Shown here piece after piece: positions 1 through 64,000 of a stretch of DNA of 64,000 bases (the first letter of the stretch is position 1; each line of letters begins with the position of its first letter). A model generated the notes under the pieces. It had not been told where the DNA came from, ran no database searches, and was given only the letters and a program-made list of their open reading frames with translations. The position numbers and the translations under genes are program-made. The DNA lies in the NCBI GenBank assembly GCA_903921785.1, contig CAIXRH010000131.1, forward strand, positions 1-64,000. Direction: 5' to 3'. This DNA is from an uncultured Pseudomonadota bacterium (GTDB taxonomy: Bacteria > Myxococcota_A > UBA796 > SXON01).

Positions 1-1
1 A

Positions 2-20
2 CGGCGGCCTCCGGCCGCCG
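2..20 (-). terminator. GC-rich hairpin downstream of nadA
   Basis: A perfect 8-bp inverted repeat (CGGCGGCC, loop TCC, GGCCGCCG) lies 18 nt past the nadA stop codon. No T-tract can be seen because the window ends here, so it is either an intrinsic terminator or only a stable 3' hairpin. Confidence 0.45.
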
Positions 21-38
21 GGCCGCCCTCGTCTTCGC

Positions 39-974
39 TCAGCCCAGGGCCATCATCCGGTCGAGGGGGATCAGCGCCTGCTGGCGGAGCGTCTCGTCCA
101 TCTCAAGGCGGGGCTGCAAGTCCCGCAGGGCGAGGTACATCTTCTCCAGGGTGTTCCGCTTCATGTGCGGGCACTCGTTGCAGGAGCAGCTCTCGTCGGT
201 GCCGGGGAGCGGGAGGAGCAGCTTCTCGGGCGCGGCCTTCTTCATCTGGTGGAGGATACCCGGCTCGGTCGCCACGATGAACGCCGGGGCTTCGGTGCGC
301 ACCACGTAGTCCAGCAGCGCGGAGGTGCTGCCGATGAAGTTGGCGTGGCCGAGGATCTGCGGCTCACACTCGGGGTGGGCCACCACGTGGGCGCCCGGGT
401 TCTTGGAGACCAGCTCGATGAGCCGGCGCTCCGAGAACGTCTCGTGGACGATGCAGGTTCCAGGCCAGAGAATCATCGACCGGCCGGTCTTCTTCGCGAT
501 GTAGCCGCCGAGGTTGCGGTCGGGCGCGAAGATGAGCTCCTGGTCCGCCGGGAAGCTCCGAACCACGCGCTCGGCGTTGCTCGAGGTGCAGATGATGTCG
601 GAGATCGCCTTCACCGCCGCCGAGCAGTTGATGTAGGAGACCACCTTCGCGGCCGGGTGTTTGTCCTTCATGCGCTGCAGGAGCGGCGCCGGGCAGGCGT
701 CGGCCAGGGAGCAGCCGGCCGCCATGTCGGGCACGAGCACGATGCGGTCGGGATTGAGGATCTTGGCGGTCTCCGCCATGAAGTGCACGCCGCAGAACAG
801 GATCACGTCCGCCTTGGTGGTCTGGGCGGCCTTCGCGAGCTGAAGGGAGTCGCCGATGAAGTCGGCCACGTCCTGGATGTCGCCCTCCTGGTAGTAGTGG
901 GCGAGGATCACGGCGTTTCGTTGGCGGCGGAGATCGTCGATCGCGCCGAGGAGGTCGAGCGGGAGCGTTTCCAT
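39..974 (-). CDS. nadA: Quinolinate synthase NadA
   Basis: This enzyme condenses iminoaspartate with dihydroxyacetone phosphate to quinolinate, the second step of de novo NAD synthesis, using a [4Fe-4S] cluster in the cytoplasm. The frame shows the family landmarks in order: LAHYYQ near the N-terminus, GDSLQLA, FCGVHFMAETAKIL, PDMAAGCSLAD, and a C-terminal ESCSCNECPHM segment with the last cluster cysteine. Length (311 aa) is normal. I use the ATG at 974; GTG 989 and TTG 998 upstream are in frame and possible. No nadB or nadC is adjacent. A strong hairpin at 1055-1085 separates it from the preceding gene. Confidence 0.95.
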   Translation of the reverse strand: METLPLDLLGAIDDLRRQRNAVILAHYYQEGDIQDVADFIGDSLQLAKAAQTTKADVILFCGVHFMAETAKILNPDRIVLVPDMAAGCSLADACPAPLLQRMKDKHPAAKVVSYINCSAAVKAISDIICTSSNAERVVRSFPADQELIFAPDRNLGGYIAKKTGRSMILWPGTCIVHETFSERRLIELVSKNPGAHVVAHPECEPQILGHANFIGSTSALLDYVVRTEAPAFIVATEPGILHQMKKAAPEKLLLPLPGTDESCSCNECPHMKRNTLEKMYLALRDLQPRLEMDETLRQQALIPLDRMMALG

Positions 975-1054
975 GTCGGGGTCTAACACGGGCCCCAAAG
1001 GCTCCCGAGGCGGGCTCGGATACCGGCCGTGCAGACCCGCTGACCACGCGGAGA

Positions 1055-1085
1055 GGCCCCGTCCTCCCTCGCGGAGGACGGGGCC
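1055..1085 (-). terminator. Strong hairpin after the AgmX-like gene
   Basis: A perfect 13-bp stem (GGCCCCGTCCTCC / GGAGGACGGGGCC) with loop CTCGC starts 19 nt past the stop of the upstream minus-strand gene and lies before nadA. There is no long T run, but stability and placement fit a terminator. Confidence 0.65.
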
Positions 1086-1103
1086 CGGGTCACCCAGTCC
1101 GGC

Positions 1104-2444
1104 TCAGCTCTCGGCGAACACGAACGGGTAGTTCACGATGGCGGTGCTGCCGCCCTTGAGCGCCGGGAACTGCATCCGCAGGAACCGACCGGAGATGCAG
1201 CTCTCCGCGGCGCTGCTCCCCAGGCTCGACTTGGCGATCGTGGCCGATGAGACCGAACCGTCCTTCGCGATGATGAACTTCACCGAGACCTTCCCTGCCA
1301 GCCCCGGCGTGCGCTGGAGCTCGCGGGTGTAGCAGTACCGGACCTGGTTCAAGTTTCGTCGGACGACGGCGTCGATGTCGGACTTGCTGATGCCTCCGAT
1401 GGCCACGACCTCCCCGGAGGTCGGGGTGATCCGCCCGTCGGACTTCACGTCCCCGGGGACGCCCGGGAGCCCGTGGCCGTGGCGTGCGCCTTCGTTCACG
1501 CCGATGCGTGCGCCGGTGGCGATGCCCGCGCCGAGGCAGTCCGCGCTGAGACAGCGTCCGGACGTGAGGCCGCCCGCGCCCGGTTCGGAGGTGCCATTGG
1601 TGGCGATGAGGCCCGCGATGCCCGCGTTCATGTCCGCGGGGAGGCCGGTCTCGGCGAGCTGGGCGTCGATCCCGCCGAAGAGCTCTTCGAGGCTGTCGTG
1701 CACCACGGACGCGTTGTCGCGGCCAGGGCGCTTGCTCAGGGAGTTGCGGGGGTGGGTCGGGCCGTTGCCGCCGCCGCCGCCGCCGCCGTCGGGCTTGGCC
1801 TCCAGCGCCTTCTCGGGCGCCTTCGGCGGCTCCGGCTTGGGGAAGATCATCTGCACGTGCGCGATGTAGGTGGCGTCGTCCATCGTGCTGCTGTGCGGGG
1901 GCAGCGGGGTGTACGCGTTCACGAGGCCGAGGAGCGCGGCCATCACCCCGACCGCGCCGGCCACGAGCGCGCCGACCGGGTCGACCTCGCCGATGATCGG
2001 CACCGGGAGCCGCTTGCTGCGCCACACGTTGCGCATCACGAAGATCGAGGTGCCGATCTCCACGACGAGGGTCTGGTCGTCGCCGAGGCGCAGCGTGCGC
2101 TCGCGGTCCAGGAGCGTGTCCAGCGGCGCGCGCTCTTCGCCTTCATCGACGAAGCCGGCCCAGACGCCGCAGCGCACGACCCATTCGGTGCCGTCGTGCG
2201 TGGCGAAGGCGTGGTGGTCGCTGGGGAGCAGGTCCACGGGGACGGGGAAGTCGTCCGTGGCGCCGAGGCGCACGGTCTCGCCGGGGCGGAAGAAGCGGAT
2301 GTCGACCACGGCGTCGCCGAAGACGTGGGCGACCTCGAGCACCCGCTGGGCGGAGCGGTCGACGGTGGGGTTGTGCCCCGAGGGGCGGAGCAGGAAAGCG
2401 AGGGCGGCCTCGCCAGGGTCATCGGTCCAGGGTTCAGCGTGCAT
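1104..2444 (-). CDS. AgmX/PglI C-terminal domain protein (TonB-like)
   Basis: The 446-residue protein has an N-terminal soluble domain (about 1-150), one membrane helix (about 160-185, around VGALVAGAVGVMAALLGLV), a proline/lysine and poly-glycine linker (eight Gly in a row), and a C-terminal domain typical of myxobacterial AgmX/PglI proteins (IDAVVRRNLNQVRYCYTREL, then GKVSVKFIIAKDGSV and a conserved Cys). That domain resembles energy-transducing TonB C-termini and occurs in adventurous-gliding proteins. The start is set by GGAGG 8 nt before ATG 2444; an in-frame ATG at 2471 lacks such a site. Role in motility or envelope energy transfer is inferred from the family. Confidence 0.8.
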   Translation of the reverse strand: MHAEPWTDDPGEAALAFLLRPSGHNPTVDRSAQRVLEVAHVFGDAVVDIRFFRPGETVRLGATDDFPVPVDLLPSDHHAFATHDGTEWVVRCGVWAGFVDEGEERAPLDTLLDRERTLRLGDDQTLVVEIGTSIFVMRNVWRSKRLPVPIIGEVDPVGALVAGAVGVMAALLGLVNAYTPLPPHSSTMDDATYIAHVQMIFPKPEPPKAPEKALEAKPDGGGGGGGNGPTHPRNSLSKRPGRDNASVVHDSLEELFGGIDAQLAETGLPADMNAGIAGLIATNGTSEPGAGGLTSGRCLSADCLGAGIATGARIGVNEGARHGHGLPGVPGDVKSDGRITPTSGEVVAIGGISKSDIDAVVRRNLNQVRYCYTRELQRTPGLAGKVSVKFIIAKDGSVSSATIAKSSLGSSAAESCISGRFLRMQFPALKGGSTAIVNYPFVFAES

Positions 2445-2774
2445 GATTGCACCTCCGCTGGGTAACGACATGTCGCCGCGGGGATGGTTCGTCAGGAGGC
2501 TGTGTGGGGAGGCTGGAGGCGGGAGGCCTCAGGCTGGAGGCCGCGGCGGGGGCGCGTACGCGCGAGCCGGACGGCGTGTCGGCGTACACGCTTGCGCTGT
2601 GGACGGGGGGCGCGGCGGCGTGGGAAGGCGGGACGGCGAAGCTGGGACGCCCGCGGCGTGCCCGGCCCCGGGCGCGCGTTCGGTCCGCAAGCCTGCAGCT
2701 TTGTCGGCGGGGCGCCCGGCCTCGGGCGCGCGGTCGGACCTGAAACCTAAAGCCTAAGGTCTAAAGCCTCTTCT
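2445..2774. repeat. Intergenic region with short direct and tandem repeats
   Basis: No credible gene is seen in these 330 bp. It holds GGCTGGAGGC twice (2511-2520, 2532-2541), a 27-bp direct repeat with three mismatches (2660-2686, 2714-2740), and four degenerate copies of a CCTAAAG-like heptamer (2739-2766), which are unusually AT-rich for the window. It is upstream of the AgmX-like gene and downstream of the MopE-repeat gene. Confidence 0.6.
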
Positions 2775-4787
2775 CTACCAATCGTAGGTCCCGACCCCGA
2801 GGCTCGTGGCGCCCGTCACCGCCACCATGGCGTGCGAAGCATCGACCCACAGCGCGACGCCCGTGGCGTCCTCGGCGAAGTTCACCGCCACGTAGGAGAA
2901 GCCGGCGAAGACATTGCCCTTGGCGAGGCGCACCTTGTGGTTGCTGTTGATCCACACCACCACGTACTGTCCGCCCGGGATGCGCATGGCGACGGCCTGG
3001 GTGGGGGCGTCCGAACCCTGGCCCACGAAGGTGTCCATCCCCGTGCCGGCGACGTACACCGAGTTGCTGGCCTGGGCGGAGAAGACGAGGCTGGGGTCGA
3101 CGCCGTCCATCGCGGTGTCGATGTCGCCGGGGGCGAGGCCGATGCCGGTGGCGGTGCGCGTCCAGCTGGGCTCGGTGAGCGAGAGATCATCCACGGTGAG
3201 CGCGTACATGTCGTCGGTGTCGGAGAGCAAGACGTAGGGGTCGGTGCCGTCGAGCGCGAACTGGCACGCGGTGGCGGGCTGGGTGCCGGTGTCGAGGTTC
3301 TGCTGGACGTCGGCGCTGGTGCTGGTGGTGAAGCTCGACGAGCTCACGAAGGTGAACACGCCGTTGGTCCCGCCGTCGCAGCCGATGCCGTACACGTTCC
3401 CCGAGCCGTCGACGTACACGTCGGCGTCTTCGAACGCGTCGTCGGCGTAGCCGGACTGGGCGGACATCTGGCCGGCGGTGCTGCCGTCGAGCGGGTAGGA
3501 CTCGAAGGCGAGGGCGCGGTAGCTCGTGGCCATGCGGCCGAGCACCCCGTAGAGCACCCCGTCGTAGTAGCGGAAGCTGTGGGCGGAGCCGACGTCGTAG
3601 GCGGGGTCCCGCGAGCTCTTCGCCCAGGCGAAGTCGTGGAGGTAGTCAGGATCATTGCCGATCGCCGCGGTGTCCCAATAGACGGCGAAGCCGCTGTCGT
3701 ACCACTGATCCCCCGCGGGGGTCGTGACGTGGTGCACGGCCACCGAGAGGTAGACGTGCCCGTCCGCCTCCACGAAGATCGGGGTGTAGGGCAGCTCGTA
3801 GGTGTAGCCGACGAGGGGGAGGGCCTCGATGCTGTCGAGACCGCCGTCGCAGTCTTCATCGACCGCGTCGCCATAGAGCTCGTGGGCGTAGGGGTGGGCG
3901 TTGGCGTCCGTGTCGTCGCAGTCGTCGCCAGGGAGGGCGCCGGTGCCGGCGATCGCCACATCGGTGCCGGAGGCGTCGTCGTAGGTGTAGGTGATCTTGC
4001 CGGTGTCGACCGGGCGGACGTAGCCGTCGGCGTCGCGATCGAAGTCGTCCTGGCCGTCGCAGGCGTCGTCGACCCCGTTGTACCAGGTCTCGTCCACGCC
4101 GGGATTCACGGCGTCGTCGAGGTCGTTGCAGTCGTGGCCGGGGAGCCCGCCCGCGACGGTGAGCCACGCGTCGGGCACGTAGCCGTCGGCGTCCTGGTCG
4201 TAGTCGTTCGCGCCGTCACAGTCGGCGTCCAACCCGTCGTACCACGCGTCGATCGTGCCGGGGGCGGGGTTCACGGCGCTGTTGGTGTCGTCGCAGTCGC
4301 CGGCGGGGAGCAGCCCGCTGGTGCCGACGTACTTGGTGACGAGCCCGGCGTATTCGTCGGGCACGTAGCCGTCGGCGTCCTGGTCGTAGTCGTCTCCGCC
4401 GTCGCAAGAGGAGTCGACGCCGTCGTACCACGTGTCGGTCGCTGCCGGCGAGATCGTCCGGTCCTGGTCGTCGCAGTCGCCGCCGTGGAGCTCACCAGAC
4501 CCCTTCACGTCCAGCGTGGTGAGCCCGACGAACTCCGTCGGGATCCAATCATCGCCGTCCTGGTCGTAGTCATCGTCGCCCTTGCAGTCTTCGTCGATCC
4601 CGTCGTACCAGATCTCCGGCTCGGCGGTGGAACGGAGGGGATCGGCATCGTCGCAGTCTTCGCTGGCGGGGACACCGTCGCCGTCGTCATCCACCTGGCC
4701 GGCGTGGGACTTCACCTGGGCATCGTCGATCCAGGTGCAACCGGACACGAGCAGGAGCAGCGGGAACAGGGGGGCGAATCGACGCAT
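2775..4787 (-). CDS. MopE-like repeat lipoprotein with C-terminal propeller-like region
   Basis: A 670-residue exported lipoprotein. Residues 1-20 form a signal peptide ending in a lipobox (LLVSGC). Residues about 35-320 carry six or so copies of a roughly 50-residue unit with D-C-D-D, W-Y-D/N-G-V/I-D and D-Q-D-A/G-D motifs. This is the acidic 'putative metal-binding' repeat first named from MopE of Methylococcus. The C-terminal half is Ser/Thr/Tyr-rich beta-type sequence without a family I recognise. The start ATG 4787 is preceded by GGGAG; ATG 4799 adds four residues and sits only 3 nt after a TAAGGT hexamer. Metal (Ca or Cu) binding at the surface is inferred from the family. Confidence 0.8.
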   Translation of the reverse strand: MRRFAPLFPLLLLVSGCTWIDDAQVKSHAGQVDDDGDGVPASEDCDDADPLRSTAEPEIWYDGIDEDCKGDDDYDQDGDDWIPTEFVGLTTLDVKGSGELHGGDCDDQDRTISPAATDTWYDGVDSSCDGGDDYDQDADGYVPDEYAGLVTKYVGTSGLLPAGDCDDTNSAVNPAPGTIDAWYDGLDADCDGANDYDQDADGYVPDAWLTVAGGLPGHDCNDLDDAVNPGVDETWYNGVDDACDGQDDFDRDADGYVRPVDTGKITYTYDDASGTDVAIAGTGALPGDDCDDTDANAHPYAHELYGDAVDEDCDGGLDSIEALPLVGYTYELPYTPIFVEADGHVYLSVAVHHVTTPAGDQWYDSGFAVYWDTAAIGNDPDYLHDFAWAKSSRDPAYDVGSAHSFRYYDGVLYGVLGRMATSYRALAFESYPLDGSTAGQMSAQSGYADDAFEDADVYVDGSGNVYGIGCDGGTNGVFTFVSSSSFTTSTSADVQQNLDTGTQPATACQFALDGTDPYVLLSDTDDMYALTVDDLSLTEPSWTRTATGIGLAPGDIDTAMDGVDPSLVFSAQASNSVYVAGTGMDTFVGQGSDAPTQAVAMRIPGGQYVVVWINSNHKVRLAKGNVFAGFSYVAVNFAEDATGVALWVDASHAMVAVTGATSLGVGTYDW

Positions 4788-4825
4788 GGACACTCCCATG
4801 CCACCTTAGCACGCGCGCGGCGACC

Positions 4826-5548
4826 CTACCCGAGATGCAGCAGCCATTCCCGGTTCCCCGCCTTGGCGCCCGCTACCGGCGACTCGATGGCGCCTCGCAC
4901 CGTGAAACCCACGGCCGTCGCGCTCGCCGCGACCTCCGCCAACGCCGCTTCGCGCGCCGCTTCGTCCCGAACCAGGCCCCCCGGCCCGAGGCGTTCCCTG
5001 CCCACTTCGAACTGAGGTTTGACCAGGAGCACCGCTTCGCCGCCGGCGCTCACCAGCCGCCGTACCGCCGGCAGCACGGTTCGGAGCGAGATGAACGAGA
5101 GGTCCGCCACCAGGAGAGACACCGGCTCCGGGAGCCCCTCGAGCGTGCGCGCATTGACCCGCTCCATCACCACCACCCGCGGATCCTGCCGGAGTGACCA
5201 GGCGAGCTGGCCGTAGCCGACGTCCACCGCGTAGACCCGAGCGGCGCCGCGTTGGAGCAGGCAGTCCGTGAAGCCGCCGGTGGACGCCCCGAGGTCCACA
5301 CACGCGCGAGCGGAGGGATCGACGCCGAGGCGGTCCAGCGCCGCCTCCAGCTTCAGCCCCCCTCGGGAGACGTACTTCGAGGGGGCGACGCGGAGCCGGA
5401 TCGTGGCCGACTCCGTCACCTTGGCGCCCGGCTTGTCGACACCCACCTCGTCCACCAGCACGTTTCCGGCGCGGATCTCGGCCTCCGCCCGCGTGAGCGA
5501 AGGGGCGAGCCCGCGGCGGACGAGCGCGGCGTCGAGGCGTTCCGGCAT
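4826..5548 (-). CDS. tlyA: TlyA-family rRNA 2'-O-methyltransferase / haemolysin-like
   Basis: TlyA proteins combine an N-terminal S4 RNA-binding domain with an FtsJ-like methyltransferase and 2'-O-methylate cytidines in 16S and 23S rRNA. Here the S4 part is residues 1-60 (RLDAALVRRGLAPSLTRAEA), followed by the family linker YVSRGGLKLEAAL, the SAM-binding loop VDLGASTGGFTDCLL and AVDVGYGQLAW. At 240 aa it is near the usual length. It follows the cytochrome gene by 10 bp with GGGAGG before the ATG, so the two are probably cotranscribed. Confidence 0.93.
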   Translation of the reverse strand: MPERLDAALVRRGLAPSLTRAEAEIRAGNVLVDEVGVDKPGAKVTESATIRLRVAPSKYVSRGGLKLEAALDRLGVDPSARACVDLGASTGGFTDCLLQRGAARVYAVDVGYGQLAWSLRQDPRVVVMERVNARTLEGLPEPVSLLVADLSFISLRTVLPAVRRLVSAGGEAVLLVKPQFEVGRERLGPGGLVRDEAAREAALAEVAASATAVGFTVRGAIESPVAGAKAGNREWLLHLG

Positions 5549-5558
5549 CGCCTCCCGG

Positions 5559-8030
5559 CTAATACGCCTCGCAGGGGCGCGGGGTCTTTCCCGGGAGGTC
5601 GCGGGGGCAGTCGTCGAGGCTCAGGAGGTAGGCGACGAGGGCCGTGACCTTCGGGCCCCCGGGCTGGTCGTCGATGTACCAGGCGTGCCCCGTGCCGGGG
5701 GCGCCCATCGCGGCGAGCGACATGGACGCCGGCTGCGCGGCTCCGTCGGGGCTCCAGGTGCCGCCGGCGTAGACCGGGTAGTCCGGGCCTTCGTTCGCGG
5801 CGATCACCTTGGCGCGCTCCGACTGGAGCACCAGCGCCTGGAGCGAGAGGGCCGCGTCGGCGCGCGGCCCGTGCGTCGGGTCCTTCTCCCGCACGGCGAG
5901 CACCTTGCCCATCCCGTAGATCACCTCGGCGCTGCCGGCCTTGGCGAGGCGTGCGCTGAGGCTCGCCGGCGCCGAAGAGCCGTCGGTGAACGCGATGCCG
6001 ATGCTGCCTTCGTGCAGGTAGGGCGCCGAGTTCCAGAGGTTTTGGAGGATCGAGGGCTTGTAGCCGACGGTGCGCACGCCGAGCAGGCCGGGGAGGGGGC
6101 CGCCGGCGCCGTCCGCGAGGCCGGTCGCGGGGTCGTAGCTCGGGGAGACGAGCCGGCGCAGCGTACGCGAGTCGTGCGTCCGCTGCTGGTCGGTGCCAAT
6201 GGCGGGCGCGCGACCGCGGTCGAGCACGCGCCACCCGGTGGAGGAGGGGGCCCGGGGCAGGCCGTACTGCTCGGCGGGGTCGAGCGACACGGAGTGGAGG
6301 ATATTGTCGGTGCCGAAGGGGCCGCGGTGGCAGTCGTCGCACCCGGCGGCGACGAAGACCTTGCGGCCCTCCTCCACCTGGTCGGCCGCGCTGGCGAGCA
6401 GCGGGGTGGCGTTCGCCGGCGGGCGCATCCAGTCGAGCCAGGTGTTGACCGCCTGGCTGTAGAGGTCTTCTTCGTCGAGCGCCGGGTACTTCTTCACCAG
6501 CGCGTCGAGGCCGAGCGGCGCGCGGAGGTACTGGGGAGTCCGGATGCGGTAGCCGAGGATCGCGATCTCCGACCCGCGGTCCTTGAAGGTGGGACCGAAG
6601 TCCTCGGCGGTCCGCTGCCGGTGGTGGCTCACGTTGTCCGGGTGGTCGTAGACCGCGTCCGGGAGCGCCGGGGAGCCCTTCACCACGAAGACGTCGTCGG
6701 GGTTGATCATCCCGGGGACGCCGTCGGAGGTGCCGAGGATGTCGGCCTCCACGGCTGCCTTCCGGTCGGGGTAGGCGGTCAAGACCGGGGAGTACCGGGT
6801 CATCATGTCGAGCAGCGTGTCGCACTCGACCGAGCCGAGGATGCTCGGCGGTTCCCAAGGGAGCGCCACCGAGCCGGCGCGCTGCTTGCAGGTGCCGATG
6901 AGCCCGGTGAAGTCCAGGGTGCCCGTCCAGACGACGTTGTTGCGGTCGGTGGCCTCCGGGAAGGCGCCGTCGAGGTTCGAGGGCCAGTTGTGCCAGGTGT
7001 AGAGGTTCGGCAGCTGCTGGGTGTTGTACTTGGCGTCGGGGATCACGTCGGCGTAGCCGCGCGGCTGGGTGATCATCCCCACCACGACGTCCCGGAGGAC
7101 GGTGTCCTTGTCCGTGACGTAGGACCGCGTGACCCAGTCAAGCCACGTGTGGCTGGCTTCTTCGCTGGACGGGTCGCGGGGGCCGGAGAAGACCGGCGCG
7201 AGCAGCAGCGGGTTGGCGGAGAGCGCGACCACCCAGCCGACCGCGAGGTCCTGGTTGCCCACGCCCCAGCCATCTGCCGGTTTCCACGGGCTCCCGGCGG
7301 TGGGCTCGTCGGACTTGAGCGAATGCAGGTCGGCCACGCCGTCGCCGTCGATGTCGTGGGAGTAGTGGCACATCGCGCAAGAGAGGCGGAATCGTACGCG
7401 GCCCTCGGGGGCGGGTCCCGCGCCCAGCTCGGGCGGGTTCGGCAGGTAGGTGGACGCCTGATCGGCCGCCGGGACGGGCACCGCGTCGAGCCCGACGGGC
7501 CAGCTGTCGCCCGCGTCGACATCCAGGCCGGTGTGGACCTCCTCCGGGACCGCCACGCCGCCGTAGAGGAGGGTGCCCTTGGGGAACTTGATCACCAGAT
7601 CGTTGGTGAAACCCGCGCCGTCCTTGCCGCCGTTGCCGGTGAAGAGGTTGCCGGGCGTCCCATCGAGCGCATCCAGGGCTTGTACGTAGTACTTGAGGAC
7701 GGGCTCGTCGGTGGTGCAGTTGAGCGCCCCGGAGGCGCACGGCACCTGCACCGTCCCGAGCATCACCCCGGTGACGTCGGTGATGGCCCGCTCGGTGCCG
7801 AAGTCCCCGTAGCGGAAGAAGCGCTCGCCGAGGGCCACGACGTGCTCGTAGTCGGCGTGATCGACCGGCACGCCCGCGATGGCCTCGCCGGGACGGGGCG
7901 GCGCGTCGGTGGCGGGGTTGAAGCCGCCCCAGGCGGTGGGCGGCCGCTCCACGCAAGCGGCGGCGAGGACGACGACGGTGAGGCCGATCGAAAATTGCTG
8001 TCGCAGCGACGGGGTCACGGCGCGCTCCAT
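5559..8030 (-). CDS. Di-haem cytochrome c lipoprotein (peroxidase-like)
   Basis: An 823-residue exported protein with a lipobox signal peptide (VVLAAAC, about 18-25) and two CXXCH haem-attachment motifs: CAMCH in the N-terminal third and CDDCH in the C-terminal half. The late segment YKPSILQNLWNSAPYLHEGS matches the pattern of di-haem cytochrome c peroxidase-like proteins, which have a conserved APYLH near the second haem. The substrate is unknown; electron transfer or peroxide reduction in the periplasm is inferred. I start at ATG 8030 because it opens the signal peptide; the longer frame adds 39 non-signal residues. tlyA follows by 10 bp. Confidence 0.8.
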   Translation of the reverse strand: MERAVTPSLRQQFSIGLTVVVLAAACVERPPTAWGGFNPATDAPPRPGEAIAGVPVDHADYEHVVALGERFFRYGDFGTERAITDVTGVMLGTVQVPCASGALNCTTDEPVLKYYVQALDALDGTPGNLFTGNGGKDGAGFTNDLVIKFPKGTLLYGGVAVPEEVHTGLDVDAGDSWPVGLDAVPVPAADQASTYLPNPPELGAGPAPEGRVRFRLSCAMCHYSHDIDGDGVADLHSLKSDEPTAGSPWKPADGWGVGNQDLAVGWVVALSANPLLLAPVFSGPRDPSSEEASHTWLDWVTRSYVTDKDTVLRDVVVGMITQPRGYADVIPDAKYNTQQLPNLYTWHNWPSNLDGAFPEATDRNNVVWTGTLDFTGLIGTCKQRAGSVALPWEPPSILGSVECDTLLDMMTRYSPVLTAYPDRKAAVEADILGTSDGVPGMINPDDVFVVKGSPALPDAVYDHPDNVSHHRQRTAEDFGPTFKDRGSEIAILGYRIRTPQYLRAPLGLDALVKKYPALDEEDLYSQAVNTWLDWMRPPANATPLLASAADQVEEGRKVFVAAGCDDCHRGPFGTDNILHSVSLDPAEQYGLPRAPSSTGWRVLDRGRAPAIGTDQQRTHDSRTLRRLVSPSYDPATGLADGAGGPLPGLLGVRTVGYKPSILQNLWNSAPYLHEGSIGIAFTDGSSAPASLSARLAKAGSAEVIYGMGKVLAVREKDPTHGPRADAALSLQALVLQSERAKVIAANEGPDYPVYAGGTWSPDGAAQPASMSLAAMGAPGTGHAWYIDDQPGGPKVTALVAYLLSLDDCPRDLPGKTPRPCEAY

Positions 8031-8136
8031 GGGGAAGACTCCGTATCCTGCTTGGGTGGCGTCCTCATCACTTTTGAGGAGGGCGCCGCCGCGGCTCGCG
8101 GCCCCGGATACGCTGGCGACGCAGCCGGACCCTTTC

Positions 8137-9078
8137 ATGCGCGCCATCGTCCTCGACCGTTACGCCGACACCCCCCACTTCGCCGAGCGCCCCGACCCCA
8201 CCCCCGGTCCCGCGCAGGTCCTGGTGCGCGTGCACGCCACGAGCGTGAACCCCGTTGACTGGAAGCAGGCCTCGGGGGACATCCGGCTGTACATGCCCGC
8301 GAAGTTCCCTTTCGTCCCCGGCTACGATCTGGCGGGCGAGGTGCTGGCGCTCGGTCCCGGCGTCACGACGTTCGCGGTGGGCGACCGCCTCCACACTCGG
8401 CTCAACGGCACGGCGGGCGGCGCCAGCGCCGAGAAGGTGCTCGCGGGTCTCGACGTGGCGCGGCGCATTCCGGAGGGGATGTCGTGGGCCGAGGCCGCCG
8501 GCCTGCCCCTCGCCGGAATGACGGCGCTCCAAGGATTGCGTGACGTCCTGGGGATTCCCCTGACCAGCGCCAACGGCCGGGTCCTGGTCATCGGCGCGTC
8601 CGGTGGCGTGGGTCACCTCGCGGTTCAGGTGGCGCGCTCCACCGGCGCCCACGTCGTGGGCGTGTGCAGCGCCCGGAACGCCGAGCTGGTGCGCGGCCTC
8701 GGCGCCCACGAGGTGGTGGACTACGGCGCGGCCGACCCCTACGCCGGTCAGGCCCCGTTCGACTGGATCCTCGACTGCGTGGGGCAGTCTCCGGGGGACT
8801 TCGTGCCGAAGCTCACCCCGAAGGGGCGTTTCGCCTCGTGCATGCCCGGCCCCGCCATCTTCACCTGGGGGCTCTTGCACCCCTTCTCCGGCCGGTCGGT
8901 GAAGCCGGTGATGCTCAAGTCCAACGCGGCGGACCTCGGCGTGCTCGACGAGCTGGTCGCGGCTGGGAAGCTGCGGGTGGTGGTGGACAGCCGCTTCCCC
9001 GCGGCGGAGTTCGACAAGGCGTGGGATCGCAGCCGGTCGGGTCGGGCGGCGGGGAAGATCGTCGTCGACTTCGACTGA
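8137..9078 (+). CDS. Zinc-independent medium-chain dehydrogenase (quinone oxidoreductase type)
   Basis: The 313-residue protein begins MRAIVLDRY and has the GroES-like fold (1-125, with NPVDWKQ and FPFVPGYDLAGEV) and a Rossmann NAD(P)-binding domain (VLVIGASGGVGHLAVQVAR, about 150-170). The structural-zinc cysteines of alcohol dehydrogenases are missing, as in quinone oxidoreductases. It probably reduces enones or quinones with NADPH. A TACGCT hexamer at 8109-8114 could be its -10 box. It is divergent from the cytochrome gene with 106 bp between starts. Confidence 0.88.
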   Translation: MRAIVLDRYADTPHFAERPDPTPGPAQVLVRVHATSVNPVDWKQASGDIRLYMPAKFPFVPGYDLAGEVLALGPGVTTFAVGDRLHTRLNGTAGGASAEKVLAGLDVARRIPEGMSWAEAAGLPLAGMTALQGLRDVLGIPLTSANGRVLVIGASGGVGHLAVQVARSTGAHVVGVCSARNAELVRGLGAHEVVDYGAADPYAGQAPFDWILDCVGQSPGDFVPKLTPKGRFASCMPGPAIFTWGLLHPFSGRSVKPVMLKSNAADLGVLDELVAAGKLRVVVDSRFPAAEFDKAWDRSRSGRAAGKIVVDFD

Positions 9079-9095
9079 GCGCCGCGGCGGGACGC

Positions 9096-9151
9096 GCCGA
9101 CGCCGGTCGTGGCTCGCGAGGGTGGAGGAGGGCCGAGAGGGGGAACCCCAA
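9096..9151 (+). repeat. Intergenic repeat, family 2, copy 1
   Basis: About 53 bp beginning CGCCGACGC and containing GTCGTGGCTCGCGAGGGTGG recur nearly identically at 56496-56548. Both copies lie between genes. This copy overlaps the upstream alternative start (GTG 9122) of the next gene, which argues against that start. Confidence 0.75.
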
Positions 9152-9173
9152 CCTCCCCTGACCGTCGAGAGGA

Positions 9174-9179
9174 TAGGCT
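9174..9179 (+). promoter_or_regulatory. -10-like TAGGCT, 5 nt before start
   Basis: TAGGCT ends 5 nt before GTG 9185. The GAGAGG just upstream would lie outside the transcript if this is the -10 element, so leaderless expression is likely. Confidence 0.5.
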
Positions 9180-9184
9180 CGCGC

Positions 9185-11038
9185 GTGCGTTGGACCTTGG
9201 CCGCGATCGCCCTCTCCCTCGCCGGCGCGATGCTGGTGATCGCGCCCGTGCTCGCGTCGCCGACCGACACGATCGTTGGCGGGTGGATCCACCCCGATTG
9301 CCTGGGGAACCACTGGCTGCTGGAGTGGGTCACCGACCAGGTGCTCCACGGGCGGAGCCTGGTCCACAACGACCGGTATTACTGGCCGATCGGCGATTCG
9401 CCGTGGCTCGCCGGCAACGGCAGCGACGGGTTCTTGTACCTGCCGTGGCACCTCCTGCTCGGCTGGCCGATGGCCTCGACCGCCCACACGCTCACCATCC
9501 TCACCCTCGACGGCGTGGGGGCGTACGCGCTCGCGCGGGCGGCAGGGGCGTCGCGGCCGGCCTCGCTCGCGGCGGCGCCCACGGCGGCGATGATGGTCTA
9601 CGCCTCCCAGGAGCTCGGCGCGGGGCGGTTCACCCAGGTGGACTTCGGCTTCTTGGCGTTCTTCCTCGCGAGCTGGCTGCGGTTGCTCGACGCGCCGTCG
9701 GCGAAGCGGGCGGTGCTCAGCGGGGTGCTCCTCGCCGCCACGTCGGTGCTCTACTGGTACTACGGGTTTTTCGGGGTCATGGCGGGCGGCTTGCTCCTGC
9801 TCGCGCGCGGGCGCGCGCTCAAGTCCGCGGCGTTGTGGAAGGCCCTCGGCGTGTTCGCGGTGAGCTACCTCGTGCTCGTGGCCCCGGTTCTGTGGGTCTT
9901 CGTCCGCCACTACGGCGACATCCCGGGCACCGCCGAGGACAACCTCTTCCCTCACCCCGAGTGCCTCGCGGACAGCTGTTGGCCGTGGTCGGCCGGCTCG
10001 ATCCTCCAGCCCGACACGATCCCGTTCATGGTCCACGGGGGGCGGCACTCCGGTCGGGCCCTCCCGATCTCCACGGCGATCCTCGGCTTCATCGGGCTGC
10101 GCGCGCGGAAGGACGCGGTGGGGCGTGGCCTCGCGCTCGTCGCCCTGCTCTTTGTGCTCCTGATGGCCGGCCCGCTCTTCCCGCACGGCCCGTTCGAGCT
10201 CATCTACGGCCTCGCCGGCCCGCTCCGCCGCTTCTGGTGGCCGTATCGGCACGTCGTCGTGCTCAACCTCGTGTGGATCACCCTTGCCGCCCTGGCGGTG
10301 GACCGGCTGCTCGCCCGTCCGGCGATCCAGGCCCGCTTCGGGCCGAAGGCGGCGACCGCGATCGGCGTCGTGCTCGCCCTCTCCATCCCCGCCCAGCTCG
10401 AGGCGGCCGGCGCGCCCTACCGGGCGCTGTTCTCCGAGGCCAAGGTGCCGGTGCCGTTCTACCAGGAGGTCGGAAAACTCCCGGGAGACGTGCTCATCGA
10501 GCCGCCCTTGAGCCCCGACCTCGCGGCCTCGCAGGCCCCGTTGATGTACCAGCTCGACCACCACAAGACCCTGCTCAACGGCCACGCGCTCTGGGTGGAG
10601 CGGGTGCGGCCGGACGAGTGGGACCGCTTCGTGGACGGCAACACCTTCCTCTTCTCGATGCGGCGCCTCGAACGCGGGGAGATCACCGACGGGGTCTTCC
10701 GGTTCCACACCGAGGACCTCCAGTCGCTCCTCGACCGAGGCGTGCGTACCGTGACCCTGAATCGGGAGTACTTCCCCGTGAAGTACCCGGAGGTCACGAC
10801 CGCGTACGCCGCCGTCTTCACGACGCTCTTCGGCGAGCCCGCGGTGAAGTCGGGGAGCAAGGCGGCGGCCTGGGACATGGGCCGGTGGAACGGCGCCACC
10901 GAGGCCCCGTTCGCGGCGTTCGACTGGCCGAAGGCGATCACCCACGGCGGCCCGACCCTCCCCACCCAGGCCGCCTCGGCCCCGTCGTTGGGCTTCTCGA
11001 TGCCCCAGCCCCCCAAGCCGCCCAAGCGGAAGGAGTGA
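9185..11038 (+). CDS. Polytopic membrane protein, GT-C/YfhO-like architecture
   Basis: A 617-residue protein with about ten or more hydrophobic helices (first at 2-25) and a hydrophilic C-terminal part of roughly 200 residues. The loop after the first helix has acidic/aromatic residues (IHPDCLGNHWLLEW, YYWPIGDSPWLAG) reminiscent of GT-C lipid-linked glycosyltransferases, but I cannot assign a family. I start at GTG 9185, directly before the first helix and 5 nt after TAGGCT. An in-frame GTG at 9122 lies inside a repeat and would add 21 charged residues. hutF begins 6 bp downstream with its own Shine-Dalgarno sequence. Confidence 0.7.
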   Translation: MRWTLAAIALSLAGAMLVIAPVLASPTDTIVGGWIHPDCLGNHWLLEWVTDQVLHGRSLVHNDRYYWPIGDSPWLAGNGSDGFLYLPWHLLLGWPMASTAHTLTILTLDGVGAYALARAAGASRPASLAAAPTAAMMVYASQELGAGRFTQVDFGFLAFFLASWLRLLDAPSAKRAVLSGVLLAATSVLYWYYGFFGVMAGGLLLLARGRALKSAALWKALGVFAVSYLVLVAPVLWVFVRHYGDIPGTAEDNLFPHPECLADSCWPWSAGSILQPDTIPFMVHGGRHSGRALPISTAILGFIGLRARKDAVGRGLALVALLFVLLMAGPLFPHGPFELIYGLAGPLRRFWWPYRHVVVLNLVWITLAALAVDRLLARPAIQARFGPKAATAIGVVLALSIPAQLEAAGAPYRALFSEAKVPVPFYQEVGKLPGDVLIEPPLSPDLAASQAPLMYQLDHHKTLLNGHALWVERVRPDEWDRFVDGNTFLFSMRRLERGEITDGVFRFHTEDLQSLLDRGVRTVTLNREYFPVKYPEVTTAYAAVFTTLFGEPAVKSGSKAAAWDMGRWNGATEAPFAAFDWPKAITHGGPTLPTQAASAPSLGFSMPQPPKPPKRKE

Positions 11039-11044
11039 CGATCG

Positions 11045-12370
11045 ATGTACTGGCTCAAGCCTGACGCCGTGCTCGTGGAGGGGACCCTCCGTCCGGACGT
11101 GTGCGTGCTCGTGAGCGGGGGAGACGGGGAGGGGACGATCCTCAGCGTCGGCGCGCCGCTCGCCCACGACGGGGTGCCGGTGATCCCGCTGCCGAAGCGC
11201 GTCCTGCTCCCCGGCTTCGTCAACGCCCACAGCCACGCCTTCCACCGCGCGCTCCGCGGGTGGGTGCAGCACGCGGCGCCGGGGATGGACGGCGGCGAAG
11301 CCTGGCGTGAGGCGATGTTCTCGCTGGCCTCCCGGCTCGACCCCGAGGCGCTGGAGGCGGTGAGCACGCTCGCGTTCGCCGAGATGGTGCGCGCCGGGTT
11401 CACCAGCGTGGGCGAGGTGCACGAGCTGCACCACCAGGCGGACGGCACGCCCTACGCCGACCCGGACGAGCTGGCGCTCCGCATCGCCGCGTCGGCCCGG
11501 CGGGTTGGGCTGCGGATGGTCCTGCTCCGCGGCGCCCGCGCCGTCGCTTCGCCGCGGGAAGCCCGGTTCGTTGACGCCGCCCCGGACGCGCCCCTCGCTG
11601 CGATCGCCCGCCTCCGCGCCCGCGGCCTCGACGTGGGGCTCTCTCCGGTGGACGCCCTGGCGTGTCCCCCCGCGTGGCTCCGCGCCTTCTCCACCGCGCC
11701 CGTGGTGATCCACGCCCGCGTCGGCGCCGACCCCGGAGAGGACGCCCGCTGCCGCGCCGCCACCGGCCGGAGCGCCGTGGAGCTCCTCGCGGACACCGGG
11801 CTGCTCGGGCCGCGCTTCACCGCCGTGCACACCATCCACACCGACGCGGACGGGCGCCGCCTGCTCCACGACACGCAAGCCGGTGTGTGCGCTTGTCCCA
11901 CCTCCGCGCTCGACCTTGGCAGCGGCTTCTTCCCCGCCGCGGAGGTGGACGCCCCGTTGTGCATCGGCACCGACAGTCAGGCGTCGATCGATCCCTTCGC
12001 GGAGCTGCGCGCCCTGGAGTGGAACGCCCGCGCGGCCGCCGGTCGCCGCGACGTGACCGCCCACCTCAACGCGGATGGCCTCGCTGCGACCCTGCTTCAA
12101 CGCGGCACCGAGCACGGGGCGCGCGCCCTCGGCCTCCACACGGGCCGCATCGCCCCTGGCTACCCGGCCGACCTCGTGGCCATCGACACCGCCCGCCTCG
12201 AATTCGGCGCGTCGCGCCTGCTCCCCGCCATCGTGTTCAACGGCAGCCCGGCCGCGGTGCGCGACGCCTGGGTCGGCGGTCGCCACGTGGTCCGCGACGG
12301 GCGCGTGCCCGGAGGGGAGGCGATCGTGGCCGAGGCGGAGCGGGCGCTGCGGCGGATCGCGCATGGATAG
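11045..12370 (+). CDS. hutF: Formimidoylglutamate deiminase HutF
   Basis: HutF, an amidohydrolase, deiminates N-formimino-L-glutamate in the five-step histidine degradation route. The 441-residue protein shows the metal-binding start of the barrel (GFVNAHSHAFHRALRGW), the HutF-typical GEVHELHH, a third metal His (VVIHARV), VHTIHTD, and the late CIGTDSQASIDPF with the catalytic Asp. GGAAGGAG precedes ATG 11045. The other hut genes are not in the window, so function rests on motifs alone. Confidence 0.88.
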   Translation: MYWLKPDAVLVEGTLRPDVCVLVSGGDGEGTILSVGAPLAHDGVPVIPLPKRVLLPGFVNAHSHAFHRALRGWVQHAAPGMDGGEAWREAMFSLASRLDPEALEAVSTLAFAEMVRAGFTSVGEVHELHHQADGTPYADPDELALRIAASARRVGLRMVLLRGARAVASPREARFVDAAPDAPLAAIARLRARGLDVGLSPVDALACPPAWLRAFSTAPVVIHARVGADPGEDARCRAATGRSAVELLADTGLLGPRFTAVHTIHTDADGRRLLHDTQAGVCACPTSALDLGSGFFPAAEVDAPLCIGTDSQASIDPFAELRALEWNARAAAGRRDVTAHLNADGLAATLLQRGTEHGARALGLHTGRIAPGYPADLVAIDTARLEFGASRLLPAIVFNGSPAAVRDAWVGGRHVVRDGRVPGGEAIVAEAERALRRIAHG

Positions 12371-12421
12371 GCGCGCGCGGGGCTTGTCCGCGGCGCGGCG
12401 GCGTGGGATGTTCGCAGCGAC

Positions 12422-12553
12422 ATGAAGCCCGAGACGAAGGAAGCGCTGTACTGGATCGGCGGCGCCTTGCTGGTGGCGCTCGCCGTAGGGGCGTGGCTGT
12501 TCGCCACCTCGCCCCCGTTCGATGAGCTGGCCACCCGGTACTCGATCCTGTGA
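12422..12553 (+). CDS. 43-residue single-helix membrane peptide
   Basis: The short frame reads as a charged N-terminus (MKPETKEALYW), one clear membrane helix (IGGALLVALAVGAWLFA, about 12-28) and a short polar tail. Its TGA overlaps the GTG start of the next gene (GTGA), implying translational coupling to the SGNH hydrolase. Function unknown; it may be a small partner of that protein. Confidence 0.6.
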   Translation: MKPETKEALYWIGGALLVALAVGAWLFATSPPFDELATRYSIL

Positions 12554-13557
12554 AGGCGCCTCGCTGGTACCAGGTCGCCGCGGCGCTCATCCTCGTGGGC
12601 GTGGGCGTCGGCGCCGGGTGGGTCCTCACCCACCGGCCCGCGGAGCGCTCCGCCGTCATCGCCGAGCCGTGGGCGGAGATGGATCGGATGCCCTGGCTCA
12701 AGGCCAACCTCGTCGACGCGAAGATGGTCATCCCCGACCGCCCGCACTCCCGCGACGAGGCGGAGGCGCACCGCAACGGCACCGCCTCCATCGGCCGGGT
12801 GCGGCGGTTCCTGGTCAGCACCAACGCCGATCACCTGCGGATGGGGCCGCTCCCGGCGAAGACGCCCGGTCGGCTCCGCATCGCCGCGGTCGGCGACTCG
12901 GTCACCTTCGGCTGGGGGCTCCCGCCGGAAGAAGCGTGGGTCACGCTCCTGCAAGGCGAGCTGAAGTCCCGCGGCCACGACGTGGAGGTGCTCAACGCGG
13001 GCACGCCGGGCGCGTCCGTGGCCTCGCTCGGGGCGTGGTGCCGCTCGCAGGTGAAGAAGCTCGGGGTGGACCGGGTGATCTGGACCCGCCGGCTCCCGCC
13101 GCCGGAGATGGGCGGGGCCGAGGGGTACGCCCAGGGCGTGCGGGACTGTGAGGCGGCCACCGGGGCGCCGGTGGTGGTCTTCCTGCCCCCGATCTCCCGG
13201 TTCGACCTCCACGGGCTCCGCGACGGCCCGGCCGAGCGCGGCCAGATCCTGGCGCGGCTCGGGCCCACGGCCAACGTCACCGAGCTCACCGACGGCTTCC
13301 GCGCGGCGCAGGGCCAACGCGGGGAGACGCTCCAGGTGGACGCGAAGGGGCTCTCGGTCGTGGACCTGGAGACCGGGAAGGTGTGGCTCTCGCTCCCGGC
13401 GCGGTCGGGCGACGAACTCCCGCCCGCCATCGGGAAGCTCTTCGAGCGGGAGCCGACGGTGGCCGAGGCGCTGATCTACGACGGCGGCCACCCCGACGCG
13501 GAGGGCAGCAAGGGGATGGCGAAGCTCATCGCCGACGTCGTCGAGCCCACGCTGTAG
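12550..13557 (+). CDS. Membrane-anchored SGNH/GDSL-like hydrolase 1
   Basis: The 335-residue protein has an N-terminal helix (8-26) that anchors or exports it, then an SGNH-type domain: block I AAVGDSVTFGWGL with the catalytic Ser near residue 118, the Gly of NAGTPGAS, and a C-terminal DGGHPDAEG with the catalytic Asp/His pair. Such enzymes act as acyl esterases on glycans or lipids. The GTG start overlaps the stop of the 43-residue peptide. A second SGNH gene follows 3 bp after the stop. Confidence 0.78.
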   Translation: MKAPRWYQVAAALILVGVGVGAGWVLTHRPAERSAVIAEPWAEMDRMPWLKANLVDAKMVIPDRPHSRDEAEAHRNGTASIGRVRRFLVSTNADHLRMGPLPAKTPGRLRIAAVGDSVTFGWGLPPEEAWVTLLQGELKSRGHDVEVLNAGTPGASVASLGAWCRSQVKKLGVDRVIWTRRLPPPEMGGAEGYAQGVRDCEAATGAPVVVFLPPISRFDLHGLRDGPAERGQILARLGPTANVTELTDGFRAAQGQRGETLQVDAKGLSVVDLETGKVWLSLPARSGDELPPAIGKLFEREPTVAEALIYDGGHPDAEGSKGMAKLIADVVEPTL

Positions 13558-13560
13558 CCC

Positions 13561-14562
13561 ATGCGCCGCGCGCTCCTCCGGTTGGGCCTGGTGGCGGTGG
13601 GCCTCACGGCCGGCGCAGCGGTGCTGGAGGTCGGTCTCCGCGCCACGGGCGGCGGCGTGCGGGCGCAGGTGGGGCTGTTCGAGGTGGCGGAGGGCCGGGT
13701 GCGGCTGCGGCCGTGCGCGGAGGATCGGGTGCGCGGCCCCGACGGGCGGGTGACGGCGGTGGTGACGGACCCCGAGGGGCTCCGTACGATCCACCCCTGC
13801 GAGCGGGGAGGCGCGGGGGTGCTGGTCCTCGGCGACTCGCAGGTCTTCGGGCTCGGGGTGGAGGCCAAGGAGGCGTTCCCCGCGTGGCTCGGCGCGGTGA
13901 ACGCGGGCGTGCCCGACTACGGGATCGCGGACAGCCTTGCGGCGGGTGATACATGGATGACACATTCGACACATCCAGATGTATCAACTGTGTTGGTGGT
14001 GCTGAACCAGGCGAACGACTGGGAGGACGGCATGCTCCCGGCCGGCGAGCGCAATGAGGTCCACCGGGGCTACCTGTTCCGGGCGGGGCGTCTTGGTGCG
14101 GCGGGGCGGAGTTTCTGGTCGTCGCCCCTCGCCGACAGCGCGCTGGCGTACCGCCTCTGGGCGCGACTGAACCCCGTGCCGCGGGACCCGCCCGGCGAGT
14201 GGCTCACGGCGCCGGCCACGCAGGCGGCCGCCTCCATGGCCTTTGCGTCCGCGGTGCGCTCCTTCGCGGCGGAACATACGGAGCTGCGGGTGGTCCCCGT
14301 CTGGCTCCCCGCCGATCTCGCCACGAGCGAGGCGCGCGCCGGGGAGAGTGTGCTCGCGCGCGGCGCGGACCTGGCCTCGCTTCGCCCCTGGGCCGACACG
14401 ACGCTCCGTGATCAGGTGGCCGCCGCGCTCGGCGACCTGCCCCTCGTGGACCTCACCGACAGCCTCCGGGACCCGGCGAACTTCCTGCCCCACGACTTCC
14501 ACCTCAGCGAGCAGGGCCACGCCGCGGTGGGGGCGCGGTTGCGCGAGGTGCTCGGGGGGTGA
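13561..14562 (+). CDS. Membrane-anchored SGNH/GDSL-like hydrolase 2
   Basis: A 333-residue protein with an N-terminal hydrophobic segment (1-25), block I VLVLGDSQVFGLGVE, NAGVPDYG, and a terminal HDFHLSEQGH carrying the Asp/His pair. It is only distantly similar to its upstream neighbour, so the pair may be an old duplication or two related esterases. The stretch at 13948-13987 has AT-rich codons unlike the rest of the gene and forms a 12-bp stem with a 2-nt bulge. Confidence 0.75.
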   Translation: MRRALLRLGLVAVGLTAGAAVLEVGLRATGGGVRAQVGLFEVAEGRVRLRPCAEDRVRGPDGRVTAVVTDPEGLRTIHPCERGGAGVLVLGDSQVFGLGVEAKEAFPAWLGAVNAGVPDYGIADSLAAGDTWMTHSTHPDVSTVLVVLNQANDWEDGMLPAGERNEVHRGYLFRAGRLGAAGRSFWSSPLADSALAYRLWARLNPVPRDPPGEWLTAPATQAAASMAFASAVRSFAAEHTELRVVPVWLPADLATSEARAGESVLARGADLASLRPWADTTLRDQVAAALGDLPLVDLTDSLRDPANFLPHDFHLSEQGHAAVGARLREVLGG

Positions 14563-14595
14563 GGACGCTGGCCCACGGGGAGGGGAGGCGAATCA

Positions 14596-14673
14596 CGTCA
14601 AAGGGTTGGAGCGGGCGGCACGGACAATCCACGCGGTGGAGGTCGGCGGTCGAGGAGCCGCTGGGGCGAGAAT
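14596..14673 (-). repeat. Intergenic repeat, family 1, copy A
   Basis: Read on the minus strand it gives ATTCTCGCC, then CTCCTCGACCGCCGACC, then a block ending CCAACCCTTTGACG. The same order and spacing occur at 31559-31637, 33982-34061, 42510-42579, 49369-49444 and 56373-56448. All copies lie between genes. Confidence 0.75.
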
Positions 14674-15090
14674 GGGGTGGGGGCGGGAGATACCGGCGCC
14701 ACGCGTCGAACTTTGCCGGGGTCATCGACAGCCGAAGTAGGCGTGTAGAACAAGAGGGAGAGTTTCGTTTTGCGTAATCGAAACCATCCCCGCGGTGAGG
14801 AGAACGCGAGGGATTAGGAGGAAGATCGAACCGGAAGGGACTCGATGAGTGAGCCGACGGAGCCCCGAGGTCACGAGGACACGGCGCGCATCCGCGTGGC
14901 CGCGGGCGTGCCGGAGACTGCGTACCTGTACGGATGGTTAGCGTCCCCTTCGGCGTTTTCGCGCGCTCGTCGCCCCAATCTCCAACGCGCCCGTGTCCGC
15001 GGCGGTGAGAGCATCGACGCCGACGCGCTCCTCCTGCAGGCACCTCCCGGGGCCGCTGGCGTCGTCACGGGTTGCGCGGTAGGCAGGTAA
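14674..15090. other. Non-coding or weakly coding stretch
   Basis: Past the repeat copy this gap holds an AT-richer patch (about 14700-14830) and one doubtful small frame (separate entry). I see no RNA gene or recognised element. Confidence 0.4.
14845..15090 (+). CDS. Doubtful 81-residue hypothetical protein
   Basis: A frame starting MSEPTEPRGHED with GGAAGGGA five or so nt before its ATG. It has no recognisable domain, signal peptide or neighbour in the same orientation, and its Arg/Ala-rich composition is what random GC-rich sequence gives. It could be a spurious frame in the longest gap of the window. Confidence 0.2.
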   Translation: MSEPTEPRGHEDTARIRVAAGVPETAYLYGWLASPSAFSRARRPNLQRARVRGGESIDADALLLQAPPGAAGVVTGCAVGR

Positions 15091-15138
15091 TGCCCGGCGC
15101 GGCACGTCTCGGACGACCCCGGGCGCGCCGCGCCGGCA
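15091..15138 (-). terminator. Inverted repeat ending the four-gene operon
   Basis: TGCCCGGCGCGGC (15091-15103) pairs with GCCGCGCCGGCA (15127-15138) with one bulged C. It begins just past the stop of the last minus-strand gene at 15142. No T-tract. Confidence 0.5.
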
Positions 15139-15141
15139 CGA

Positions 15142-15606
15142 CTACTGCGTCGCGCGGTTCCAGCTCGAGGTGGCGCCGTCGTTGCAGGCCCACACTTCGT
15201 CCAGGCCGGTCCCCCGATTGTGCCAGAGGATCACTTGCCCGGTGACACCGGGAAGCGTGGCTGCATCAGGATCGTTGACCCCCAAGTCGCGGTGGAGGTT
15301 GATGCCCCCCAAGAACACACCGACCCCCGCGGACGTGACCTTTGCGACGACGTTGGCCTGCGACTCGAAGGAGGCAACATCCCCTCCCGGAGTCCGCTTC
15401 TCCACTCGATGCACGCCCTGCCGCACGAGCGTTCCGTGCACGTTGACCTTCCCCGACTCGAAGACCTCGAAGAGCTCCTTGCCGCCTCCGCCTCCGTCGT
15501 GTTCAATCAAGAACCTGCGGTTCGTCTCGTCGTTGTTGTTGTCGATGCGGAAGATAATCGAACCGCTGAATCCCGGGCCACCGGGATTCACAAAGTAGTC
15601 GGCCAT
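15142..15606 (-). CDS. Small beta-rich paralogue C
   Basis: A 154-residue protein of unknown function, one of three paralogues in this operon. Shared features in order: a polar N-terminus with an R-I-D-N-x-N type segment, D-G-G-G-x-G, L-F-E-V-x-E-S-G-K-V-x-V, a middle F-x-S-x-x-x-x-V-A-K-x-x-S-A-G segment, G-G-I-N-L, and a C-terminal strand ending in a Trp-containing tail. The FEV-x-E-S-G-KV stretch resembles short beta repeats in phage tail fibres and head-fibre proteins, but no family is certain. No signal peptide. GAGGTGAACG precedes the ATG. Confidence 0.75.
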   Translation of the reverse strand: MADYFVNPGGPGFSGSIIFRIDNNNDETNRRFLIEHDGGGGGKELFEVFESGKVNVHGTLVRQGVHRVEKRTPGGDVASFESQANVVAKVTSAGVGVFLGGINLHRDLGVNDPDAATLPGVTGQVILWHNRGTGLDEVWACNDGATSSWNRATQ

Positions 15607-15631
15607 CGTTCACCTCGGAAGAATGGGTTCA

Positions 15632-16087
15632 TCACGCGTTGGACCAGCTGTTACCGCCCGCGCACACCATCAGGTGGAAGGTGCCGCCGCCAGCGTCGAA
15701 GAGTACTACATCCCCGGCAATCCCGACACGCGAGCCGTGGGGGGTGGCCGTGAGAAGAGGCAGATTGACCCCGCCCGTGGTGAACCGACCCAACCCGTCG
15801 GACTCAATCCGCGCCACCTCGGTGCCGTTGCTGGAGAAGGCGATCGGATCGCCGCCCCCAACCACCTTGTGGTTGAACTGCATCGTCCCAGAGGACTCCA
15901 GCGGTCCGCGCAGGTGGACGTCGCCGGACTCGTCCACCTCGAAGACGCGCCGAGTCAGCCCGCCACCGTCGTTTTCGACCGCGAACACCTCCGTACCGCT
16001 GTTGTTGTCGTTGTCGATCCAGACCACGATTCCATCGGCCGACCCAGGGGGAGCCCCAGGGTTGAGCCAGACATCCGCATCAGGCAT
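15632..16087 (-). CDS. Small beta-rich paralogue B
   Basis: A 151-residue paralogue of the flanking genes, beginning MPDADVWLNPGAPPG. It shares VVWIDNDNN, NDGGGLTRRVFEVDESGDV, FSSNGTEVARIESDGLG, GGVNLPLL and a terminal FHLMVCAGGNSW. It has no signal peptide. AAGGAGAGTG precedes its ATG. The next gene starts 25 bp downstream and the FG-GAP gene ends 41 bp upstream. The order paralogue-lipoprotein-paralogue-paralogue suggests the small proteins act with the FG-GAP lipoprotein. Confidence 0.75.
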   Translation of the reverse strand: MPDADVWLNPGAPPGSADGIVVWIDNDNNSGTEVFAVENDGGGLTRRVFEVDESGDVHLRGPLESSGTMQFNHKVVGGGDPIAFSSNGTEVARIESDGLGRFTTGGVNLPLLTATPHGSRVGIAGDVVLFDAGGGTFHLMVCAGGNSWSNA

Positions 16088-16128
16088 GACACACTCTCCT
16101 TTGAGGTTGACGTTCTCGAACCACCGTA

Positions 16129-18102
16129 TCAGGGGCCTGCGGCCCCACGTAACACATAGACCCAGCCACCGAGCACATGCTGGCCGCTGTTCAGCACGAT
16201 GTCAGCGAACCCATCGACATCCACGTCGCCCAGCGCATAGGCCGGACGGACATCATCGACGAACCCGCCGAGTCGGTCCCCGCTTGATCCGAGGATCGTT
16301 GCGTCCGCGTCACGCATGTCGGTGATGGCGGGGCTGATCGGCCCATAGAACAAAAACGCCACGCCTCCGTCGCCGTAGTAGCCGTCCGCGAGGATCGCGT
16401 CGTCAAAGGAGTCCCCGTTCACATCTCCGACGAACTGGAACGAGCCGGTGTAGCCCGCATGCTCGGAGCCGTCGAGGGTGACGGAGGCGTCCGCCACCGA
16501 GCCATCGGCCAGCGGAGGATCGGTGAAAACATAGGCCCGGCCTGGGTACGCGAACCCGGAGCCGTACATCGGTGCGTCGACGAGGAGGTCCGCGCGTCCC
16601 GAGGCGTCGTGGTCCCCACGGGCGTCAAGGTACGTCCCGAAGCGGCCCTCTCCGACGATGCGCCCGTCCGCCAGTTGGCCCTCCGCCGGGGCGCTCCGGA
16701 GGGTGGACCCCGAGAACAGGTGAACGACGCCTGCGCGCGCCGCATCCAACGGCGCGCCCACCGCGAGGTCAAGGTACCCGTCCCCATCCAGGTCTCCCGC
16801 GCTGGTCGAGCAGCCGAACCAGGTCCCCGGGTCTCCCCGGAGGCGCACGTCCGTGTCCTGGCCCGCCTGGATCTCCCCGGGAGGGATCGGACCCCAGGTC
16901 AGATAGACCGCGCCGCTCTCGGCCCCCTGCATGGGTGTGCCGGCGACCAGGTCATCGAAGCCGTCTCCGTCGAGGTCTGCCGCCATCGGGCTGAAGGTCA
17001 GGCGGTCCGCCACGTCCTCACCCACCAGCGTGGCGTACGCCGATTCGTACGAGGCCCCAGCCCCCACCGGACCCGTGAAGACGTCGATGGCTCCGGCAGC
17101 GTACGCCGAAGTCGAGTCGCCCTCCACGCCCACGAGGAGGTCGCCGAGCCCATCCCCGTCGAGATCGCCGCCCCCGTGGAGGCCGGTTCCGAAGGACGGC
17201 GGCGAGTTCCCGTCGATGAGGGTGTACGCGGTGTCGGTGGCGATGACCACGACTCCAGACGCGGAGCCGACGTCGGAGACGATCGCGACCTGGTTGGCGT
17301 AGTACCCCGTGATGAGGAGGTCGGGCACCCCGTCGCCTTGGACGTCCCCCGCGCCGACATTCCACACCGCGTCGAACAACCCCAGGGCTTCGATCTTCGC
17401 GATCGCGATGTCGTCCACAGCCAAGGTACCCGAGTACGGACAGGTCAGCGCGACCCCGTCGCAATTCTGGTCAACGGCGTCGTTGCAGACGTCCCTGGCC
17501 AAGGGATGGAGTTCGGGGTCCACGTCGTCGCAGTCGAGCGCGATCGCGACGTGTCCCGAGGGGAGCTCGCAGCTGACGTCCGGCGCAGCCGCCGCGTCCC
17601 CATAGCCATCGCCATCCGCGTCGGGCCAGGAGGGTGCGGCATCCGCCGCGTCGTCCTCGTTCGTCAGGCCGTCACAATCGTCGTCCCAAGGTGTCGTGCA
17701 CAGCTCGGGAAGGCTGGGGTTTGCCGCTGAGTTCCCGTCGTTGCAGTCCCCGGAGGTGGCGGCGTAGCCCGCCGGAGGATCACAGCCGCTCGCGGTCACA
17801 GCGCTGTCGCCGAACCCGTCGGCGTCGGCATCCGAATACCAAGTCGGCGCGTCTTTCGCCCCCACATCCGCCGATCCGTCGCAGTCGTCGTCCCGGCCAT
17901 TGCACGTTTCCACAGCGCCCGGGTGCACGTCCGCGCGCGTGTCATCGCAATCCACGGTCGCGTCGAAGCCGTCACCATCCGAATCCGCCGCCCCCGACTC
18001 TGCCGCCTCGGTGTCCGGCGACGCCGGCTCCGCGTCCCCAAGCGTTCCACCGGCCGGTGCGCAGGCCGGCAGAGCCACCAGCGCCACCCAAGCGTGGCGC
18101 AT
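16129..18102 (-). CDS. Lipoprotein with MopE-like repeats and FG-GAP beta-propeller
   Basis: The 657-residue protein starts MRHAWVALVALPAC (lipobox). Residues about 30-230 carry MopE-like D-C-D-D / C-N-G-R-D-D-D-C-D-G units. The remainder is a propeller of FG-GAP/integrin-alpha type, with repeated GDLDGDGLGDLLVG, ADLDGDGFDDLVAG, GDLDGDGYLDLAVG and GDVNGDSFDDAILA, each a likely calcium loop. The start at 18102 overlaps the upstream stop as TGATG, so translation is coupled. Such proteins are surface adhesins or scaffolds; the partner is unknown. Confidence 0.88.
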   Translation of the reverse strand: MRHAWVALVALPACAPAGGTLGDAEPASPDTEAAESGAADSDGDGFDATVDCDDTRADVHPGAVETCNGRDDDCDGSADVGAKDAPTWYSDADADGFGDSAVTASGCDPPAGYAATSGDCNDGNSAANPSLPELCTTPWDDDCDGLTNEDDAADAAPSWPDADGDGYGDAAAAPDVSCELPSGHVAIALDCDDVDPELHPLARDVCNDAVDQNCDGVALTCPYSGTLAVDDIAIAKIEALGLFDAVWNVGAGDVQGDGVPDLLITGYYANQVAIVSDVGSASGVVVIATDTAYTLIDGNSPPSFGTGLHGGGDLDGDGLGDLLVGVEGDSTSAYAAGAIDVFTGPVGAGASYESAYATLVGEDVADRLTFSPMAADLDGDGFDDLVAGTPMQGAESGAVYLTWGPIPPGEIQAGQDTDVRLRGDPGTWFGCSTSAGDLDGDGYLDLAVGAPLDAARAGVVHLFSGSTLRSAPAEGQLADGRIVGEGRFGTYLDARGDHDASGRADLLVDAPMYGSGFAYPGRAYVFTDPPLADGSVADASVTLDGSEHAGYTGSFQFVGDVNGDSFDDAILADGYYGDGGVAFLFYGPISPAITDMRDADATILGSSGDRLGGFVDDVRPAYALGDVDVDGFADIVLNSGQHVLGGWVYVLRGAAGP

Positions 18103-18518
18103 CAATGTGAAATGGGCTGCCAAGCCGCCCCGTCGTAGACGTGGAGGATCAGATCACTGCCGACGTACAAGAGCGCCACGTCGCCCGTGCTGCCGGGGTC
18201 GGTCACGTAGGCCAAGATCAGGAGCTTGACGCCAGCGGCGTGAAAGTCCCCGATCCCGGCGGAGTTGATCTTTGCTACGGACGCGCCGTTGGACAGGAAC
18301 TCGACGACATCGCCGGCCTGATTGTTGTTCATCTGGACGGTGGCATCGCGCCACAACTCGCCATACAACGTGACCTTTCCATCCTCGTTCACCTCGAACA
18401 GCTGGTCGCCAGCACCCCCGCCGTCGTGGGTCACGAGAAACCGGCGGTCGGTGTAGGCATTTCCATTGTCAATTCGCGCGATCAAGCTGCCGTTGGACGA
18501 TTCGACGTAGTCGGGCAT
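18102..18518 (-). CDS. Small beta-rich paralogue A (operon leader)
   Basis: A 138-residue protein beginning MPDYVESSNG, with LIARIDNGN, DGGGAGDQLFEVNEDGKV, FLSNGASVAKINSAGIG and GVKLLIL, clearly related to the genes at 15142 and 15632. It is first in the minus-strand operon and its stop overlaps the start of the FG-GAP lipoprotein gene (TGATG). A longer upstream frame exists but loses the alignment with the paralogues, so ATG 18518 is preferred. Function unknown. Confidence 0.75.
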   Translation of the reverse strand: MPDYVESSNGSLIARIDNGNAYTDRRFLVTHDGGGAGDQLFEVNEDGKVTLYGELWRDATVQMNNNQAGDVVEFLSNGASVAKINSAGIGDFHAAGVKLLILAYVTDPGSTGDVALLYVGSDLILHVYDGAAWQPISH

Positions 18519-18609
18519 GGACACCTGTATCTGCAGGCTACCACAGCACGCGTGGACCGCCGCCGGACAGGCGGTGCCGTCGTCACAGATACGAACATTG
18601 CGTAACGTA

Positions 18610-18626
18610 GCGTACATTTTGTACGC
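18610..18626. promoter_or_regulatory. Inverted repeat upstream of the paralogue operon
   Basis: GCGTACA-TTT-TGTACGC is a perfect 7-bp-arm palindrome, AT-rich for this window, about 90 bp upstream of the operon start. It may be a regulator site. Confidence 0.4.
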
Positions 18627-18724
18627 GCGGCGGACGCGAGCCTCAGCCCGGCCTCGGAGTCGACGGTTGTGGGCTGGAGCGTTGAAGTGGTGTCTGAATA
18701 TCGTGAGGGTCAATCAGGCCGACC

Positions 18725-19240
18725 TCACGGGCCTCCCCGCTCCACAGCCAACCCGGCCCGCAGCACGTACTCCCACGCCCCGGCCGTCGTCCGCAGCCCG
18801 AGCCGCTCTTTCATCGCCTGCAGCCTCCGGTAGAGCGCCGGGTCCACGCGAGCGCACACGTCGATGCGGTGCGGCGACGCCGCGTCGTAGGTGAGCGGGT
18901 TCCCGATGGCCTCGGTCAGCCAACTCGGCACGGCCTCCTCGCGCCGCGGCGGCGCCATCTCGAGCCGGGCGAGAATCGCCGCGAGGAGTGCCGTCGGCAC
19001 CTCTTGGGTGTCCCGCACGGGGCCTCGCGGGTTCGCCGCCCGCTGCAACGGCGCCACGGTCGGCCGATCCCTTGCCGCCGCGGCGTTCCCGTCGCCCTCG
19101 ACGGTCGGCACCACCTCCGCTTGCGCCACGGTGCCGACGCTGACGCCCTCCCAGGCCACGGGCCCGGTGCCCCACAGCGTGCCCGCGCCCCGGCGCTCCG
19201 CGGCATCGGCCTCGGCGCGGGCGCGAGCCGGATCAAGCAT
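18725..19240 (-). CDS. Ribbon-helix-helix-type protein, likely ParA partner
   Basis: A 171-residue protein. The N-terminal 120 residues look disordered. The C-terminal 45 residues (RIDVCARVDPALYRRLQAMKERLGL...AWEYVLRAGLA) have the strand-helix-helix pattern of ribbon-helix-helix DNA-binding domains. Its start overlaps the end of the parA-like gene by 8 nt, the arrangement of a two-gene partition cassette in which an RHH protein binds the centromere. The RHH assignment is by pattern only; a non-ParB accessory role is possible. Confidence 0.65.
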   Translation of the reverse strand: MLDPARARAEADAAERRGAGTLWGTGPVAWEGVSVGTVAQAEVVPTVEGDGNAAAARDRPTVAPLQRAANPRGPVRDTQEVPTALLAAILARLEMAPPRREEAVPSWLTEAIGNPLTYDAASPHRIDVCARVDPALYRRLQAMKERLGLRTTAGAWEYVLRAGLAVERGGP

Positions 19241-20105
19241 CGTCGTCCCAGCCGCGGATGTGGACCGTGGACGCCGCCGCGACGGCGAGCGCCGGCAGCG
19301 TCGTCCCCGGGCGGATGCGCTCCCAGGCGACCCCGGCGAGCGACTCGAGCCCCTGGAGGAACTCGCGCGTCGGCCCGCGTCGGGCCAAGGTCCACACGGA
19401 CTGCCCCCGGTTGAGCGCCTCGCGGACCTCGGCCGTCCGCGGGAGCGGGTCGGAGAGGTAGGACAGCGTGCCCGTGTGATTCGAGGCGTCGTGGATGACG
19501 GCGGCGTCCTGCGCCCACTCGCGCTTGGGCACCGCGTCGATCCGGACGAGCACGATGTCGGTGTTCGCCGGCGTCGCCCGGAGCATCCGGATCAGGTTCG
19601 CGGAGGCGTCGTCGCCGTCGGTCGGCGCGAGGAGCAGCACCCCCGGGAGACACCCACCCTTTTTCACCGGCGGCGTATCCACCACGATCGCGTCGAACCG
19701 GCCGAACCGGCCCGGGCCGCCCCGATAGAGCACATCGACGGCGTGGGCGCCGGCGAGGCCCACCACGGTGACGGTCCCGGAGCCGCGCTGCACCCGTGCG
19801 ACGTCGGGGTCGGACTCGGAGATCCCCAGTCGACGGCGCGCGTCGAGCTGGTCGTCGGTGACCAGGTAGAGCACGTCGAGCCCGGCGAACGAGAGCCGCT
19901 CGGCGAGGCTCGCGGAGAGGCAGGTCTTCCACACGCCCCCCTTCCACGACGACACCACGACGGTGGGGAGGCGCGGGACGGCGGTGTCGTGGGCGACCTC
20001 CGCCTGGACAGCAAGCGTCGGGACGGCCCGAGGCGGCGCCGAAGGAGAACGGGGCGACGGCGCCGAAGCGCCGCGGGTCATGGTGCGGTCATGGGTCGTG
20101 GACAT
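19233..20105 (-). CDS. ParA/MinD-family partition ATPase
   Basis: ParA ATPases position plasmids, chromosomes or large complexes. In this 290-residue protein a disordered N-terminus (1-45) precedes VVVSSWKGGVWKTCLSASL, the deviant Walker A motif (KGGxxKT) with Trp where Gly is usual. DAIVVDTPPV is the Walker A'/B region, and a typical VLLLAPTDGDDASANLIRML follows. AGAGGATCACC precedes ATG 20105; a second Met at 20081 is possible because 12-bp repeats run through the first codons. With the RHH gene it forms a partition-like cassette, here next to a serine recombinase, suggesting a plasmid-derived or integrative element. Confidence 0.82.
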   Translation of the reverse strand: MSTTHDRTMTRGASAPSPRSPSAPPRAVPTLAVQAEVAHDTAVPRLPTVVVSSWKGGVWKTCLSASLAERLSFAGLDVLYLVTDDQLDARRRLGISESDPDVARVQRGSGTVTVVGLAGAHAVDVLYRGGPGRFGRFDAIVVDTPPVKKGGCLPGVLLLAPTDGDDASANLIRMLRATPANTDIVLVRIDAVPKREWAQDAAVIHDASNHTGTLSYLSDPLPRTAEVREALNRGQSVWTLARRGPTREFLQGLESLAGVAWERIRPGTTLPALAVAAASTVHIRGWDDDA

Positions 20106-20196
20106 GGTGATCCTCTGATGAAAGGGATGGAGACAGGCTTGCTTTTTGGAAGGTCATGGGTCGGCCATATGACGACCATGGGCGCGCCATATGGCC
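20075..20196. promoter_or_regulatory. Candidate partition site/operator upstream of parA
   Basis: GGTCATGGGTCG occurs exactly twice (20087-20098, 20152-20163), with a further GGTCATGG at 20076-20083. A 9-bp inverted repeat GGCCATATG / CATATGGCC spans 20163-20171 and 20188-20196. The cluster straddles the parA start, where RHH partners commonly bind for autoregulation and partition. Direct evidence is the repeats only. Confidence 0.5.
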
Positions 20197-20201
20197 CGGA
20201 G

Positions 20202-20399
20202 TCACGCTGCGTTCCGGCTCGGCGACTGCATCGGGCCGTTGGCCGGCGTCTCCGGGGCCGCGCCCTCGATCGGATCGGCCGGGGCCGCGGGCGCGCGCAG
20301 GAGCACATCCACGACCCGGCGCCGCGCATCGGAGGCGCCCGCTCCCGCGGGGACGTACACCACGCGGACGACGAAGCCGCCGGGGTCACGCGGCGTCAC
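20202..20399 (-). CDS. 65-residue hypothetical protein
   Basis: A GTG-initiated frame starting MTPRDPGGFVVRVVYVPAG overlaps the end of the HTH gene by 14 nt and ends upstream of parA. The first half has a plausible strand-helix pattern (FVVRVVYV, then ARRRVVDVLL); the tail is Pro/Ala-rich. No known family. It would be cotranscribed with the HTH gene. Confidence 0.4.
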   Translation of the reverse strand: MTPRDPGGFVVRVVYVPAGAGASDARRRVVDVLLRAPAAPADPIEGAAPETPANGPMQSPSRNAA

Positions 20400-20667
20400 G
20401 GGACACCCCCTCTTCGGGTTCCTCCGGCGGCTCCCGCCAGAGCTCCGTGGCGGCGAGCTCGCAGAAGGGCGGGCGAGCGAGGAGCCGGCGCCGGACCTTC
20501 GGCGAGAGCGGGCGCCGCCCCGCGAGGAGCTGCGAGAAGTAGGAACGCGACACGCCGAGGCGCGCGGCGCCCTCGGTGATCGTCATGTGGCAGCGGCCGA
20601 GGAGCGCGCGAATGCGGTTGCCGCGGAGGAGCCAGGCGGAGCGAGGAGGAGCGGAGTCGGTGATCAT
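20386..20667 (-). CDS. Small helix-turn-helix regulator
   Basis: A 93-residue protein with a Cro/C1-type HTH (ITEGAARLGVSRSYFSQLLAGRRPLSPKVRRRLL, about 30-63). ATG 20667 is the only good start. It is divergent from a second HTH gene with 99 bp between starts, a layout typical of phage and integrative-element switches. Confidence 0.7.
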   Translation of the reverse strand: MITDSAPPRSAWLLRGNRIRALLGRCHMTITEGAARLGVSRSYFSQLLAGRRPLSPKVRRRLLARPPFCELAATELWREPPEEPEEGVSRDAA

Positions 20668-20766
20668 GTGTCCATCTTTGCACACCGTTGTCTGAGCGTC
20701 CACATCTCGGCGCGACCTTGCCTGAAAGATGTGTACTTCGTGGAGACAATCGGCTATGGTGCGCCC
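20668..20766. promoter_or_regulatory. Divergent promoter/operator region between two HTH genes
   Basis: AAAGATG occurs once towards each gene (minus strand about 20672-20678, plus strand 20726-20732). CACATCT (20701-20707) and AGATGTG (20727-20733) form an inverted repeat. TATGGT (20755-20760) ends 6 nt before the plus-strand ATG. Confidence 0.5.
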
Positions 20767-21291
20767 ATGCCCACGCGATCCCCCACCGAGTTGCTCCTCC
20801 GGAACATCCCCCCGAGCCCCGGCGCCGCCGGGGTGGCCGCCATCACCTGGGAGGCGCGGGCGTCGTTCGGCCCCTACCTGCGCGCCCTGCGCGAGGCGGC
20901 CCGGCTCTCCCTGCGCTCGGCCTCGGAGCAGATGGGCGTTTCGTTCAGCTACCTCGCCAAGATCGAGACGGGCGAGCGCTCCTCGCCGCCCACGTTGAAG
21001 GTGCTCCAGCGGATGGCCAAGCTCTACGGCCGGGACCTCCGCGAGTTGATGCACGAGGCCGGCTTCCGGTTCGAGACACCTGCCGACCAGGTGGACGAGA
21101 ACATCGACCGCCAGTTCGAGCGGCTGGTCACCTACCCCGCGCTCCGGCCCATGCTCATGGACGCGGGGGTCATTGACATGATCCCGCGCAAGCTCAAGCG
21201 CCAGTGGGTGGAGTTCGCGCGCAAGCTGGAGAAACACGTCCTCGACAGCGACGTGGAGATCAAGGACATCCTCAGCGGGAAGGAGGCGTGA
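20767..21291 (+). CDS. XRE-family transcriptional regulator
   Basis: A 174-residue protein with an XRE HTH (about 32-88): LRALREAARLSLRSASEQMG, VSFSYLAKIETGERSSPP, LKVLQRMAKLYGRDLREL. A helical C-terminal domain of unknown type follows. The start ATG 20767 is preceded by a TATGGT hexamer 6 nt away and no ribosome site. Its TGA overlaps the recombinase ATG (TGATG), so it is coupled to and probably controls recombinase expression. Confidence 0.85.
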   Translation: MPTRSPTELLLRNIPPSPGAAGVAAITWEARASFGPYLRALREAARLSLRSASEQMGVSFSYLAKIETGERSSPPTLKVLQRMAKLYGRDLRELMHEAGFRFETPADQVDENIDRQFERLVTYPALRPMLMDAGVIDMIPRKLKRQWVEFARKLEKHVLDSDVEIKDILSGKEA

Positions 21292-22970
21292 TGAAGAAGT
21301 GCGTCATCTACTGCCGCGTCAGCACCGACCGTCAGCGCGAGGCCGGCACCATCGAGTCGCAGCGGGAGGCACTGCTGCACTACGCGCGGGCGTGCGACTG
21401 GACCGTGGCGTCGGTGGAGGAGGACGACGGCTTCAGCGGCACCGTCCCCGCATGGGAACGACCGGGAATGAGCCGTGCGCTGCGCCTCATCGAACGGAAG
21501 GAAGTGGACTACCTCCTCGTCGTCGACCTCGATCGCACCTCGCGCGCCGAGGACCCGTTCGAGCGCGCAATCGTGCGGAAGGCGCTGCGCGACCACGGCG
21601 TGCTCCTCGCCACGCCCAAGGGCATCCTCCGCGACATCACGCCGGAGGAGAAGCTCACCCAGGACATGCTGTCGTCGGTCGCCTCCTACGAGCGGTCGAA
21701 GACCCGCGAGCGCACGCTTCGCGGGCGGAAGGACGCCGTGCTGCGGAAGGGTGGGCGTCCGCTCACGCAGACGCCGCTCGGGCTGGAGTGGTCCCCGGAG
21801 AAGCGGGGGTACATCGCCTCACCCGTCGAGGCACCGGTCGTGCGCGAGATCTTTCGTCTCGCCGCCGAGGGGATGGGGCCGCTCCAGATCGAGCGGGAGT
21901 TGGTGCGTCGGAACATGCCGTCCGGGCGGATCCAGAAGTACCGCCCTCGCGGCACGCCGAAGGGTACGCCGCGCGAGCCGGGGACCAAGTTCATCGTCCG
22001 CCGCTCCATCCAGGACATGCTCGCGAACCCTGTGTACTGCTCCGACCGTTGGGCGCCGAACCCCGCGTGGGACCCTGCCTTCACGGTGTCCGTCGAACCG
22101 GTGGTCACCCGCGAGGCGTGGGACGCAGCGAACGCCGCGCTGAAAGGCCGAGCCCGGCCGCCGGCTCGGCCGCTCAAGTACGACTACCTCCTCCGGGCGG
22201 TGGCCTTCTGCGCGCGGTGCGAGCGAAAGATGCGCGGCCAGACCACCCCCGGCGGGAACGCCTACTATCGGTGCGAGTTCGCCAATCGGGACCAGGTCAA
22301 CTGCGAGCGCTGCTCCTCCGGACGAGCGGTCCGCGCCGACCAGATCGAGCCCCTGGTGTGGTCGTACGTCCAGCAGCTCATCCTCGAACCGGGGTACTTC
22401 CGCGCCGAGGTGGAGCGGGCGGTCGAGGCGGACCAGAAGCGCAACGGCACCGGCGGCGCGGACGTCGCTCGCGCGATCCGCGCCGAGCTGGAGCGGCTCG
22501 CGCTGGAGCGGAGCCGCGTCCAGGCCGGCTTCCGGAAGGGTGTGTACACCGAGGACGAGGTAGCCACGGAGCTGGCGGCCATCGAACGCGAGCGGGCGCC
22601 GCTCCTGAGCCGGCTGGAGCTCGCGCAGATGGACGAGCGGAGCCTCGGCGTGAAGTCAGCCCGTCTCGCCGCCGTGGAGGCGCGGCTCTCGACCCTGCGG
22701 AGCGCCGTGAAGACCGTGGACCGCGACCAGCAGCGCGCCATCATCGGCGAGCTGATCGAGCGGGTGGTCATCGACACCGAGACCCGCGCGGTCGAGATCC
22801 GGGTGCTCGTGGGCGACGCCCCGGCCGGGGACGCCGATGCCGGCGGCGGCTCACCCAGCCCGGCACCCCACAGCTCGAAGGGCGGGCGGCGGCCGGCTCG
22901 GCCGGGCTCCGAAAGTTACGGGAACGGACTCTCTGCTGGGAGAGCCCCCGCCCCGCTCACCGGACGGTGA
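21291..22970 (+). CDS. Large serine recombinase
   Basis: Serine recombinases insert or excise DNA through a 5' phosphoserine link. The 559-residue protein has the catalytic resolvase domain (YCRVSTDRQREAGTIESQ with the nucleophile Ser near residue 11, and LLVVDLDRTSRA), a recombinase domain (about 170-290), a zinc ribbon (FCARCERKM...CEFANRDQVNCERC), a coiled-coil (about 380-500) and an Ala/Gly/Pro-rich tail. These are the features of phage and ICE integrases rather than small resolvases. Its last 14 nt overlap the 3' end of the convergent gene. No att sites were identified by eye. Confidence 0.93.
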   Translation: MKKCVIYCRVSTDRQREAGTIESQREALLHYARACDWTVASVEEDDGFSGTVPAWERPGMSRALRLIERKEVDYLLVVDLDRTSRAEDPFERAIVRKALRDHGVLLATPKGILRDITPEEKLTQDMLSSVASYERSKTRERTLRGRKDAVLRKGGRPLTQTPLGLEWSPEKRGYIASPVEAPVVREIFRLAAEGMGPLQIERELVRRNMPSGRIQKYRPRGTPKGTPREPGTKFIVRRSIQDMLANPVYCSDRWAPNPAWDPAFTVSVEPVVTREAWDAANAALKGRARPPARPLKYDYLLRAVAFCARCERKMRGQTTPGGNAYYRCEFANRDQVNCERCSSGRAVRADQIEPLVWSYVQQLILEPGYFRAEVERAVEADQKRNGTGGADVARAIRAELERLALERSRVQAGFRKGVYTEDEVATELAAIERERAPLLSRLELAQMDERSLGVKSARLAAVEARLSTLRSAVKTVDRDQQRAIIGELIERVVIDTETRAVEIRVLVGDAPAGDADAGGGSPSPAPHSSKGGRRPARPGSESYGNGLSAGRAPAPLTGR

Positions 22971-24297
22971 ACCCCGCCCCCAACGCGTGCACGTAGCCCA
23001 GCGCGGTGCCGATCCCGACGTCCAGCCGGCGGGCCCTGGTTCCGTCGGGAGTGACCTCGGCGATGCGCCCGGCGGCCCCCCAGGACACCAGCGTGTTCCC
23101 CCCGACGAGGCGCTCTGCGTTCCCGAAGAAGCTCGCGTAGATACCGTCGGGGTCCTCGTAGGACCAGACACGGGTCGCCGTGTTCGACGCGGCATCGAAC
23201 GTGAACTCCCGCACCGCCGAGCGGAGCGTCTCCGCCTCCGAAGGCCCATTGTCGAAAATCAGGAACCCTCCGTCCACCAGCGCCGGCGAGTGTTGCTGAT
23301 CGAACCCGCCACCTTCGATGGTGACGTTGCTCAGGGTTCCACCAATCTGCCATCGCACGCCCCGCGTCTCCGGGTCGATCACCAAGACGCCGGACAGGTT
23401 GTGCGCGCTCACCCAAAACTCCCCCGTCGTCGCGTCGACGGCGAAGCCGTTGCAGTGGGTCCAGTCGACGAAGTTGCCCGGGTACAGGAGCTTGGGCTCG
23501 ATGGTGCCGATGGGGACCGACTCCCAGGCCGACCACATCGTCTCCGTGTTGCCGGCCTCATCGATCGCGACCAACGCATCTCCGGCGACGTCGGCGCCGT
23601 CCAGGGGTTGGATGTCGACCGCCAAGAACAGCACTCGACCGTCGGCGAGCTCCACGAAGTCGTGATGGCCGTGCGGGAGGCGCAGCTCGGAGGCGGGGCT
23701 GCCGTCGAGCGGCACGCGATGCAGGACGGTGTCGTCGTCGAGGTAGTCGGCGGCGGTGTCGAGGATGAGGACCGCGGTGCCGTCCGTGCTCAAGCGCGTC
23801 TGCATGATCACTCGGCCGTCCTCGAGCAGCTTCCACCACACGGGGCGATTGTCGCCATCGAGGATCACCGCGGCCGAAGGGCGTGGCAACATCGACGTGA
23901 GCACGAAGCCAGCCTCCGCCGAGGGGTCCACCTCGCCGTCCAGGCTGGGGAAGACGGTCGGAGGTGGGGGCGCGTCGTAGACCTCGTCCGGGGACCACAT
24001 GGGCCCGCTCGCGCCCTCCGACACGACCCGCCAGTGGGGCTCGGCGCCGGCCGGGGTGCCGAACCAGCGGACCGTGTGCTCCATCCCGTCCTCGCTCTCG
24101 GTCGCCTCCAGAGATGCCCCGTACGCGGTGTCGTCGCCGAACTCGAGGCGCCCGTCGGCGACCTCCTCCGTCGTCCACGTCACGGTGGCGAAGGTGCCCG
24201 CCTCGGCGTCCACGGTGAGGGTGGGGTGCAGCGACGTCGGCCCGTCGGGCCCGGAGGACGTGCAGGCGAGGGCGAGGAGCGGGAGCATCGAGGCCAT
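22957..24297 (-). CDS. Arylsulfotransferase-like (ASST) propeller lipoprotein
   Basis: A 446-residue protein with a short lipobox signal peptide (MASMLPLLALAC), an N-terminal Ig-like beta domain (about 20-130) and a propeller resembling bacterial arylsulfate sulfotransferases: GDNRPVWWK, HGHHDFVELADGRVLFL, DWTHCNGFAVD, SAHNLSGVLVIDPETRGVRWQIGG, QHSP and FDNG. These His-containing motifs fit the ASST active site. The sulfate donor and acceptor are unknown. It starts 12 bp after the phosphoesterase gene and shares its 3' end (14 nt) with the recombinase gene. Confidence 0.8.
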   Translation of the reverse strand: MASMLPLLALACTSSGPDGPTSLHPTLTVDAEAGTFATVTWTTEEVADGRLEFGDDTAYGASLEATESEDGMEHTVRWFGTPAGAEPHWRVVSEGASGPMWSPDEVYDAPPPPTVFPSLDGEVDPSAEAGFVLTSMLPRPSAAVILDGDNRPVWWKLLEDGRVIMQTRLSTDGTAVLILDTAADYLDDDTVLHRVPLDGSPASELRLPHGHHDFVELADGRVLFLAVDIQPLDGADVAGDALVAIDEAGNTETMWSAWESVPIGTIEPKLLYPGNFVDWTHCNGFAVDATTGEFWVSAHNLSGVLVIDPETRGVRWQIGGTLSNVTIEGGGFDQQHSPALVDGGFLIFDNGPSEAETLRSAVREFTFDAASNTATRVWSYEDPDGIYASFFGNAERLVGGNTLVSWGAAGRIAEVTPDGTRARRLDVGIGTALGYVHALGAGFTVR

Positions 24298-24308
24298 CGT
24301 GCCCGGGT

Positions 24309-27101
24309 TCACTCGTCGTCGTCCACAACCCGCACGCGGGGGTCGTGAACCGGCGAGGGCATGGGCACGTCTCCCTTCACGTCCTCCCAGAGGATGCGGT
24401 TGAGCAGCTCGGTGTCCACCGCGTCGGCGTGGGCGAAGTCCATGCGCTCGGACTCCCGAGACCCCTTGCTCTCGGGAGTGTTCATCGTGTAGATGAGCCC
24501 ATTGTCGCGATTGGAGTAGTTGGCCGTGAACGCGGGGTGGTCGCCGCTCCCCGCGAAGACGGGCCCGAAGACGGGGGCCCACGCGTCGTGGTGGTTCATC
24601 GGGGGGAGCCCGAGGAGCGCCTCCATCGTGTGGATGAGGCTGACCGTGGTGTAGAACGTGTGGTCCACCACGGGCGTCTCGGCGCGGCTCGGGGAGAAGC
24701 GGCTGGCCACGAAGGCGATGCTTCGGTGCGCGTCCACGTGGTCGGCGCCGTCCTGGGCGTCGTCCTCCAGGGCGAAGATCGCGGTGTCTTCCCAGTAGGT
24801 CGAGTGGCTGACGGCCTCGACGACGCGCCCGAGGGCGAGGTCGTTGTCCGCCACGGCCGCGCGGGGGGAGGCCTTCCCGGCCTGCGTGCCCGAGGTGTGG
24901 TCGCTGCTGAAGCGGAGCACGATGAACGCCGGCATGGTGTCGCCTTTCCCCGCCGCGCGGTCCGCGCTCCAGGCGGCGAACTCGTCAAGGAACTGGTCGG
25001 CCCGGAGTTGGTCGGGGTAGTCCATCCGGAAGTCGGCGTACCCGGCGGCGTAGTTTCCCACGAGCTCGGGCATGGTCGGTACGTTCGCGGCGACGATCGG
25101 GATCGGCCACGGCCAGGGGTTCGCGCGCGTACCCCCATGGCCGTCCGGCAGGGGCTCGCCCGGCTTCACGAATTCCTTCGAGCACTTCGCCCCGCCGGTG
25201 AGCGGGGTGCCGTTGACCGGGTTGGCCACTGGCGGGTCGTCGCACCAGATGCTGGTCACGAATTCCCCGTAGTTGCGGTGGCTGAGCCCGTGCGCGTGGG
25301 CGTTGCCCCAGACATATCCGGTGGCGGGGCTGTCCACGTCGGGGATGCCGAGCTGGATCGGGAACGCGCCTTGCACCTGCCCCTCGTAGTCGTAGTATCG
25401 CTCATCGCTTCGATAGCCGATCTGCCAGGTACGCTCGGTGTAGTCGCTGCTCGTGCCGGCCATCGACCACACATGGCCGTCGCCGGAGACCTCCCCCGAG
25501 CAGAAGAAGTGGTCGAGCACCCCGAACTGACGGGCGAGCGCATGCTGGTTCGGGGTGACGTCCTCGCCGTAGAGGGTGAGCGACGGGTCGCCGTCGCCGA
25601 CGCCGAGGTCCCCGAGCACCTGGTCATAGGTGCGGTTCTCCTTGATGACGTAGACGACGTGCTTGATGGGGCCCGCGGTGGTGAGCGTGGGCGGAGTGCC
25701 GGACAGGCGGTTGTTGCGCATCGCCTCGTCGGTGAGGCTGTCGAGGGCGGGGAGGGCAGCTTCGACCTCCACTCTCGCGATGGAGCCCGGGAGGATGGAG
25801 GCGATGTAGGGGTGCGCCCGCTTGGAGCCGGGGAGAGGAGGGCCGCTGTTGGGCCCGGTGCCCTTGCCCTTGCCGGCGGCGATGAACAGGTCCCCCGCCA
25901 CCGCGGCAACCGCGGTCGGGTACCACTCCGTGGGAATGAAGCCGGCCGCCTCGCCGGTCCGGGCGTCGAGGACGGCGACCGCGTCCGCGCCGGCCTCCGC
26001 GACGTAGAGTGTGCGTTGATCCGGGGAGAGCGCCAAGGCGTCCGGGAGCCCGCCGCCGTACTTCTGACCGGGCAGCAGCGTGGAGAAGCGCTTCGTCACC
26101 TTTCCGCTGCCGGTGTCGATCAGGGCCACGGCGTCTGCGTTCGCCAGCGCGACGTAGAGCTTCGAGCCGTCCTTGGAGAGCACCATCGCCGTGGGGTGCG
26201 AGCCCGGGGCGGTCGGATCCGCCGGCGCCGCCACGGGGATGTGGCGAGCCACCTTGCCCTTCTTCAGGTCCACCTCCGCGACCGCGGAGCCGTTCCACAG
26301 CGACACCCAGGCCCGCGTGCCATTTCTGCTCGCGACCACGCCGTACGGGAAGGCGCTGGGGACCCACTTGTTGTCGCCCACGTCGACGCGGTGGGTGACT
26401 GCGCCGGTGGTCGCGTCCACCACGACGAGCTCGTCGGAGAGGTTGGCGGCCACCAGGAGCGTGTCGCCGTGTTTCCCGGGGATCACGGCGAGGCCCGCCG
26501 GGTAGGGCGGGGCGCGGCCGGCTGGCGCGGCCCCGAGCGGCGCGGCGAGCGCGCGGCCCTCCGGGAGGACCCGGAGTGGGAGTGGGAAGAACCGACTCGG
26601 AGTGAGCCCCTCCGCCGACACCCGGTAGACGGCGATGCCGTTGCCCGTGGCCGGCGCGTCGCCGGGCTCTCTTCCCGCGCCGGCGCGCGTGCCCTCGGGG
26701 TTGGATGTTGACGCAAACGACACGTAGAGCTCGTCCCCCTTGGAGGAGAACGCGAGGCCGACGAAGGCCGTCTGGCTGGCGCCGTAGGCGAGGCGAGGGT
26801 CAGGGAAGTCCCGCAGCCGGCCAGTGGCCCGGTCCAGCAGAACGATCGACTGCTGAAGCCCGGAGCCGGTGGTGCCGAAGCCATTTGCCAGCCAAGCAAG
26901 AGTATTTTGGTCGGGCGACACCGCCACCGCCGACGGGAAGGAGTTGGTGGCGGCGGGCTGGCCGGGCGCGGGCGCCTCAAGCCGCTGGCCGGTGGGGAGC
27001 TCCACCGGGGCATTGGGGGCGGCAAAGGAATGGAATGCGAGGGCGGCGATCGAGGCTGACACCGCGAGGCCGAGGCCCCGCCGGGCGACGAAGGAGGACA
27101 T
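24309..27101 (-). CDS. YVTN-type beta-propeller fused to AcpA/PLC-like phosphoesterase
   Basis: The 930-residue secreted protein begins MSSFVARRGLGLAVSASIAAL (signal peptide). Residues about 30-430 form a seven-bladed propeller of YVTN/40-residue repeats (TLLVAANLSDELVVVD, KLYVALANADAVALID, TLYVAEAGADAVAVLD). The C-terminal half is an alkaline-phosphatase-superfamily phosphoesterase of the phospholipase C/acid phosphatase type: HVVYVIKENRTYDQVLGDLG, VSGDGHVWSMAG, FSSDHTSGT and ALEDDAQDGADHVDAHRS carry the metal ligands. ATG 27101 lies 6 nt after TATCGT (27108-27113). The substrate is unknown. Confidence 0.9.
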   Translation of the reverse strand: MSSFVARRGLGLAVSASIAALAFHSFAAPNAPVELPTGQRLEAPAPGQPAATNSFPSAVAVSPDQNTLAWLANGFGTTGSGLQQSIVLLDRATGRLRDFPDPRLAYGASQTAFVGLAFSSKGDELYVSFASTSNPEGTRAGAGREPGDAPATGNGIAVYRVSAEGLTPSRFFPLPLRVLPEGRALAAPLGAAPAGRAPPYPAGLAVIPGKHGDTLLVAANLSDELVVVDATTGAVTHRVDVGDNKWVPSAFPYGVVASRNGTRAWVSLWNGSAVAEVDLKKGKVARHIPVAAPADPTAPGSHPTAMVLSKDGSKLYVALANADAVALIDTGSGKVTKRFSTLLPGQKYGGGLPDALALSPDQRTLYVAEAGADAVAVLDARTGEAAGFIPTEWYPTAVAAVAGDLFIAAGKGKGTGPNSGPPLPGSKRAHPYIASILPGSIARVEVEAALPALDSLTDEAMRNNRLSGTPPTLTTAGPIKHVVYVIKENRTYDQVLGDLGVGDGDPSLTLYGEDVTPNQHALARQFGVLDHFFCSGEVSGDGHVWSMAGTSSDYTERTWQIGYRSDERYYDYEGQVQGAFPIQLGIPDVDSPATGYVWGNAHAHGLSHRNYGEFVTSIWCDDPPVANPVNGTPLTGGAKCSKEFVKPGEPLPDGHGGTRANPWPWPIPIVAANVPTMPELVGNYAAGYADFRMDYPDQLRADQFLDEFAAWSADRAAGKGDTMPAFIVLRFSSDHTSGTQAGKASPRAAVADNDLALGRVVEAVSHSTYWEDTAIFALEDDAQDGADHVDAHRSIAFVASRFSPSRAETPVVDHTFYTTVSLIHTMEALLGLPPMNHHDAWAPVFGPVFAGSGDHPAFTANYSNRDNGLIYTMNTPESKGSRESERMDFAHADAVDTELLNRILWEDVKGDVPMPSPVHDPRVRVVDDDE

Positions 27102-27107
27102 CCTCAC

Positions 27108-27113
27108 ACGATA
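27108..27113 (-). promoter_or_regulatory. -10-like TATCGT, 6 nt before start
   Basis: On the minus strand TATCGT is followed by GTGAGG and then ATG 27101. If it is the -10 box the transcript would begin at or next to the start codon. Confidence 0.5.
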
Positions 27114-27180
27114 GCACGGGCGTCGTCGACGCTCCCTGTGGGTCCTTGTTGTGGGGTTTTTCGTTTCTGACGACATCCGC

Positions 27181-27208
27181 TTGCACTTTCAGGTTCTGGC
27201 GCTATGCT
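27181..27208 (+). promoter_or_regulatory. Sigma-70-like promoter of the TadE/TadG pair
   Basis: TTGCAC (27181-27186), a 16-bp spacer and TATGCT (27203-27208). The -10 box contains ATG 27204, so translation more likely starts at ATG 27216, 7 nt further, as a leaderless transcript. Confidence 0.6.
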
Positions 27209-27215
27209 CGGGAGG

Positions 27216-27671
27216 ATGTTGCGCCAAGGTACCCCTCGCGTCGCCCCGGACCGCCGTCGGCGGCGGGGCAGTCAGGCCGTGGAGTTCGCGCTCATCCTGC
27301 CGATCCTCACCGTGATGCTGCTCGGTCTCGTCGATTACGGCTGGTTCTTCCTGCGCCAGTCCCTGGTGGTCAACTCGGTGCGGGAGGCGATGCGCTTCGG
27401 CGCGCTGCAGACTCCCGCCTCGGGCGATGCCACGGGAGACTGCTCCACGTGCACCGATGGTGCCGCCGCGGAGATCGTCCTTCTCCTCGGGGAGATCGAC
27501 ATTTCCGTGAGCGCCTCCGACGTCACGCCGGTGATCGTCAACATCGCCGGAACCTGCGCCATGCAGCTCCGGCCCACCATCCCGTACGATCCGCTCACCG
27601 GGTTCGTCCCGGTTCCCGCCGCGTACGACGTCAACGCCACCGTCTTCCTGCAGAACGTCACCGGGTGCTGA
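27216..27671 (+). CDS. TadE-like pilus-assembly pseudopilin
   Basis: A 151-residue protein with a basic N-terminus followed by the TadE motif: G-S-Q-A-V-E-F-A-L-I-L-P-I-L and a 20-residue hydrophobic helix (about 25-45) with Glu at position 5 of the processed form. TadE-like proteins are minor pseudopilins of the Flp/Tad pilus. No tadA, tadB or tadC is nearby. ATG 27204 is in frame but lies in the -10 element, so ATG 27216 is chosen. The TadG-like gene follows 20 bp downstream. Confidence 0.85.
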   Translation: MLRQGTPRVAPDRRRRRGSQAVEFALILPILTVMLLGLVDYGWFFLRQSLVVNSVREAMRFGALQTPASGDATGDCSTCTDGAAAEIVLLLGEIDISVSASDVTPVIVNIAGTCAMQLRPTIPYDPLTGFVPVPAAYDVNATVFLQNVTGC

Positions 27672-27691
27672 AGCCCCCCTCGGAGCCCCGC

Positions 27692-28858
27692 ATGTCGCGC
27701 CGCTACCTCCGTCGCCTCCGTCGTTCTGGCCGCCGCGGCTCGACCCTGGTCATCGTGGTCTTGATGCTCATGGTGCTCATGGCCTTTGTGGCGCTGGGCG
27801 TCGACTGGGGCGCCGTATCGTCCGCGCGCGCGGAGCTGCAGATGGCGGCGGACGCGGCGGCCACGGCCGGCGCCAGCGGCTTGCCCACCGAGTCCACCGC
27901 CCGCGCCCGAGCCATCGCCTACGCCAACGAGATCAGCATCCGCGGCGAGCCCATCGTGCTCGACGACGCCGACATCACGGTTGGCACCTGGGACAAGACG
28001 TCCCGGTCCTTCGCACCGGGTGCTACCGCAACCTCCGATGCGGTCAAGGTCATCGTCCACTACGAGCTCGACATGCCGATCAGCGGCATGTTCGGGTACC
28101 CGAGCGTCACCCTCACGGCCCAGTCCGGCGGCGGTGCCACCACCATGGGCAAAGTGCCCGACCTGGTGATCGTGCAGGACGTCACGCCGTCGTTCGCCGC
28201 GGAGATCAGCCTCGCCAAGCAGGCCGACAAGGCGCTGGTGGACTGCATCAACAGCAAGGCCGACCCTGACTCCAAGGTTGGCCTCGTCGCGTTCTCCGGG
28301 CTCGAGAAGAACCTTCTCTCGCCCTCGGGCCTGGTCACCTACGGGTCGTCGTACTCCACCGTGGTCTCCAAGATCAGCGCGATCCAGCTCTGCGATCACA
28401 CCGGCATGCCGGCGTGCCAGAACACCAACCAGGCCGCGGGCCTGCACATGGCCAACGCCATCCTCACCGCCTCCACCAGCGATCCCGACGTGGGTCGCGC
28501 GCTCTTGCTGGTGTCCGACGGCGCGCCGGTCGCCGACACGAACGTCTGCAAGAAGACCAAGGGCAAGTACAGTACTGCTGCGGCCACGGCGCTCTGTCCC
28601 GGCTGGGGGAACGTCCCCACCGCCGCAAGGATCAAGGCCAGCACCATCGCGCTTCGCGACCAGATGGCCGCGAAGGGCTACGACATCTACTCGGTGTTCT
28701 ACAACGAGACGTCCGACCCCACCCAGACCGCGTTCATGAACGACATCGTGGCGAACAAGGGAATCTATCTCGAAACGCCCGACCCCACCGAGCTCGGCGA
28801 CCTCCTGGCGCAGATCTGTCACGCCTACACCAGCGAGCACCCCGGCCTCCTCTGGTAG
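27692..28858 (+). CDS. TadG-like protein with von Willebrand factor A domain
   Basis: A 388-residue protein: a basic N-terminus, a hydrophobic helix (STLVIVVLMLMVLMAFVALGVDWG, about 17-40) with AELQMAADAAATAGA, which is the Flp pilus TadG N-terminal domain. Residues about 155-385 form a VWA-type domain (PDLVIVQDVTPSF, VGLVAFSGLEK, ALLLVSDGAPV). The usual MIDAS DxSxS is here QDVTPSF, so one metal ligand is altered. Likely envelope-anchored and involved in adhesion or pilus assembly with the TadE-like partner. Confidence 0.85.
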   Translation: MSRRYLRRLRRSGRRGSTLVIVVLMLMVLMAFVALGVDWGAVSSARAELQMAADAAATAGASGLPTESTARARAIAYANEISIRGEPIVLDDADITVGTWDKTSRSFAPGATATSDAVKVIVHYELDMPISGMFGYPSVTLTAQSGGGATTMGKVPDLVIVQDVTPSFAAEISLAKQADKALVDCINSKADPDSKVGLVAFSGLEKNLLSPSGLVTYGSSYSTVVSKISAIQLCDHTGMPACQNTNQAAGLHMANAILTASTSDPDVGRALLLVSDGAPVADTNVCKKTKGKYSTAAATALCPGWGNVPTAARIKASTIALRDQMAAKGYDIYSVFYNETSDPTQTAFMNDIVANKGIYLETPDPTELGDLLAQICHAYTSEHPGLLW

Positions 28859-28942
28859 TGCCGCTCGCCGGCAACGCTCCAGTGTGTCGACCCCGGACGG
28901 GAAACGCTTGCGTCAGCGGCGGTCGCCGTGGCACGTTGACGT

Positions 28943-31531
28943 ATGACCCTGTTCCTCCTCAGCCTCGGCGCGGCGTACGCCCATAGCGCCGGGATGTCCG
29001 GCGACTCGGTGACCGGCTGCGGCTGCCACTCGGCCGCCACGTCGGCCTCGGTCGGCGCCAGCTTCTCCGCGTCGGCCAGCACGGTCGCTCCGGGGGACAG
29101 CGTCACGGTCTACCTCACCGTGACGAGCTCCTCGTCCAGCCGCACCTACGGCGGGCTCGACGTGTCGGCGACGGGCGGCACGCTGGGCGCCGGCAGCAAC
29201 ACCCGGACGATGGCGAGCGACGTCACCCATTCGGCCGGCACGGCGATGAGCTCCGGCAGCGTCACGTTCGACATGACGTGGACCGCCCCGGCCGTCGAGG
29301 GCAGCTACTCTCTCCGTGGCGTCGGGCTGGCCTCCAACAACAACGGCAGCGACGGCGGCGATGCCTGGAACTCCGCCAGCGCCTACACCCTCACGGTGGA
29401 CGACGGCTGCGACGACCTGGACGGCGACGGCTACGAGTGGTGCGAAGACGGCTCGGGCGCCGATTGCGACGACGCCGACAGCGCGGTCTACCCAGGCGCC
29501 ACCGAGTCCTGCGACAGCATCGACAACGACTGCGACGGTACGACAGACGAGTCCTCCGCCGTGGACGCCGAGACCTGGTACCTCGACGCCGATGCCGATG
29601 GGTGGGGCGTGTCCACCAGCTTCACCGTCGCGTGCGATCAGCCCTCCGGCTACTCGGCGGACGACACCGACTGCAACGACGCTGAGGCTACGGTGCACCC
29701 GGAGGCCGCCGAGACCTGCAACGGGGTGGACGACGACTGCGATGGCACCGTCGATCCGTCGACCAGCCTTGATACATCTACGTGGTACGCCGATGTCGAC
29801 GCCGATGGTTGGGGCGGGACCACTTCGGTCGCCTCCTGCACCCGTCCGTCCGGCTACGTGCCCGACGGCGGCGACTGCGACGATGCCCGGCCCGCGGTGA
29901 ACCCCGCTGCCACCGAGACGTGCGACGGGGTCGACCAGGACTGCAACGGCACCATCGATGACGCCGCCGTGGATGAGCGCACCTGGTATGTCGACGCCGA
30001 CGGTGACGGTTTCGGCGACGCCGCGAGCACCACCACGGCGTGCACCGTCCCGTCGGGCTACTCCGCCTTTGCCGGGGATTGTCTTGATGCAGACTCGATG
30101 TATCACCCGAGCGCCGCCGAAGACTGCAGCGCCACGGGGGACTACAACTGCGACGGCACCACCGGCCTCGGCGACGGCGACGGCGACGGCTACAACGCGT
30201 GCACCGAGTGCGACGACGGCGACGCCGCGATCCATCCGGGGGCCAGTGAGCGGTGCAACGGGGTGGACGACGACTGCGACGGTACGGTGGATCCCGACAC
30301 CGCCATCGACGCCTCATTGTGGTTCGCCGACACCGACCTCGACGGGTTCGGCGATGCATCGGCGAGCTCGGTGGCCTGTACCGCCCCCTCGGGCTTCGTC
30401 ACCGACGCGTCCGACTGCGACGACGCCGATCCCACCGCTTTCCCCGGTGCCCCCGAGACCTGCGACGCGGTGGATGACGACTGCAACGGCACCGCGGATG
30501 ATGCAGCGGTTGATGCATCTACGTGGTACGCTGATGTCGACGGCGACGGCTTCGGCGACGCCACCAGCGCCGCCGCGAGCTGCGCCGCACCCACCGGTTA
30601 CCTCGCGGATTCTACGGATTGCGACGACGCGGACGCCGCTTCGGCGCCCGGCGCCCCCGAGACCTGCGACGGCAAGGACGACGACTGCGACGGCACGGTC
30701 GACGAGCCGGACGCGGTGGACGCGCTCCCCTGGTACGCGGACGTCGACGGCGATGGATTCGGCGATCTCACGTCCGCCACCCTCGCGTGCAGCGCCCCGA
30801 CGGGCACCGTCGGCGAGCCGACGGACTGCAATGACGCCGACGTCGCGATCTCCCCCGACGCCGCCGAACTCTGGTACGACGGGGTGGATCAGGACTGTGA
30901 CGGAAACGATGCAGACGCCGATCACGACGGGTGGCTCTTCCCCACCGACTGTGAGGATGACGACGCAGAGGTGAATCCGGGCACCTCCGACATCCCCTAC
31001 GACGGGGTGGACGCCGACTGCTCCGGAAACTCCGACTACGACCAGGACGCCGACGGCTACGACAGCGAGGGCTACGGCGGCACGGATTGCGACGACGCCG
31101 ACCCCACGACCTACGTTGGCGCACCCGATCTCGGCGATGGCGTCGAGCACGACTGCGACGTCCGCAACGATCACGATCGCGATGACGACGGCTACGACGA
31201 CGTGGCCTACGGCGGCGACGACTGCGACGACGCCGACAGCGACGTCCACCCGGGCGCGACCGAGACCTGGTACAACGGCGTCGATCAGGACTGCGACGGC
31301 GCGGATGACGACGACCAGGACGGCGACGGGGTGCCGGTGGCGGACGATTGCGACGACACCGACGCGGCCGTGGCGCTCGACTGCGACACGGGTGCGCCGG
31401 CCGACACCGACACGGGCTCCGGAAGCCCCGAGGAGGGCGGCTGTGGCTGCACGACGGTGCCCGGGCCCGAGGCGCTTGGAGCCGGGCTCTTGGTGCTGGC
31501 CGTGGTGAGGCGGCGCCGCGTCGGGGGGTGA
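28943..31531 (+). CDS. Large MopE-repeat surface protein with MYXO-CTERM-like tail
   Basis: The 862-residue protein has a signal peptide (1-13), an N-terminal beta domain resembling the 'choice-of-anchor V' domain (VTGCGCHSA ... GSYSLRGVGLASNNNGSDGGDAW), then about a dozen MopE-like units of 45-50 residues (WYADVDGDGFGD, DCDDAD, ETCDGKDDDCDGTVDE). The C-terminus EEGGCGCTTVPGPEALGAG...VVRRRR is a MYXO-CTERM-like sorting signal (Cys-Gly-Cys, hydrophobic helix, Arg cluster), expected to anchor it to the surface. Metal binding is inferred. Confidence 0.85.
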   Translation: MTLFLLSLGAAYAHSAGMSGDSVTGCGCHSAATSASVGASFSASASTVAPGDSVTVYLTVTSSSSSRTYGGLDVSATGGTLGAGSNTRTMASDVTHSAGTAMSSGSVTFDMTWTAPAVEGSYSLRGVGLASNNNGSDGGDAWNSASAYTLTVDDGCDDLDGDGYEWCEDGSGADCDDADSAVYPGATESCDSIDNDCDGTTDESSAVDAETWYLDADADGWGVSTSFTVACDQPSGYSADDTDCNDAEATVHPEAAETCNGVDDDCDGTVDPSTSLDTSTWYADVDADGWGGTTSVASCTRPSGYVPDGGDCDDARPAVNPAATETCDGVDQDCNGTIDDAAVDERTWYVDADGDGFGDAASTTTACTVPSGYSAFAGDCLDADSMYHPSAAEDCSATGDYNCDGTTGLGDGDGDGYNACTECDDGDAAIHPGASERCNGVDDDCDGTVDPDTAIDASLWFADTDLDGFGDASASSVACTAPSGFVTDASDCDDADPTAFPGAPETCDAVDDDCNGTADDAAVDASTWYADVDGDGFGDATSAAASCAAPTGYLADSTDCDDADAASAPGAPETCDGKDDDCDGTVDEPDAVDALPWYADVDGDGFGDLTSATLACSAPTGTVGEPTDCNDADVAISPDAAELWYDGVDQDCDGNDADADHDGWLFPTDCEDDDAEVNPGTSDIPYDGVDADCSGNSDYDQDADGYDSEGYGGTDCDDADPTTYVGAPDLGDGVEHDCDVRNDHDRDDDGYDDVAYGGDDCDDADSDVHPGATETWYNGVDQDCDGADDDDQDGDGVPVADDCDDTDAAVALDCDTGAPADTDTGSGSPEEGGCGCTTVPGPEALGAGLLVLAVVRRRRVGG

Positions 31532-31558
31532 TGCGCCGGCTCCTGCGCCCGACGAGTC

Positions 31559-31637
31559 ATTCTCGCCGACCGTGGTTCCTCGACCGCCGACCTTGATTGG
31601 GGCAGGGCGGTGGGGCGCCTCAAGCCCTTCGACACCC
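31559..31637 (+). repeat. Intergenic repeat, family 1, copy B
   Basis: ATTCTCGCC, TTCCTCGACCGCCGACC and GGGCGGTGGGGCGCCTCAAG followed by CCCTTCGACACCC. Its last block matches the copy at 33982-34061 in all but a few positions. Confidence 0.8.
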
Positions 31638-31663
31638 TCGGCTCGACCGATACGTCGGCGTGG

Positions 31664-31669
31664 TAGCTT
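31664..31669 (+). promoter_or_regulatory. -10-like TAGCTT, 6 nt before start
   Basis: TAGCTT is followed by GCCCCG and ATG 31676, with no ribosome-binding sequence. A weak TCGACC lies upstream at -35 distance. Confidence 0.5.
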
Positions 31670-31675
31670 GCCCCG

Positions 31676-33505
31676 ATGCTGCTCTTCCTCTCGACGGCCT
31701 TGGCCGCGACCGTGGCCGTCATCCCGCTGGATCAGGGGGCCGGCGGCACGCCCTATGCGGGGCTGGGAACCGCGTTGGCCGGGATGCTCACCACCGACCT
31801 GTCCTCGGCGCCCGGGCTCACGTTGGTGGAGCGCGCGCGGCTCGACGCGGTGACCGCGGAGCTCGAGCTTGGCAAGGGCGCGTTCATCGACCCAGCGACG
31901 GCGCAGAAGCTCGGGAAGGGGCTGGGTGCCGGCTACGTGGTCGTGGGGAGCTACAGCGTGGTGGGGGAGACCTTTCTCCTCGACGCGCGGCTGGTGAACG
32001 TGGAGGCGGGTAGCGTCACCAAGGCGGCGCGTGCGGACGGTCCGGTGAGCGGATTCGTGGACGTCGAGAAGACCCTGGTCTCGGCGCTGCTTGACGGCCT
32101 GGAGGTGAAGCTGGCGGAGGAGGCACGAAAGAAGCTCGTGGAGCGCGCCCCGACCCGCAGCTTCGACGCGTTCGCCCACTACAGCGCCGGCCTCGACGCC
32201 GAGGCGGCCGGTCGGGTGGACGAAGCCCGCGCCGACTACGCCAGCGCCCTCACGGCGGACCCGGCGTTCGCCGAGGCGAGCAGCGCGCTGGGGGCGCTGC
32301 GCCAGCAGCTCGACGCCGCCGCGGCGTCGCGCCTGAAGAAGACCAAGGCCGCGCGGGTGGCGCTCCTCGAGAAGGTGCTCGCCGCGGCGCCGGAGCCGAC
32401 CAAGGGCAACGACCGCAAGCAGAAGGCCGCCTTCGTGGTCCGGTTGATGGCGCTGCACGAGCTCGGCCAGTCCTGCGAGCGATACATCGAGATGCGTCGA
32501 TACCTCGACACCGCGGGTTGGACGTTTCCAGGCGGAGACGCGGCGTACAAACAGCTGAGTCAGGATGCGGTCGACGAGGCGGTGCGCCTGGGGCTCGCGC
32601 CCGCGGAGAAGGACGATCCCCAGGGCCACCGGGACCTCGAGTTCCGGGTGATGACCGAAGGTTCGCCACTTTTTTCCTCCGTGGGGCGCTACTTCTACAA
32701 CTTCCCCTCGATGTTGCTCGACGTGCCGTCGTCGACCGACCTCACGGCCACCATGGCCCGATGTCTCACGCCGCCGGAGCAGCTCGCGGAGCTCGACCGG
32801 CTCCGGGAGGCGGTCCGCGCCCACGGCGTGGCCGCGGAGCACCCGTTCGACTACCCCGCGCCGCTCGACGAACGCCTCGAATGGAGCGCGCTGGCGGTCC
32901 GGGCCGCCGCCACGGGCCTCGACGATGCCGCAGTGAAGCGGCTGGCGGACCTGGTGGCCGCGTACGACGACACCACCACGACCAAGGCGCTCGGCGGCGG
33001 GACCCCGCGACAGTGGGCGGAGATGCAGGCGCGCCGGGTGACGGACGCCGCGGTTGCGCACGACCGCGAGGTGGCCGCGGCGCTCGGCTGGACGGAACGT
33101 GGGCTCTCCGCGGCGATCGAGGCGGTGGCCGCGGCAGATCCTGCGAGCGTGCGCACGGATGTATCATCGTGTATCACCCTGATGACGCGGGCTCGACCGA
33201 TGGCGCAGCCCCTCGCGGGCAAGCCTGCGCCGGCCTGGATGGGCGCGCAGCTCGCGCCGCTCCGCGACCTCGGCTGCCTCACCCAGGCTCCGGCGCGATG
33301 GGAGAGCCCTGCGGCCGCGCTGGCGTGGATCGAGGCGGCACCGCTGCGGGCAAGGCCTGAGAACGCCGATGCCTGTCGCGACGCCTTCGCCCGGCTCCCT
33401 ACGGTGGTCCACCCCGCCTACGCGCCCGACCCGTTGGTCGTCGCCGCTGACGCGATCGTCTGGTATGATACATCGCTGGTCAGTACGCTGTGTGTTAGCG
33501 ACTGA
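31676..33505 (+). CDS. CsgG/FlgO-like N-terminal domain protein with TPR-like helices
   Basis: A 609-residue exported protein: signal peptide (1-11), then VAVIPLDQGAGG...GLGTALAGMLTTDLSSAPGLTLVERARLDAVTAEL, the pattern of CsgG/FlgO-like domains that precede lipoprotein or tetratricopeptide assemblies, followed by GYVVVGSYSVVGETFLLDARLVN. Residues about 160-250 hold a TPR-like pair (FDAFAHYSAGLDAEAAGRVDEAR). The rest is helical with no family I recognise. The last codons include AT-rich GATACATC motifs. Function probably in envelope assembly. Confidence 0.7.
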   Translation: MLLFLSTALAATVAVIPLDQGAGGTPYAGLGTALAGMLTTDLSSAPGLTLVERARLDAVTAELELGKGAFIDPATAQKLGKGLGAGYVVVGSYSVVGETFLLDARLVNVEAGSVTKAARADGPVSGFVDVEKTLVSALLDGLEVKLAEEARKKLVERAPTRSFDAFAHYSAGLDAEAAGRVDEARADYASALTADPAFAEASSALGALRQQLDAAAASRLKKTKAARVALLEKVLAAAPEPTKGNDRKQKAAFVVRLMALHELGQSCERYIEMRRYLDTAGWTFPGGDAAYKQLSQDAVDEAVRLGLAPAEKDDPQGHRDLEFRVMTEGSPLFSSVGRYFYNFPSMLLDVPSSTDLTATMARCLTPPEQLAELDRLREAVRAHGVAAEHPFDYPAPLDERLEWSALAVRAAATGLDDAAVKRLADLVAAYDDTTTTKALGGGTPRQWAEMQARRVTDAAVAHDREVAAALGWTERGLSAAIEAVAAADPASVRTDVSSCITLMTRARPMAQPLAGKPAPAWMGAQLAPLRDLGCLTQAPARWESPAAALAWIEAAPLRARPENADACRDAFARLPTVVHPAYAPDPLVVAADAIVWYDTSLVSTLCVSD

Positions 33506-33520
33506 ACGCAGAAACGAAGC

Positions 33521-33943
33521 TTATTTAGTACATACCTGGGCCTTCGCCACGATGGATTTGAGCGTGGCGACGTTGTGCCGTGCTTCAGCGCTCAAGAGCG
33601 TGTCGGTGTAGTTTGGGTTCACCTTGTACCAGGGCACCTTGGCGAACCAGTCGTGCCACTTCGGGGTCTCGAACGGCCGGCCGTAGTAGGCGTAGATGTT
33701 GTTGCGCAGCTCGTCGAAGTACCCGCACTCGGGCACGTCGTTGACCGGCCAGTCCATCACGCAGCGCTCCGGCTCGGTCTTCCCGCAGAGGTCGCAGATG
33801 TGGGTCTGGATGTACTCGTAGTCGTAGGTGACCAGGAGCCGCGTGTCGTCGCACATCAAGAGGGGCGGCGCGGTCCAGGCGGTGGGGGTGGTCACGGGGG
33901 CGGCGGCAGGGGCGGCGAGCGCGGCGGCGAGGAGGAGGAGCAT
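33521..33943 (-). CDS. Secreted YARHG-domain protein
   Basis: A 140-residue protein with a signal peptide (MLLLLAAALAAPAAA) and a C-terminal YARHG-type domain: LRNNIYAYYGRPFETPKWHDWF, VPWYKVNPNYTDTLLS, ARHNVATLKSI. This domain is extracellular with unknown function. Two Cys-rich stretches (ICDLCGKTEPERC) precede it. The gene is convergent with the CsgG-like gene (15 bp apart). Confidence 0.82.
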   Translation of the reverse strand: MLLLLAAALAAPAAAPVTTPTAWTAPPLLMCDDTRLLVTYDYEYIQTHICDLCGKTEPERCVMDWPVNDVPECGYFDELRNNIYAYYGRPFETPKWHDWFAKVPWYKVNPNYTDTLLSAEARHNVATLKSIVAKAQVCTK

Positions 33944-33981
33944 GGCCCCAATTACCGCGCCGGGCACGGGTCCGCCCCGCC

Positions 33982-34061
33982 GGGCTCGCCGCTGGCGGCT
34001 CCTCGACCGCCGAGGGGTCCGCAAGGAAGGGCGGTGGGGCACCTCCAGCCCTTCGACACCC
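33982..34061 (+). repeat. Intergenic repeat, family 1, copy C
   Basis: GGGCTCGCC, CTCCTCGACCGCCGAGG, GGGCGGTGGGGCACCTCCAG and CCCTTCGACACCC. It fills most of the 132-bp gap between divergent genes and so may carry a promoter or operator. Confidence 0.8.
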
Positions 34062-34075
34062 GGATACAAGACTCC

Positions 34076-34792
34076 ATGATCCTCACGTTCGTGATGCTCT
34101 CGTCGCTCAACGCCTGCACGCCGATGCACATGGCCATGCCGTCCGAGCTGGACGGCGGCGCGGTCCTGCCCGTCGGGGGCCGGGGAGACCTCCGGGGCGG
34201 CTACACCGTCGGGGGCTACCGCGTGTCTCCCCAGCCGCGCGGGTTTGTGTCGCACGAACGCTCGGACTACATCGCCTCCACCCCGACGCCGCTGATCGAA
34301 CCGTTCACCCTGGTGATCACCGCGCCCGATGGGGCTACCAACGAGGTGGCCTGCGAGCTCCGCGCCACGTTCCAGTCCGGGTTCAACGACAGCTGGCGCT
34401 ACGCGGATGGGCAGGTGGAATGCACCGGGGAAGGCGTGGTCCTCTCCTGGCAGCGCGCCGCGGACAAGATGGTGACCGGGAGTGTGTCGGTTGGGGGCGA
34501 GGCGTTCGCGTTCACTCCAGTCGTCAACATCGCAGGCGATGACTTCCAGACGAACGCCGGGGCGATGCTGCGCCGTGGGGAGACGGCGGTCGCGGCCGTG
34601 GAGCGGCTGCCGCCGGGTCAGGTCACGCTCGCGCCGGGCGCGGGCGCCAACGCGGAGCGGGCGGCGGTGATCCTCCTGGCGGTCGTGATCACCACCGAGG
34701 ACACGTTGTCGCACTGGACGCTGAACGGCCGTACGGAGGCGAGCGAACACGTCCAGGTGATGCCGGATACGTATAACCAAGCACCTCGCTGA
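34076..34792 (+). CDS. Lipoprotein of unknown function
   Basis: A 238-residue protein with a short lipobox signal peptide (MILTFVMLSSLNAC). The mature part is beta-type (DGATNEVACELRATFQSGF, GSVSVGGEAFAFTPVVNI) with no domain I recognise and a hydrophobic stretch near the end (AAVILLAVVITTE). ATG 34076 is chosen as the start of the signal peptide; upstream frame sequence is repeat. Confidence 0.65.
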   Translation: MILTFVMLSSLNACTPMHMAMPSELDGGAVLPVGGRGDLRGGYTVGGYRVSPQPRGFVSHERSDYIASTPTPLIEPFTLVITAPDGATNEVACELRATFQSGFNDSWRYADGQVECTGEGVVLSWQRAADKMVTGSVSVGGEAFAFTPVVNIAGDDFQTNAGAMLRRGETAVAAVERLPPGQVTLAPGAGANAERAAVILLAVVITTEDTLSHWTLNGRTEASEHVQVMPDTYNQAPR

Positions 34793-34842
34793 TCCCGACC
34801 GGCCGCCACCATCGACGGGCGGTCGCTGCACTCGGCCCGCCG

Positions 34843-35058
34843 CTACACTCCCGAGTCCAGGCAGCCCAAATCCGTGCAGGTCACGTTCCCATCGTCCTGG
34901 CAGGTGCACCGGTTGCAGTCCGAATCCCAGCCCTCGCCGACCTGGATGCGCTCGCCATCCTTGCCTTCGCAGGTGACGGCGCTGTCGGTTGTATCGGAGG
35001 TGGAGCAGGCTGCGAGCGCGGAGAGGAGCAGGGGAACCAAGAACGCGAGTCGGGACAT
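34843..35058 (-). CDS. 71-residue Cys-rich lipoprotein
   Basis: Signal peptide with lipobox (LLLSALAAC) then a compact domain with about six cysteines (CEGKDGERIQVGEGWDSDCNRCTCQDDGNVTCTDLGC) whose spacing resembles short VWC or pacifastin-like modules. Such modules bind proteins or proteases extracellularly. The family is uncertain. It stands alone between convergent and divergent neighbours. Confidence 0.65.
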   Translation of the reverse strand: MSRLAFLVPLLLSALAACSTSDTTDSAVTCEGKDGERIQVGEGWDSDCNRCTCQDDGNVTCTDLGCLDSGV

Positions 35059-35125
35059 GCGGACGCTCGGGCGACGGGTCAGTGTACCCGCGTCGCGGGG
35101 CGACCGCAGAGAAACGGCGCCTCGC

Positions 35126-36889
35126 CTACGGCCCCGCCGAGAACGCCGGCTTCCCGCCCTTGCGGGGATCGCTGGCGGCGTCGAACTTGCCGCCCTGGCG
35201 GGTGACCACCTGCACGGAGCAGAACGGCTTCTCCACGATGCGGACGTCGTGACCGTGGCCGCGCAGCTCGTCCGCCCCGGCGAAGCCGGCCTCCACGAGC
35301 GCGGCGTCGGGCATCCACTGGTGGTGCCAGCGCGGCGCGCTCACCGCCTCCGCGGCGCTCATCCCCTTCTCCAGCACGTTCTCCATCGCCTGCCAGGTGG
35401 CGGTGATGATGAACGGCCCGCCGCTCGCGCCCACCGCGAGCTCCGGTCTGCCGTCCGCCCCGAGCACCACCGTGGGCGTCATCGAGGAGAGCGGCCGCTT
35501 GCCGGGCTGCACGTTGTTCGCTTCGCCCTGCACCAGCCCGAAGGCGTTGGGGCGGCCGGGGCGGGTCTGGAAGTCGTCCATCTCGTCGTTGAGGACGATG
35601 CCCGACTTCGGCGCGACGAGGTGGCTGCCGAAGCTGGTGTTGATGGTGGTGGTGAGCGCCACGGCCCAGCCCTCGGCGTCCATCACGCTGATGTGCAGCG
35701 TGCCGTGGTCGTCGGGCGGGGGGAGGGGGACGGCGTAATGTTCGGGGGGGAACGTCTTCTCGGCGCAGTCGGCGGCGGTGGCGGCGATGCGGGCCGGCGC
35801 GAGGAGCGCGGGCACGTCCACGTGGGCGAAGGCGGGGTCGCCGCCGAAGGCGGAGCGGTCGGCCATCGCGTGTTTGGCGGCCTCCACCTCGCAGTGGAGG
35901 CTGGTGACGCCCGGCTTCACCGCGCCGAGGAGCTGGAGCAGCGCCACGCCGCCCGAGGACGGCGGCGGCATGGTGAGCACGGTGCGTGCCCCGAGCGACG
36001 CGCGGAGCGGTGCGCGGGTCTCGACCCTGTAGCCGGCGAGATCGGCCATCGTGAGCCAGCCGCCGTGGGCGGCGGAGGTGTCCACGAAGTCCTGGGCGAC
36101 CCAGCCGGTGCGGAACGCCTCGCCGTCGGTGCTGGCCCAGGCGCGCAGCGCCTCCGCGAGCGCGGGGCGGCGGTTGCCGGCGAGGAAGAGCACGTTCATG
36201 TCGGGCGCGCCGGCCAGGGCGTCGGCGAGGTGGCTGCCGGTGGGGAAGCCGGCGTCGGCGAGGCGAACCGCGGGCGCGGCGATCGTGGCCAGCGAGGCCC
36301 GCCCGAACCGCCGGTGGAGCTCGGCGAGGCCGATGCCTTCCGTAGGCACGGCCACGGCGGTGCCGCCGAGGGTGGAGGAGGCGCCGCCCGCGTACGCGGC
36401 CATGGTGACGCCGGCGGGCGCGACCTCGCGGAAGTCCAGGACCACCGCCTCGCCCTGCGGGGGCACGACCAGCGCGAAGCCGCCGCCGCCGAGGCCGCTG
36501 CCGGAAGGCTGCACCACCCCGCTGGCGAGGGCGGCGGCGATCGCGGCGTCCACCGCGTTGCCGCCGGCGTGGAGCACCTCCGCCCCCGCCTGGCTCGCCA
36601 GCTCGTGGTCCGCCGCGACGGCGCCCTCGACGGGCACGGTGCCGTCGAACCGGACGGGGTGAGGATCGGCGTTATCCGCCTTCTTGGCGCAGGATGCGGC
36701 GAGGAGCAGGGAGAGCGCCAGCGGTGCCCCGCCAAAGGAGCGCCGACGGGCTCTCGAAGCGCCGACCGTGCGCTCGTTGTCGGTGGGTTGAATCGCCGAG
36801 GGTGGGGATGCGCACCCAACAGCGTGTCGACCCGCCACAGGTCGCCCGCCCCCCGAGCGGACCCCTCGGGCGCCGGCTTCGTCGTTCAT
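35126..36889 (-). CDS. ggt: Gamma-glutamyltransferase
   Basis: GGT cleaves glutathione and other gamma-glutamyl compounds in the periplasm after autoproteolysis at a Thr. The 587-residue precursor shows LASQAGAEVLHAGGNAVDAA, GSGLGGGGFA, the cleavage-site DDHGTLHISVMDAEGWAVALTTTIN (Thr of GTLH is the expected nucleophile), FGSHLVAPKSGIVLNDEMDDF and SSMTPTVVL. The ATG overlaps the previous stop (ATGA), so translation is coupled, but a lipobox-like segment (LALSLLLAASC) sits at about 56-66, so export may need the unusually long N-terminus or a later start (GTG at about 36844). Last in a five-gene operon. Confidence 0.88.
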   Translation of the reverse strand: MNDEAGARGVRSGGGRPVAGRHAVGCASPPSAIQPTDNERTVGASRARRRSFGGAPLALSLLLAASCAKKADNADPHPVRFDGTVPVEGAVAADHELASQAGAEVLHAGGNAVDAAIAAALASGVVQPSGSGLGGGGFALVVPPQGEAVVLDFREVAPAGVTMAAYAGGASSTLGGTAVAVPTEGIGLAELHRRFGRASLATIAAPAVRLADAGFPTGSHLADALAGAPDMNVLFLAGNRRPALAEALRAWASTDGEAFRTGWVAQDFVDTSAAHGGWLTMADLAGYRVETRAPLRASLGARTVLTMPPPSSGGVALLQLLGAVKPGVTSLHCEVEAAKHAMADRSAFGGDPAFAHVDVPALLAPARIAATAADCAEKTFPPEHYAVPLPPPDDHGTLHISVMDAEGWAVALTTTINTSFGSHLVAPKSGIVLNDEMDDFQTRPGRPNAFGLVQGEANNVQPGKRPLSSMTPTVVLGADGRPELAVGASGGPFIITATWQAMENVLEKGMSAAEAVSAPRWHHQWMPDAALVEAGFAGADELRGHGHDVRIVEKPFCSVQVVTRQGGKFDAASDPRKGGKPAFSAGP

Positions 36890-37803
36890 ACGGCGTACCG
36901 GACCCAGAGGAAGCCCAGGGCCAAAAGCACCTGCGCCACCCAGAGCGGCAGCCCGATCGTGAGCTTACTCTTGGTCAGGAGCAGGAGCGGCAGCCCGCCG
37001 CCGACGCTGGCGCCGATCCGCATCGCGTCTGCCGCCCAGGCGCCGTGGAGCTGGCTGCCGTGCAGCAGCACGTCCCGACCGAAGAGCGCCACGCCGGGCT
37101 CGTAGCCGAGCGCGCCGAAGATGGTCGCGACCATGCCGGTCCACACCGTGGCGTGGCCGGGCATCACGATGGGCAGGCCCTCAAGGATGCCGGCGCAGCG
37201 GTCGGGCACGCCGCCGAGCATGAACATCCAGGTGAGCACGGCCATGTAGAGCGGCACGAGGGCGGACCGGCCCGCCTCCGCGAGGTTCGGCTTGTGGAAC
37301 GTCGGCATCCCGCCGCCACCCGCGAGGCCCAACGCCGCGAGCCCGAGGCCGAGCCCCGAGAGCGCCCAGCTGCCGTGACCCATCGCCAAGACGCTCGCGC
37401 CGGACCAGGGGGTGAGGAGCGACGCGCCGCTCGCCGCGAGCACCAGCCTTGCCCGCCGCCCTTCGTCCTTCTCGGCCAGCACCAGCCCGGCGGCGGCGGC
37501 CAGGTCTCCGAAGAGCGCGGTGACCAAAACCACGCCCGGCCAGGAGGCGGCGCGGAACGCACCGGAGGCGCCCACGGCCACCGACACCGCGAGGAGCGCC
37601 GCGGTGAGCCAGGGCGGATCGTCCCGGAGCGACGCGAAGACCCACGAGACGTGCACGGCCCGATAGAGGAACGCCACCGCGAGATAGCCGGCGAGCAGCG
37701 CCGGGAACCACGCCCAGGCCCGCTTTCCGTTGGCGGCGATGAGCCCCAGCGCGCCGAGCCCGCCGAGCAGCGTGGCCAGCTTCAGGACGGGGATCGGGCT
37801 CAT
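36886..37803 (-). CDS. Polytopic membrane protein, NhaD/permease-like
   Basis: A 305-residue protein with about nine to ten hydrophobic helices covering almost its whole length. The segment FGDLAAAAGLVLAEKDEGRR and the repeated GMVATIFGALGY resemble ion-transporter superfamily permeases, but no family can be fixed by eye. It starts 7 bp after the FAH-family gene and its stop overlaps the GGT start (ATGA). In this operon it could move a product of, or substrate for, GGT. Confidence 0.7.
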   Translation of the reverse strand: MSPIPVLKLATLLGGLGALGLIAANGKRAWAWFPALLAGYLAVAFLYRAVHVSWVFASLRDDPPWLTAALLAVSVAVGASGAFRAASWPGVVLVTALFGDLAAAAGLVLAEKDEGRRARLVLAASGASLLTPWSGASVLAMGHGSWALSGLGLGLAALGLAGGGGMPTFHKPNLAEAGRSALVPLYMAVLTWMFMLGGVPDRCAGILEGLPIVMPGHATVWTGMVATIFGALGYEPGVALFGRDVLLHGSQLHGAWAADAMRIGASVGGGLPLLLLTKSKLTIGLPLWVAQVLLALGFLWVRYAV

Positions 37804-37810
37804 CGGGCGC

Positions 37811-38575
37811 TCACCGGTCCGCGCGGTCCACGACCGGGTTGGTCATGGCGCCGATGCCCTCGACCATCACGGTGCAGCGGTCCCCCGCCATGAGCGGGCC
37901 CACGCCGCTGGGCGTGCCGGTGAGGATCAGGTCGCCTGGCTCGAGCGTCATCACGTTGCTGATGAAGGCGATGAGCTCGGCCACCGAGAAGACCATGTCG
38001 GAGGTGTTGCCGGACTGCCGCACCTTCCGGTTCACGTCGCAGCCGACGGCGAGCTTCCAGGGCTCAAGCGAGGTGACGACGTGGGGGCCGACGGGGAGGA
38101 AGCTGTCGAACCCCTTGGCGCGGCAGAAGAGACCGTCCTCCTTCTGGAAGTCGCGCGCGGTGACGTCGTTGCAGATGGTGTAGCCGAACACGTAGTCGAG
38201 CGCGTCTTCTTTCCAGACCCGCTTGCACTGCTTGCCGATGACCACCCCAAGCTCCGCTTCGTGGTCCACCCGGTTGGTCTCCGGGGGGATCTCGATGGGC
38301 ATGCCCGGTCCGATGATGGCGCTGGGCGGCTTTAGGAACAACCTCGGCTTGTCGGGGACGGCCTTGCCCATCTCCGCGGCGTGGGCGCGGTAGTTTGAGC
38401 CGACGGCGACCACCTTCGATGGCTGCACCGGCGCGAGCAGCCGCCCGTTGCCGACCATCGCCCCCACCTCCCGCCCATCGAGCCAAGGGGCGGCGGTGAG
38501 CAGGTGGAATCCCTGGCCTTCGGCGCGAGCGAAATACTCCACCCCGTTGACCTCGATGCGCACGTACCGGATCAT
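37811..38575 (-). CDS. Fumarylacetoacetate hydrolase (FAH)-family protein
   Basis: A 254-residue protein of the FAH/HpaG superfamily (bond hydrolysis or decarboxylation of beta-diketo acids). Motifs: [46 protein letters not shown] with the metal Glu residues, [13 protein letters not shown], and [22 protein letters not shown]. The metal-binding set is complete. The ATG overlaps the upstream SIR2-like stop (ATGA). Substrate unknown; many such genes work in aromatic catabolism, though none of that pathway is here. Confidence 0.92.
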
Positions 38576-39354
38576 CCGAGCCCCGCCTCCAACGCGGTGA
38601 GGCATTCTACCGGATCGGCGGTGAACATGAGAAGCCCCCGCCACACCCACTTCTGCCAGAGGAAGTCGTCGATCGGGCCCTGGGCCACGGCGAGGTGGCA
38701 CCGGGGGAGCTCGCCGCCGTACGCGTCGGAGAGCTCGGAGAAGAGCCGCTCGAACTCCTCCTCGTCGGGGCGGAAGCCCACGAAGAGGATCACCCGCTGC
38801 CGGATGAGCAGCCGGAGCTGCTTCTTGAGCTCGGCGCCGAGGGGGCGCGCGGCGTAGTCGGCGGCGGTGGCGAGCACGGTGTCGGGCCGGGAGAGCTCGC
38901 CGCGCAGGTGATAGAGGAGGAGACGGCCTTTCTCCACGGGCGGGAGCGGGCTCTGCCGCCCCATCACGTCTACCGGCACGCTGGCGGCGGCGGCCGCGCG
39001 CTCCAGCAGATCGTCGTAGTTGGTGGTGAAGACCAGCGGGAAGCGGCGGGCGAGGAGGGAGTGGGCGACGGTCGGCGCCACGTCGGCGACGGCGAGCGCC
39101 TGCAGCTTCGCGAGGAGCCCGGCGCGGCCGATGGACCGCTCGGTCGCGGCGGCGCCCTCCTCCACCGAGGGCACGATCCCCTTCTTGCCGACGGCGGTCG
39201 GCGACCGCTTCCAACCCAGGGACTTCGCGAGGTCCTTCTGCTCGGGGTAGGCGGCGACCGCCAGCTCCGCCGCTTCCAGCGAGGCGCGGTTGCCGAGGAA
39301 GACCACGCACTGGTCCTTCCGAGCGGCCTCGATCACCTCCACAGGGAGGTTCAT
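38572..39354 (-). CDS. SIR2-like domain protein
   Basis: A 260-residue protein with the SIR2_2-type NAD-binding pattern: [11 protein letters not shown] at the start, [22 protein letters not shown] in the middle (the conserved F-T-T-N-Y-D signature), [14 protein letters not shown] and [24 protein letters not shown]. In antiphage systems such domains deplete NAD, but others are housekeeping. Here it is coupled by ATGA overlaps to a sugar/nucleoside kinase upstream and an FAH protein downstream, so a metabolic role is more likely than defence. Confidence 0.82.
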
Positions 39355-40346
39355 TCGACGCCCACCAGGCCCTTGACCTCGGCGATCTTCGCGCGGTCGC
39401 GCACCACGGCGCCGACCTGGCCGACCGTGAGCGCCGCGAGGCGGGAGCCAAGCTCGCCACACCGGGCGGGAGGCAGGCCGCGCAGCCAGCCGTAGAGGAA
39501 GCCGCCGGCGTAGGTGTCTCCCGCGCCGGTGGTGTCGATCGCCTTGGTGGGGAAGACCGGGATGTCGTAGCGCTCGCCCTTGTGGAGCACCACGGAGCCG
39601 CGTCCGCCGAGCTTCACGACGACGGTGTCGGTCCACCCCGCCAGCTCGGCGATGGCCTCGGCCTCGGGCTTCCCGGTGACGATCTCCGCTTCTTCGCGGT
39701 TGAGGAACGCGATGTCCACGTGGTCCTTGATCAAGGCCTCCACGTCGGCGCGGATGGTGCGGGCGACGAAGGGATCGGCCACGTCGAAGCTGATGGGAAC
39801 GTTGTTGGCTTCGGCCACCTGCACGGCCGAGAACGCGGTCTCGCGGACCGCGCCGCCGAGGAACTTGTAGCCGGTCGTGTGGAACAGCCGGGCCTTGGCC
39901 ACGTGCTCGGCGAGCGCCCCGAGCTTCCCGAGGTGGATCGCCGCGCCGAGGTCGGTGAGCATGGTGCGCTCGCCGTCCTTCTGGCTGATGAGGGACAGGC
40001 ACTTGCCGGTGGGCAGCTCCATGTCCACGTGCAGGGCGTGGCGCCCGCAGGAGGCGGTGAGGGAGCGGGCGTAGTGGCTGCCGAATTCGTCGGCGCCCAC
40101 CTGACCACCGTAGATCACCTCGGCGCCGCAGAGCCCGATGGTGCTGATGGTGTTGGCGCAGCTACCGCCGCTGTGGAATTCGATGCCGAGGTTGCGCACC
40201 TTCACGAAGATCTCGACCCAGCGGGCGTGATCGACGGGGTGCATCTGGCCCCGGGTGAGGCCGAGCTCGGCCAGGAGGGTGTCGTCCTCCAGCTTCACCA
40301 GCGCGTCCATGATGGCGTTGCCAAGTCCGACTGCGTCGTACACCAC
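39351..40346 (-). CDS. PfkB-family carbohydrate/adenosine kinase
   Basis: Family kinases phosphorylate adenosine, ribose or other sugars. The protein shows [19 protein letters not shown] at the start, [18 protein letters not shown] (substrate loop), and the diagnostic [20 protein letters not shown] with the catalytic Asp, plus N-R-E-E-A. The closest pattern is the adenosine-kinase-like group. I start at GTG 40346, 5 nt after GGAG and aligned with the family N-terminus; a GTG at 40376 gives ten more residues. It leads the operon running to GGT. Confidence 0.88.
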
Positions 40347-40465
40347 GAGGTCTCCGAGGGGCGCGCGGACTATCACGCTCTCGCGGCGGCGTCGCCGCGC
40401 CGGTGCGGCGTCGTCTGTGCCCTGCGCGCGTACGGCCCGGTGGCGGCTCCGCTCGCGCGCCGTGC

Positions 40466-40471
40466 TACGCT
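40466..40471 (+). promoter_or_regulatory. -10-like TACGCT, 6 nt before start
   Basis: TACGCT is followed by CTGCCC and GTG 40478. No ribosome-binding sequence is present between them. Confidence 0.5.
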
Positions 40472-40477
40472 CTGCCC

Positions 40478-41545
40478 GTGCGATCCCGCCTGCTCCGCCT
40501 CCTGCCCGGCCTCGCGGTCAGTGGGGCGTTCATCCTCTGGTTCCTCACCAACGCCCACTGGGCGGAGGTCCGCGAGTCGCTCGCGGGGGTGAAGCTGGGG
40601 TGGGTGGCGCTGAGCGTGTTGGTGCTGTTCACCGAGTTCCTCATCCGCGCCGCCCGGTGGAAAGTCCTGCTCTGGGATATCGCGCCCAAGGCGCGCTACT
40701 CCCGCCTCTTCGTCGCCACCACCATCTGCATGGCGCTCAACGTGGTGTTCCCGTTCCGCGCCGGCGACTTCGCCCGCCCCTGGCTCGGCTCCCGGGAGAC
40801 CGGCACGTCGATGCTCCCGCTCGCGACCGTGGCGGTCATCGAGCGGGTGTTCGACATCCTCGGCTTGCTCAGCGTCTTCTTGCTGATGCTGGCCGTGCTC
40901 CCGGCCAACGCCGAGGCGCACGGAGAGCTGGTCTACAACCTGAAGTTCTACGGTTCCCTGGCGGGCGTCGCCGGAGTGGTGGGGCTCTCCACGTTCCTGG
41001 TCTTCGCCGCGAACGAGGACCGCGCTGGGCAGCTCTTCGCCCGAATCGTCGGGGCGATGCCGGTCCCGGCGCCGGTCAGGCGCAAGGTGATGGGGCTGTA
41101 CCTCGGCTTCGTGGGCGGGCTCTCCAGCGTGCGGTCCTCGGGCGCCCTGGTGCGCGCCGGGCTGCTCTCGGTGCTGCACTGGTTCAACGGATCGTTGAGC
41201 ATCTTCGCGCTGATGCACGCGTTCGGGATGCAGATGCCGTTTGCGTCGGCGTGCTTCACCACGGTGGCGATCGCGCTCACCGTGGCGCTCCCACAGGCGC
41301 CGGGGTTCGTGGGGCCCTTCCAGGTCGCCATCGAGAAGACGCTGGTTCTCTGGGGGCAGGACCCCGGGCCGGCCCAGGCGTTCGCCATGGTCTTCTGGGG
41401 GGTGTCGTTCCTCCCGGTGGCGACGGTGGGGGCGCTCTTCTGGTGGCGAGAGGGGCTCACCACGGAGGTGCTCCGGCGGCAACTCTCGGGGGCGGCGGAG
41501 GCTTCGGGCCCGCCCGGCGCGGCGGAACCGTCCAGTTCGGGCTAA
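40478..41545 (+). CDS. Flippase-like membrane protein (YbhN/LPG-synthase TM family)
   Basis: A 355-residue polytopic protein of the lysylphosphatidylglycerol synthase TM region/UPF0104 family: LLPGLAVSGAFILWF, EFLIRAARWKVLLWD, MALNVVFPFRAGDFARPWL, ERVFDILGLLSVF, and ALTVALPQAPGFVGPFQVAIEKTLVLWG (the conserved P-x-x-P-G-x-x-G region). Members flip or transfer lipid-linked intermediates. GTG 40478 is used; the upstream frame lacks family sequence. A MopE lipoprotein gene begins 9 bp after the stop. Confidence 0.85.
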   Translation: MRSRLLRLLPGLAVSGAFILWFLTNAHWAEVRESLAGVKLGWVALSVLVLFTEFLIRAARWKVLLWDIAPKARYSRLFVATTICMALNVVFPFRAGDFARPWLGSRETGTSMLPLATVAVIERVFDILGLLSVFLLMLAVLPANAEAHGELVYNLKFYGSLAGVAGVVGLSTFLVFAANEDRAGQLFARIVGAMPVPAPVRRKVMGLYLGFVGGLSSVRSSGALVRAGLLSVLHWFNGSLSIFALMHAFGMQMPFASACFTTVAIALTVALPQAPGFVGPFQVAIEKTLVLWGQDPGPAQAFAMVFWGVSFLPVATVGALFWWREGLTTEVLRRQLSGAAEASGPPGAAEPSSSG

Positions 41546-41548
41546 CGT
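41543..41548 (+). promoter_or_regulatory. -10-like TAACGT, 6 nt before start
   Basis: TAACGT overlaps the TAA stop of the preceding gene and is followed by CTGCGC and ATG 41555. It could give a second, leaderless transcript. Confidence 0.4.
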
Positions 41549-41554
41549 CTGCGC

Positions 41555-42493
41555 ATGCGCGGTCTCCTCGTCCTGGTCGCCCTGTACGCCTCCGGCTGCT
41601 GCATCCCCTGGGACGTCTTCCCGTTTGACTCGGTGGACTCTGGCCAGTTCTGCCTCGATCAGGACGGCGACGGCGTTCAGTCCTGCGTGGGCGATCCGGG
41701 TGACTGCGATGACCTCGATCCCACCGTCACCGCCATCTACCTCGGCCCCGAGACCTGCAACGGGATCGACGACGACTGCAACGGTCTGGTCGACGAGAAC
41801 GTCGGCTACCACCCCGACAACGATGGCGACGGTCACGGCGACCCGAACACGGTGAGCTGCCGACAAGACCCCGGCTACGTGCTCACCTGGGACGACTGCG
41901 ACGACACCAACCCCGACGTGTACACCGATCACCCTGAGCTCTGCGACGGGATCGACAACGACTGCGACGGCGTGGCCGACGATGACGCGGCGTTGTACCC
42001 CGACATCGACGGCGACGGGTACGGCGACGCCGACCTCCCCTCGTGCACCGAGGGCACCACCACCCTCGGCGGCGACTGCGACGACGCCAACCCCGACGTC
42101 CACCCCGGCGTCGTGGAGGTCTGCAACAGCGTCGACGACGACTGCGACGGCACGGTCGACGGTCGGGTGAATCGCTACGTGGATCAGGACGCCGACGGCT
42201 ACGGCAAGGACCCCGCCACGAAGGCGGATACCTGCGCGTCTGGCTACGCCGGCATCGGCGGCGACTGCGATGACGGCGACCCCACGAGCTACCCCGGCGC
42301 TCCCGAGACCTGCACCGACACCACCGACTACAACTGCGACGGCTCGGTCGGCTCGGTGGACGCCGACCGCGACGGCTCGCCCGCCTGCGAAGACTGCGAC
42401 GACAGCCTCTGGTACGTGTACCCCGGGGCCACCGAGACCTGCGACGACGGCATCGACGAAGACTGCGACGGCGAGATCGACGACGGATGTTGA
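41555..42493 (+). CDS. MopE-repeat lipoprotein
   Basis: A 312-residue lipoprotein (signal LLVLVALYASGC) made almost entirely of six or so MopE-like units: ETCNGIDDDCNGLVDENVGYHPDNDGDGHGD-type blocks with D-C-D-D-x-N-P-D and C-D-G-I-D-N-D-C-D-G. All repeats have paired Cys flanking the acidic loop. It has no separate C-terminal domain, so it may be a pure metal-binding surface protein. The C-terminus ends in DCDGEIDDGC. Confidence 0.82.
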   Translation: MRGLLVLVALYASGCCIPWDVFPFDSVDSGQFCLDQDGDGVQSCVGDPGDCDDLDPTVTAIYLGPETCNGIDDDCNGLVDENVGYHPDNDGDGHGDPNTVSCRQDPGYVLTWDDCDDTNPDVYTDHPELCDGIDNDCDGVADDDAALYPDIDGDGYGDADLPSCTEGTTTLGGDCDDANPDVHPGVVEVCNSVDDDCDGTVDGRVNRYVDQDADGYGKDPATKADTCASGYAGIGGDCDDGDPTSYPGAPETCTDTTDYNCDGSVGSVDADRDGSPACEDCDDSLWYVYPGATETCDDGIDEDCDGEIDDGC

Positions 42494-42509
42494 GGGGAGG
42501 GGGTGGCGA

Positions 42510-42579
42510 GGGGCCGGGGCGCTTCATCGTCCTTCCGGCCGGCCGACGTCGGCGGTCGAGGCGCCGCGGGTGGCGAGCC
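42510..42579 (-). repeat. Intergenic repeat, family 1, copy D
   Basis: On the minus strand GGCTCGCC, then CGCCTCGACCGCCGACG. The outer block (GAAGCGCCCCGGCCC) is diverged. It fills the gap before the Cys-rich lipoprotein gene. Confidence 0.6.
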
Positions 42580-42619
42580 TGGCGGGGCGGGCGGTACGCT
42601 TCTTGCGGGGTTTCCTGGC

Positions 42620-43108
42620 ATGACCATCCTCCTCGCCCTCTTCTTCGCCTGCGCCGACAGCAACGACAGCACGGTGGCCTCCGGCTGTCACAGCTCCGAC
42701 GAGTGCCTCGACGGCAGCAACTGCTTCGCCCCCGGCGCCTGCAACGCCGGGATGGAGGAGCAGGTGCCCGTGGACTGCACCACCTCGGAGGACTGCTCCG
42801 GCGAGCTCGTCTGCCAACCTTCAGCCGCCGGCTGTGGTTTCACCGCGGGCGCCGCCTGCGTTGAGTCCTGCGTGACCGCCGGCTGCGGCGCTGACGAAGC
42901 CTGCGACGACACCACGGGGCTCTGCGCCCCCGCAACCTGCGCCGACGGCTACACCTGCCCCGAGTTCACCGCCTGCGTCGCCAGCGGCGGCGATGACCAC
43001 GGCTGCGTCCGCGACACCTGTGTCACGGATGGCGACTGCGCCGACGGCGCCTGCGTGGACGGCGAGTGTTTCGCCGAGCTCGGCACCTGCGACTGGGTGG
43101 CGCCGTAG
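42620..43108 (+). CDS. Cys-rich lipoprotein
   Basis: A 162-residue protein with a lipobox (LLALFFAC) and about 22 cysteines in short motifs such as SSDECLDGSNCF, TSEDCSGELVCQ, CGADEACDDTTGLC and VTDGDCADGACVDGEC. These match the 'x-C-x-x-G-x-C' modules common in myxobacterial surface lipoproteins (Dickkopf/EGF-like). Ligand unknown. A TACGCT at 42595-42600 may be the promoter. It ends 4 bp before a convergent LuxR-type gene. Confidence 0.72.
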   Translation: MTILLALFFACADSNDSTVASGCHSSDECLDGSNCFAPGACNAGMEEQVPVDCTTSEDCSGELVCQPSAAGCGFTAGAACVESCVTAGCGADEACDDTTGLCAPATCADGYTCPEFTACVASGGDDHGCVRDTCVTDGDCADGACVDGECFAELGTCDWVAP

Positions 43109-43112
43109 CCGC

Positions 43113-43772
43113 TCAGCCGCGCGACACCACGGGCAGCAGGTCTTCCAGGAAGAATGCAGAGAGCTCGGCTCGCCCCGCGACGCCCGCCTTCTTGTAGACG
43201 CCCTGGGCCTGGTCGCGTGCCGTGTGCTCGGTGGTGCCGCGAATCTGGCCGATCTCCCGGTGGGAGAGCCCGAGCAGCAGCAGCCGTGCCACCTCCATCT
43301 CGGCGGCGGAGAGGCCCCAGGTGCGGAGCTGCTCGGCGATGGCGGCGGCGATGGCGGTGTTTGGAGCGCGGGTGCTCTCGCGGTAGTTCTCGGCCTCCAC
43401 CCGGCGCCGCTCGGCCTCCGCGAGCTCCAGCGTGAGGGCGTTGGCGGCCTGACGGGCGGCTTCCGCTTCGGAGGCGGAGGAGAGCGCTTGCTCGCGAGCA
43501 TCGGCCGCGTCGGCGGCGGAGCGGCGAGCTTCGTCGCGCGCCTGGGCTTCGCCGAGGCGTGCAGCTCCCTCGTCGGCGCGGGCGCGCGCGGCGTCGGCTT
43601 CGGCGCGGGCCTGACGATCACGCGCCGCGGTCCACTCCACGATCAAGCGTCGCGCGCCGTAGGCCGCGCCCGCGGTGGCGGTCACCACCGCGAGGCCCTC
43701 CATCACCAGGTGGTGGAGCGGCGCTCCGTCCTCCGCGTCGCCTGCGAGGTCGAAGCACAGGGGGATCGCCAA
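43113..43772 (-). CDS. Membrane-bound LuxR-type regulator
   Basis: The 219-residue frame has a hydrophobic helix (GLAVVTATAGAAYGA, about 26-40), a long Ala/Glu/Arg coiled coil (about 45-135) and a LuxR HTH at the C-terminus (GLSAAEMEVARLLLLGLSHREIGQI...GVYKKAGV, about 150-200). The start is uncertain: TTG 43772 is the first possible start, an in-frame ATG at 43703 also precedes the helix, and upstream codons spell another helix with no start codon, overlapping the end of the PpiD-like gene. Likely a one-component, membrane-tethered regulator. Confidence 0.72.
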   Translation of the reverse strand: MAIPLCFDLAGDAEDGAPLHHLVMEGLAVVTATAGAAYGARRLIVEWTAARDRQARAEADAARARADEGAARLGEAQARDEARRSAADAADAREQALSSASEAEAARQAANALTLELAEAERRRVEAENYRESTRAPNTAIAAAIAEQLRTWGLSAAEMEVARLLLLGLSHREIGQIRGTTEHTARDQAQGVYKKAGVAGRAELSAFFLEDLLPVVSRG

Positions 43773-43837
43773 AAGCGCGAAGCCGATCGACGCGATGCGC
43801 CAACCGGAGGAGGGGTCGGGGCCGCGCGCAGAACCGC

Positions 43838-45337
43838 TCAGAAGGCGCCGCCGACGTTGATGTAGTACTGCACGGTGGACGCCTTCACGAGCTGCGCCGC
43901 CCAGGCTTCGAAGTAGGCCGCCTTGCGGTACTGGAGCAGCTGCAGGCGCGCCATCGCGGCCGAGCTCTTGAGCTCCTCTTCGCTCGGGTCGTCGCGGCGG
44001 GTGACCCGAACCACGTAGTCAACGCCGTGGAGCGTGACGGGCTTGGCGAGCACATCGCCGGTCTTCGCGGCGCGCAGCGCGGTGAAGAGCGCGTCGGCCC
44101 CGCCCATCGGGGCGATGCCCGGCACGGTGCCGCGGCCGAGCTTGAACTCGCCCGTCTCGTCCATCTGGAGGGACTTCGCCGCCGCGAGCGCGCCCGGGGG
44201 CACGGTGGGATTGGCGCTCCACTCGGTGATCATCTTTCCGGCGTACGCGTCGATCACCGCGGCGACCCGCTCGTCCTTCAGCATCTGAACCGCGATGTCC
44301 GGCTTCGCCTTCTCCAAGGAGATGACCTCGGCCTCGGCGATCGCATCGACCTTGAGGACCTGGAAGCCGCGGACGGTCTCCACCACCGTGGTGAGGTTGC
44401 CCACGCCTGCGGCGTCCGCCGCGCTCACGAGGAGGGGATCCAGCGCGTCGACCGCGACGGTGCCGAGGTCGCCTTCGGGGGAGGCGGTGGGGTGCTCGCT
44501 CCAGCGGGTGGCGAGGGCGGCGAAGTCGGCGCCCGGGGCGTGCGCTTCGGTGGCGACGGCCTCCGCGCGCGCCTGCACCTCCGCCTTCTCCACGCCCGGC
44601 ACGTCCTTGCGGAAGAAGATCGTGTGCAGGCTGTAGCGCTTCGGCAGGTTGTACTTGGCGTCGTAGTCTGCCTTGTAGCGGGCCTCGATCGTGTCGGCGT
44701 GGCTGGTGAGGTAGGCGTCGCGGTCGGCGTCGGACACGGTGACGTCGGCGTAGAACGCCTCGGGGGGCAGCGTGAAGTAGCTGGCCTCCAGCGTGGTCAT
44801 CCGCTCCTTCATGAGGCTCTGCGCCTCCACGTCGGTGACCACGGCCCCCTCGCTGATGAGGTCCTGCATCTTGGTGAGCAGGAGCCGGTCGTGGATCTCG
44901 ACCTCGAAGGAGGCGCGGTCGTAGCCGTTCTCTTGCAGGGCGGCGAGGTAGGTCTCCTCGTCGAACTTGCCGTCCTTCTGGGCGATGGACTGACGGCGGA
45001 TCTCCCGTGCCACCTCCTCGGGGGACACGGTGATGCCGAGGCGATCGGCCTCCTGGAGGATGGCGTGCTGCTGCACCAGCATGTCGAGCACCTTCTTGGA
45101 GAGGGACGCCCGTTCGGCGTCGGTCTCCACGTTGCGCTCCACCCGGCGGAAGAGGTGCTCGTATTCGGAGAGCGGCACCGTTTCCCCGTTCACGGTGGCG
45201 GCCATGCCGCCCGAGCAGCCGCCGCCGCGGGCGCTGCGACCGCCGCCCACCACCACGAACATCAGCACCACCATCCCGATGATGAATCGGGTGCTGGCGG
45301 AGTCCGTGCTGGACCTCATCTTCTCGATCAACGACAT
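43838..45337 (-). CDS. PpiD/SurA-like peptidyl-prolyl isomerase
   Basis: A 499-residue envelope foldase: cytoplasmic N-terminus, one membrane helix (RFIIGMVVLMFVVV, about 18-32), a SurA-N-like segment (SEYEHLFRRVE...MLVQQHAILQEADRLGITVS), and a parvulin-type region (about 205-310: YNLPKRYSLHTIFFRKD, ARAEAV, DFAALATRWSEHPTASPEGDLG). Such proteins help outer-membrane protein maturation. ATG 45337 is chosen as the start just before the helix. It is divergent from mreB. Confidence 0.85.
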   Translation of the reverse strand: MSLIEKMRSSTDSASTRFIIGMVVLMFVVVGGGRSARGGGCSGGMAATVNGETVPLSEYEHLFRRVERNVETDAERASLSKKVLDMLVQQHAILQEADRLGITVSPEEVAREIRRQSIAQKDGKFDEETYLAALQENGYDRASFEVEIHDRLLLTKMQDLISEGAVVTDVEAQSLMKERMTTLEASYFTLPPEAFYADVTVSDADRDAYLTSHADTIEARYKADYDAKYNLPKRYSLHTIFFRKDVPGVEKAEVQARAEAVATEAHAPGADFAALATRWSEHPTASPEGDLGTVAVDALDPLLVSAADAAGVGNLTTVVETVRGFQVLKVDAIAEAEVISLEKAKPDIAVQMLKDERVAAVIDAYAGKMITEWSANPTVPPGALAAAKSLQMDETGEFKLGRGTVPGIAPMGGADALFTALRAAKTGDVLAKPVTLHGVDYVVRVTRRDDPSEEELKSSAAMARLQLLQYRKAAYFEAWAAQLVKASTVQYYINVGGAF

Positions 45338-45396
45338 GGTGGCTCCGGCGGCCGGCGCGCCTAACCGCAAATCGCGGCTTTGTCGCCGCGGCCCTC

Positions 45397-45426
45397 TTGT
45401 CACGTCAAGCTATTTCGCGATAGACT
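45397..45426 (+). promoter_or_regulatory. mreB promoter
   Basis: TTGTCA (45397-45402), an 18-bp spacer and TAGACT (45421-45426), about 44-50 nt upstream of ATG 45477. It is a conventional leadered sigma-70-type promoter. Confidence 0.65.
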
Positions 45427-45476
45427 CGGCTTCCCTCCGCTTCGTCCCCCGAAGCTCAGCCCTCCCGGGTGTCCAC

Positions 45477-46502
45477 ATGTTCAATTCCGTTCTCGGCCTG
45501 TTCTCCCAGGACATGGCGATCGACCTCGGCACGGCCAACACCCTGGTGTACGTCAAGGGGCGCGGCGTCGTCTGCAACGAGCCTTCGGTGGTGGCGATCC
45601 ACCATGATCGGAAGGGGAACAAGAAGGTGGTCGCGGTGGGCACGGCGGCGAAGGCGATGCTCGGCCGATGCCCGACCGACATCCAGGCGGTGCGCCCGCT
45701 CAAGGACGGCGTCATCGCCGACTTCGAGCTCACCGAGCAGATGCTCCGCCACTTCATCGAGCGGGTGAACGGCCGCAAAAGCTTCGTGGCGCCGCGCATG
45801 GTGGTGTGCATCCCCTACGGCACCACCGAGGTGGAGAAGCGCGCGGTGCGGGAGAGCGCCGAGAGCGCCGGGGCCCGCGAGGTGCACCTCATCGAGGAGC
45901 CCCTGGCCGCCGCCATCGGCGCCGACCTCCCGATCACCGAGCCCACCGGCAACATGGTGGTGGACATCGGCGGGGGCACCACCGAGGTCGCGGTGATCTC
46001 GATGGCCGGGATCGTGTACAGCCGCAGCATCAAGGTGGGCGGCGACCACATGGACGAGGCCATCACCCAGCACATGCGCCGTCGTCACGACCTGCTGATC
46101 GGGCCGCGCACCGCCGAGGACATCAAGATCCGCCTCGGGAACGCGCTGCACGACGGCATGCAGATGGAGATGGCGGTCCGTGGGCGCGACCTGGTGCGGG
46201 GCTTCCCGCGCATCGTCACGGTTCACTGCGACGAGATCCGCGCCGCCCTCGAAGAGCCGGTCAACCTCATCGTCGAGGCGGTCCGCGCGTCCCTGGAGCG
46301 CACCCCGCCCGAGCTCGTCGGCGACGTCATGGAGCGCGGCATCATCATGACCGGCGGCGGCGCGCTGCTCCGCGGGTTGGACGTGTGCATCTCTGAGGCG
46401 GTCGGCCTCCCGGTGCTGGTCTGCGACGATCCGCAGTCGGCGGTGGTGAAGGGCTCGGGCCGCGCGCTCGAGGAGATGAACCTGCTGTCGATGCTGGGGT
46501 AG
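45477..46502 (+). CDS. mreB: Rod-shape-determining protein MreB
   Basis: The bacterial actin that organises the elongasome. The 341-residue protein shows MAIDLGTANTLVYVKGRGVV (phosphate 1), the KSFVAPRMVVCIPYG segment, VVDIGGGTTEVAVIS (phosphate 2), EEPLAAAIGADLP, and IIMTGGGALLRGLD (adenosine motif). It is full length. mreC and mreD do not follow in this window; the next gene is an unrelated lipoprotein. ATG 45477 begins at the family N-terminus MFNSVLGLFSQDMAIDLG. Confidence 0.97.
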   Translation: MFNSVLGLFSQDMAIDLGTANTLVYVKGRGVVCNEPSVVAIHHDRKGNKKVVAVGTAAKAMLGRCPTDIQAVRPLKDGVIADFELTEQMLRHFIERVNGRKSFVAPRMVVCIPYGTTEVEKRAVRESAESAGAREVHLIEEPLAAAIGADLPITEPTGNMVVDIGGGTTEVAVISMAGIVYSRSIKVGGDHMDEAITQHMRRRHDLLIGPRTAEDIKIRLGNALHDGMQMEMAVRGRDLVRGFPRIVTVHCDEIRAALEEPVNLIVEAVRASLERTPPELVGDVMERGIIMTGGGALLRGLDVCISEAVGLPVLVCDDPQSAVVKGSGRALEEMNLLSMLG

Positions 46503-46535
46503 GGGCCGGGCGTGGTGAGTGCTTGCCGCTCGGGA

Positions 46536-46541
46536 TAGCCT
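46536..46541 (+). promoter_or_regulatory. -10-like TAGCCT, 6 nt before start
   Basis: TAGCCT is followed by CCCGAG and ATG 46548. Nothing resembling a ribosome-binding site lies between them. Confidence 0.45.
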
Positions 46542-46547
46542 CCCGAG

Positions 46548-47821
46548 ATGCATGCCCTGGCGTTCGTGCTGGTGTTCGGCGTGGCCTGCGACGGCGACCC
46601 CCCCACGTACGAATCCGACCTGCATCAGGTCGTCTTCTCCGAAGAGTCCGGCATCGTGGACGTCGCAGCGTCCCCCGCCCCCTACGGGGTCCTCCAGGGG
46701 ACCACCATGCACCTGTCGCCGACGTGCCCGCTGGGCTCGCCGTGCGCCAACGTCGCGCACGGCGCGAGCCTGTGCTTCGACTACTCTATGTCAGCCGGTC
46801 ACCAGGACGGCATGGTCGCGACGTTCGACACGCCGGGACCGGTCACGCTGAACCTCGAGCCGAAGGCGTGTGGGCTGCCCGCTTCGGCGCCGCAGCCGAG
46901 CTCGGACGCCGTGCCGTTCGACGTCGTGGCGCCGGAGGACGTCGAGGGCGTCACGCCGATGCAGCCCGAGGCCTACACGGAGGGCCCCTACGTCTACCTC
47001 GACGCACCGGAGGGGTGGCTGAGGGAGGACTCGGCGCCTTGGCGGCTCGTGTCCGGGCAGGCGTTCGAGCTCACCGCATCCCTGCGGAAGCGGGGCTCCG
47101 GGACGATCCTCGCGCACCCCGCCGGGACCTGGCGGCTGGACGGCGCGAGTGAGGTGCAGCCTTCCGGCTACGCGTCGATGTCGGCGACGGTGCTCGCGCG
47201 CGGCTCAGGTCGGCAGACGCTGAGCTACCAGACCGTCGGCAGGAGCTTCCCGGTCGCCCCCCTCGACGTCGTCGCACACCCGACGGTGGCGCGCATGGAG
47301 CTGGCCGTCGGGTGGTCGGCAGGGGGGCCCATCCCACGCGGTCCGGCGGGTCCTTCTTCGTCCGGGCGGTGCTCTGGGACGAGGCGGGAAACCTGATCTT
47401 CGGCGCACCGGTCCATTGGTCCGTCGACCGGATGGTGGCGGTCGCGGGTCCCCAGCCCGCGGTGCTCGCGTCCTGGCTCCCGGGGGCGGACTACCTGTAC
47501 CTGAAGGATCTCTGCCGGGACCCGACCGCGGAGCACGGGGCGGCGATGGCGACGCTTCGCGCGAGCTATGGAGGCCAGCACGCAGCCAAAAGGCTGAGGT
47601 GGATCGTGCCCGACCCGGCGGAGGGTGGGGAGCCGTGGGTGGCCAGCCCGCTGTGCTCGAATCGTCTCGGCGGGAGCCCGAACACGGGCGAGGGCTCGCC
47701 CCTGTTCGGCATCGGCCTGCTCGGGTGGCTCGGGTGGTCGGGGTGGCGGCGGCGTCCGCCGACGCGGGGCTCCCCGGCGGGGACCACGCGCTCCTCAAGG
47801 ACCTCTGCCACGATCCCGTGA
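46548..47821 (+). pseudogene. Lipoprotein gene with a single-base frameshift
   Basis: The first frame (46548 to about 47325) starts MHALAFVLVFGVACDGD (lipobox) and runs as a beta-type exported protein. At a run of six G (about 47322-47327) the sense reading switches to the frame that carries FFVRAVLWDEAGNLIFGAPVHW, DYLYLKDLCRD and a C-terminal helix GIGLLGWLGWSGWRRR. A seventh G would restore one frame of about 420 residues. Without it the first frame ends at 47396. This is either a real inactivation or a sequencing/assembly error. The C-terminal 95 residues are repeated in the following fragment. Confidence 0.7.
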
Positions 47822-48069
47822 ACGAGCCGGGTGCGGCCATGACCACGGTCACCGCCAGCCTGGGGCTGCTCTCCGCATCGAAGTCGCTGAGTTGGACGGT
47901 GCGCGAGCCGGGGGAAGAGGAGCAGTGGGCCGCGGACCCGGCGTGCTCCGACGGCTGCGACTGTGTGCCCGAGCAGGCGCCCGCGGCGGAGGCGGCGGGC
48001 GCGGTGGGGGTCGGCCTCCTGGGCTGGGCGGTGGTGCATCGGCGCGCTGAGCGGGCGGGTCGGCGCTGA
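47752..48069 (+). pseudogene. Tandem 3'-end fragment of a paralogue
   Basis: This frame (ASADAGLPGGDHALLKDLCH ... GVGLLGWAVVHRR) is homologous to the C-terminal 95 residues of the gene before it: LPGADYLYLKDLC aligns with LPGGDHALLKDLC, GAAMATLRAS with GAAMTTVTAS, and GIGLLGWLGW with GVGLLGWAVV. It has no start or signal peptide and overlaps the end of the first gene in another frame. It looks like the remnant of a tandem duplicate. Confidence 0.7.
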
Positions 48070-48114
48070 GGTCGGGCCACGTCCCCCACCAAGGCCCTCC
48101 AGAAGAGAAGGTAC

Positions 48115-48182
48115 ATCTGGGCGATGCGCTGGGCCCGGTCCGCCTTGGTCCAGACGGGAAGCTGGCGCGCATCGCGGCGCCG
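48115..48182. repeat. Intergenic element, family 3, copy 1
   Basis: ATCTGGGCGATGC (48115-48127) and GCATCGCGGCGCCG (48169-48182) are separated by 41 bp. The same two blocks occur at 59489-59554. GCGATGC and GCATCGC are inverted, so the element can fold. Confidence 0.6.
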
Positions 48183-48222
48183 CCGCGGCGGTTACCGGAA
48201 GGCGGCGTTCGGAGGGACAGGG

Positions 48223-48807
48223 ATGATCGTACGGCTACTCCTGGGCGTGGGCCTCGGGTGTTCGGGCGGAGGGCCCGGCGCGGCGATCCCCGGGCGCGCG
48301 TTGCCGGATGCTCCCGCCCCCGCGCCGCTTGCCGCGGTTGCCCCGGCCGCGTCGGTCTCGGCGCCCCCCGGCGCGACCGCTCCGCCTGCCGCTCAGGAGG
48401 TACGGTGCGCCGGGCCCGTCACCGCGGCGACGTCCGGGCTCTCCGGGCCCGTGAAGGTCGATCCGGTGGAGGTGGACCTCACCGCGCTCGGCTGCGCCTG
48501 CATCGTCTTCCGCCCGGACACCCACCCGCTGGCCTCGCTGTTCGCGCAGGAGTACGGCGCGCCCACGGCGTGCGCGCACCTCGACGGGCAGGAGCGGGTC
48601 CTCGCCGTCGCTCCGGACGTCGCACCCACGGGGCCACCGACGCACCTCGTCGGCGGCGGCTACGACGTGCACCTTGGCTGGGGCAGCGCCAAACCGTGCC
48701 CCTACCCAGAGGAGTGCGAGAGCACCGGGTACACGGTGGACGTCACCGTCTCGCGCGACGGCGCGAGCCCGACGTCGTTCAGCGCCCAGGGGGAGTGCGG
48801 GTGCTGA
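48223..48807 (+). CDS. Lipoprotein of unknown function
   Basis: A 194-residue protein with a lipobox (LLLGVGLGC) and an Ala/Pro-rich linker (about 15-60). The C-terminal domain has about nine cysteines (VRCAGP, LGCACIVF, GAPTACAHLDG, KPCPYPEECEST, QGECGC). Strand-like segments are seen but no family. GGAGGGACAGG precedes the ATG. The neighbours give no clear clue. Confidence 0.65.
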   Translation: MIVRLLLGVGLGCSGGGPGAAIPGRALPDAPAPAPLAAVAPAASVSAPPGATAPPAAQEVRCAGPVTAATSGLSGPVKVDPVEVDLTALGCACIVFRPDTHPLASLFAQEYGAPTACAHLDGQERVLAVAPDVAPTGPPTHLVGGGYDVHLGWGSAKPCPYPEECESTGYTVDVTVSRDGASPTSFSAQGECGC

Positions 48808-48880
48808 GGGAGCGGGGTGCGTCAGACCGCGCTCAGACTCCCCGCTCCCCGCTGAAATCCGAGGCAGCTACCTGAGAACC

Positions 48881-49333
48881 ATGCTCCTCGCGCTCCTCAC
48901 GGCTTCCGCCCTCGCCGCCACCCCGGTCGCCAGCCTCGGCTGGGGCACCGGCGTCTTCGCTCAGGCGCCGGCCATCCGCACGGCCGACAGCCTGTCGTTC
49001 ACGGTGCGCGTGGCCCCGTGGTTCGCCGTGGAGGGGGCCGCGACGCTCGGCCTCGGCCCGGGCGGGCTGGTGGCCCCGGGGTTGATCCCCGGGGCGTGGG
49101 GCGGCGCGCGCTTCGGCGGGACGGCCGGCCCGTATGGCGCGCTGCGCGTCGGCGGTGACTCCACCGGGGCGCGGGGCGGGCTGGCCCTCGGGTGGAGCGT
49201 ACACCCGACGCCCGGGTTCTGGTGGGGGCCCGAGCTTCAAGGCGGCGCGGCCTACGGGAGCGGCGTGTACGCGGGCGGCGGCTTTCGGATGGAGTGGGCC
49301 ACGGCGCGGGCGCCGACGGCCGCGGCGGACTGA
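48881..49333 (+). CDS. Small exported beta-barrel-like protein
   Basis: A 150-residue protein with a signal peptide (MLLALLTASALA) and alternating Gly/hydrophobic strands (FTVRVAPWFAVEGAATLGLG, WGGARFGGTAGPYGALRVGG, GLALGWSV) as in small outer-membrane beta-barrels. The C-terminus is not a typical Phe-ended strand, so the barrel call is tentative. TACCTG lies 6 nt before the ATG. Confidence 0.6.
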   Translation: MLLALLTASALAATPVASLGWGTGVFAQAPAIRTADSLSFTVRVAPWFAVEGAATLGLGPGGLVAPGLIPGAWGGARFGGTAGPYGALRVGGDSTGARGGLALGWSVHPTPGFWWGPELQGGAAYGSGVYAGGGFRMEWATARAPTAAAD

Positions 49334-49368
49334 GGCCAGGTCGTCGGCCACGGGTGCCCGCCCAGCCA

Positions 49369-49444
49369 GGCTCGCTGCCGGCGGCGGCTCGACCGCGGCG
49401 TGGCCGGGCGGCACGCCGCGGCTCGACCCCCGCTCCTTCGACCC
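49369..49444 (+). repeat. Intergenic repeat, family 1, copy E, with internal hairpin
   Basis: CCAGGCTCGC, GGCGGCTCGACCGC and a block ending CTCCTTCGACCC follow the family order with several changes. CCGCGGCGTG (49393-49402) pairs perfectly with CACGCCGCGG (49412-49421), which could end transcription of the two convergent genes. Confidence 0.6.
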
Positions 49445-49481
49445 TTGGATCGGTCGACGTCGAACCCTCGGTGGGGTGCGG

Positions 49482-50444
49482 CTACCGGCGCCCTCCGGAC
49501 CGTCCAGCCGGTCGGCGACCCCCGCGGCCCTCCGGGCCCGGCGTCCGCGCGCCGTCCCGTCCGCTACGTTCCCCCGGCGTCGGTCCGCCGAACCGCTCCG
49601 GCGGCCACCCGAAGTCGTCCGGGAGCGGGGAGACCCAGCGCATCGCCGCCCCGGTCCAGGGGTGGGCGAAGCCGAGGATGTGGGCGTGCAAGGCGAGGCG
49701 GCCGCCGCGGTCGCGGCCGTAGAGATCGTCGCCGAAGAGGGGAAACCCGGCCTCCGAGAGGTGGATGCGCACCTGATGCGTCCTCCCGGTCTCCAGCCGG
49801 GCCTCCACCAGCGAGCGCCCGCCCGCCGTCGCGACCAGCCGCAGGTGCGTGATCGCCTGTTTCCCGGGTGTCCCCGCCTCGACTGCCGTGCCGCGGCGCC
49901 CATCCCCCCGATCCCGCACCAGCACCGAGCGCACCGTCCGCGGCGTGGGCGGGAACGAGCCGCGCACGACGGCGAGGTACGCGCGCTCCACCGCGTGCAC
50001 CTCGAACGCGTCCTTCAGGCGGACCTGGGTCGGCTCGTCGAGGGCCACCACGAGGAGCCCGGACGTGCCCTCGTCGATGCGGTGGACGGCGAAGGCCTTG
50101 CCGAACCAGCGCTCCACGGCCCGGAGCGCGCTGGGTTCGTGGCGGCCGGGCGCCGGGACGCTGAGCAGGCCGGACGGCTTGTAGATCACCACGAACCTTG
50201 GGTCTCGCGCGACCACCGCGGCCTCCTCTCGCGGGTCGAAGCGGGGGCGGTTCGGCTCCAGGCGCAGCGCCGCGGACGCCGCGCGCCCCATGGAGGTCAC
50301 CGGCGTGGCGTCGTCCCAGACCTTCCCCTGGTGCAGCAGCTCGCGGGCCTCCCGGCCCCGAAAGCCTTGCCCGGCGAGCCAGTCGGCGACGGTGGAGGGG
50401 GCCTTTGGGCCGGAGTCGTGCATTTCCCTGTCGTCAGCGCCCAT
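49482..50444 (-). CDS. RluA-family RNA pseudouridine synthase
   Basis: The enzyme isomerises uridine in rRNA or tRNA. The 320-residue protein has FVVIYKPSGLLSVPAPG, the catalytic AVHRIDEGTSGLLVVAL (Asp of HRIDEGTSG), AYLAVVRG, and ETGRTHQVRIHLSEAGFPLFGDDLYG. A weak S4-like N-terminus (ADWLAGQGFRGREARELLHQG) is present. The disordered Arg/Gly-rich tail after residue 280 is unusual. ATG 50444 or 50423 are both possible. A TATA-containing stretch (50454-50460) lies between it and the divergent MopE gene. Confidence 0.9.
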   Translation of the reverse strand: MGADDREMHDSGPKAPSTVADWLAGQGFRGREARELLHQGKVWDDATPVTSMGRAASAALRLEPNRPRFDPREEAAVVARDPRFVVIYKPSGLLSVPAPGRHEPSALRAVERWFGKAFAVHRIDEGTSGLLVVALDEPTQVRLKDAFEVHAVERAYLAVVRGSFPPTPRTVRSVLVRDRGDGRRGTAVEAGTPGKQAITHLRLVATAGGRSLVEARLETGRTHQVRIHLSEAGFPLFGDDLYGRDRGGRLALHAHILGFAHPWTGAAMRWVSPLPDDFGWPPERFGGPTPGERSGRDGARTPGPEGRGGRRPAGRSGGRR

Positions 50445-50493
50445 CAACCCCGGGTATAACGGGCGGCACCCCACACCCGCAGTTCGAGGTTCC

Positions 50494-52992
<2,499 letters not shown>

Positions 52993-52993
52993 C

Positions 52994-55900
52994 GTGAACG
53001 GGGCGGGCGGGGCCGGGCCCCGCACCTTCGTCGACCGCGGGGGCACGTTCACGGACGTGGTCACGGTGCGGAATGGGGAGGTGTCGGTGCGCAAGGTCGC
53101 CTCCGACGAGGCGATCGTGGGGGCGCTCGCCGAAGGTGCGCTCACCTTCGGCACGACGGTGGTCACCAACGCGCTGCTCGAGCGGCGGGTGGTGCCGGTG
53201 CTCCTCGTGATCACGGAGGGCTTCGGCGACCTCGTGCGCCTCGGCGACATGGCGCGGCGGGAGCTCTTCGACCCCGACGCCGCCTGGCCCGAGCCGCTCT
53301 GCGCCCGGGTGGTCGAGGTGAGGGGACGCATGGGCCCCGGCGGCGAGGAGGTCGATCCGCTCGGCGCGGTGGACCTCGATCTCTCGGGCATCGCGGCCGT
53401 GGCCATCGTGCTCTTCGGGAGCGGCTGGAGCCCGGCGCAGGAGCTGGCGCTCGCGGCGCGGGTCCCGCCCGGCGTACCGGTGAGCCTCGGCCACCGGTGC
53501 AGCGCCGAGGTCGGCTACCTGGCCCGCGTCGAGACCACCCTGCTCGACGCGGCGATCACCCCCATCCTCTCCCGCGCCCTCGTCCGCGACCGCATCCCCG
53601 CCGCCGCCCACGCGATCCGCTCGGACGGCAGCCTCGTCCCCGCGGCCGCACTCCGCGCACCCGACGCGGTGCTGAGCGGGCCGGCGGGCGGTGTGCTCGC
53701 CGTGGAGGCCGTCGCGCGGCTGGCGGGGGTCTCCCTGGCGGTCGGGCTGGACATGGGGGGCACGAGCACCGACGTGTGCCTCGTGGTGCCCGGCCAGGTG
53801 GGGCGCCGGGAGCCGGGGTGGCGGGTGGACGGGCTCCGCGTGGGGCGGCCGGCGCTCGACGTGGAGACCATCGCCGCGGGCGGCGGGTCGATCCTCGGCC
53901 ACGACGGGCTCGGGTGGACGGTGGGTCCCGGGTCGGCGGGCGCCGCTCCCGGTCCACAGGCCTGGGGCCGGGGCGGTCCGCCCACGCTCACGGACGCGGC
54001 GATCGCCGCGGGCCTCGTCGACACCACGGCGTTCGGCCGGCCCGTCTACCCCGAGCGGGTCGACCTCCCCGGGCCCGCGGCGGGCTTCCTCGCGGTGGCT
54101 CGCGCGGCGATGGCGGGCGCGGTGCGGCGGCTGGCGCTCCGCCGCGGCGTCGACGTCCGGGGCGGCGCGCTCGTGGCCTTCGGCGGTGCCGCGGGCCAAC
54201 ACGCCTGCGCCGTGGCGGAGCTGCTCGGGCTGGAGGAGGTGCTCGTCCACGTCTGCGCGCCGGTGCTCAGCGCCTGGGGCCAGGGGCTCGCGCGCGCCGG
54301 GGAGGAGGCGGTGGCCCCGATCTGGCAGGCGCTTCCCGGAGCGTGGCCCGCGGTGGAGGCCGCCTGGGCCCGCCTGGAAGGGCAGCTTTCGGCGGAGGGC
54401 ACGGTCGTCCGGGAGGTGGAGCTGCGGACCGTGGGGACGGACGCGCCGATCGCGGTCGTGGCCGCCACGGCGGAGGGGGCACGCGCGGCGTTCGAGGCGG
54501 AGCATCGGCGGCGACACGGCTTCGTGCGGGCGGATCGCGGGGTGGAGGTGGTCAACGCGCGGGTGCGGGTCTTGGGCGCGTCGGCCGAACCGCTGCCCGC
54601 GCCGAGTTGGCCCGCTTCGGTCCCCGAGGCGCTCGATGGTCCCGCGCGCTTGACGCTCCCGGGGACAACGCTGGTGGTGGAGGCCGGATGGTCGCTACGT
54701 CGGGAAGGGGCGCTGCTGCGGCTCCGGAGGGGGGCGACGGCGGCGGTGGTCGCAGGCGACGGGATCGGGGGCGCGACGCCGAGGCTCGATCTCGCCACCG
54801 AGCGCACGCTCTGGGGGCGCCGCTTCGCCGGCGTCGCGGAGGAGGCCGGCGAGGTGCTCCGGCGGCTGGCCCGCTCGGTGAACATCCGGGAGCGCCTCGA
54901 CTTCTCCTGCGCGGTCTTCGACGGCGACGGCACGCTCGTCGCGAACGCGCCGCACGTGCCGGTGCACCTCGGCGCGATGGGCGAGACCGTGCGGGACGTG
55001 CTGTCGGTCCACCCCGACCCGGCGGACGGCGAAGCCTGGCTCACCAACGACCCCTCGGCGGGCGGCTCCCACCTGCCCGACCTGACGGTGATCCGCTGCG
55101 TGCGCATCGGAAAGGCAATGTTTTTCGTCGCCAACCGCGCCCATCACGTGGACGTGGGCGGGCTCACGCCGGGCTCGATGCCCCCGCGCAGCCGCACGCT
55201 CGCGGACGAAGGGCTGGTCTTCCGTCGCTGGCGCCTGGTGGCCGGCGGCGTGCTCACCCTCCCGCACCTGAGCGGCAGTCGGGACCCTGCCACCGTCGCC
55301 GCGGACCTCGAAGCCCAGGTGGCCGCCAACGAACACGCCGCGCGCGCCCTCGCCGCGCTCGGCCCCCCCGAGGCGATCGCCGCCGCCATGGCCGACCTCG
55401 TCGCCGCCGTGCAGGCCGCGGTCGCCGCGCGCCTGCCCGAGCTCCGCGGCGAGGCCGAGGACACGATCGACGGCGTCCCGCTTCGGGTTCGCATCGGCGG
55501 CGGCACCTTCGACTTCACCGGCACCCGCGGGCCCCACCCCGGCAACCTCAACGCGCCACGCGCGGTCGTCTACGCCGCGGTGCTCTACGTGCTTCGGGTG
55601 ATCGTGGCCTCGCCGCTGCCGCTCAACGAGGGCGTTCTCCGCGCGGTCCGCGTGGTGGTTCCGTCGGACTCGCTGCTCGATCCGCCGCCCGGCGCCGCCA
55701 TCGTGGGTGGGAACGTGGAGACCTCGCAGCGGCTGGTGGACCTCTGCTTCCGCGCGCTCGGCGTCCGCGCCGATTCCCAGGGCACGATGAACAACCTCAG
55801 CTTCGGCGCGGACGACTGGGCCTTCTACGAGACCCTCGGCGGCGGTCTCGGTGCTACCGTCACCGCCGACGGGCGGTCCGGCGGACAGGTGCACATGACC

Positions 55901-56245
55901 AACACCCGGTCCACGGACCCCGAGGTCGTCGAAGCGCGGCTGCCGCTGCGGGTGCGGCGCTTCGCGTTCCGGCCGGGGAGCGGCGGGGCGGGGGTGCGCC
56001 GCGGCGGGGACGGGCTGGTGCGCGAGCTGGAGCTGCGGGCGCCAGCGCGCGCGGCGCTCCTGGCGGCGTGGCGGCCGGGCTCGCGCGGGCTCTGCGGCGG
56101 CGATGACGGGCTGCCCGGGCGGGCGTGGCTGGTTCGCTCCGGGGAAACCCTTGCGTGGGACGGCGAGCCGACCGCGATGGCGGCTGGCGACCGCGTGATC
56201 GTGGAGACGCCCGGCGGCGGCGGATGGGGCGGCGACAACGCGTGA
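52994..56245 (+). CDS. 5-oxoprolinase (HyuA-HyuB fused)
   Basis: 5-oxoprolinase hydrolyses 5-oxoproline to glutamate with ATP. The 1083-residue protein fuses an ATPase/hydantoinase-A half ([72 protein letters not shown]) to a hydantoinase-B half ([77 protein letters not shown] and a Gly-rich C-terminus GGGGWGGDN). It is shorter than typical eukaryotic oxoprolinase. GTG 52994 lies 2 bp after the preceding stop. It may serve the same gamma-glutamyl turnover as the GGT at 35-37 kb. Confidence 0.92.
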
Positions 56246-56590
56246 TGCGGTCCGTGCCGGATGAGGATCGTTCGCACGTCGCGGCGACGCGGAGCGAGCG
56301 CGTGCGCAAGCAAGACCCCCCGGCGCCGCGTCCTCGCCGGGCGAGCGGTGATCTCGGGCGGTCGGTAGGAGCGGTCAACGGGCTGGCTGCGCTCCACCGC
56401 CCTGCCCGGCGGAGACCTCGGTGGTCGAGGAACCGCCGGGGCGAGACTGGCGGTTCGCGCGATTCCTCCAATCGGGCTGCCGCGCCGATGGAGCTCGCCG
56501 ACGCTTGTCGTGGCTCGCGAGGGTGGGGGAGGGTCGGGAGGGGGAACCAACCGATAAACCTGGACGATCGACCTGTTCGCCCGCCTCACC
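56246..56590. repeat. Intergenic gap with repeat families 1 and 2
   Basis: No gene is seen. It holds family 1 copy F on the minus strand at 56373-56448 (GTCAACGGGCTGGC, then GGTGGTCGAGGAACCGCC, GGGGCGAGACT). It also holds family 2 copy 2 at 56496-56548 (CGCCGACGCTTGTCGTGGCT through GGGGGAACC), nearly identical to 9096-9151. A frame overlapping the oxoprolinase stop (ATG 56245) is not convincing. Confidence 0.75.
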
Positions 56591-57862
56591 TCACCCCGCC
56601 GGCCGACGCAGCAGCGTCCGGGCGAGGTTCACCTCCAACGCGACCCCGGTGGCGATGAGCAGCACCGCAGCCACGCCCAGGATCCCGGCGATCCCCGTGG
56701 CGATACCGAGCAGGCCCACCACCACCGTGGCCCCGTGTAGCGCCAGCGCCGGTCCGAGCCTGGACTCGGGCAGCAGCTCCCGCATCGATGGCACGCGCAC
56801 CCGCCCGACGAGCGGGGAGAACCGATGGAACCACACCAGGAACGGCACGATCCGGCTGAGCATGCCGTGGGTGACGAGGCCCGCCCAGCCAAACGCCGCC
56901 GTCCACCCGAGGAGCAGCACGCCGCGCGGCTCCCACGCCCACGCGACGGGGACGAGGCCTGCGGCGAGTCCCGCGAACGCCAGCCCCGCCAGCCAGAACC
57001 GCAGGCTGTAGTCGGCACGTTTGCGCTTGCGGCCGACGATGGCCCGGATCGTCACGGCCGGGTGCACGACCCACACGACCCCCAAGGCGGGCACGGCGGC
57101 GACCGCGACCGCGAGCGGGCTCCCGCCGAGCAGCACCACCCCCGGGATCGCCGCGAGCGTCGTGGCGATCAGCACGACGGCCGGGCGCGTGCTCCACGTC
57201 GGCGGCGCGGGCGCCAGGTAGAACATCGGCACCACCTGCCAGGACACGGCCGAGAGGAGGCCGCCGACCCACACCAGCGTCCCGACCGCGGCATGACCGT
57301 CTACCAACGCCAGGAAGTCCACGGCGGGGAGCGGCAGCCCAGCCCGCCGCCCCGCCAGGGCGAGCCCGACGGTGACCACGAGCGCGAACGCGATCATCGC
57401 TACCTTCATCCCCAGGACCGGGGGCGTGCGGCTCGGCGCGTGCGCCAACGCCACGGCGACCGGCAGCGCGAACCCGAGGGCGGCCGCCGCCAGCAGCGCC
57501 GCCGCCACCACGAACCCATGCGGGTCCCCCGTGAGGAACGCCGCCACCAACGCGGTGACCCCGCCGATCCAGCCGGCCAGCACCGCGTGGGCGGCCCGCG
57601 CGCCCGGCACCGGCACCCCCGCCACCACGGGCACCACCTGGTACATCGCCCCGAGCATGATCGAGCCGAGGTAGCCGAGGGTGAAGAGGTGGGTGATCGC
57701 CAGGATCGGTGGGCTCCAGCGCGTGGAGAGGCCGTCCGGCCCGGCGACGAGGGCGAGGACGCCGGCCGCCACCAGCGCCATCGGCGCCGTGAGGAAGAAC
57801 GCCCCGGGGATGGCGAGTGGCGGCGCCTGATCGGTGCGCAGCCCCTCCATCCCGGTGCTCAC
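56591..57862 (-). CDS. NnrS-like polytopic membrane protein
   Basis: A 423-residue protein with about twelve helices. Recurrent His residues in helices ([71 protein letters not shown]) are the pattern of haem/copper-binding NnrS-type or oxidase-like proteins linked to nitric-oxide metabolism. The GTG start overlaps the TetR stop (GTGA). The NnrS assignment is by architecture and neighbourhood, so a different haem-copper-like family is possible. Confidence 0.65.
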
Positions 57863-58998
57863 GCCCGCTCCAGCCGCACCAGCGCGGAGCCGTCGGGGAG
57901 CGCCTCGGCCAACGCGCGCACTTCGCGGCCCACGAGGCGCTCGAGCAGGAGCTGCGGCATGCGCGGCACCCGCGCGAGGTGCACGCCGCCCCGCGGGAGC
58001 CGGGCTTCGGCCAGCAAGACCCGCTCCAGCGGCTCCGGCGGCTCGAACTCCCGGAGGTCCTCGATCGGGTGGTCGCCCAGGACCACCAGGAGCAGCCAGT
58101 GTCCTTCGTCGAGCGGCTCTTCGTGCACGGCGAGGCCCCGCTTCCGGAGCAGGGCCACCAGCGGCGTGGGGCGGAACGGGGCCCGGAAGACGAGCACTCC
58201 GGCCGGCGGCAGCGTTCCGAGGGTGGCGAGCACCGTGGCCAACGGGTCCGTCCCGGTGGCGATGAGCGCGGCGCCGTCCACGAACTGGATGGCCGGACCG
58301 TGCGGGCGGACGACGGGGTGACCGCGGTGCGCCGGGCCGACGGAGTGAGGATCGACCTCCGCTTCGAGGCTGCCCGGCCCGCCGGGACGCACCTCCCCCG
58401 CGGGCCGCGCGCCCATGCCCCGCGCCCAGAGCCCGAAGAGCTCGGCGTACCCGGCGATCGCCCGCCCTTGGCGCGCACCGACCTCCCACCGCAGCACGAG
58501 GCCCTGGAGCATGCCCACGTACAGCCCGGCGGCGTGCTCGGGAGCCACGAACCGGTCGAGGCTGCCAGCGGCCTGACCTTCTTCCACCAGCGCGCCCACC
58601 AGCGCCGCTTGCATGGTGACGATGTGGCGCATCGCCTCCCGGACCGGGCCCGCACCTGGGAGCGCCGCGGCGAAGAGCAGGCGGGGGAAACCCGGATGCG
58701 CCTCGACGTGGAGCAACAGCGCGGCGCCGAGCTGACGGAGCCGGTCGAGCGCCGGCGCGTCGGACTCGATCACGGCCAGGGCGACCTGCTCCAGGTCGCG
58801 CCGACCGGCGGCGACGACGGCCAGCAGGATCGCCTCGCGGCTCTCGAAGTGGCGGAAGAGCGCCGGCTGGGTGAGCCCGAGCTCCGCGGCGAGGCGGCGG
58901 GTGGTGATCTCCTCCATCGGCACGTCGGCGAGGAGGCCGAGCGCCGCGCGGACGATCTGCTCCTTTCGGGAGGGGGGTGACGGTTCGGCAGGGTCCAT
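57859..58998 (-). CDS. TetR regulator fused to two DUF2249-like domains
   Basis: A 379-residue fusion. Residues 10-60 are a TetR HTH (ITTRRLAAELGLTQPALFRHFESREAILLAV), followed by the TetR ligand domain to about 200. Two TusA/DUF2249-like modules follow (TDPLATVLATLGTLPPAGVLVF...LRKRGLAVHEEPLDEGHWLLLVV, about 235-305, and DLREFEPPEPLERVLL...[11 protein letters not shown], about 310-379). DUF2249 proteins often accompany hemerythrin and nitric-oxide genes. A palindrome overlaps its start codon. Coupled to the NnrS-like gene by GTGA. Probably an NO or redox-responsive repressor. Confidence 0.8.
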   Translation of the reverse strand: MDPAEPSPPSRKEQIVRAALGLLADVPMEEITTRRLAAELGLTQPALFRHFESREAILLAVVAAGRRDLEQVALAVIESDAPALDRLRQLGAALLLHVEAHPGFPRLLFAAALPGAGPVREAMRHIVTMQAALVGALVEEGQAAGSLDRFVAPEHAAGLYVGMLQGLVLRWEVGARQGRAIAGYAELFGLWARGMGARPAGEVRPGGPGSLEAEVDPHSVGPAHRGHPVVRPHGPAIQFVDGAALIATGTDPLATVLATLGTLPPAGVLVFRAPFRPTPLVALLRKRGLAVHEEPLDEGHWLLLVVLGDHPIEDLREFEPPEPLERVLLAEARLPRGGVHLARVPRMPQLLLERLVGREVRALAEALPDGSALVRLERA

Positions 58999-59015
58999 GT
59001 TATCGTATGATAACA
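58998..59015. promoter_or_regulatory. Palindromic TetR operator with hemerythrin -10
   Basis: TGTTATC-GTAT-GATAACA has perfect 7-bp arms and spans the start codon of the TetR gene. TATGAT (59006-59011) inside it can be the -10 of the divergent hemerythrin gene, so binding would repress both genes. Confidence 0.7.
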
Positions 59016-59027
59016 CGAGAGGAATCA

Positions 59028-59483
59028 ATGTCCAACCCTGTATCCCTGGAAGCGGGCCCCGAGCCCTGGTTCACCGCCGATCACCGTCGTTGCGACGACC
59101 TGTGGGCCGCCGTGGAGGGCCCCGCGGGCGGGGACGACGCGCTCGGCGCCGCCCAGGCGTTCGCCTCGTTCGACAAGGCGATGCGCCGCCACCTCGACAT
59201 GGAGGAGCAGGTGCTCTTCCCTGCCTTCGAGTCCGCCACGGGAATGGTACGGGGTCCCACGATGGTGATGCGTGCCGAGCACGACCAGATGCGCGGCCTC
59301 CTCGACCAGATGGCGATGGCGCTGGCGGACCAGGACCTCGGCGGCCTCCTCGACAACGGGGACACGCTGCTCATGGTCATCCAGCAGCACAACGTGAAAG
59401 AAGAAGGCATGCTCTACCCGATGATGCAGATGCACCTGCTTCACCAGTGGAGCCAGCTCGCGCCGAAGCTCTCTCGGTACTGA
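59028..59483 (+). CDS. Hemerythrin-like protein
   Basis: A 151-residue four-helix di-iron protein that binds oxygen or nitric oxide. The ligand set reads FTADHRRCDDLW (His), FDKAMRRHLDMEEQVLFPAFE (His, Glu), MRAEHDQMRGLL (His) and IQQHNVKEEGMLYPMM (His, Glu). The AGAGGA before ATG 59028 is a normal ribosome site. Divergent from the TetR-DUF2249 gene, with which it shares the operator. Likely part of NO/O2 sensing or repair. Confidence 0.9.
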   Translation: MSNPVSLEAGPEPWFTADHRRCDDLWAAVEGPAGGDDALGAAQAFASFDKAMRRHLDMEEQVLFPAFESATGMVRGPTMVMRAEHDQMRGLLDQMAMALADQDLGGLLDNGDTLLMVIQQHNVKEEGMLYPMMQMHLLHQWSQLAPKLSRY

Positions 59484-59488
59484 GCCCG

Positions 59489-59554
59489 ATCTGGGCGATG
59501 CCCGGATCACGCGCCGCCCGGGCCGGGCGATCCTGCCTGGGCATCGCGGCGCCG
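59489..59554. repeat. Intergenic element, family 3, copy 2
   Basis: ATCTGGGCGATGC (59489-59501) and GCATCGCGGCGCCG (59541-59554) recur with near-identical spacing at 48115-48182. Confidence 0.6.
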
Positions 59555-59601
59555 ACGGGGCGGTGGCCTTGGCCCCGCGCGGGCCTGACCGCCGAGTCGC
59601 C

Positions 59602-60150
59602 CTACGGCGACTGCGGCGGCCCTGCCTCGCGGACGAGCTGCAGGAGCCGCGCGAACGCCCGCGTGGCCGCGGGGCCTGTACCCCGTGCTTCGCGTGCTGC
59701 CGTCCGCAGCGCCTGACGGTCACCGTTGGGGCACTCTTGGAGGAAGTCCTGGAGCAGCGCGTCGTCCCCGGCGACGAGGCGCTGCCGCCACCGTACGCTC
59801 TCGGACTCCCAGCGGGCGGCCGGACCCTCGCCGGCGAGGGCGGCCCGGAGCAGCTCCGGGTCCACGTTGGCGAGGAGCAGCTTCGCGCGCATCAGGAGGC
59901 GCCGGCGATCGGGCTTCGGCTCGGCGGCGGCGAGGAGGTCGAACTGGGCCTGGGCGTCGGCGTCGAGGGGGAGGGCGCGGCGGCGACCGACGGGCATCGC
60001 CGCGATCTGGTTGGACAGGGCCTTGAGCTCGTCCATGTCGGCGCGATGTTCGCTGCGAACGGGGCGCCCGGCGTCGACCGCTTCGGCCGCGTTGGCCTCG
60101 TCGGCGTCGAAGTCGTCGGGAGGATCGGAATTTCGGGGTTTGCGCGCCAT
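59602..60150 (-). CDS. DarP/YjgA-like ribosome-associated protein
   Basis: A 182-residue protein: charged N-terminus (MARKPRNSDPPDDFDADE), then MDELKALSNQIAAMPVGRRRALPLD, ALLAAAEPKPDRRRLLMRAKLLLA and a helical C-terminus. This pattern (LxxLxxxxLxxLPLP, then KxxxRxRQLxYIGKLMR-type) is that of the DUF615/YjgA family, which assists 50S ribosome assembly. The match is moderate. Its start is only 24 nt from the next, divergent start. Confidence 0.65.
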   Translation of the reverse strand: MARKPRNSDPPDDFDADEANAAEAVDAGRPVRSEHRADMDELKALSNQIAAMPVGRRRALPLDADAQAQFDLLAAAEPKPDRRRLLMRAKLLLANVDPELLRAALAGEGPAARWESESVRWRQRLVAGDDALLQDFLQECPNGDRQALRTAAREARGTGPAATRAFARLLQLVREAGPPQSP

Positions 60151-60161
60151 CGCGCCGGCGG

Positions 60162-60167
60162 TATCAT
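60162..60167 (+). promoter_or_regulatory. -10-like TATCAT, 7 nt before start
   Basis: TATCAT is followed by CGGGGGC and ATG 60175. It lies in the 24-bp gap between two divergent start codons. Confidence 0.5.
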
Positions 60168-60174
60168 CGGGGGC

Positions 60175-60636
60175 ATGTGGATGCTCCTCCTGCCTTCGGC
60201 ACTGGCGCTCGACTGCGGCGAGATCCTCGGGATGCTCGACGCGGGCGTGCCGACCTCGATCGTCGCGACCACCCTCGAAGCCGCCGGCTCGACCTACGAT
60301 TCGGACACGATCGCCTGCCTCTCCGGCACCCCGCCCGAAGTCCGGACGGCGGTCGCGGCGCACGCCTCGCCCTTGCCGCCCGCGCAAGAACCGCCCGCGT
60401 GCCCGGCGCCGGCGCCCGCCGCCGCGCTTCCGTCGCGCCTCGCGGGGGCCATCACCGCGTGCGCCGACACCCCGGACCAGCTCCGGGTGCTCGCCGCCGC
60501 TTGCAACGACGCCGGCTGTTCGGTCACCACGACCGACGATCCGCGCGCCAGCCGCACGTGCATCCGCATTCCTGCGTTCAAGGTGACGACGGTGCCCGGG
60601 GCGGACGGAAGCTGCCGGCGGCTGCGCCCGCGCTGA
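60175..60636 (+). CDS. Small exported Cys-containing protein
   Basis: A 153-residue protein with a signal peptide (MWMLLLPSALA), a helical region (CGEILGMLDAGVPTSIVATTLEAAG), a Pro/Ala linker and a Cys-rich end (CNDAGCSVTTTDDPRASRTCIRI). No family recognised. It is followed at 19 bp by a membrane protein gene. Confidence 0.65.
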   Translation: MWMLLLPSALALDCGEILGMLDAGVPTSIVATTLEAAGSTYDSDTIACLSGTPPEVRTAVAAHASPLPPAQEPPACPAPAPAAALPSRLAGAITACADTPDQLRVLAAACNDAGCSVTTTDDPRASRTCIRIPAFKVTTVPGADGSCRRLRPR

Positions 60637-60643
60637 GGCGCGC

Positions 60644-60649
60644 TATCTT
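60644..60649 (+). promoter_or_regulatory. -10-like TATCTT, 6 nt before start
   Basis: TATCTT is followed by CCGGGC and ATG 60656, with no ribosome site. Confidence 0.5.
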
Positions 60650-60655
60650 CCGGGC

Positions 60656-61255
60656 ATGACCGCGCCCGCGCCCGCTGGCCTGCTCCGCGCCCGCTCCGCC
60701 TGGGGCTGGTTGTGGCGCACGGCGGTGATGACGGCGCTCGGCGGGCTGGTCGCGGCGGCGCCGTGGGTGATCCTGGTGGTCCTGTCCACCGTGCTCCTCG
60801 GGGTGGACGTGGTCGCGATGCTGGCGCGGCTGATCACGGCGCGGGAAGCCGGCAACAACTTCGCGGGGGCGGCCATCTGGCTCGGGGCGGTCCTCGTCTC
60901 CCCCGCCATCGCCGTGGCCGCGGTGCTCGGCGCCCCCCTCGGCCCGGCGGCGCTCGCGGGCGCGCGGCGGCGCCTCCTTTTCCTGGCCGGCGCGGCGATC
61001 GCCGCCGTGGCCGCCTGGCCGGCCGTGGCCGCGCTGACCCTGATCCCGGACGGGTTCGCCGAGGTCCCCGGTCCGTTCTTCCCGGTCCTGGGCGCCGCCT
61101 ACGCGCTCCTCGCCTGGCCCTTGCTCACGCTGCTGCTCATTCCGGGCACCATGGGGCTCCGCGCGCTGGGGGACCTGCTCCGTCGAGGCGGGTCACGCCG
61201 CCGCGGCGCCCCGCTCCGCGAGCCACACCCTCGGGGGAGCGGGAGCGACCGATAG
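60656..61255 (+). CDS. Four-helix membrane protein, unknown
   Basis: A 199-residue protein with four or five hydrophobic helices (about 25-55, 70-100, 105-130, 140-165) and an Arg-rich, probably cytoplasmic tail (RRGGSRRRGAPLREPHPRG). No family recognised. It may be cotranscribed with the small exported protein upstream but has its own -10-like hexamer. Confidence 0.65.
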   Translation: MTAPAPAGLLRARSAWGWLWRTAVMTALGGLVAAAPWVILVVLSTVLLGVDVVAMLARLITAREAGNNFAGAAIWLGAVLVSPAIAVAAVLGAPLGPAALAGARRRLLFLAGAAIAAVAAWPAVAALTLIPDGFAEVPGPFFPVLGAAYALLAWPLLTLLLIPGTMGLRALGDLLRRGGSRRRGAPLREPHPRGSGSDR

Positions 61256-61310
61256 GCTGGCGCACACCCGGACCCGGCATCCCCCAAAAACACCACGCCG
61301 ATCGGGCGGA

Positions 61311-62435
61311 TCACCGGCGACGAGGCGTGGCCTTGGCGTCGTCGTCCGCCACCGCCTTGAGCTCGGGCTCCCACGACGCCTTGGCCAACTCCAGGGCGTA
61401 GGCGCCCCAGAATTTGCCGGCGGGCGGACCGCCGTGGCAGGCGCCGTCGGACTCGCCGGGGCGCTTCACCCACAGGTAGGCGTCCGCGTGGGCGAGGCCG
61501 GTGTGGGTGCTGGGCTCCTCGCCGAGCGCCCGTCCGAAGGGGTTGCACCAGTCGCCTGAGGCGCCGCGGCCGTTGCGGCTGGTGTCCACGACGTACTGGG
61601 CCGTGCCGAGCCGGGCGGCCAGCGCTTCGCCATACCGGACGTTGTCCTTGGTGGAGACGAAGTTGGAGACGTTGAGCGCGAAGCCTCGGGTACGCTCTAC
61701 GCCGGCGGCCTGCAGGCGCGCGGCCATCTCGTCGACGGGCAACGCGTTGGGGTGCCCGCCGTCCAGGTAGATCCTGGCCTGTTTGTCCGCCGAGAGCGCG
61801 GTCACCGCGTCGCCCAGGAGCGCGAGGCGCTCATCCATCCCGAGGTCGGTGAGGCAGTCCATCACGGTGAGCGAGTCGGGCTCGAGGATGACGATGGCCG
61901 GGTGTTGCCCGAGGCCAGCGGCGACGTCGCCGATCCACTTCTTGTAGGCCTTGGCTCCCGCCTCGCCGCCCGCCGAATACTGCCCGCAGTCCCGGTTCGG
62001 GATGTTGTACGGGACGAGCACGGGGATCGCCTCCTCCTTGGCGGCGGCGCTCACGATGCCGGCGACGGTCTTCTTGGGGTCCTTCGTCCAGCCGCCGAGC
62101 CAGATCGCGGTGGGCTCGTTGGCGAGCCGGTCGAGCAGCTCGGCGTCGTCGGGGTGTTTGGGGCGCAGCGCCTCCGCGACCTCCAGCACCGGGGACTCAG
62201 GTTGGACCCAGAGTTTGCGGGGGAGGGGATCGACCCCCTTCGGCAGGGGCGGCGCCGCGGGTGCCCTCGCTTCACCGCCGAACGAGCGCGCCGTCGGGGC
62301 CGGGGCCGGCGCTTCCGGGGGCGCGCCGCACGCCAGCGACACCGCCACGGGGGCGAGCGCGAAGCAGGCGCCCAGGGAGAGGCCCAGGGCTGCGCGTTGG
62401 GACGGTGTCACGTCCTCGGAGATCGGATCGGCCAC
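61311..62435 (-). CDS. Glycoside hydrolase family 6 lipoprotein (cellulase-like)
   Basis: GH6 enzymes hydrolyse beta-1,4-glucans with inversion. The 374-residue protein has a lipobox (LAPVAVSLAC) and a Pro/Ala linker, then the family landmarks VLVPYNIPNRDCGQYSAGG (signature with the catalytic-region Asp), AIVILEPDSL, IYLDGGHPN, FALNVSNF, VVDTSRNGRG, WCNPFGRALGEEPS and AYLWVKRPGESDG. The GTG start follows TATTGC by 6 nt. Whether it degrades cellulose or a self-made glucan is open. Confidence 0.92.
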   Translation of the reverse strand: MADPISEDVTPSQRAALGLSLGACFALAPVAVSLACGAPPEAPAPAPTARSFGGEARAPAAPPLPKGVDPLPRKLWVQPESPVLEVAEALRPKHPDDAELLDRLANEPTAIWLGGWTKDPKKTVAGIVSAAAKEEAIPVLVPYNIPNRDCGQYSAGGEAGAKAYKKWIGDVAAGLGQHPAIVILEPDSLTVMDCLTDLGMDERLALLGDAVTALSADKQARIYLDGGHPNALPVDEMAARLQAAGVERTRGFALNVSNFVSTKDNVRYGEALAARLGTAQYVVDTSRNGRGASGDWCNPFGRALGEEPSTHTGLAHADAYLWVKRPGESDGACHGGPPAGKFWGAYALELAKASWEPELKAVADDDAKATPRRR

Positions 62436-62453
62436 GGTCGCGCAATATCGGGA

Positions 62454-63905
62454 TCAGCGCGGATCCGCCGCTCGACACCCGGAGACCTCGTAGATCTGCC
62501 ACCGCTGGATGGGGCTGCCGTCGATCTCGTTCTCGCTCACCACGTTGGCGCCGCCGCGTTCGGAACAGAAGGCGTCCACCGTGGCGCTCGGCCCGCCGCG
62601 CCACTCCCGCACGAACAGCGCCTTGTCGGACCAGCGGATGGGCCAGAGGTCGTACTGGTCGGGGCGATCCACGCCGGGGAGGGCGTAGGCTTCGAGGTCC
62701 CCGTACCAGGCGAGCAGGGCCGCCTCCTGGTACCGCGAGGTGTACACCGGCTGCACGCCCCAGGCCTGAACGCTCCGGGCGAGGTCTGCGCCCACGCCGA
62801 GGCGGGCCGTCGGATCGCCCTTGATCTCCACCATCGGGCGCACGACGTGGGCGGACACCAGCAGCGACAGCCCCAGGCCGACCCCGGCCGCGATCCACGC
62901 TCCGCGCTCCAGGCGCCCCGTAGAGCGGGCGAGCGCCACGCCCACGGCGAGGTAGGCGGGCGCGGCCCAATTCGCCTCCCCCGAGCCGCGGGTGGCCGCG
63001 AGCGTGAAGAAGACCACGACGGGGACGCTGGTGAACCAGAGCAGGCGTTCGGTGCGGGCTTCGTCGTCCGTGGGGCGGAGCGGCGCGCGCAGGATCGCCT
63101 TCCCGCCGTGCCACGCCCATACGCTGCCGGCGAGGAAGAACAGCGGCCCGGAGAGGCCGACCTGCGCGCCAAAGAAGGCGAGGGCCCCTGCGGGCGGACG
63201 GTTGAGCCCGTGCCCGACCTGGAACCCGACGCTCTGCCATGCATGCGTGGCGTTCCACCAGAGGTTCGGCGCGAGGACCGCGAGCGTGACCAGCACGCCG
63301 GGGAGCATGGCCGCGGCTTCGGCGGGCGCTGCGGCCAGGAGCAGCGGCCAGAGCCCCCAGCCGGTGTACTTCCCGAGCCCGGCGAGGCCGACGCCCAGGC
63401 CGGTGAGGACCCACTTTCGGTCGAGGGCGCCGCGGAGCGCGAGGCACCAGCCGAAGAACAACGGGGCGTCCGGCGTCGCGAGGACGCCGCCGAGGGCGTA
63501 GAGCGGGATTCCGGCCACGAGCATGGCGTAGCGCAGGCGATCGCGGGAGTACGGGAGCAGAAGCGCAGCGCCCGCGACGCCCGCGAGCACGGGCACCAAC
63601 CGAACGCCGAGCTCGCTCTTTCCGACAAGGGCGGTCCCCGCGGCGATGAACCAGGCGATGCCCGGGGGATGGTCGAAGTAGCCGGCGGCGAGGCGGCGGC
63701 TCCACGTCCAGTAGTAGGCTTCATCCTCGATGAGTCCCACGTTGGCGGCGAGGGCGAGGCGGGCGAGGGCGAGCAGCGCGAAGGCGGCGAGGGCGAGGCG
63801 GGCGCCGGGGACGGTGGGGGCGGGGGGCGTGGGTGCCGGCGTCGCGGGGGTGTCGGGGCCAGGGGCGCGGGGTGCCGGGGCGGTCGGGGGAGGTGACGCG
63901 CTCAC
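62454..63905 (-). CDS. GT39-type membrane glycosyltransferase (PMT/ArnT-like)
   Basis: GT39/GT83 enzymes use lipid-linked sugars to glycosylate proteins or lipids. The 483-residue protein has a Pro-rich N-terminus and about ten helices. The first periplasmic loop reads NVGLIEDEAYYWTWSRRLAAGYFDHPPG, the ED and HPPG motifs of this class. The GTG start overlaps the upstream stop (GTGA), coupling it to a dolichol-phosphate-mannose-synthase-like gene that could make its donor. Acceptor unknown. Confidence 0.88.
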   Translation of the reverse strand: MSASPPPTAPAPRAPGPDTPATPAPTPPAPTVPGARLALAAFALLALARLALAANVGLIEDEAYYWTWSRRLAAGYFDHPPGIAWFIAAGTALVGKSELGVRLVPVLAGVAGAALLLPYSRDRLRYAMLVAGIPLYALGGVLATPDAPLFFGWCLALRGALDRKWVLTGLGVGLAGLGKYTGWGLWPLLLAAAPAEAAAMLPGVLVTLAVLAPNLWWNATHAWQSVGFQVGHGLNRPPAGALAFFGAQVGLSGPLFFLAGSVWAWHGGKAILRAPLRPTDDEARTERLLWFTSVPVVVFFTLAATRGSGEANWAAPAYLAVGVALARSTGRLERGAWIAAGVGLGLSLLVSAHVVRPMVEIKGDPTARLGVGADLARSVQAWGVQPVYTSRYQEAALLAWYGDLEAYALPGVDRPDQYDLWPIRWSDKALFVREWRGGPSATVDAFCSERGGANVVSENEIDGSPIQRWQIYEVSGCRAADPR

Positions 63906-64000
63906 GTCCGCACGCTCCGCAGCCCGGGGACCAGCCGCGCCGCCTCCAGGGCGATCGCCGCGCTCATCTTCGACGCGCCAGCTTCGCGCTCGGTGAAAAC
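63902..64000 (-). CDS. Polyprenol-phosphate mannosyltransferase, 3' end
   Basis: Only the last 32 codons are in the window: VFTEREAGASKMSAAIALEA then RLVPGLRSVRT. F-x-E-R-x-x-G-x-S-K-M-S is the characteristic C-terminal motif of GT2 dolichol-phosphate mannose synthases. The gene continues beyond 64000. Its stop overlaps the GT39 start. Confidence 0.7.
   Translation of the reverse strand, partial: VFTEREAGASKMSAAIALEAARLVPGLRSVRT

What the first reader, a model, noticed from the sequence alone, without database searches (positions are those of the whole stretch)
9174..60658. Widespread leaderless transcription signature
At least ten genes that start a transcription unit have TANNNT ending 5-7 nt before the start codon. 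Starts and hexamers: 9185 (TAGGCT), 20767 (TATGGT), 27101 (TATCGT), 27216 (TATGCT), 31676 (TAGCTT), 40478 (TACGCT), 41555 (TAACGT), 46548 (TAGCCT), 60175 (TATCAT), 60656 (TATCTT). Near misses occur at 33943, 34076, 48881, 60150 and 62435. None has a usable ribosome-binding site between hexamer and start, while genes inside operons do. At about 15% T and 15% A, chance would give roughly 1% per gene. Leaderless genes are known in Actinobacteria and Deinococcus. I am not aware of this being a defining trait of Myxococcota.
Basis: partly seen in the sequence, partly recalled or inferred. Interest (0 to 1): 0.75.

Follow-up and report, generated by a model that had tools for sequence, protein, structure and literature searches.

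The report
Leaderless genes with a shortened promoter
In this freshwater Myxococcota-type bacterium about one in five genes that begin a transcript appears to be copied into RNA starting exactly at its start codon, from a shortened promoter (GnTA) whose last conserved base is often missing; the general phenomenon is known, but this promoter form and its patchy spread among close relatives look new.

Summary
In 1.23 Mb of the same genome, TANNNT sits exactly 6 nt before the start codon in 6.1% of TU-first genes, against 0.1% at internal in-frame ATG/GTG decoys. An unsupervised model relearned the same 6-nt register. One window promoter keeps it across its family while the surrounding bases change. 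Leaderless transcription is by far the best explanation, though no 5' end could be mapped.

Two corrections. First, the hexamer is not TANNNT but G(-14)-n-T(-12)-A(-11). The -7 T is dispensable, and all five 'near misses' are ordinary GnTA sites. Counting GnTA, about 23% of TU-first genes qualify against 2% expected. No -35 consensus stands out. Second, the trait is patchy. It occurs in this family and, with -7 T, in other families of the order, but was not detected in one family of the same order.

Leaderless genes were already predicted in 8 of 33 delta-proteobacterial genomes in 2011. What is new is the promoter variant and its distribution.

The parts
9172..9179 (+). GnTA -10 box GATAGGCT, 5 nt before GTG start at 9185
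   Evidence: LL posterior 0.96
20753..20760 (+). GnTA -10 box GCTATGGT, 6 nt before ATG at 20767 (HTH regulator)
   Evidence: LL posterior only 0.30; homologues align from residue 1
27108..27115 (-). GnTA -10 box GCTATCGT, 6 nt before ATG at 27101
   Evidence: LL posterior 0.99
27201..27208 (+). GnTA -10 box GCTATGCT, 7 nt before ATG at 27216 (TadE-like protein)
   Evidence: LL posterior 0.93; TadE domain begins at residue 18
31662..31669 (+). GnTA -10 box GGTAGCTT, 6 nt before ATG at 31676 (CsgG-like)
   Evidence: LL posterior 1.0; orthologue L146 keeps GnTA in register without -7T (GAATAGGCGCGTCGG-ATG)
40464..40471 (+). GnTA -10 box GCTACGCT, 6 nt before GTG at 40478 (LPG synthase-like membrane protein)
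   Evidence: CGTGnTA-n10-start conserved in most family orthologues; LL posterior 1.0
41541..41548 (+). GnTA box GCTAACGT, 6 nt before ATG at 41555 (MopE-type protein); its TAA is also the stop codon of the upstream gene
   Evidence: LL posterior 0.99
46534..46541 (+). GnTA -10 box GATAGCCT, 6 nt before ATG at 46548
   Evidence: LL posterior 1.0
60160..60167 (+). GnTA -10 box GGTATCAT, 7 nt before ATG at 60175; overlaps the box of the divergent DarP gene and shares its TA step
   Evidence: my gene caller missed this gene
60642..60649 (+). GnTA -10 box GCTATCTT, 6 nt before ATG at 60656
   Evidence: LL posterior 1.0
33949..33956 (-). GnTA box without -7T, GGTAATTG, 5 nt before ATG at 33943 (YARHG protein); a reader 'near miss'
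   Evidence: LL posterior 0.52
34063..34070 (+). GnTA box without -7T, GATACAAG, 5 nt before ATG at 34076; a reader 'near miss'
   Evidence: my caller preferred GTG 34034
48867..48874 (+). GnTA box without -7T, GCTACCTG, 6 nt before ATG at 48881; a reader 'near miss'
   Evidence: LL posterior 0.84
60158..60165 (-). GnTA box without -7T, GATACCGC, 7 nt before ATG at 60150 (DarP); a reader 'near miss'
62442..62449 (-). GnTA box without -7T, GATATTGC, 6 nt before GTG at 62435 (GH6 protein); a reader 'near miss'
   Evidence: LL posterior 0.95

Best explanation
These are leaderless genes. RNA polymerase with the housekeeping sigma-70 recognises a minimal extended -10 element, G(-14)-n-T(-12)-A(-11), usually without a recognisable -35 and often without the -7 T, and starts RNA at or within a nucleotide or two of the A or G of the start codon. 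The mRNA therefore has no leader, and 70S ribosomes or fMet-tRNA-loaded subunits start on the 5'-terminal AUG/GUG. The same genome also uses ordinary SD-led genes, some with the same GnTA box moved about 15 nt upstream to give a minimal leader just long enough for an SD. Shown from sequence: the enrichment, register, G-14, dispensable -7 T, lack of a clear -35, conservation at one gene, absence of signal in a sister family. Inferred: that sigma-70 reads the box, that transcription starts at the start codon, and that leaderless initiation follows; that CdnL/CarD helps open promoters lacking -7 T is a guess.
For: Motif-blind starts: GnTAnnnT at gap 6, 26 versus 0.45 expected; GnTAnnn[ACG] at gap 6, 33 versus 1.88; without G-14 only 3 versus 0.76. 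GnTA at gap 5-8 in about 113 of 483 TU-first genes versus about 9 expected, and the effect holds in divergent-only subsets. EM started from flat spacing learned gap 6 at 47% and gap 5-8 at 92%, and G-14 at 84%; confident leaderless calls are 27% of divergent genes, 5.6% of operon-internal genes and 1-3% with shuffled upstreams. All 15 reader sites carry G-14, a feature not used to pick them (P about 2e-7 at 35.5% G). Orthologues of 40478 at 53-75% protein identity mostly keep CGTGnTA-n10-(A/G)TG while the spacer diverges. Negative controls at similar GC show nothing: f3 of the same order and Gemmatimonadota. Deinococcus MP1 is a positive control. RpoD has conserved regions 2.4, 3.0 and 4.2.
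Against: No RNA 5' ends are available. The gene finder is home-made and only 16% of the genome was used. A weak -35 in a minority cannot be excluded (19 of 206 at spacer 16-18, versus 5-19 at other offsets). Orthologues of 31676, 24309 and DarP keep the box only partly or not at all. In the mixture model about 12-19% posterior weight goes to the leaderless class even in shuffled sequence, so only high-posterior calls and raw counts are used.
Confidence: 0.87

Rival explanations
1. The box is a real -10 element but the true translation start lies downstream, so these genes have short leaders and the called starts are wrong.
For: Short-leader promoters with the same box at gap 17-25 exist in this genome, and start calling in GC-rich DNA is uncertain.
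Against: The spacing to the start codon peaks sharply at 6 nt with starts chosen blind to the motif. At 40478 the start codon is conserved in register with the box in most family orthologues. For 27216 the domain needs the upstream start.
Confidence: 0.08
2. Chance or base-composition artefact: AT-rich upstream DNA and free choice among start codons give TANNNT hits.
For: Free choice of starts does raise the chance rate to about 6% per gene in the window.
Against: The peak is confined to one spacing, is absent at decoys and in two control groups of similar GC, and carries an unselected G-14.
Confidence: 0.01
3. The GnTA box is a binding site for another factor (an alternative sigma factor or a regulator) or a translation signal, not the housekeeping -10 element.
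For: Sites lacking -7 T prefer A/T at -13 (47 of 69, versus 15 of 44 in sites with -7 T), so two promoter classes might exist. No -35 was found.
Against: Position and T-12 A-11 match the sigma-70 -10 core and G-14 matches the extended -10. The sites are spread over many genes, and the same box recurs at gap 17-25 in SD-led genes.
Confidence: 0.07

Closest known systems
Leaderless genes with TANNNT next to the ORF in Deinococcus-Thermus (PMC12340547, PMC3160421)
   Same: A -10-like box a few nt before the start codon, no classical -35 at most genes, coexistence with SD-led genes, 20-30% of genes or TU-first genes.
   Different: In Deinococcus MP1 the -7 T is required (12 sites with T, 0 without) and G-14 is not (5 of 12). 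Here G-14 is in about 88% and T-7 in only about 41% of the excess sites.
Leaderless genes of Actinobacteria (PMC3160421, PMC3898074)
   Same: TANNNT about 6 nt before ATG/GTG in GC-rich DNA.
   Different: Distant lineage; the -7 T is part of the published consensus.
Leaderless genes predicted in delta-Proteobacteria (Zheng 2011: 8 of 33 genomes, average 15.8%; PMC3160421)
   Same: The broader group in which this organism used to be filed, with a similar fraction of genes.
   Different: The main text does not name the eight genomes. No G-14 or -7 T variant and no within-order loss is reported there.
sigma-70 promoters lacking -7 T in Alphaproteobacteria, proposed to depend on CarD (PMC8407463)
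   Same: Most promoters lack -7 T; a CarD/CdnL-family protein is encoded.
   Different: Here the promoters are leaderless and carry G-14; dependence on CdnL is untested.

Membership tests
Leaderless genes (general) | -10 box in fixed register about 6 nt before the start codon, well above chance | tested here: met
Leaderless genes (general) | No usable SD between box and start | tested here: met
   only 5-8 nt lie between box and start
Leaderless genes (general) | Primary 5' end of the mRNA at the start codon | not testable with these tools
   no RNA data for this lineage
TANNNT type of Deinococcus/Actinobacteria | T at -7 (last base of TANNNT) conserved | tested here: not met
   GnTAnnn[ACG] 69 versus 7.5 expected outnumbers GnTAnnnT 44 versus 1.8
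sigma-70 extended -10 promoter | G at -14 | tested here: met
   86% of strict sites versus 32% in coding background; 15 of 15 reader sites
sigma-70 extended -10 promoter | T at -15 (TG motif) | tested here: inconclusive
   24% versus about 15% background; conserved at the 40478 promoter
sigma-70 extended -10 promoter | Little need for a -35 element | tested here: met
   KL at most 0.06 at every position from -6 to -45 before the hexamer; 19 of 206 with at least 4/6 TTGACA at spacer 16-18, within the range of other offsets
sigma-70 extended -10 promoter | RpoD region 3.0 His/Glu pair that contacts G-14 (from general knowledge of E. coli sigma-70) | tested here: met
   VHMIET present in own RpoD and in the relatives with readable sequence; residue roles from memory
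-7T-less CarD-dependent promoters | Majority lack -7 T | tested here: met
-7T-less CarD-dependent promoters | CarD/CdnL encoded | tested here: met
   G000:C21:18589, 175-aa frame; but relatives in f3 have it too
-7T-less CarD-dependent promoters | Transcription depends on CarD | not testable with these tools
   needs an experiment

The most novel reading that the evidence does not exclude
One family of Myxococcota-type bacteria has changed its housekeeping -10 code. The promoter is read as G-(A/T)-T-A with neither -35 nor -7 T, placed directly on start codons or about 15 nt upstream, with G-14 and A/T at -13 compensating for the lost -7 T and possibly CdnL helping. A sister family of the same order has lost leaderless genes, or never had them, so the switch happened within one order.
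Probability: 0.4. Interest if true: 0.65.

Novelty: new variant of a known kind. Interest (0 to 1): 0.52.

Why it matters
If true, about a fifth of TU-first genes here start without a leader, so standard SD-based gene finders would misplace many starts. The promoter has about four conserved bases and fixes both transcription start and translation start at once. The presence of the trait in some families of one order and its apparent absence in another gives a close comparison for asking what in RNA polymerase, CdnL or the ribosome allows leaderless gene expression.

Tried and rejected
Genome-wide shared-TA bidirectional promoters were sought after seeing the 60150/60175 pair: none in 133 divergent pairs. 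A -35 was sought by information content and by TTGACA matching: nothing clear. Enrichment of lipoproteins or exported proteins among leaderless genes: no clear difference (13 of 156 versus 19 of 198 lipobox-like; 36 of 156 versus 29 of 198 hydrophobic N-termini). Sample sizes for Rhodococcus, G113 and G123 are too small for firm motif logos.

Full report
Where the window lies. The window is bases 1-64000 of a 90.6-kb contig (C131) in a 7.48-Mb, 362-contig genome. A formal lineage was not obtained.

The listed sites. All ten hexamers are there, 5-7 nt before the start. Two of the genes (41555, 60656) follow a co-directional gene by 9 and 19 nt.

Genome-wide test. I took 1.23 Mb of the genome, called 1008 genes with a codon-usage gene finder whose start choice uses only coding signal and start-codon type, and measured TANNNT by distance to the start. 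In TU-first genes there is a single sharp peak at 6 nt (6.1%). Operon-internal genes give 2.0%, and 17,306 in-frame internal ATG/GTG decoys give 0.1%. A mixture model with SD, leaderless and no-signal classes, started from flat spacing, learned the same spacing and placed 27% of divergent genes confidently in the leaderless class, against 1-3% with shuffled upstreams.

What the box really is. Aligning the sites showed a strong G two bases before the hexamer, the -14 position of an extended -10. Splitting by G-14 and T-7 with motif-blind starts gives, at 6 nt: GnTAnnnT 26 (0.45 expected), GnTAnnn[ACG] 33 (1.88), and TANNNT without G only 3 (0.76). So G-14 is close to essential and T-7 is optional. 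Sites lacking -7 T prefer A/T at -13 (47 of 69, versus 15 of 44 with -7 T, Fisher P 0.0005), and family relatives agree (14 of 19 versus 1 of 12). No -35 stands out. A second cluster of the same box at 17-25 nt before the start marks short-leader genes.

Conservation. For 40478 (LPG synthase-like), family orthologues at 53-75% identity mostly read CGTG-n-TA-n10-(A/G)TG, with diverged spacers and no SD. Some swap GCTACGCT for GATAGTTC, losing -7 T and gaining A at -13, as in the genome-wide trend. In other families of the order the start region has changed. Orthologues of 31676, 24309 and DarP show partial or no conservation, so single promoters do turn over.

Distribution. The same pipeline on other groups found the signal in about 20 further loci of the family and in other families of the order. 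The latter show it mainly with -7 T (10 sites with G and T versus 0.9 expected; 5 with G and no T versus 4.0). A genome of another class (G113) has a peak at 7-8 nt. No signal was detected in family f3 of the same order (100 TU-first genes; SD class 95%), G027, G123, Gemmatimonadota or Planctomycetota; the G027 and G123 samples are small. Deinococcus radiodurans MP1, a known case, is positive, but needs -7 T and not G-14.

How it most likely works. RpoD here has conserved regions 2.4, 3.0 and 4.2, and a CdnL/CarD-family protein is encoded. I infer that sigma-70 reads GnTA as a minimal extended -10, RNA starts at or next to the start codon, and ribosomes initiate on the 5'-terminal AUG/GUG. The start of transcription was not measured.

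Known versus new. Leaderless genes with TANNNT are established in Actinobacteria and Deinococcus-Thermus (PMC3160421, PMC12340547). They were predicted in 8 of 33 delta-proteobacterial genomes, averaging 15.8%, and GeneMarkS-2 predicted them in 21.6% of bacterial species (quoted in PMC9581028). Promoters lacking -7 T are known from Alphaproteobacteria (PMC8407463). I found no paper in the held library on leaderless genes in Myxococcota specifically; most subscription journals are not held. The combination of leaderless, G-14, optional -7 T and no clear -35 in one family, and its apparent absence in a sister family, is what I consider new.

Noticed in passing
window 60150-60175: Divergent genes (DarP on minus, unknown on plus) start 25 bp apart; their two GnTA boxes overlap and share one TA step (60162-60163), as in a symmetric bidirectional promoter. 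No second case in 133 divergent pairs.
   Followed up: yes
genome-wide, e.g. L052:10326-10376, L054:10866-10919: Many divergent gene pairs with starts only 32-57 bp apart hold two back-to-back GnTA boxes that fill most of the intergenic region.
   Followed up: partly
genome-wide, gap 17-25 nt before SD-led starts: A second cluster of GnTA boxes implies very short leaders of about 12-18 nt, just long enough for an SD.
   Followed up: partly
window 2775-4799, 28943-31531, 41555-42493, 50494-52992: At least four proteins with repeated MopE-type putative metal-binding motifs (PF11617) in one 64-kb window.
   Followed up: no
L253, L254, L258 (genome contigs): Public MAG contigs titled 'Klebsiella pneumoniae' encode proteins 60-69% identical to this lineage's and carry its promoter form; the titles look wrong.
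   Followed up: no
window 20767-21291: HTH regulator with several close copies per genome in relatives (96% identical in G005, multiple copies in G004 and G011), suggesting a mobile or multicopy element.
   Followed up: no
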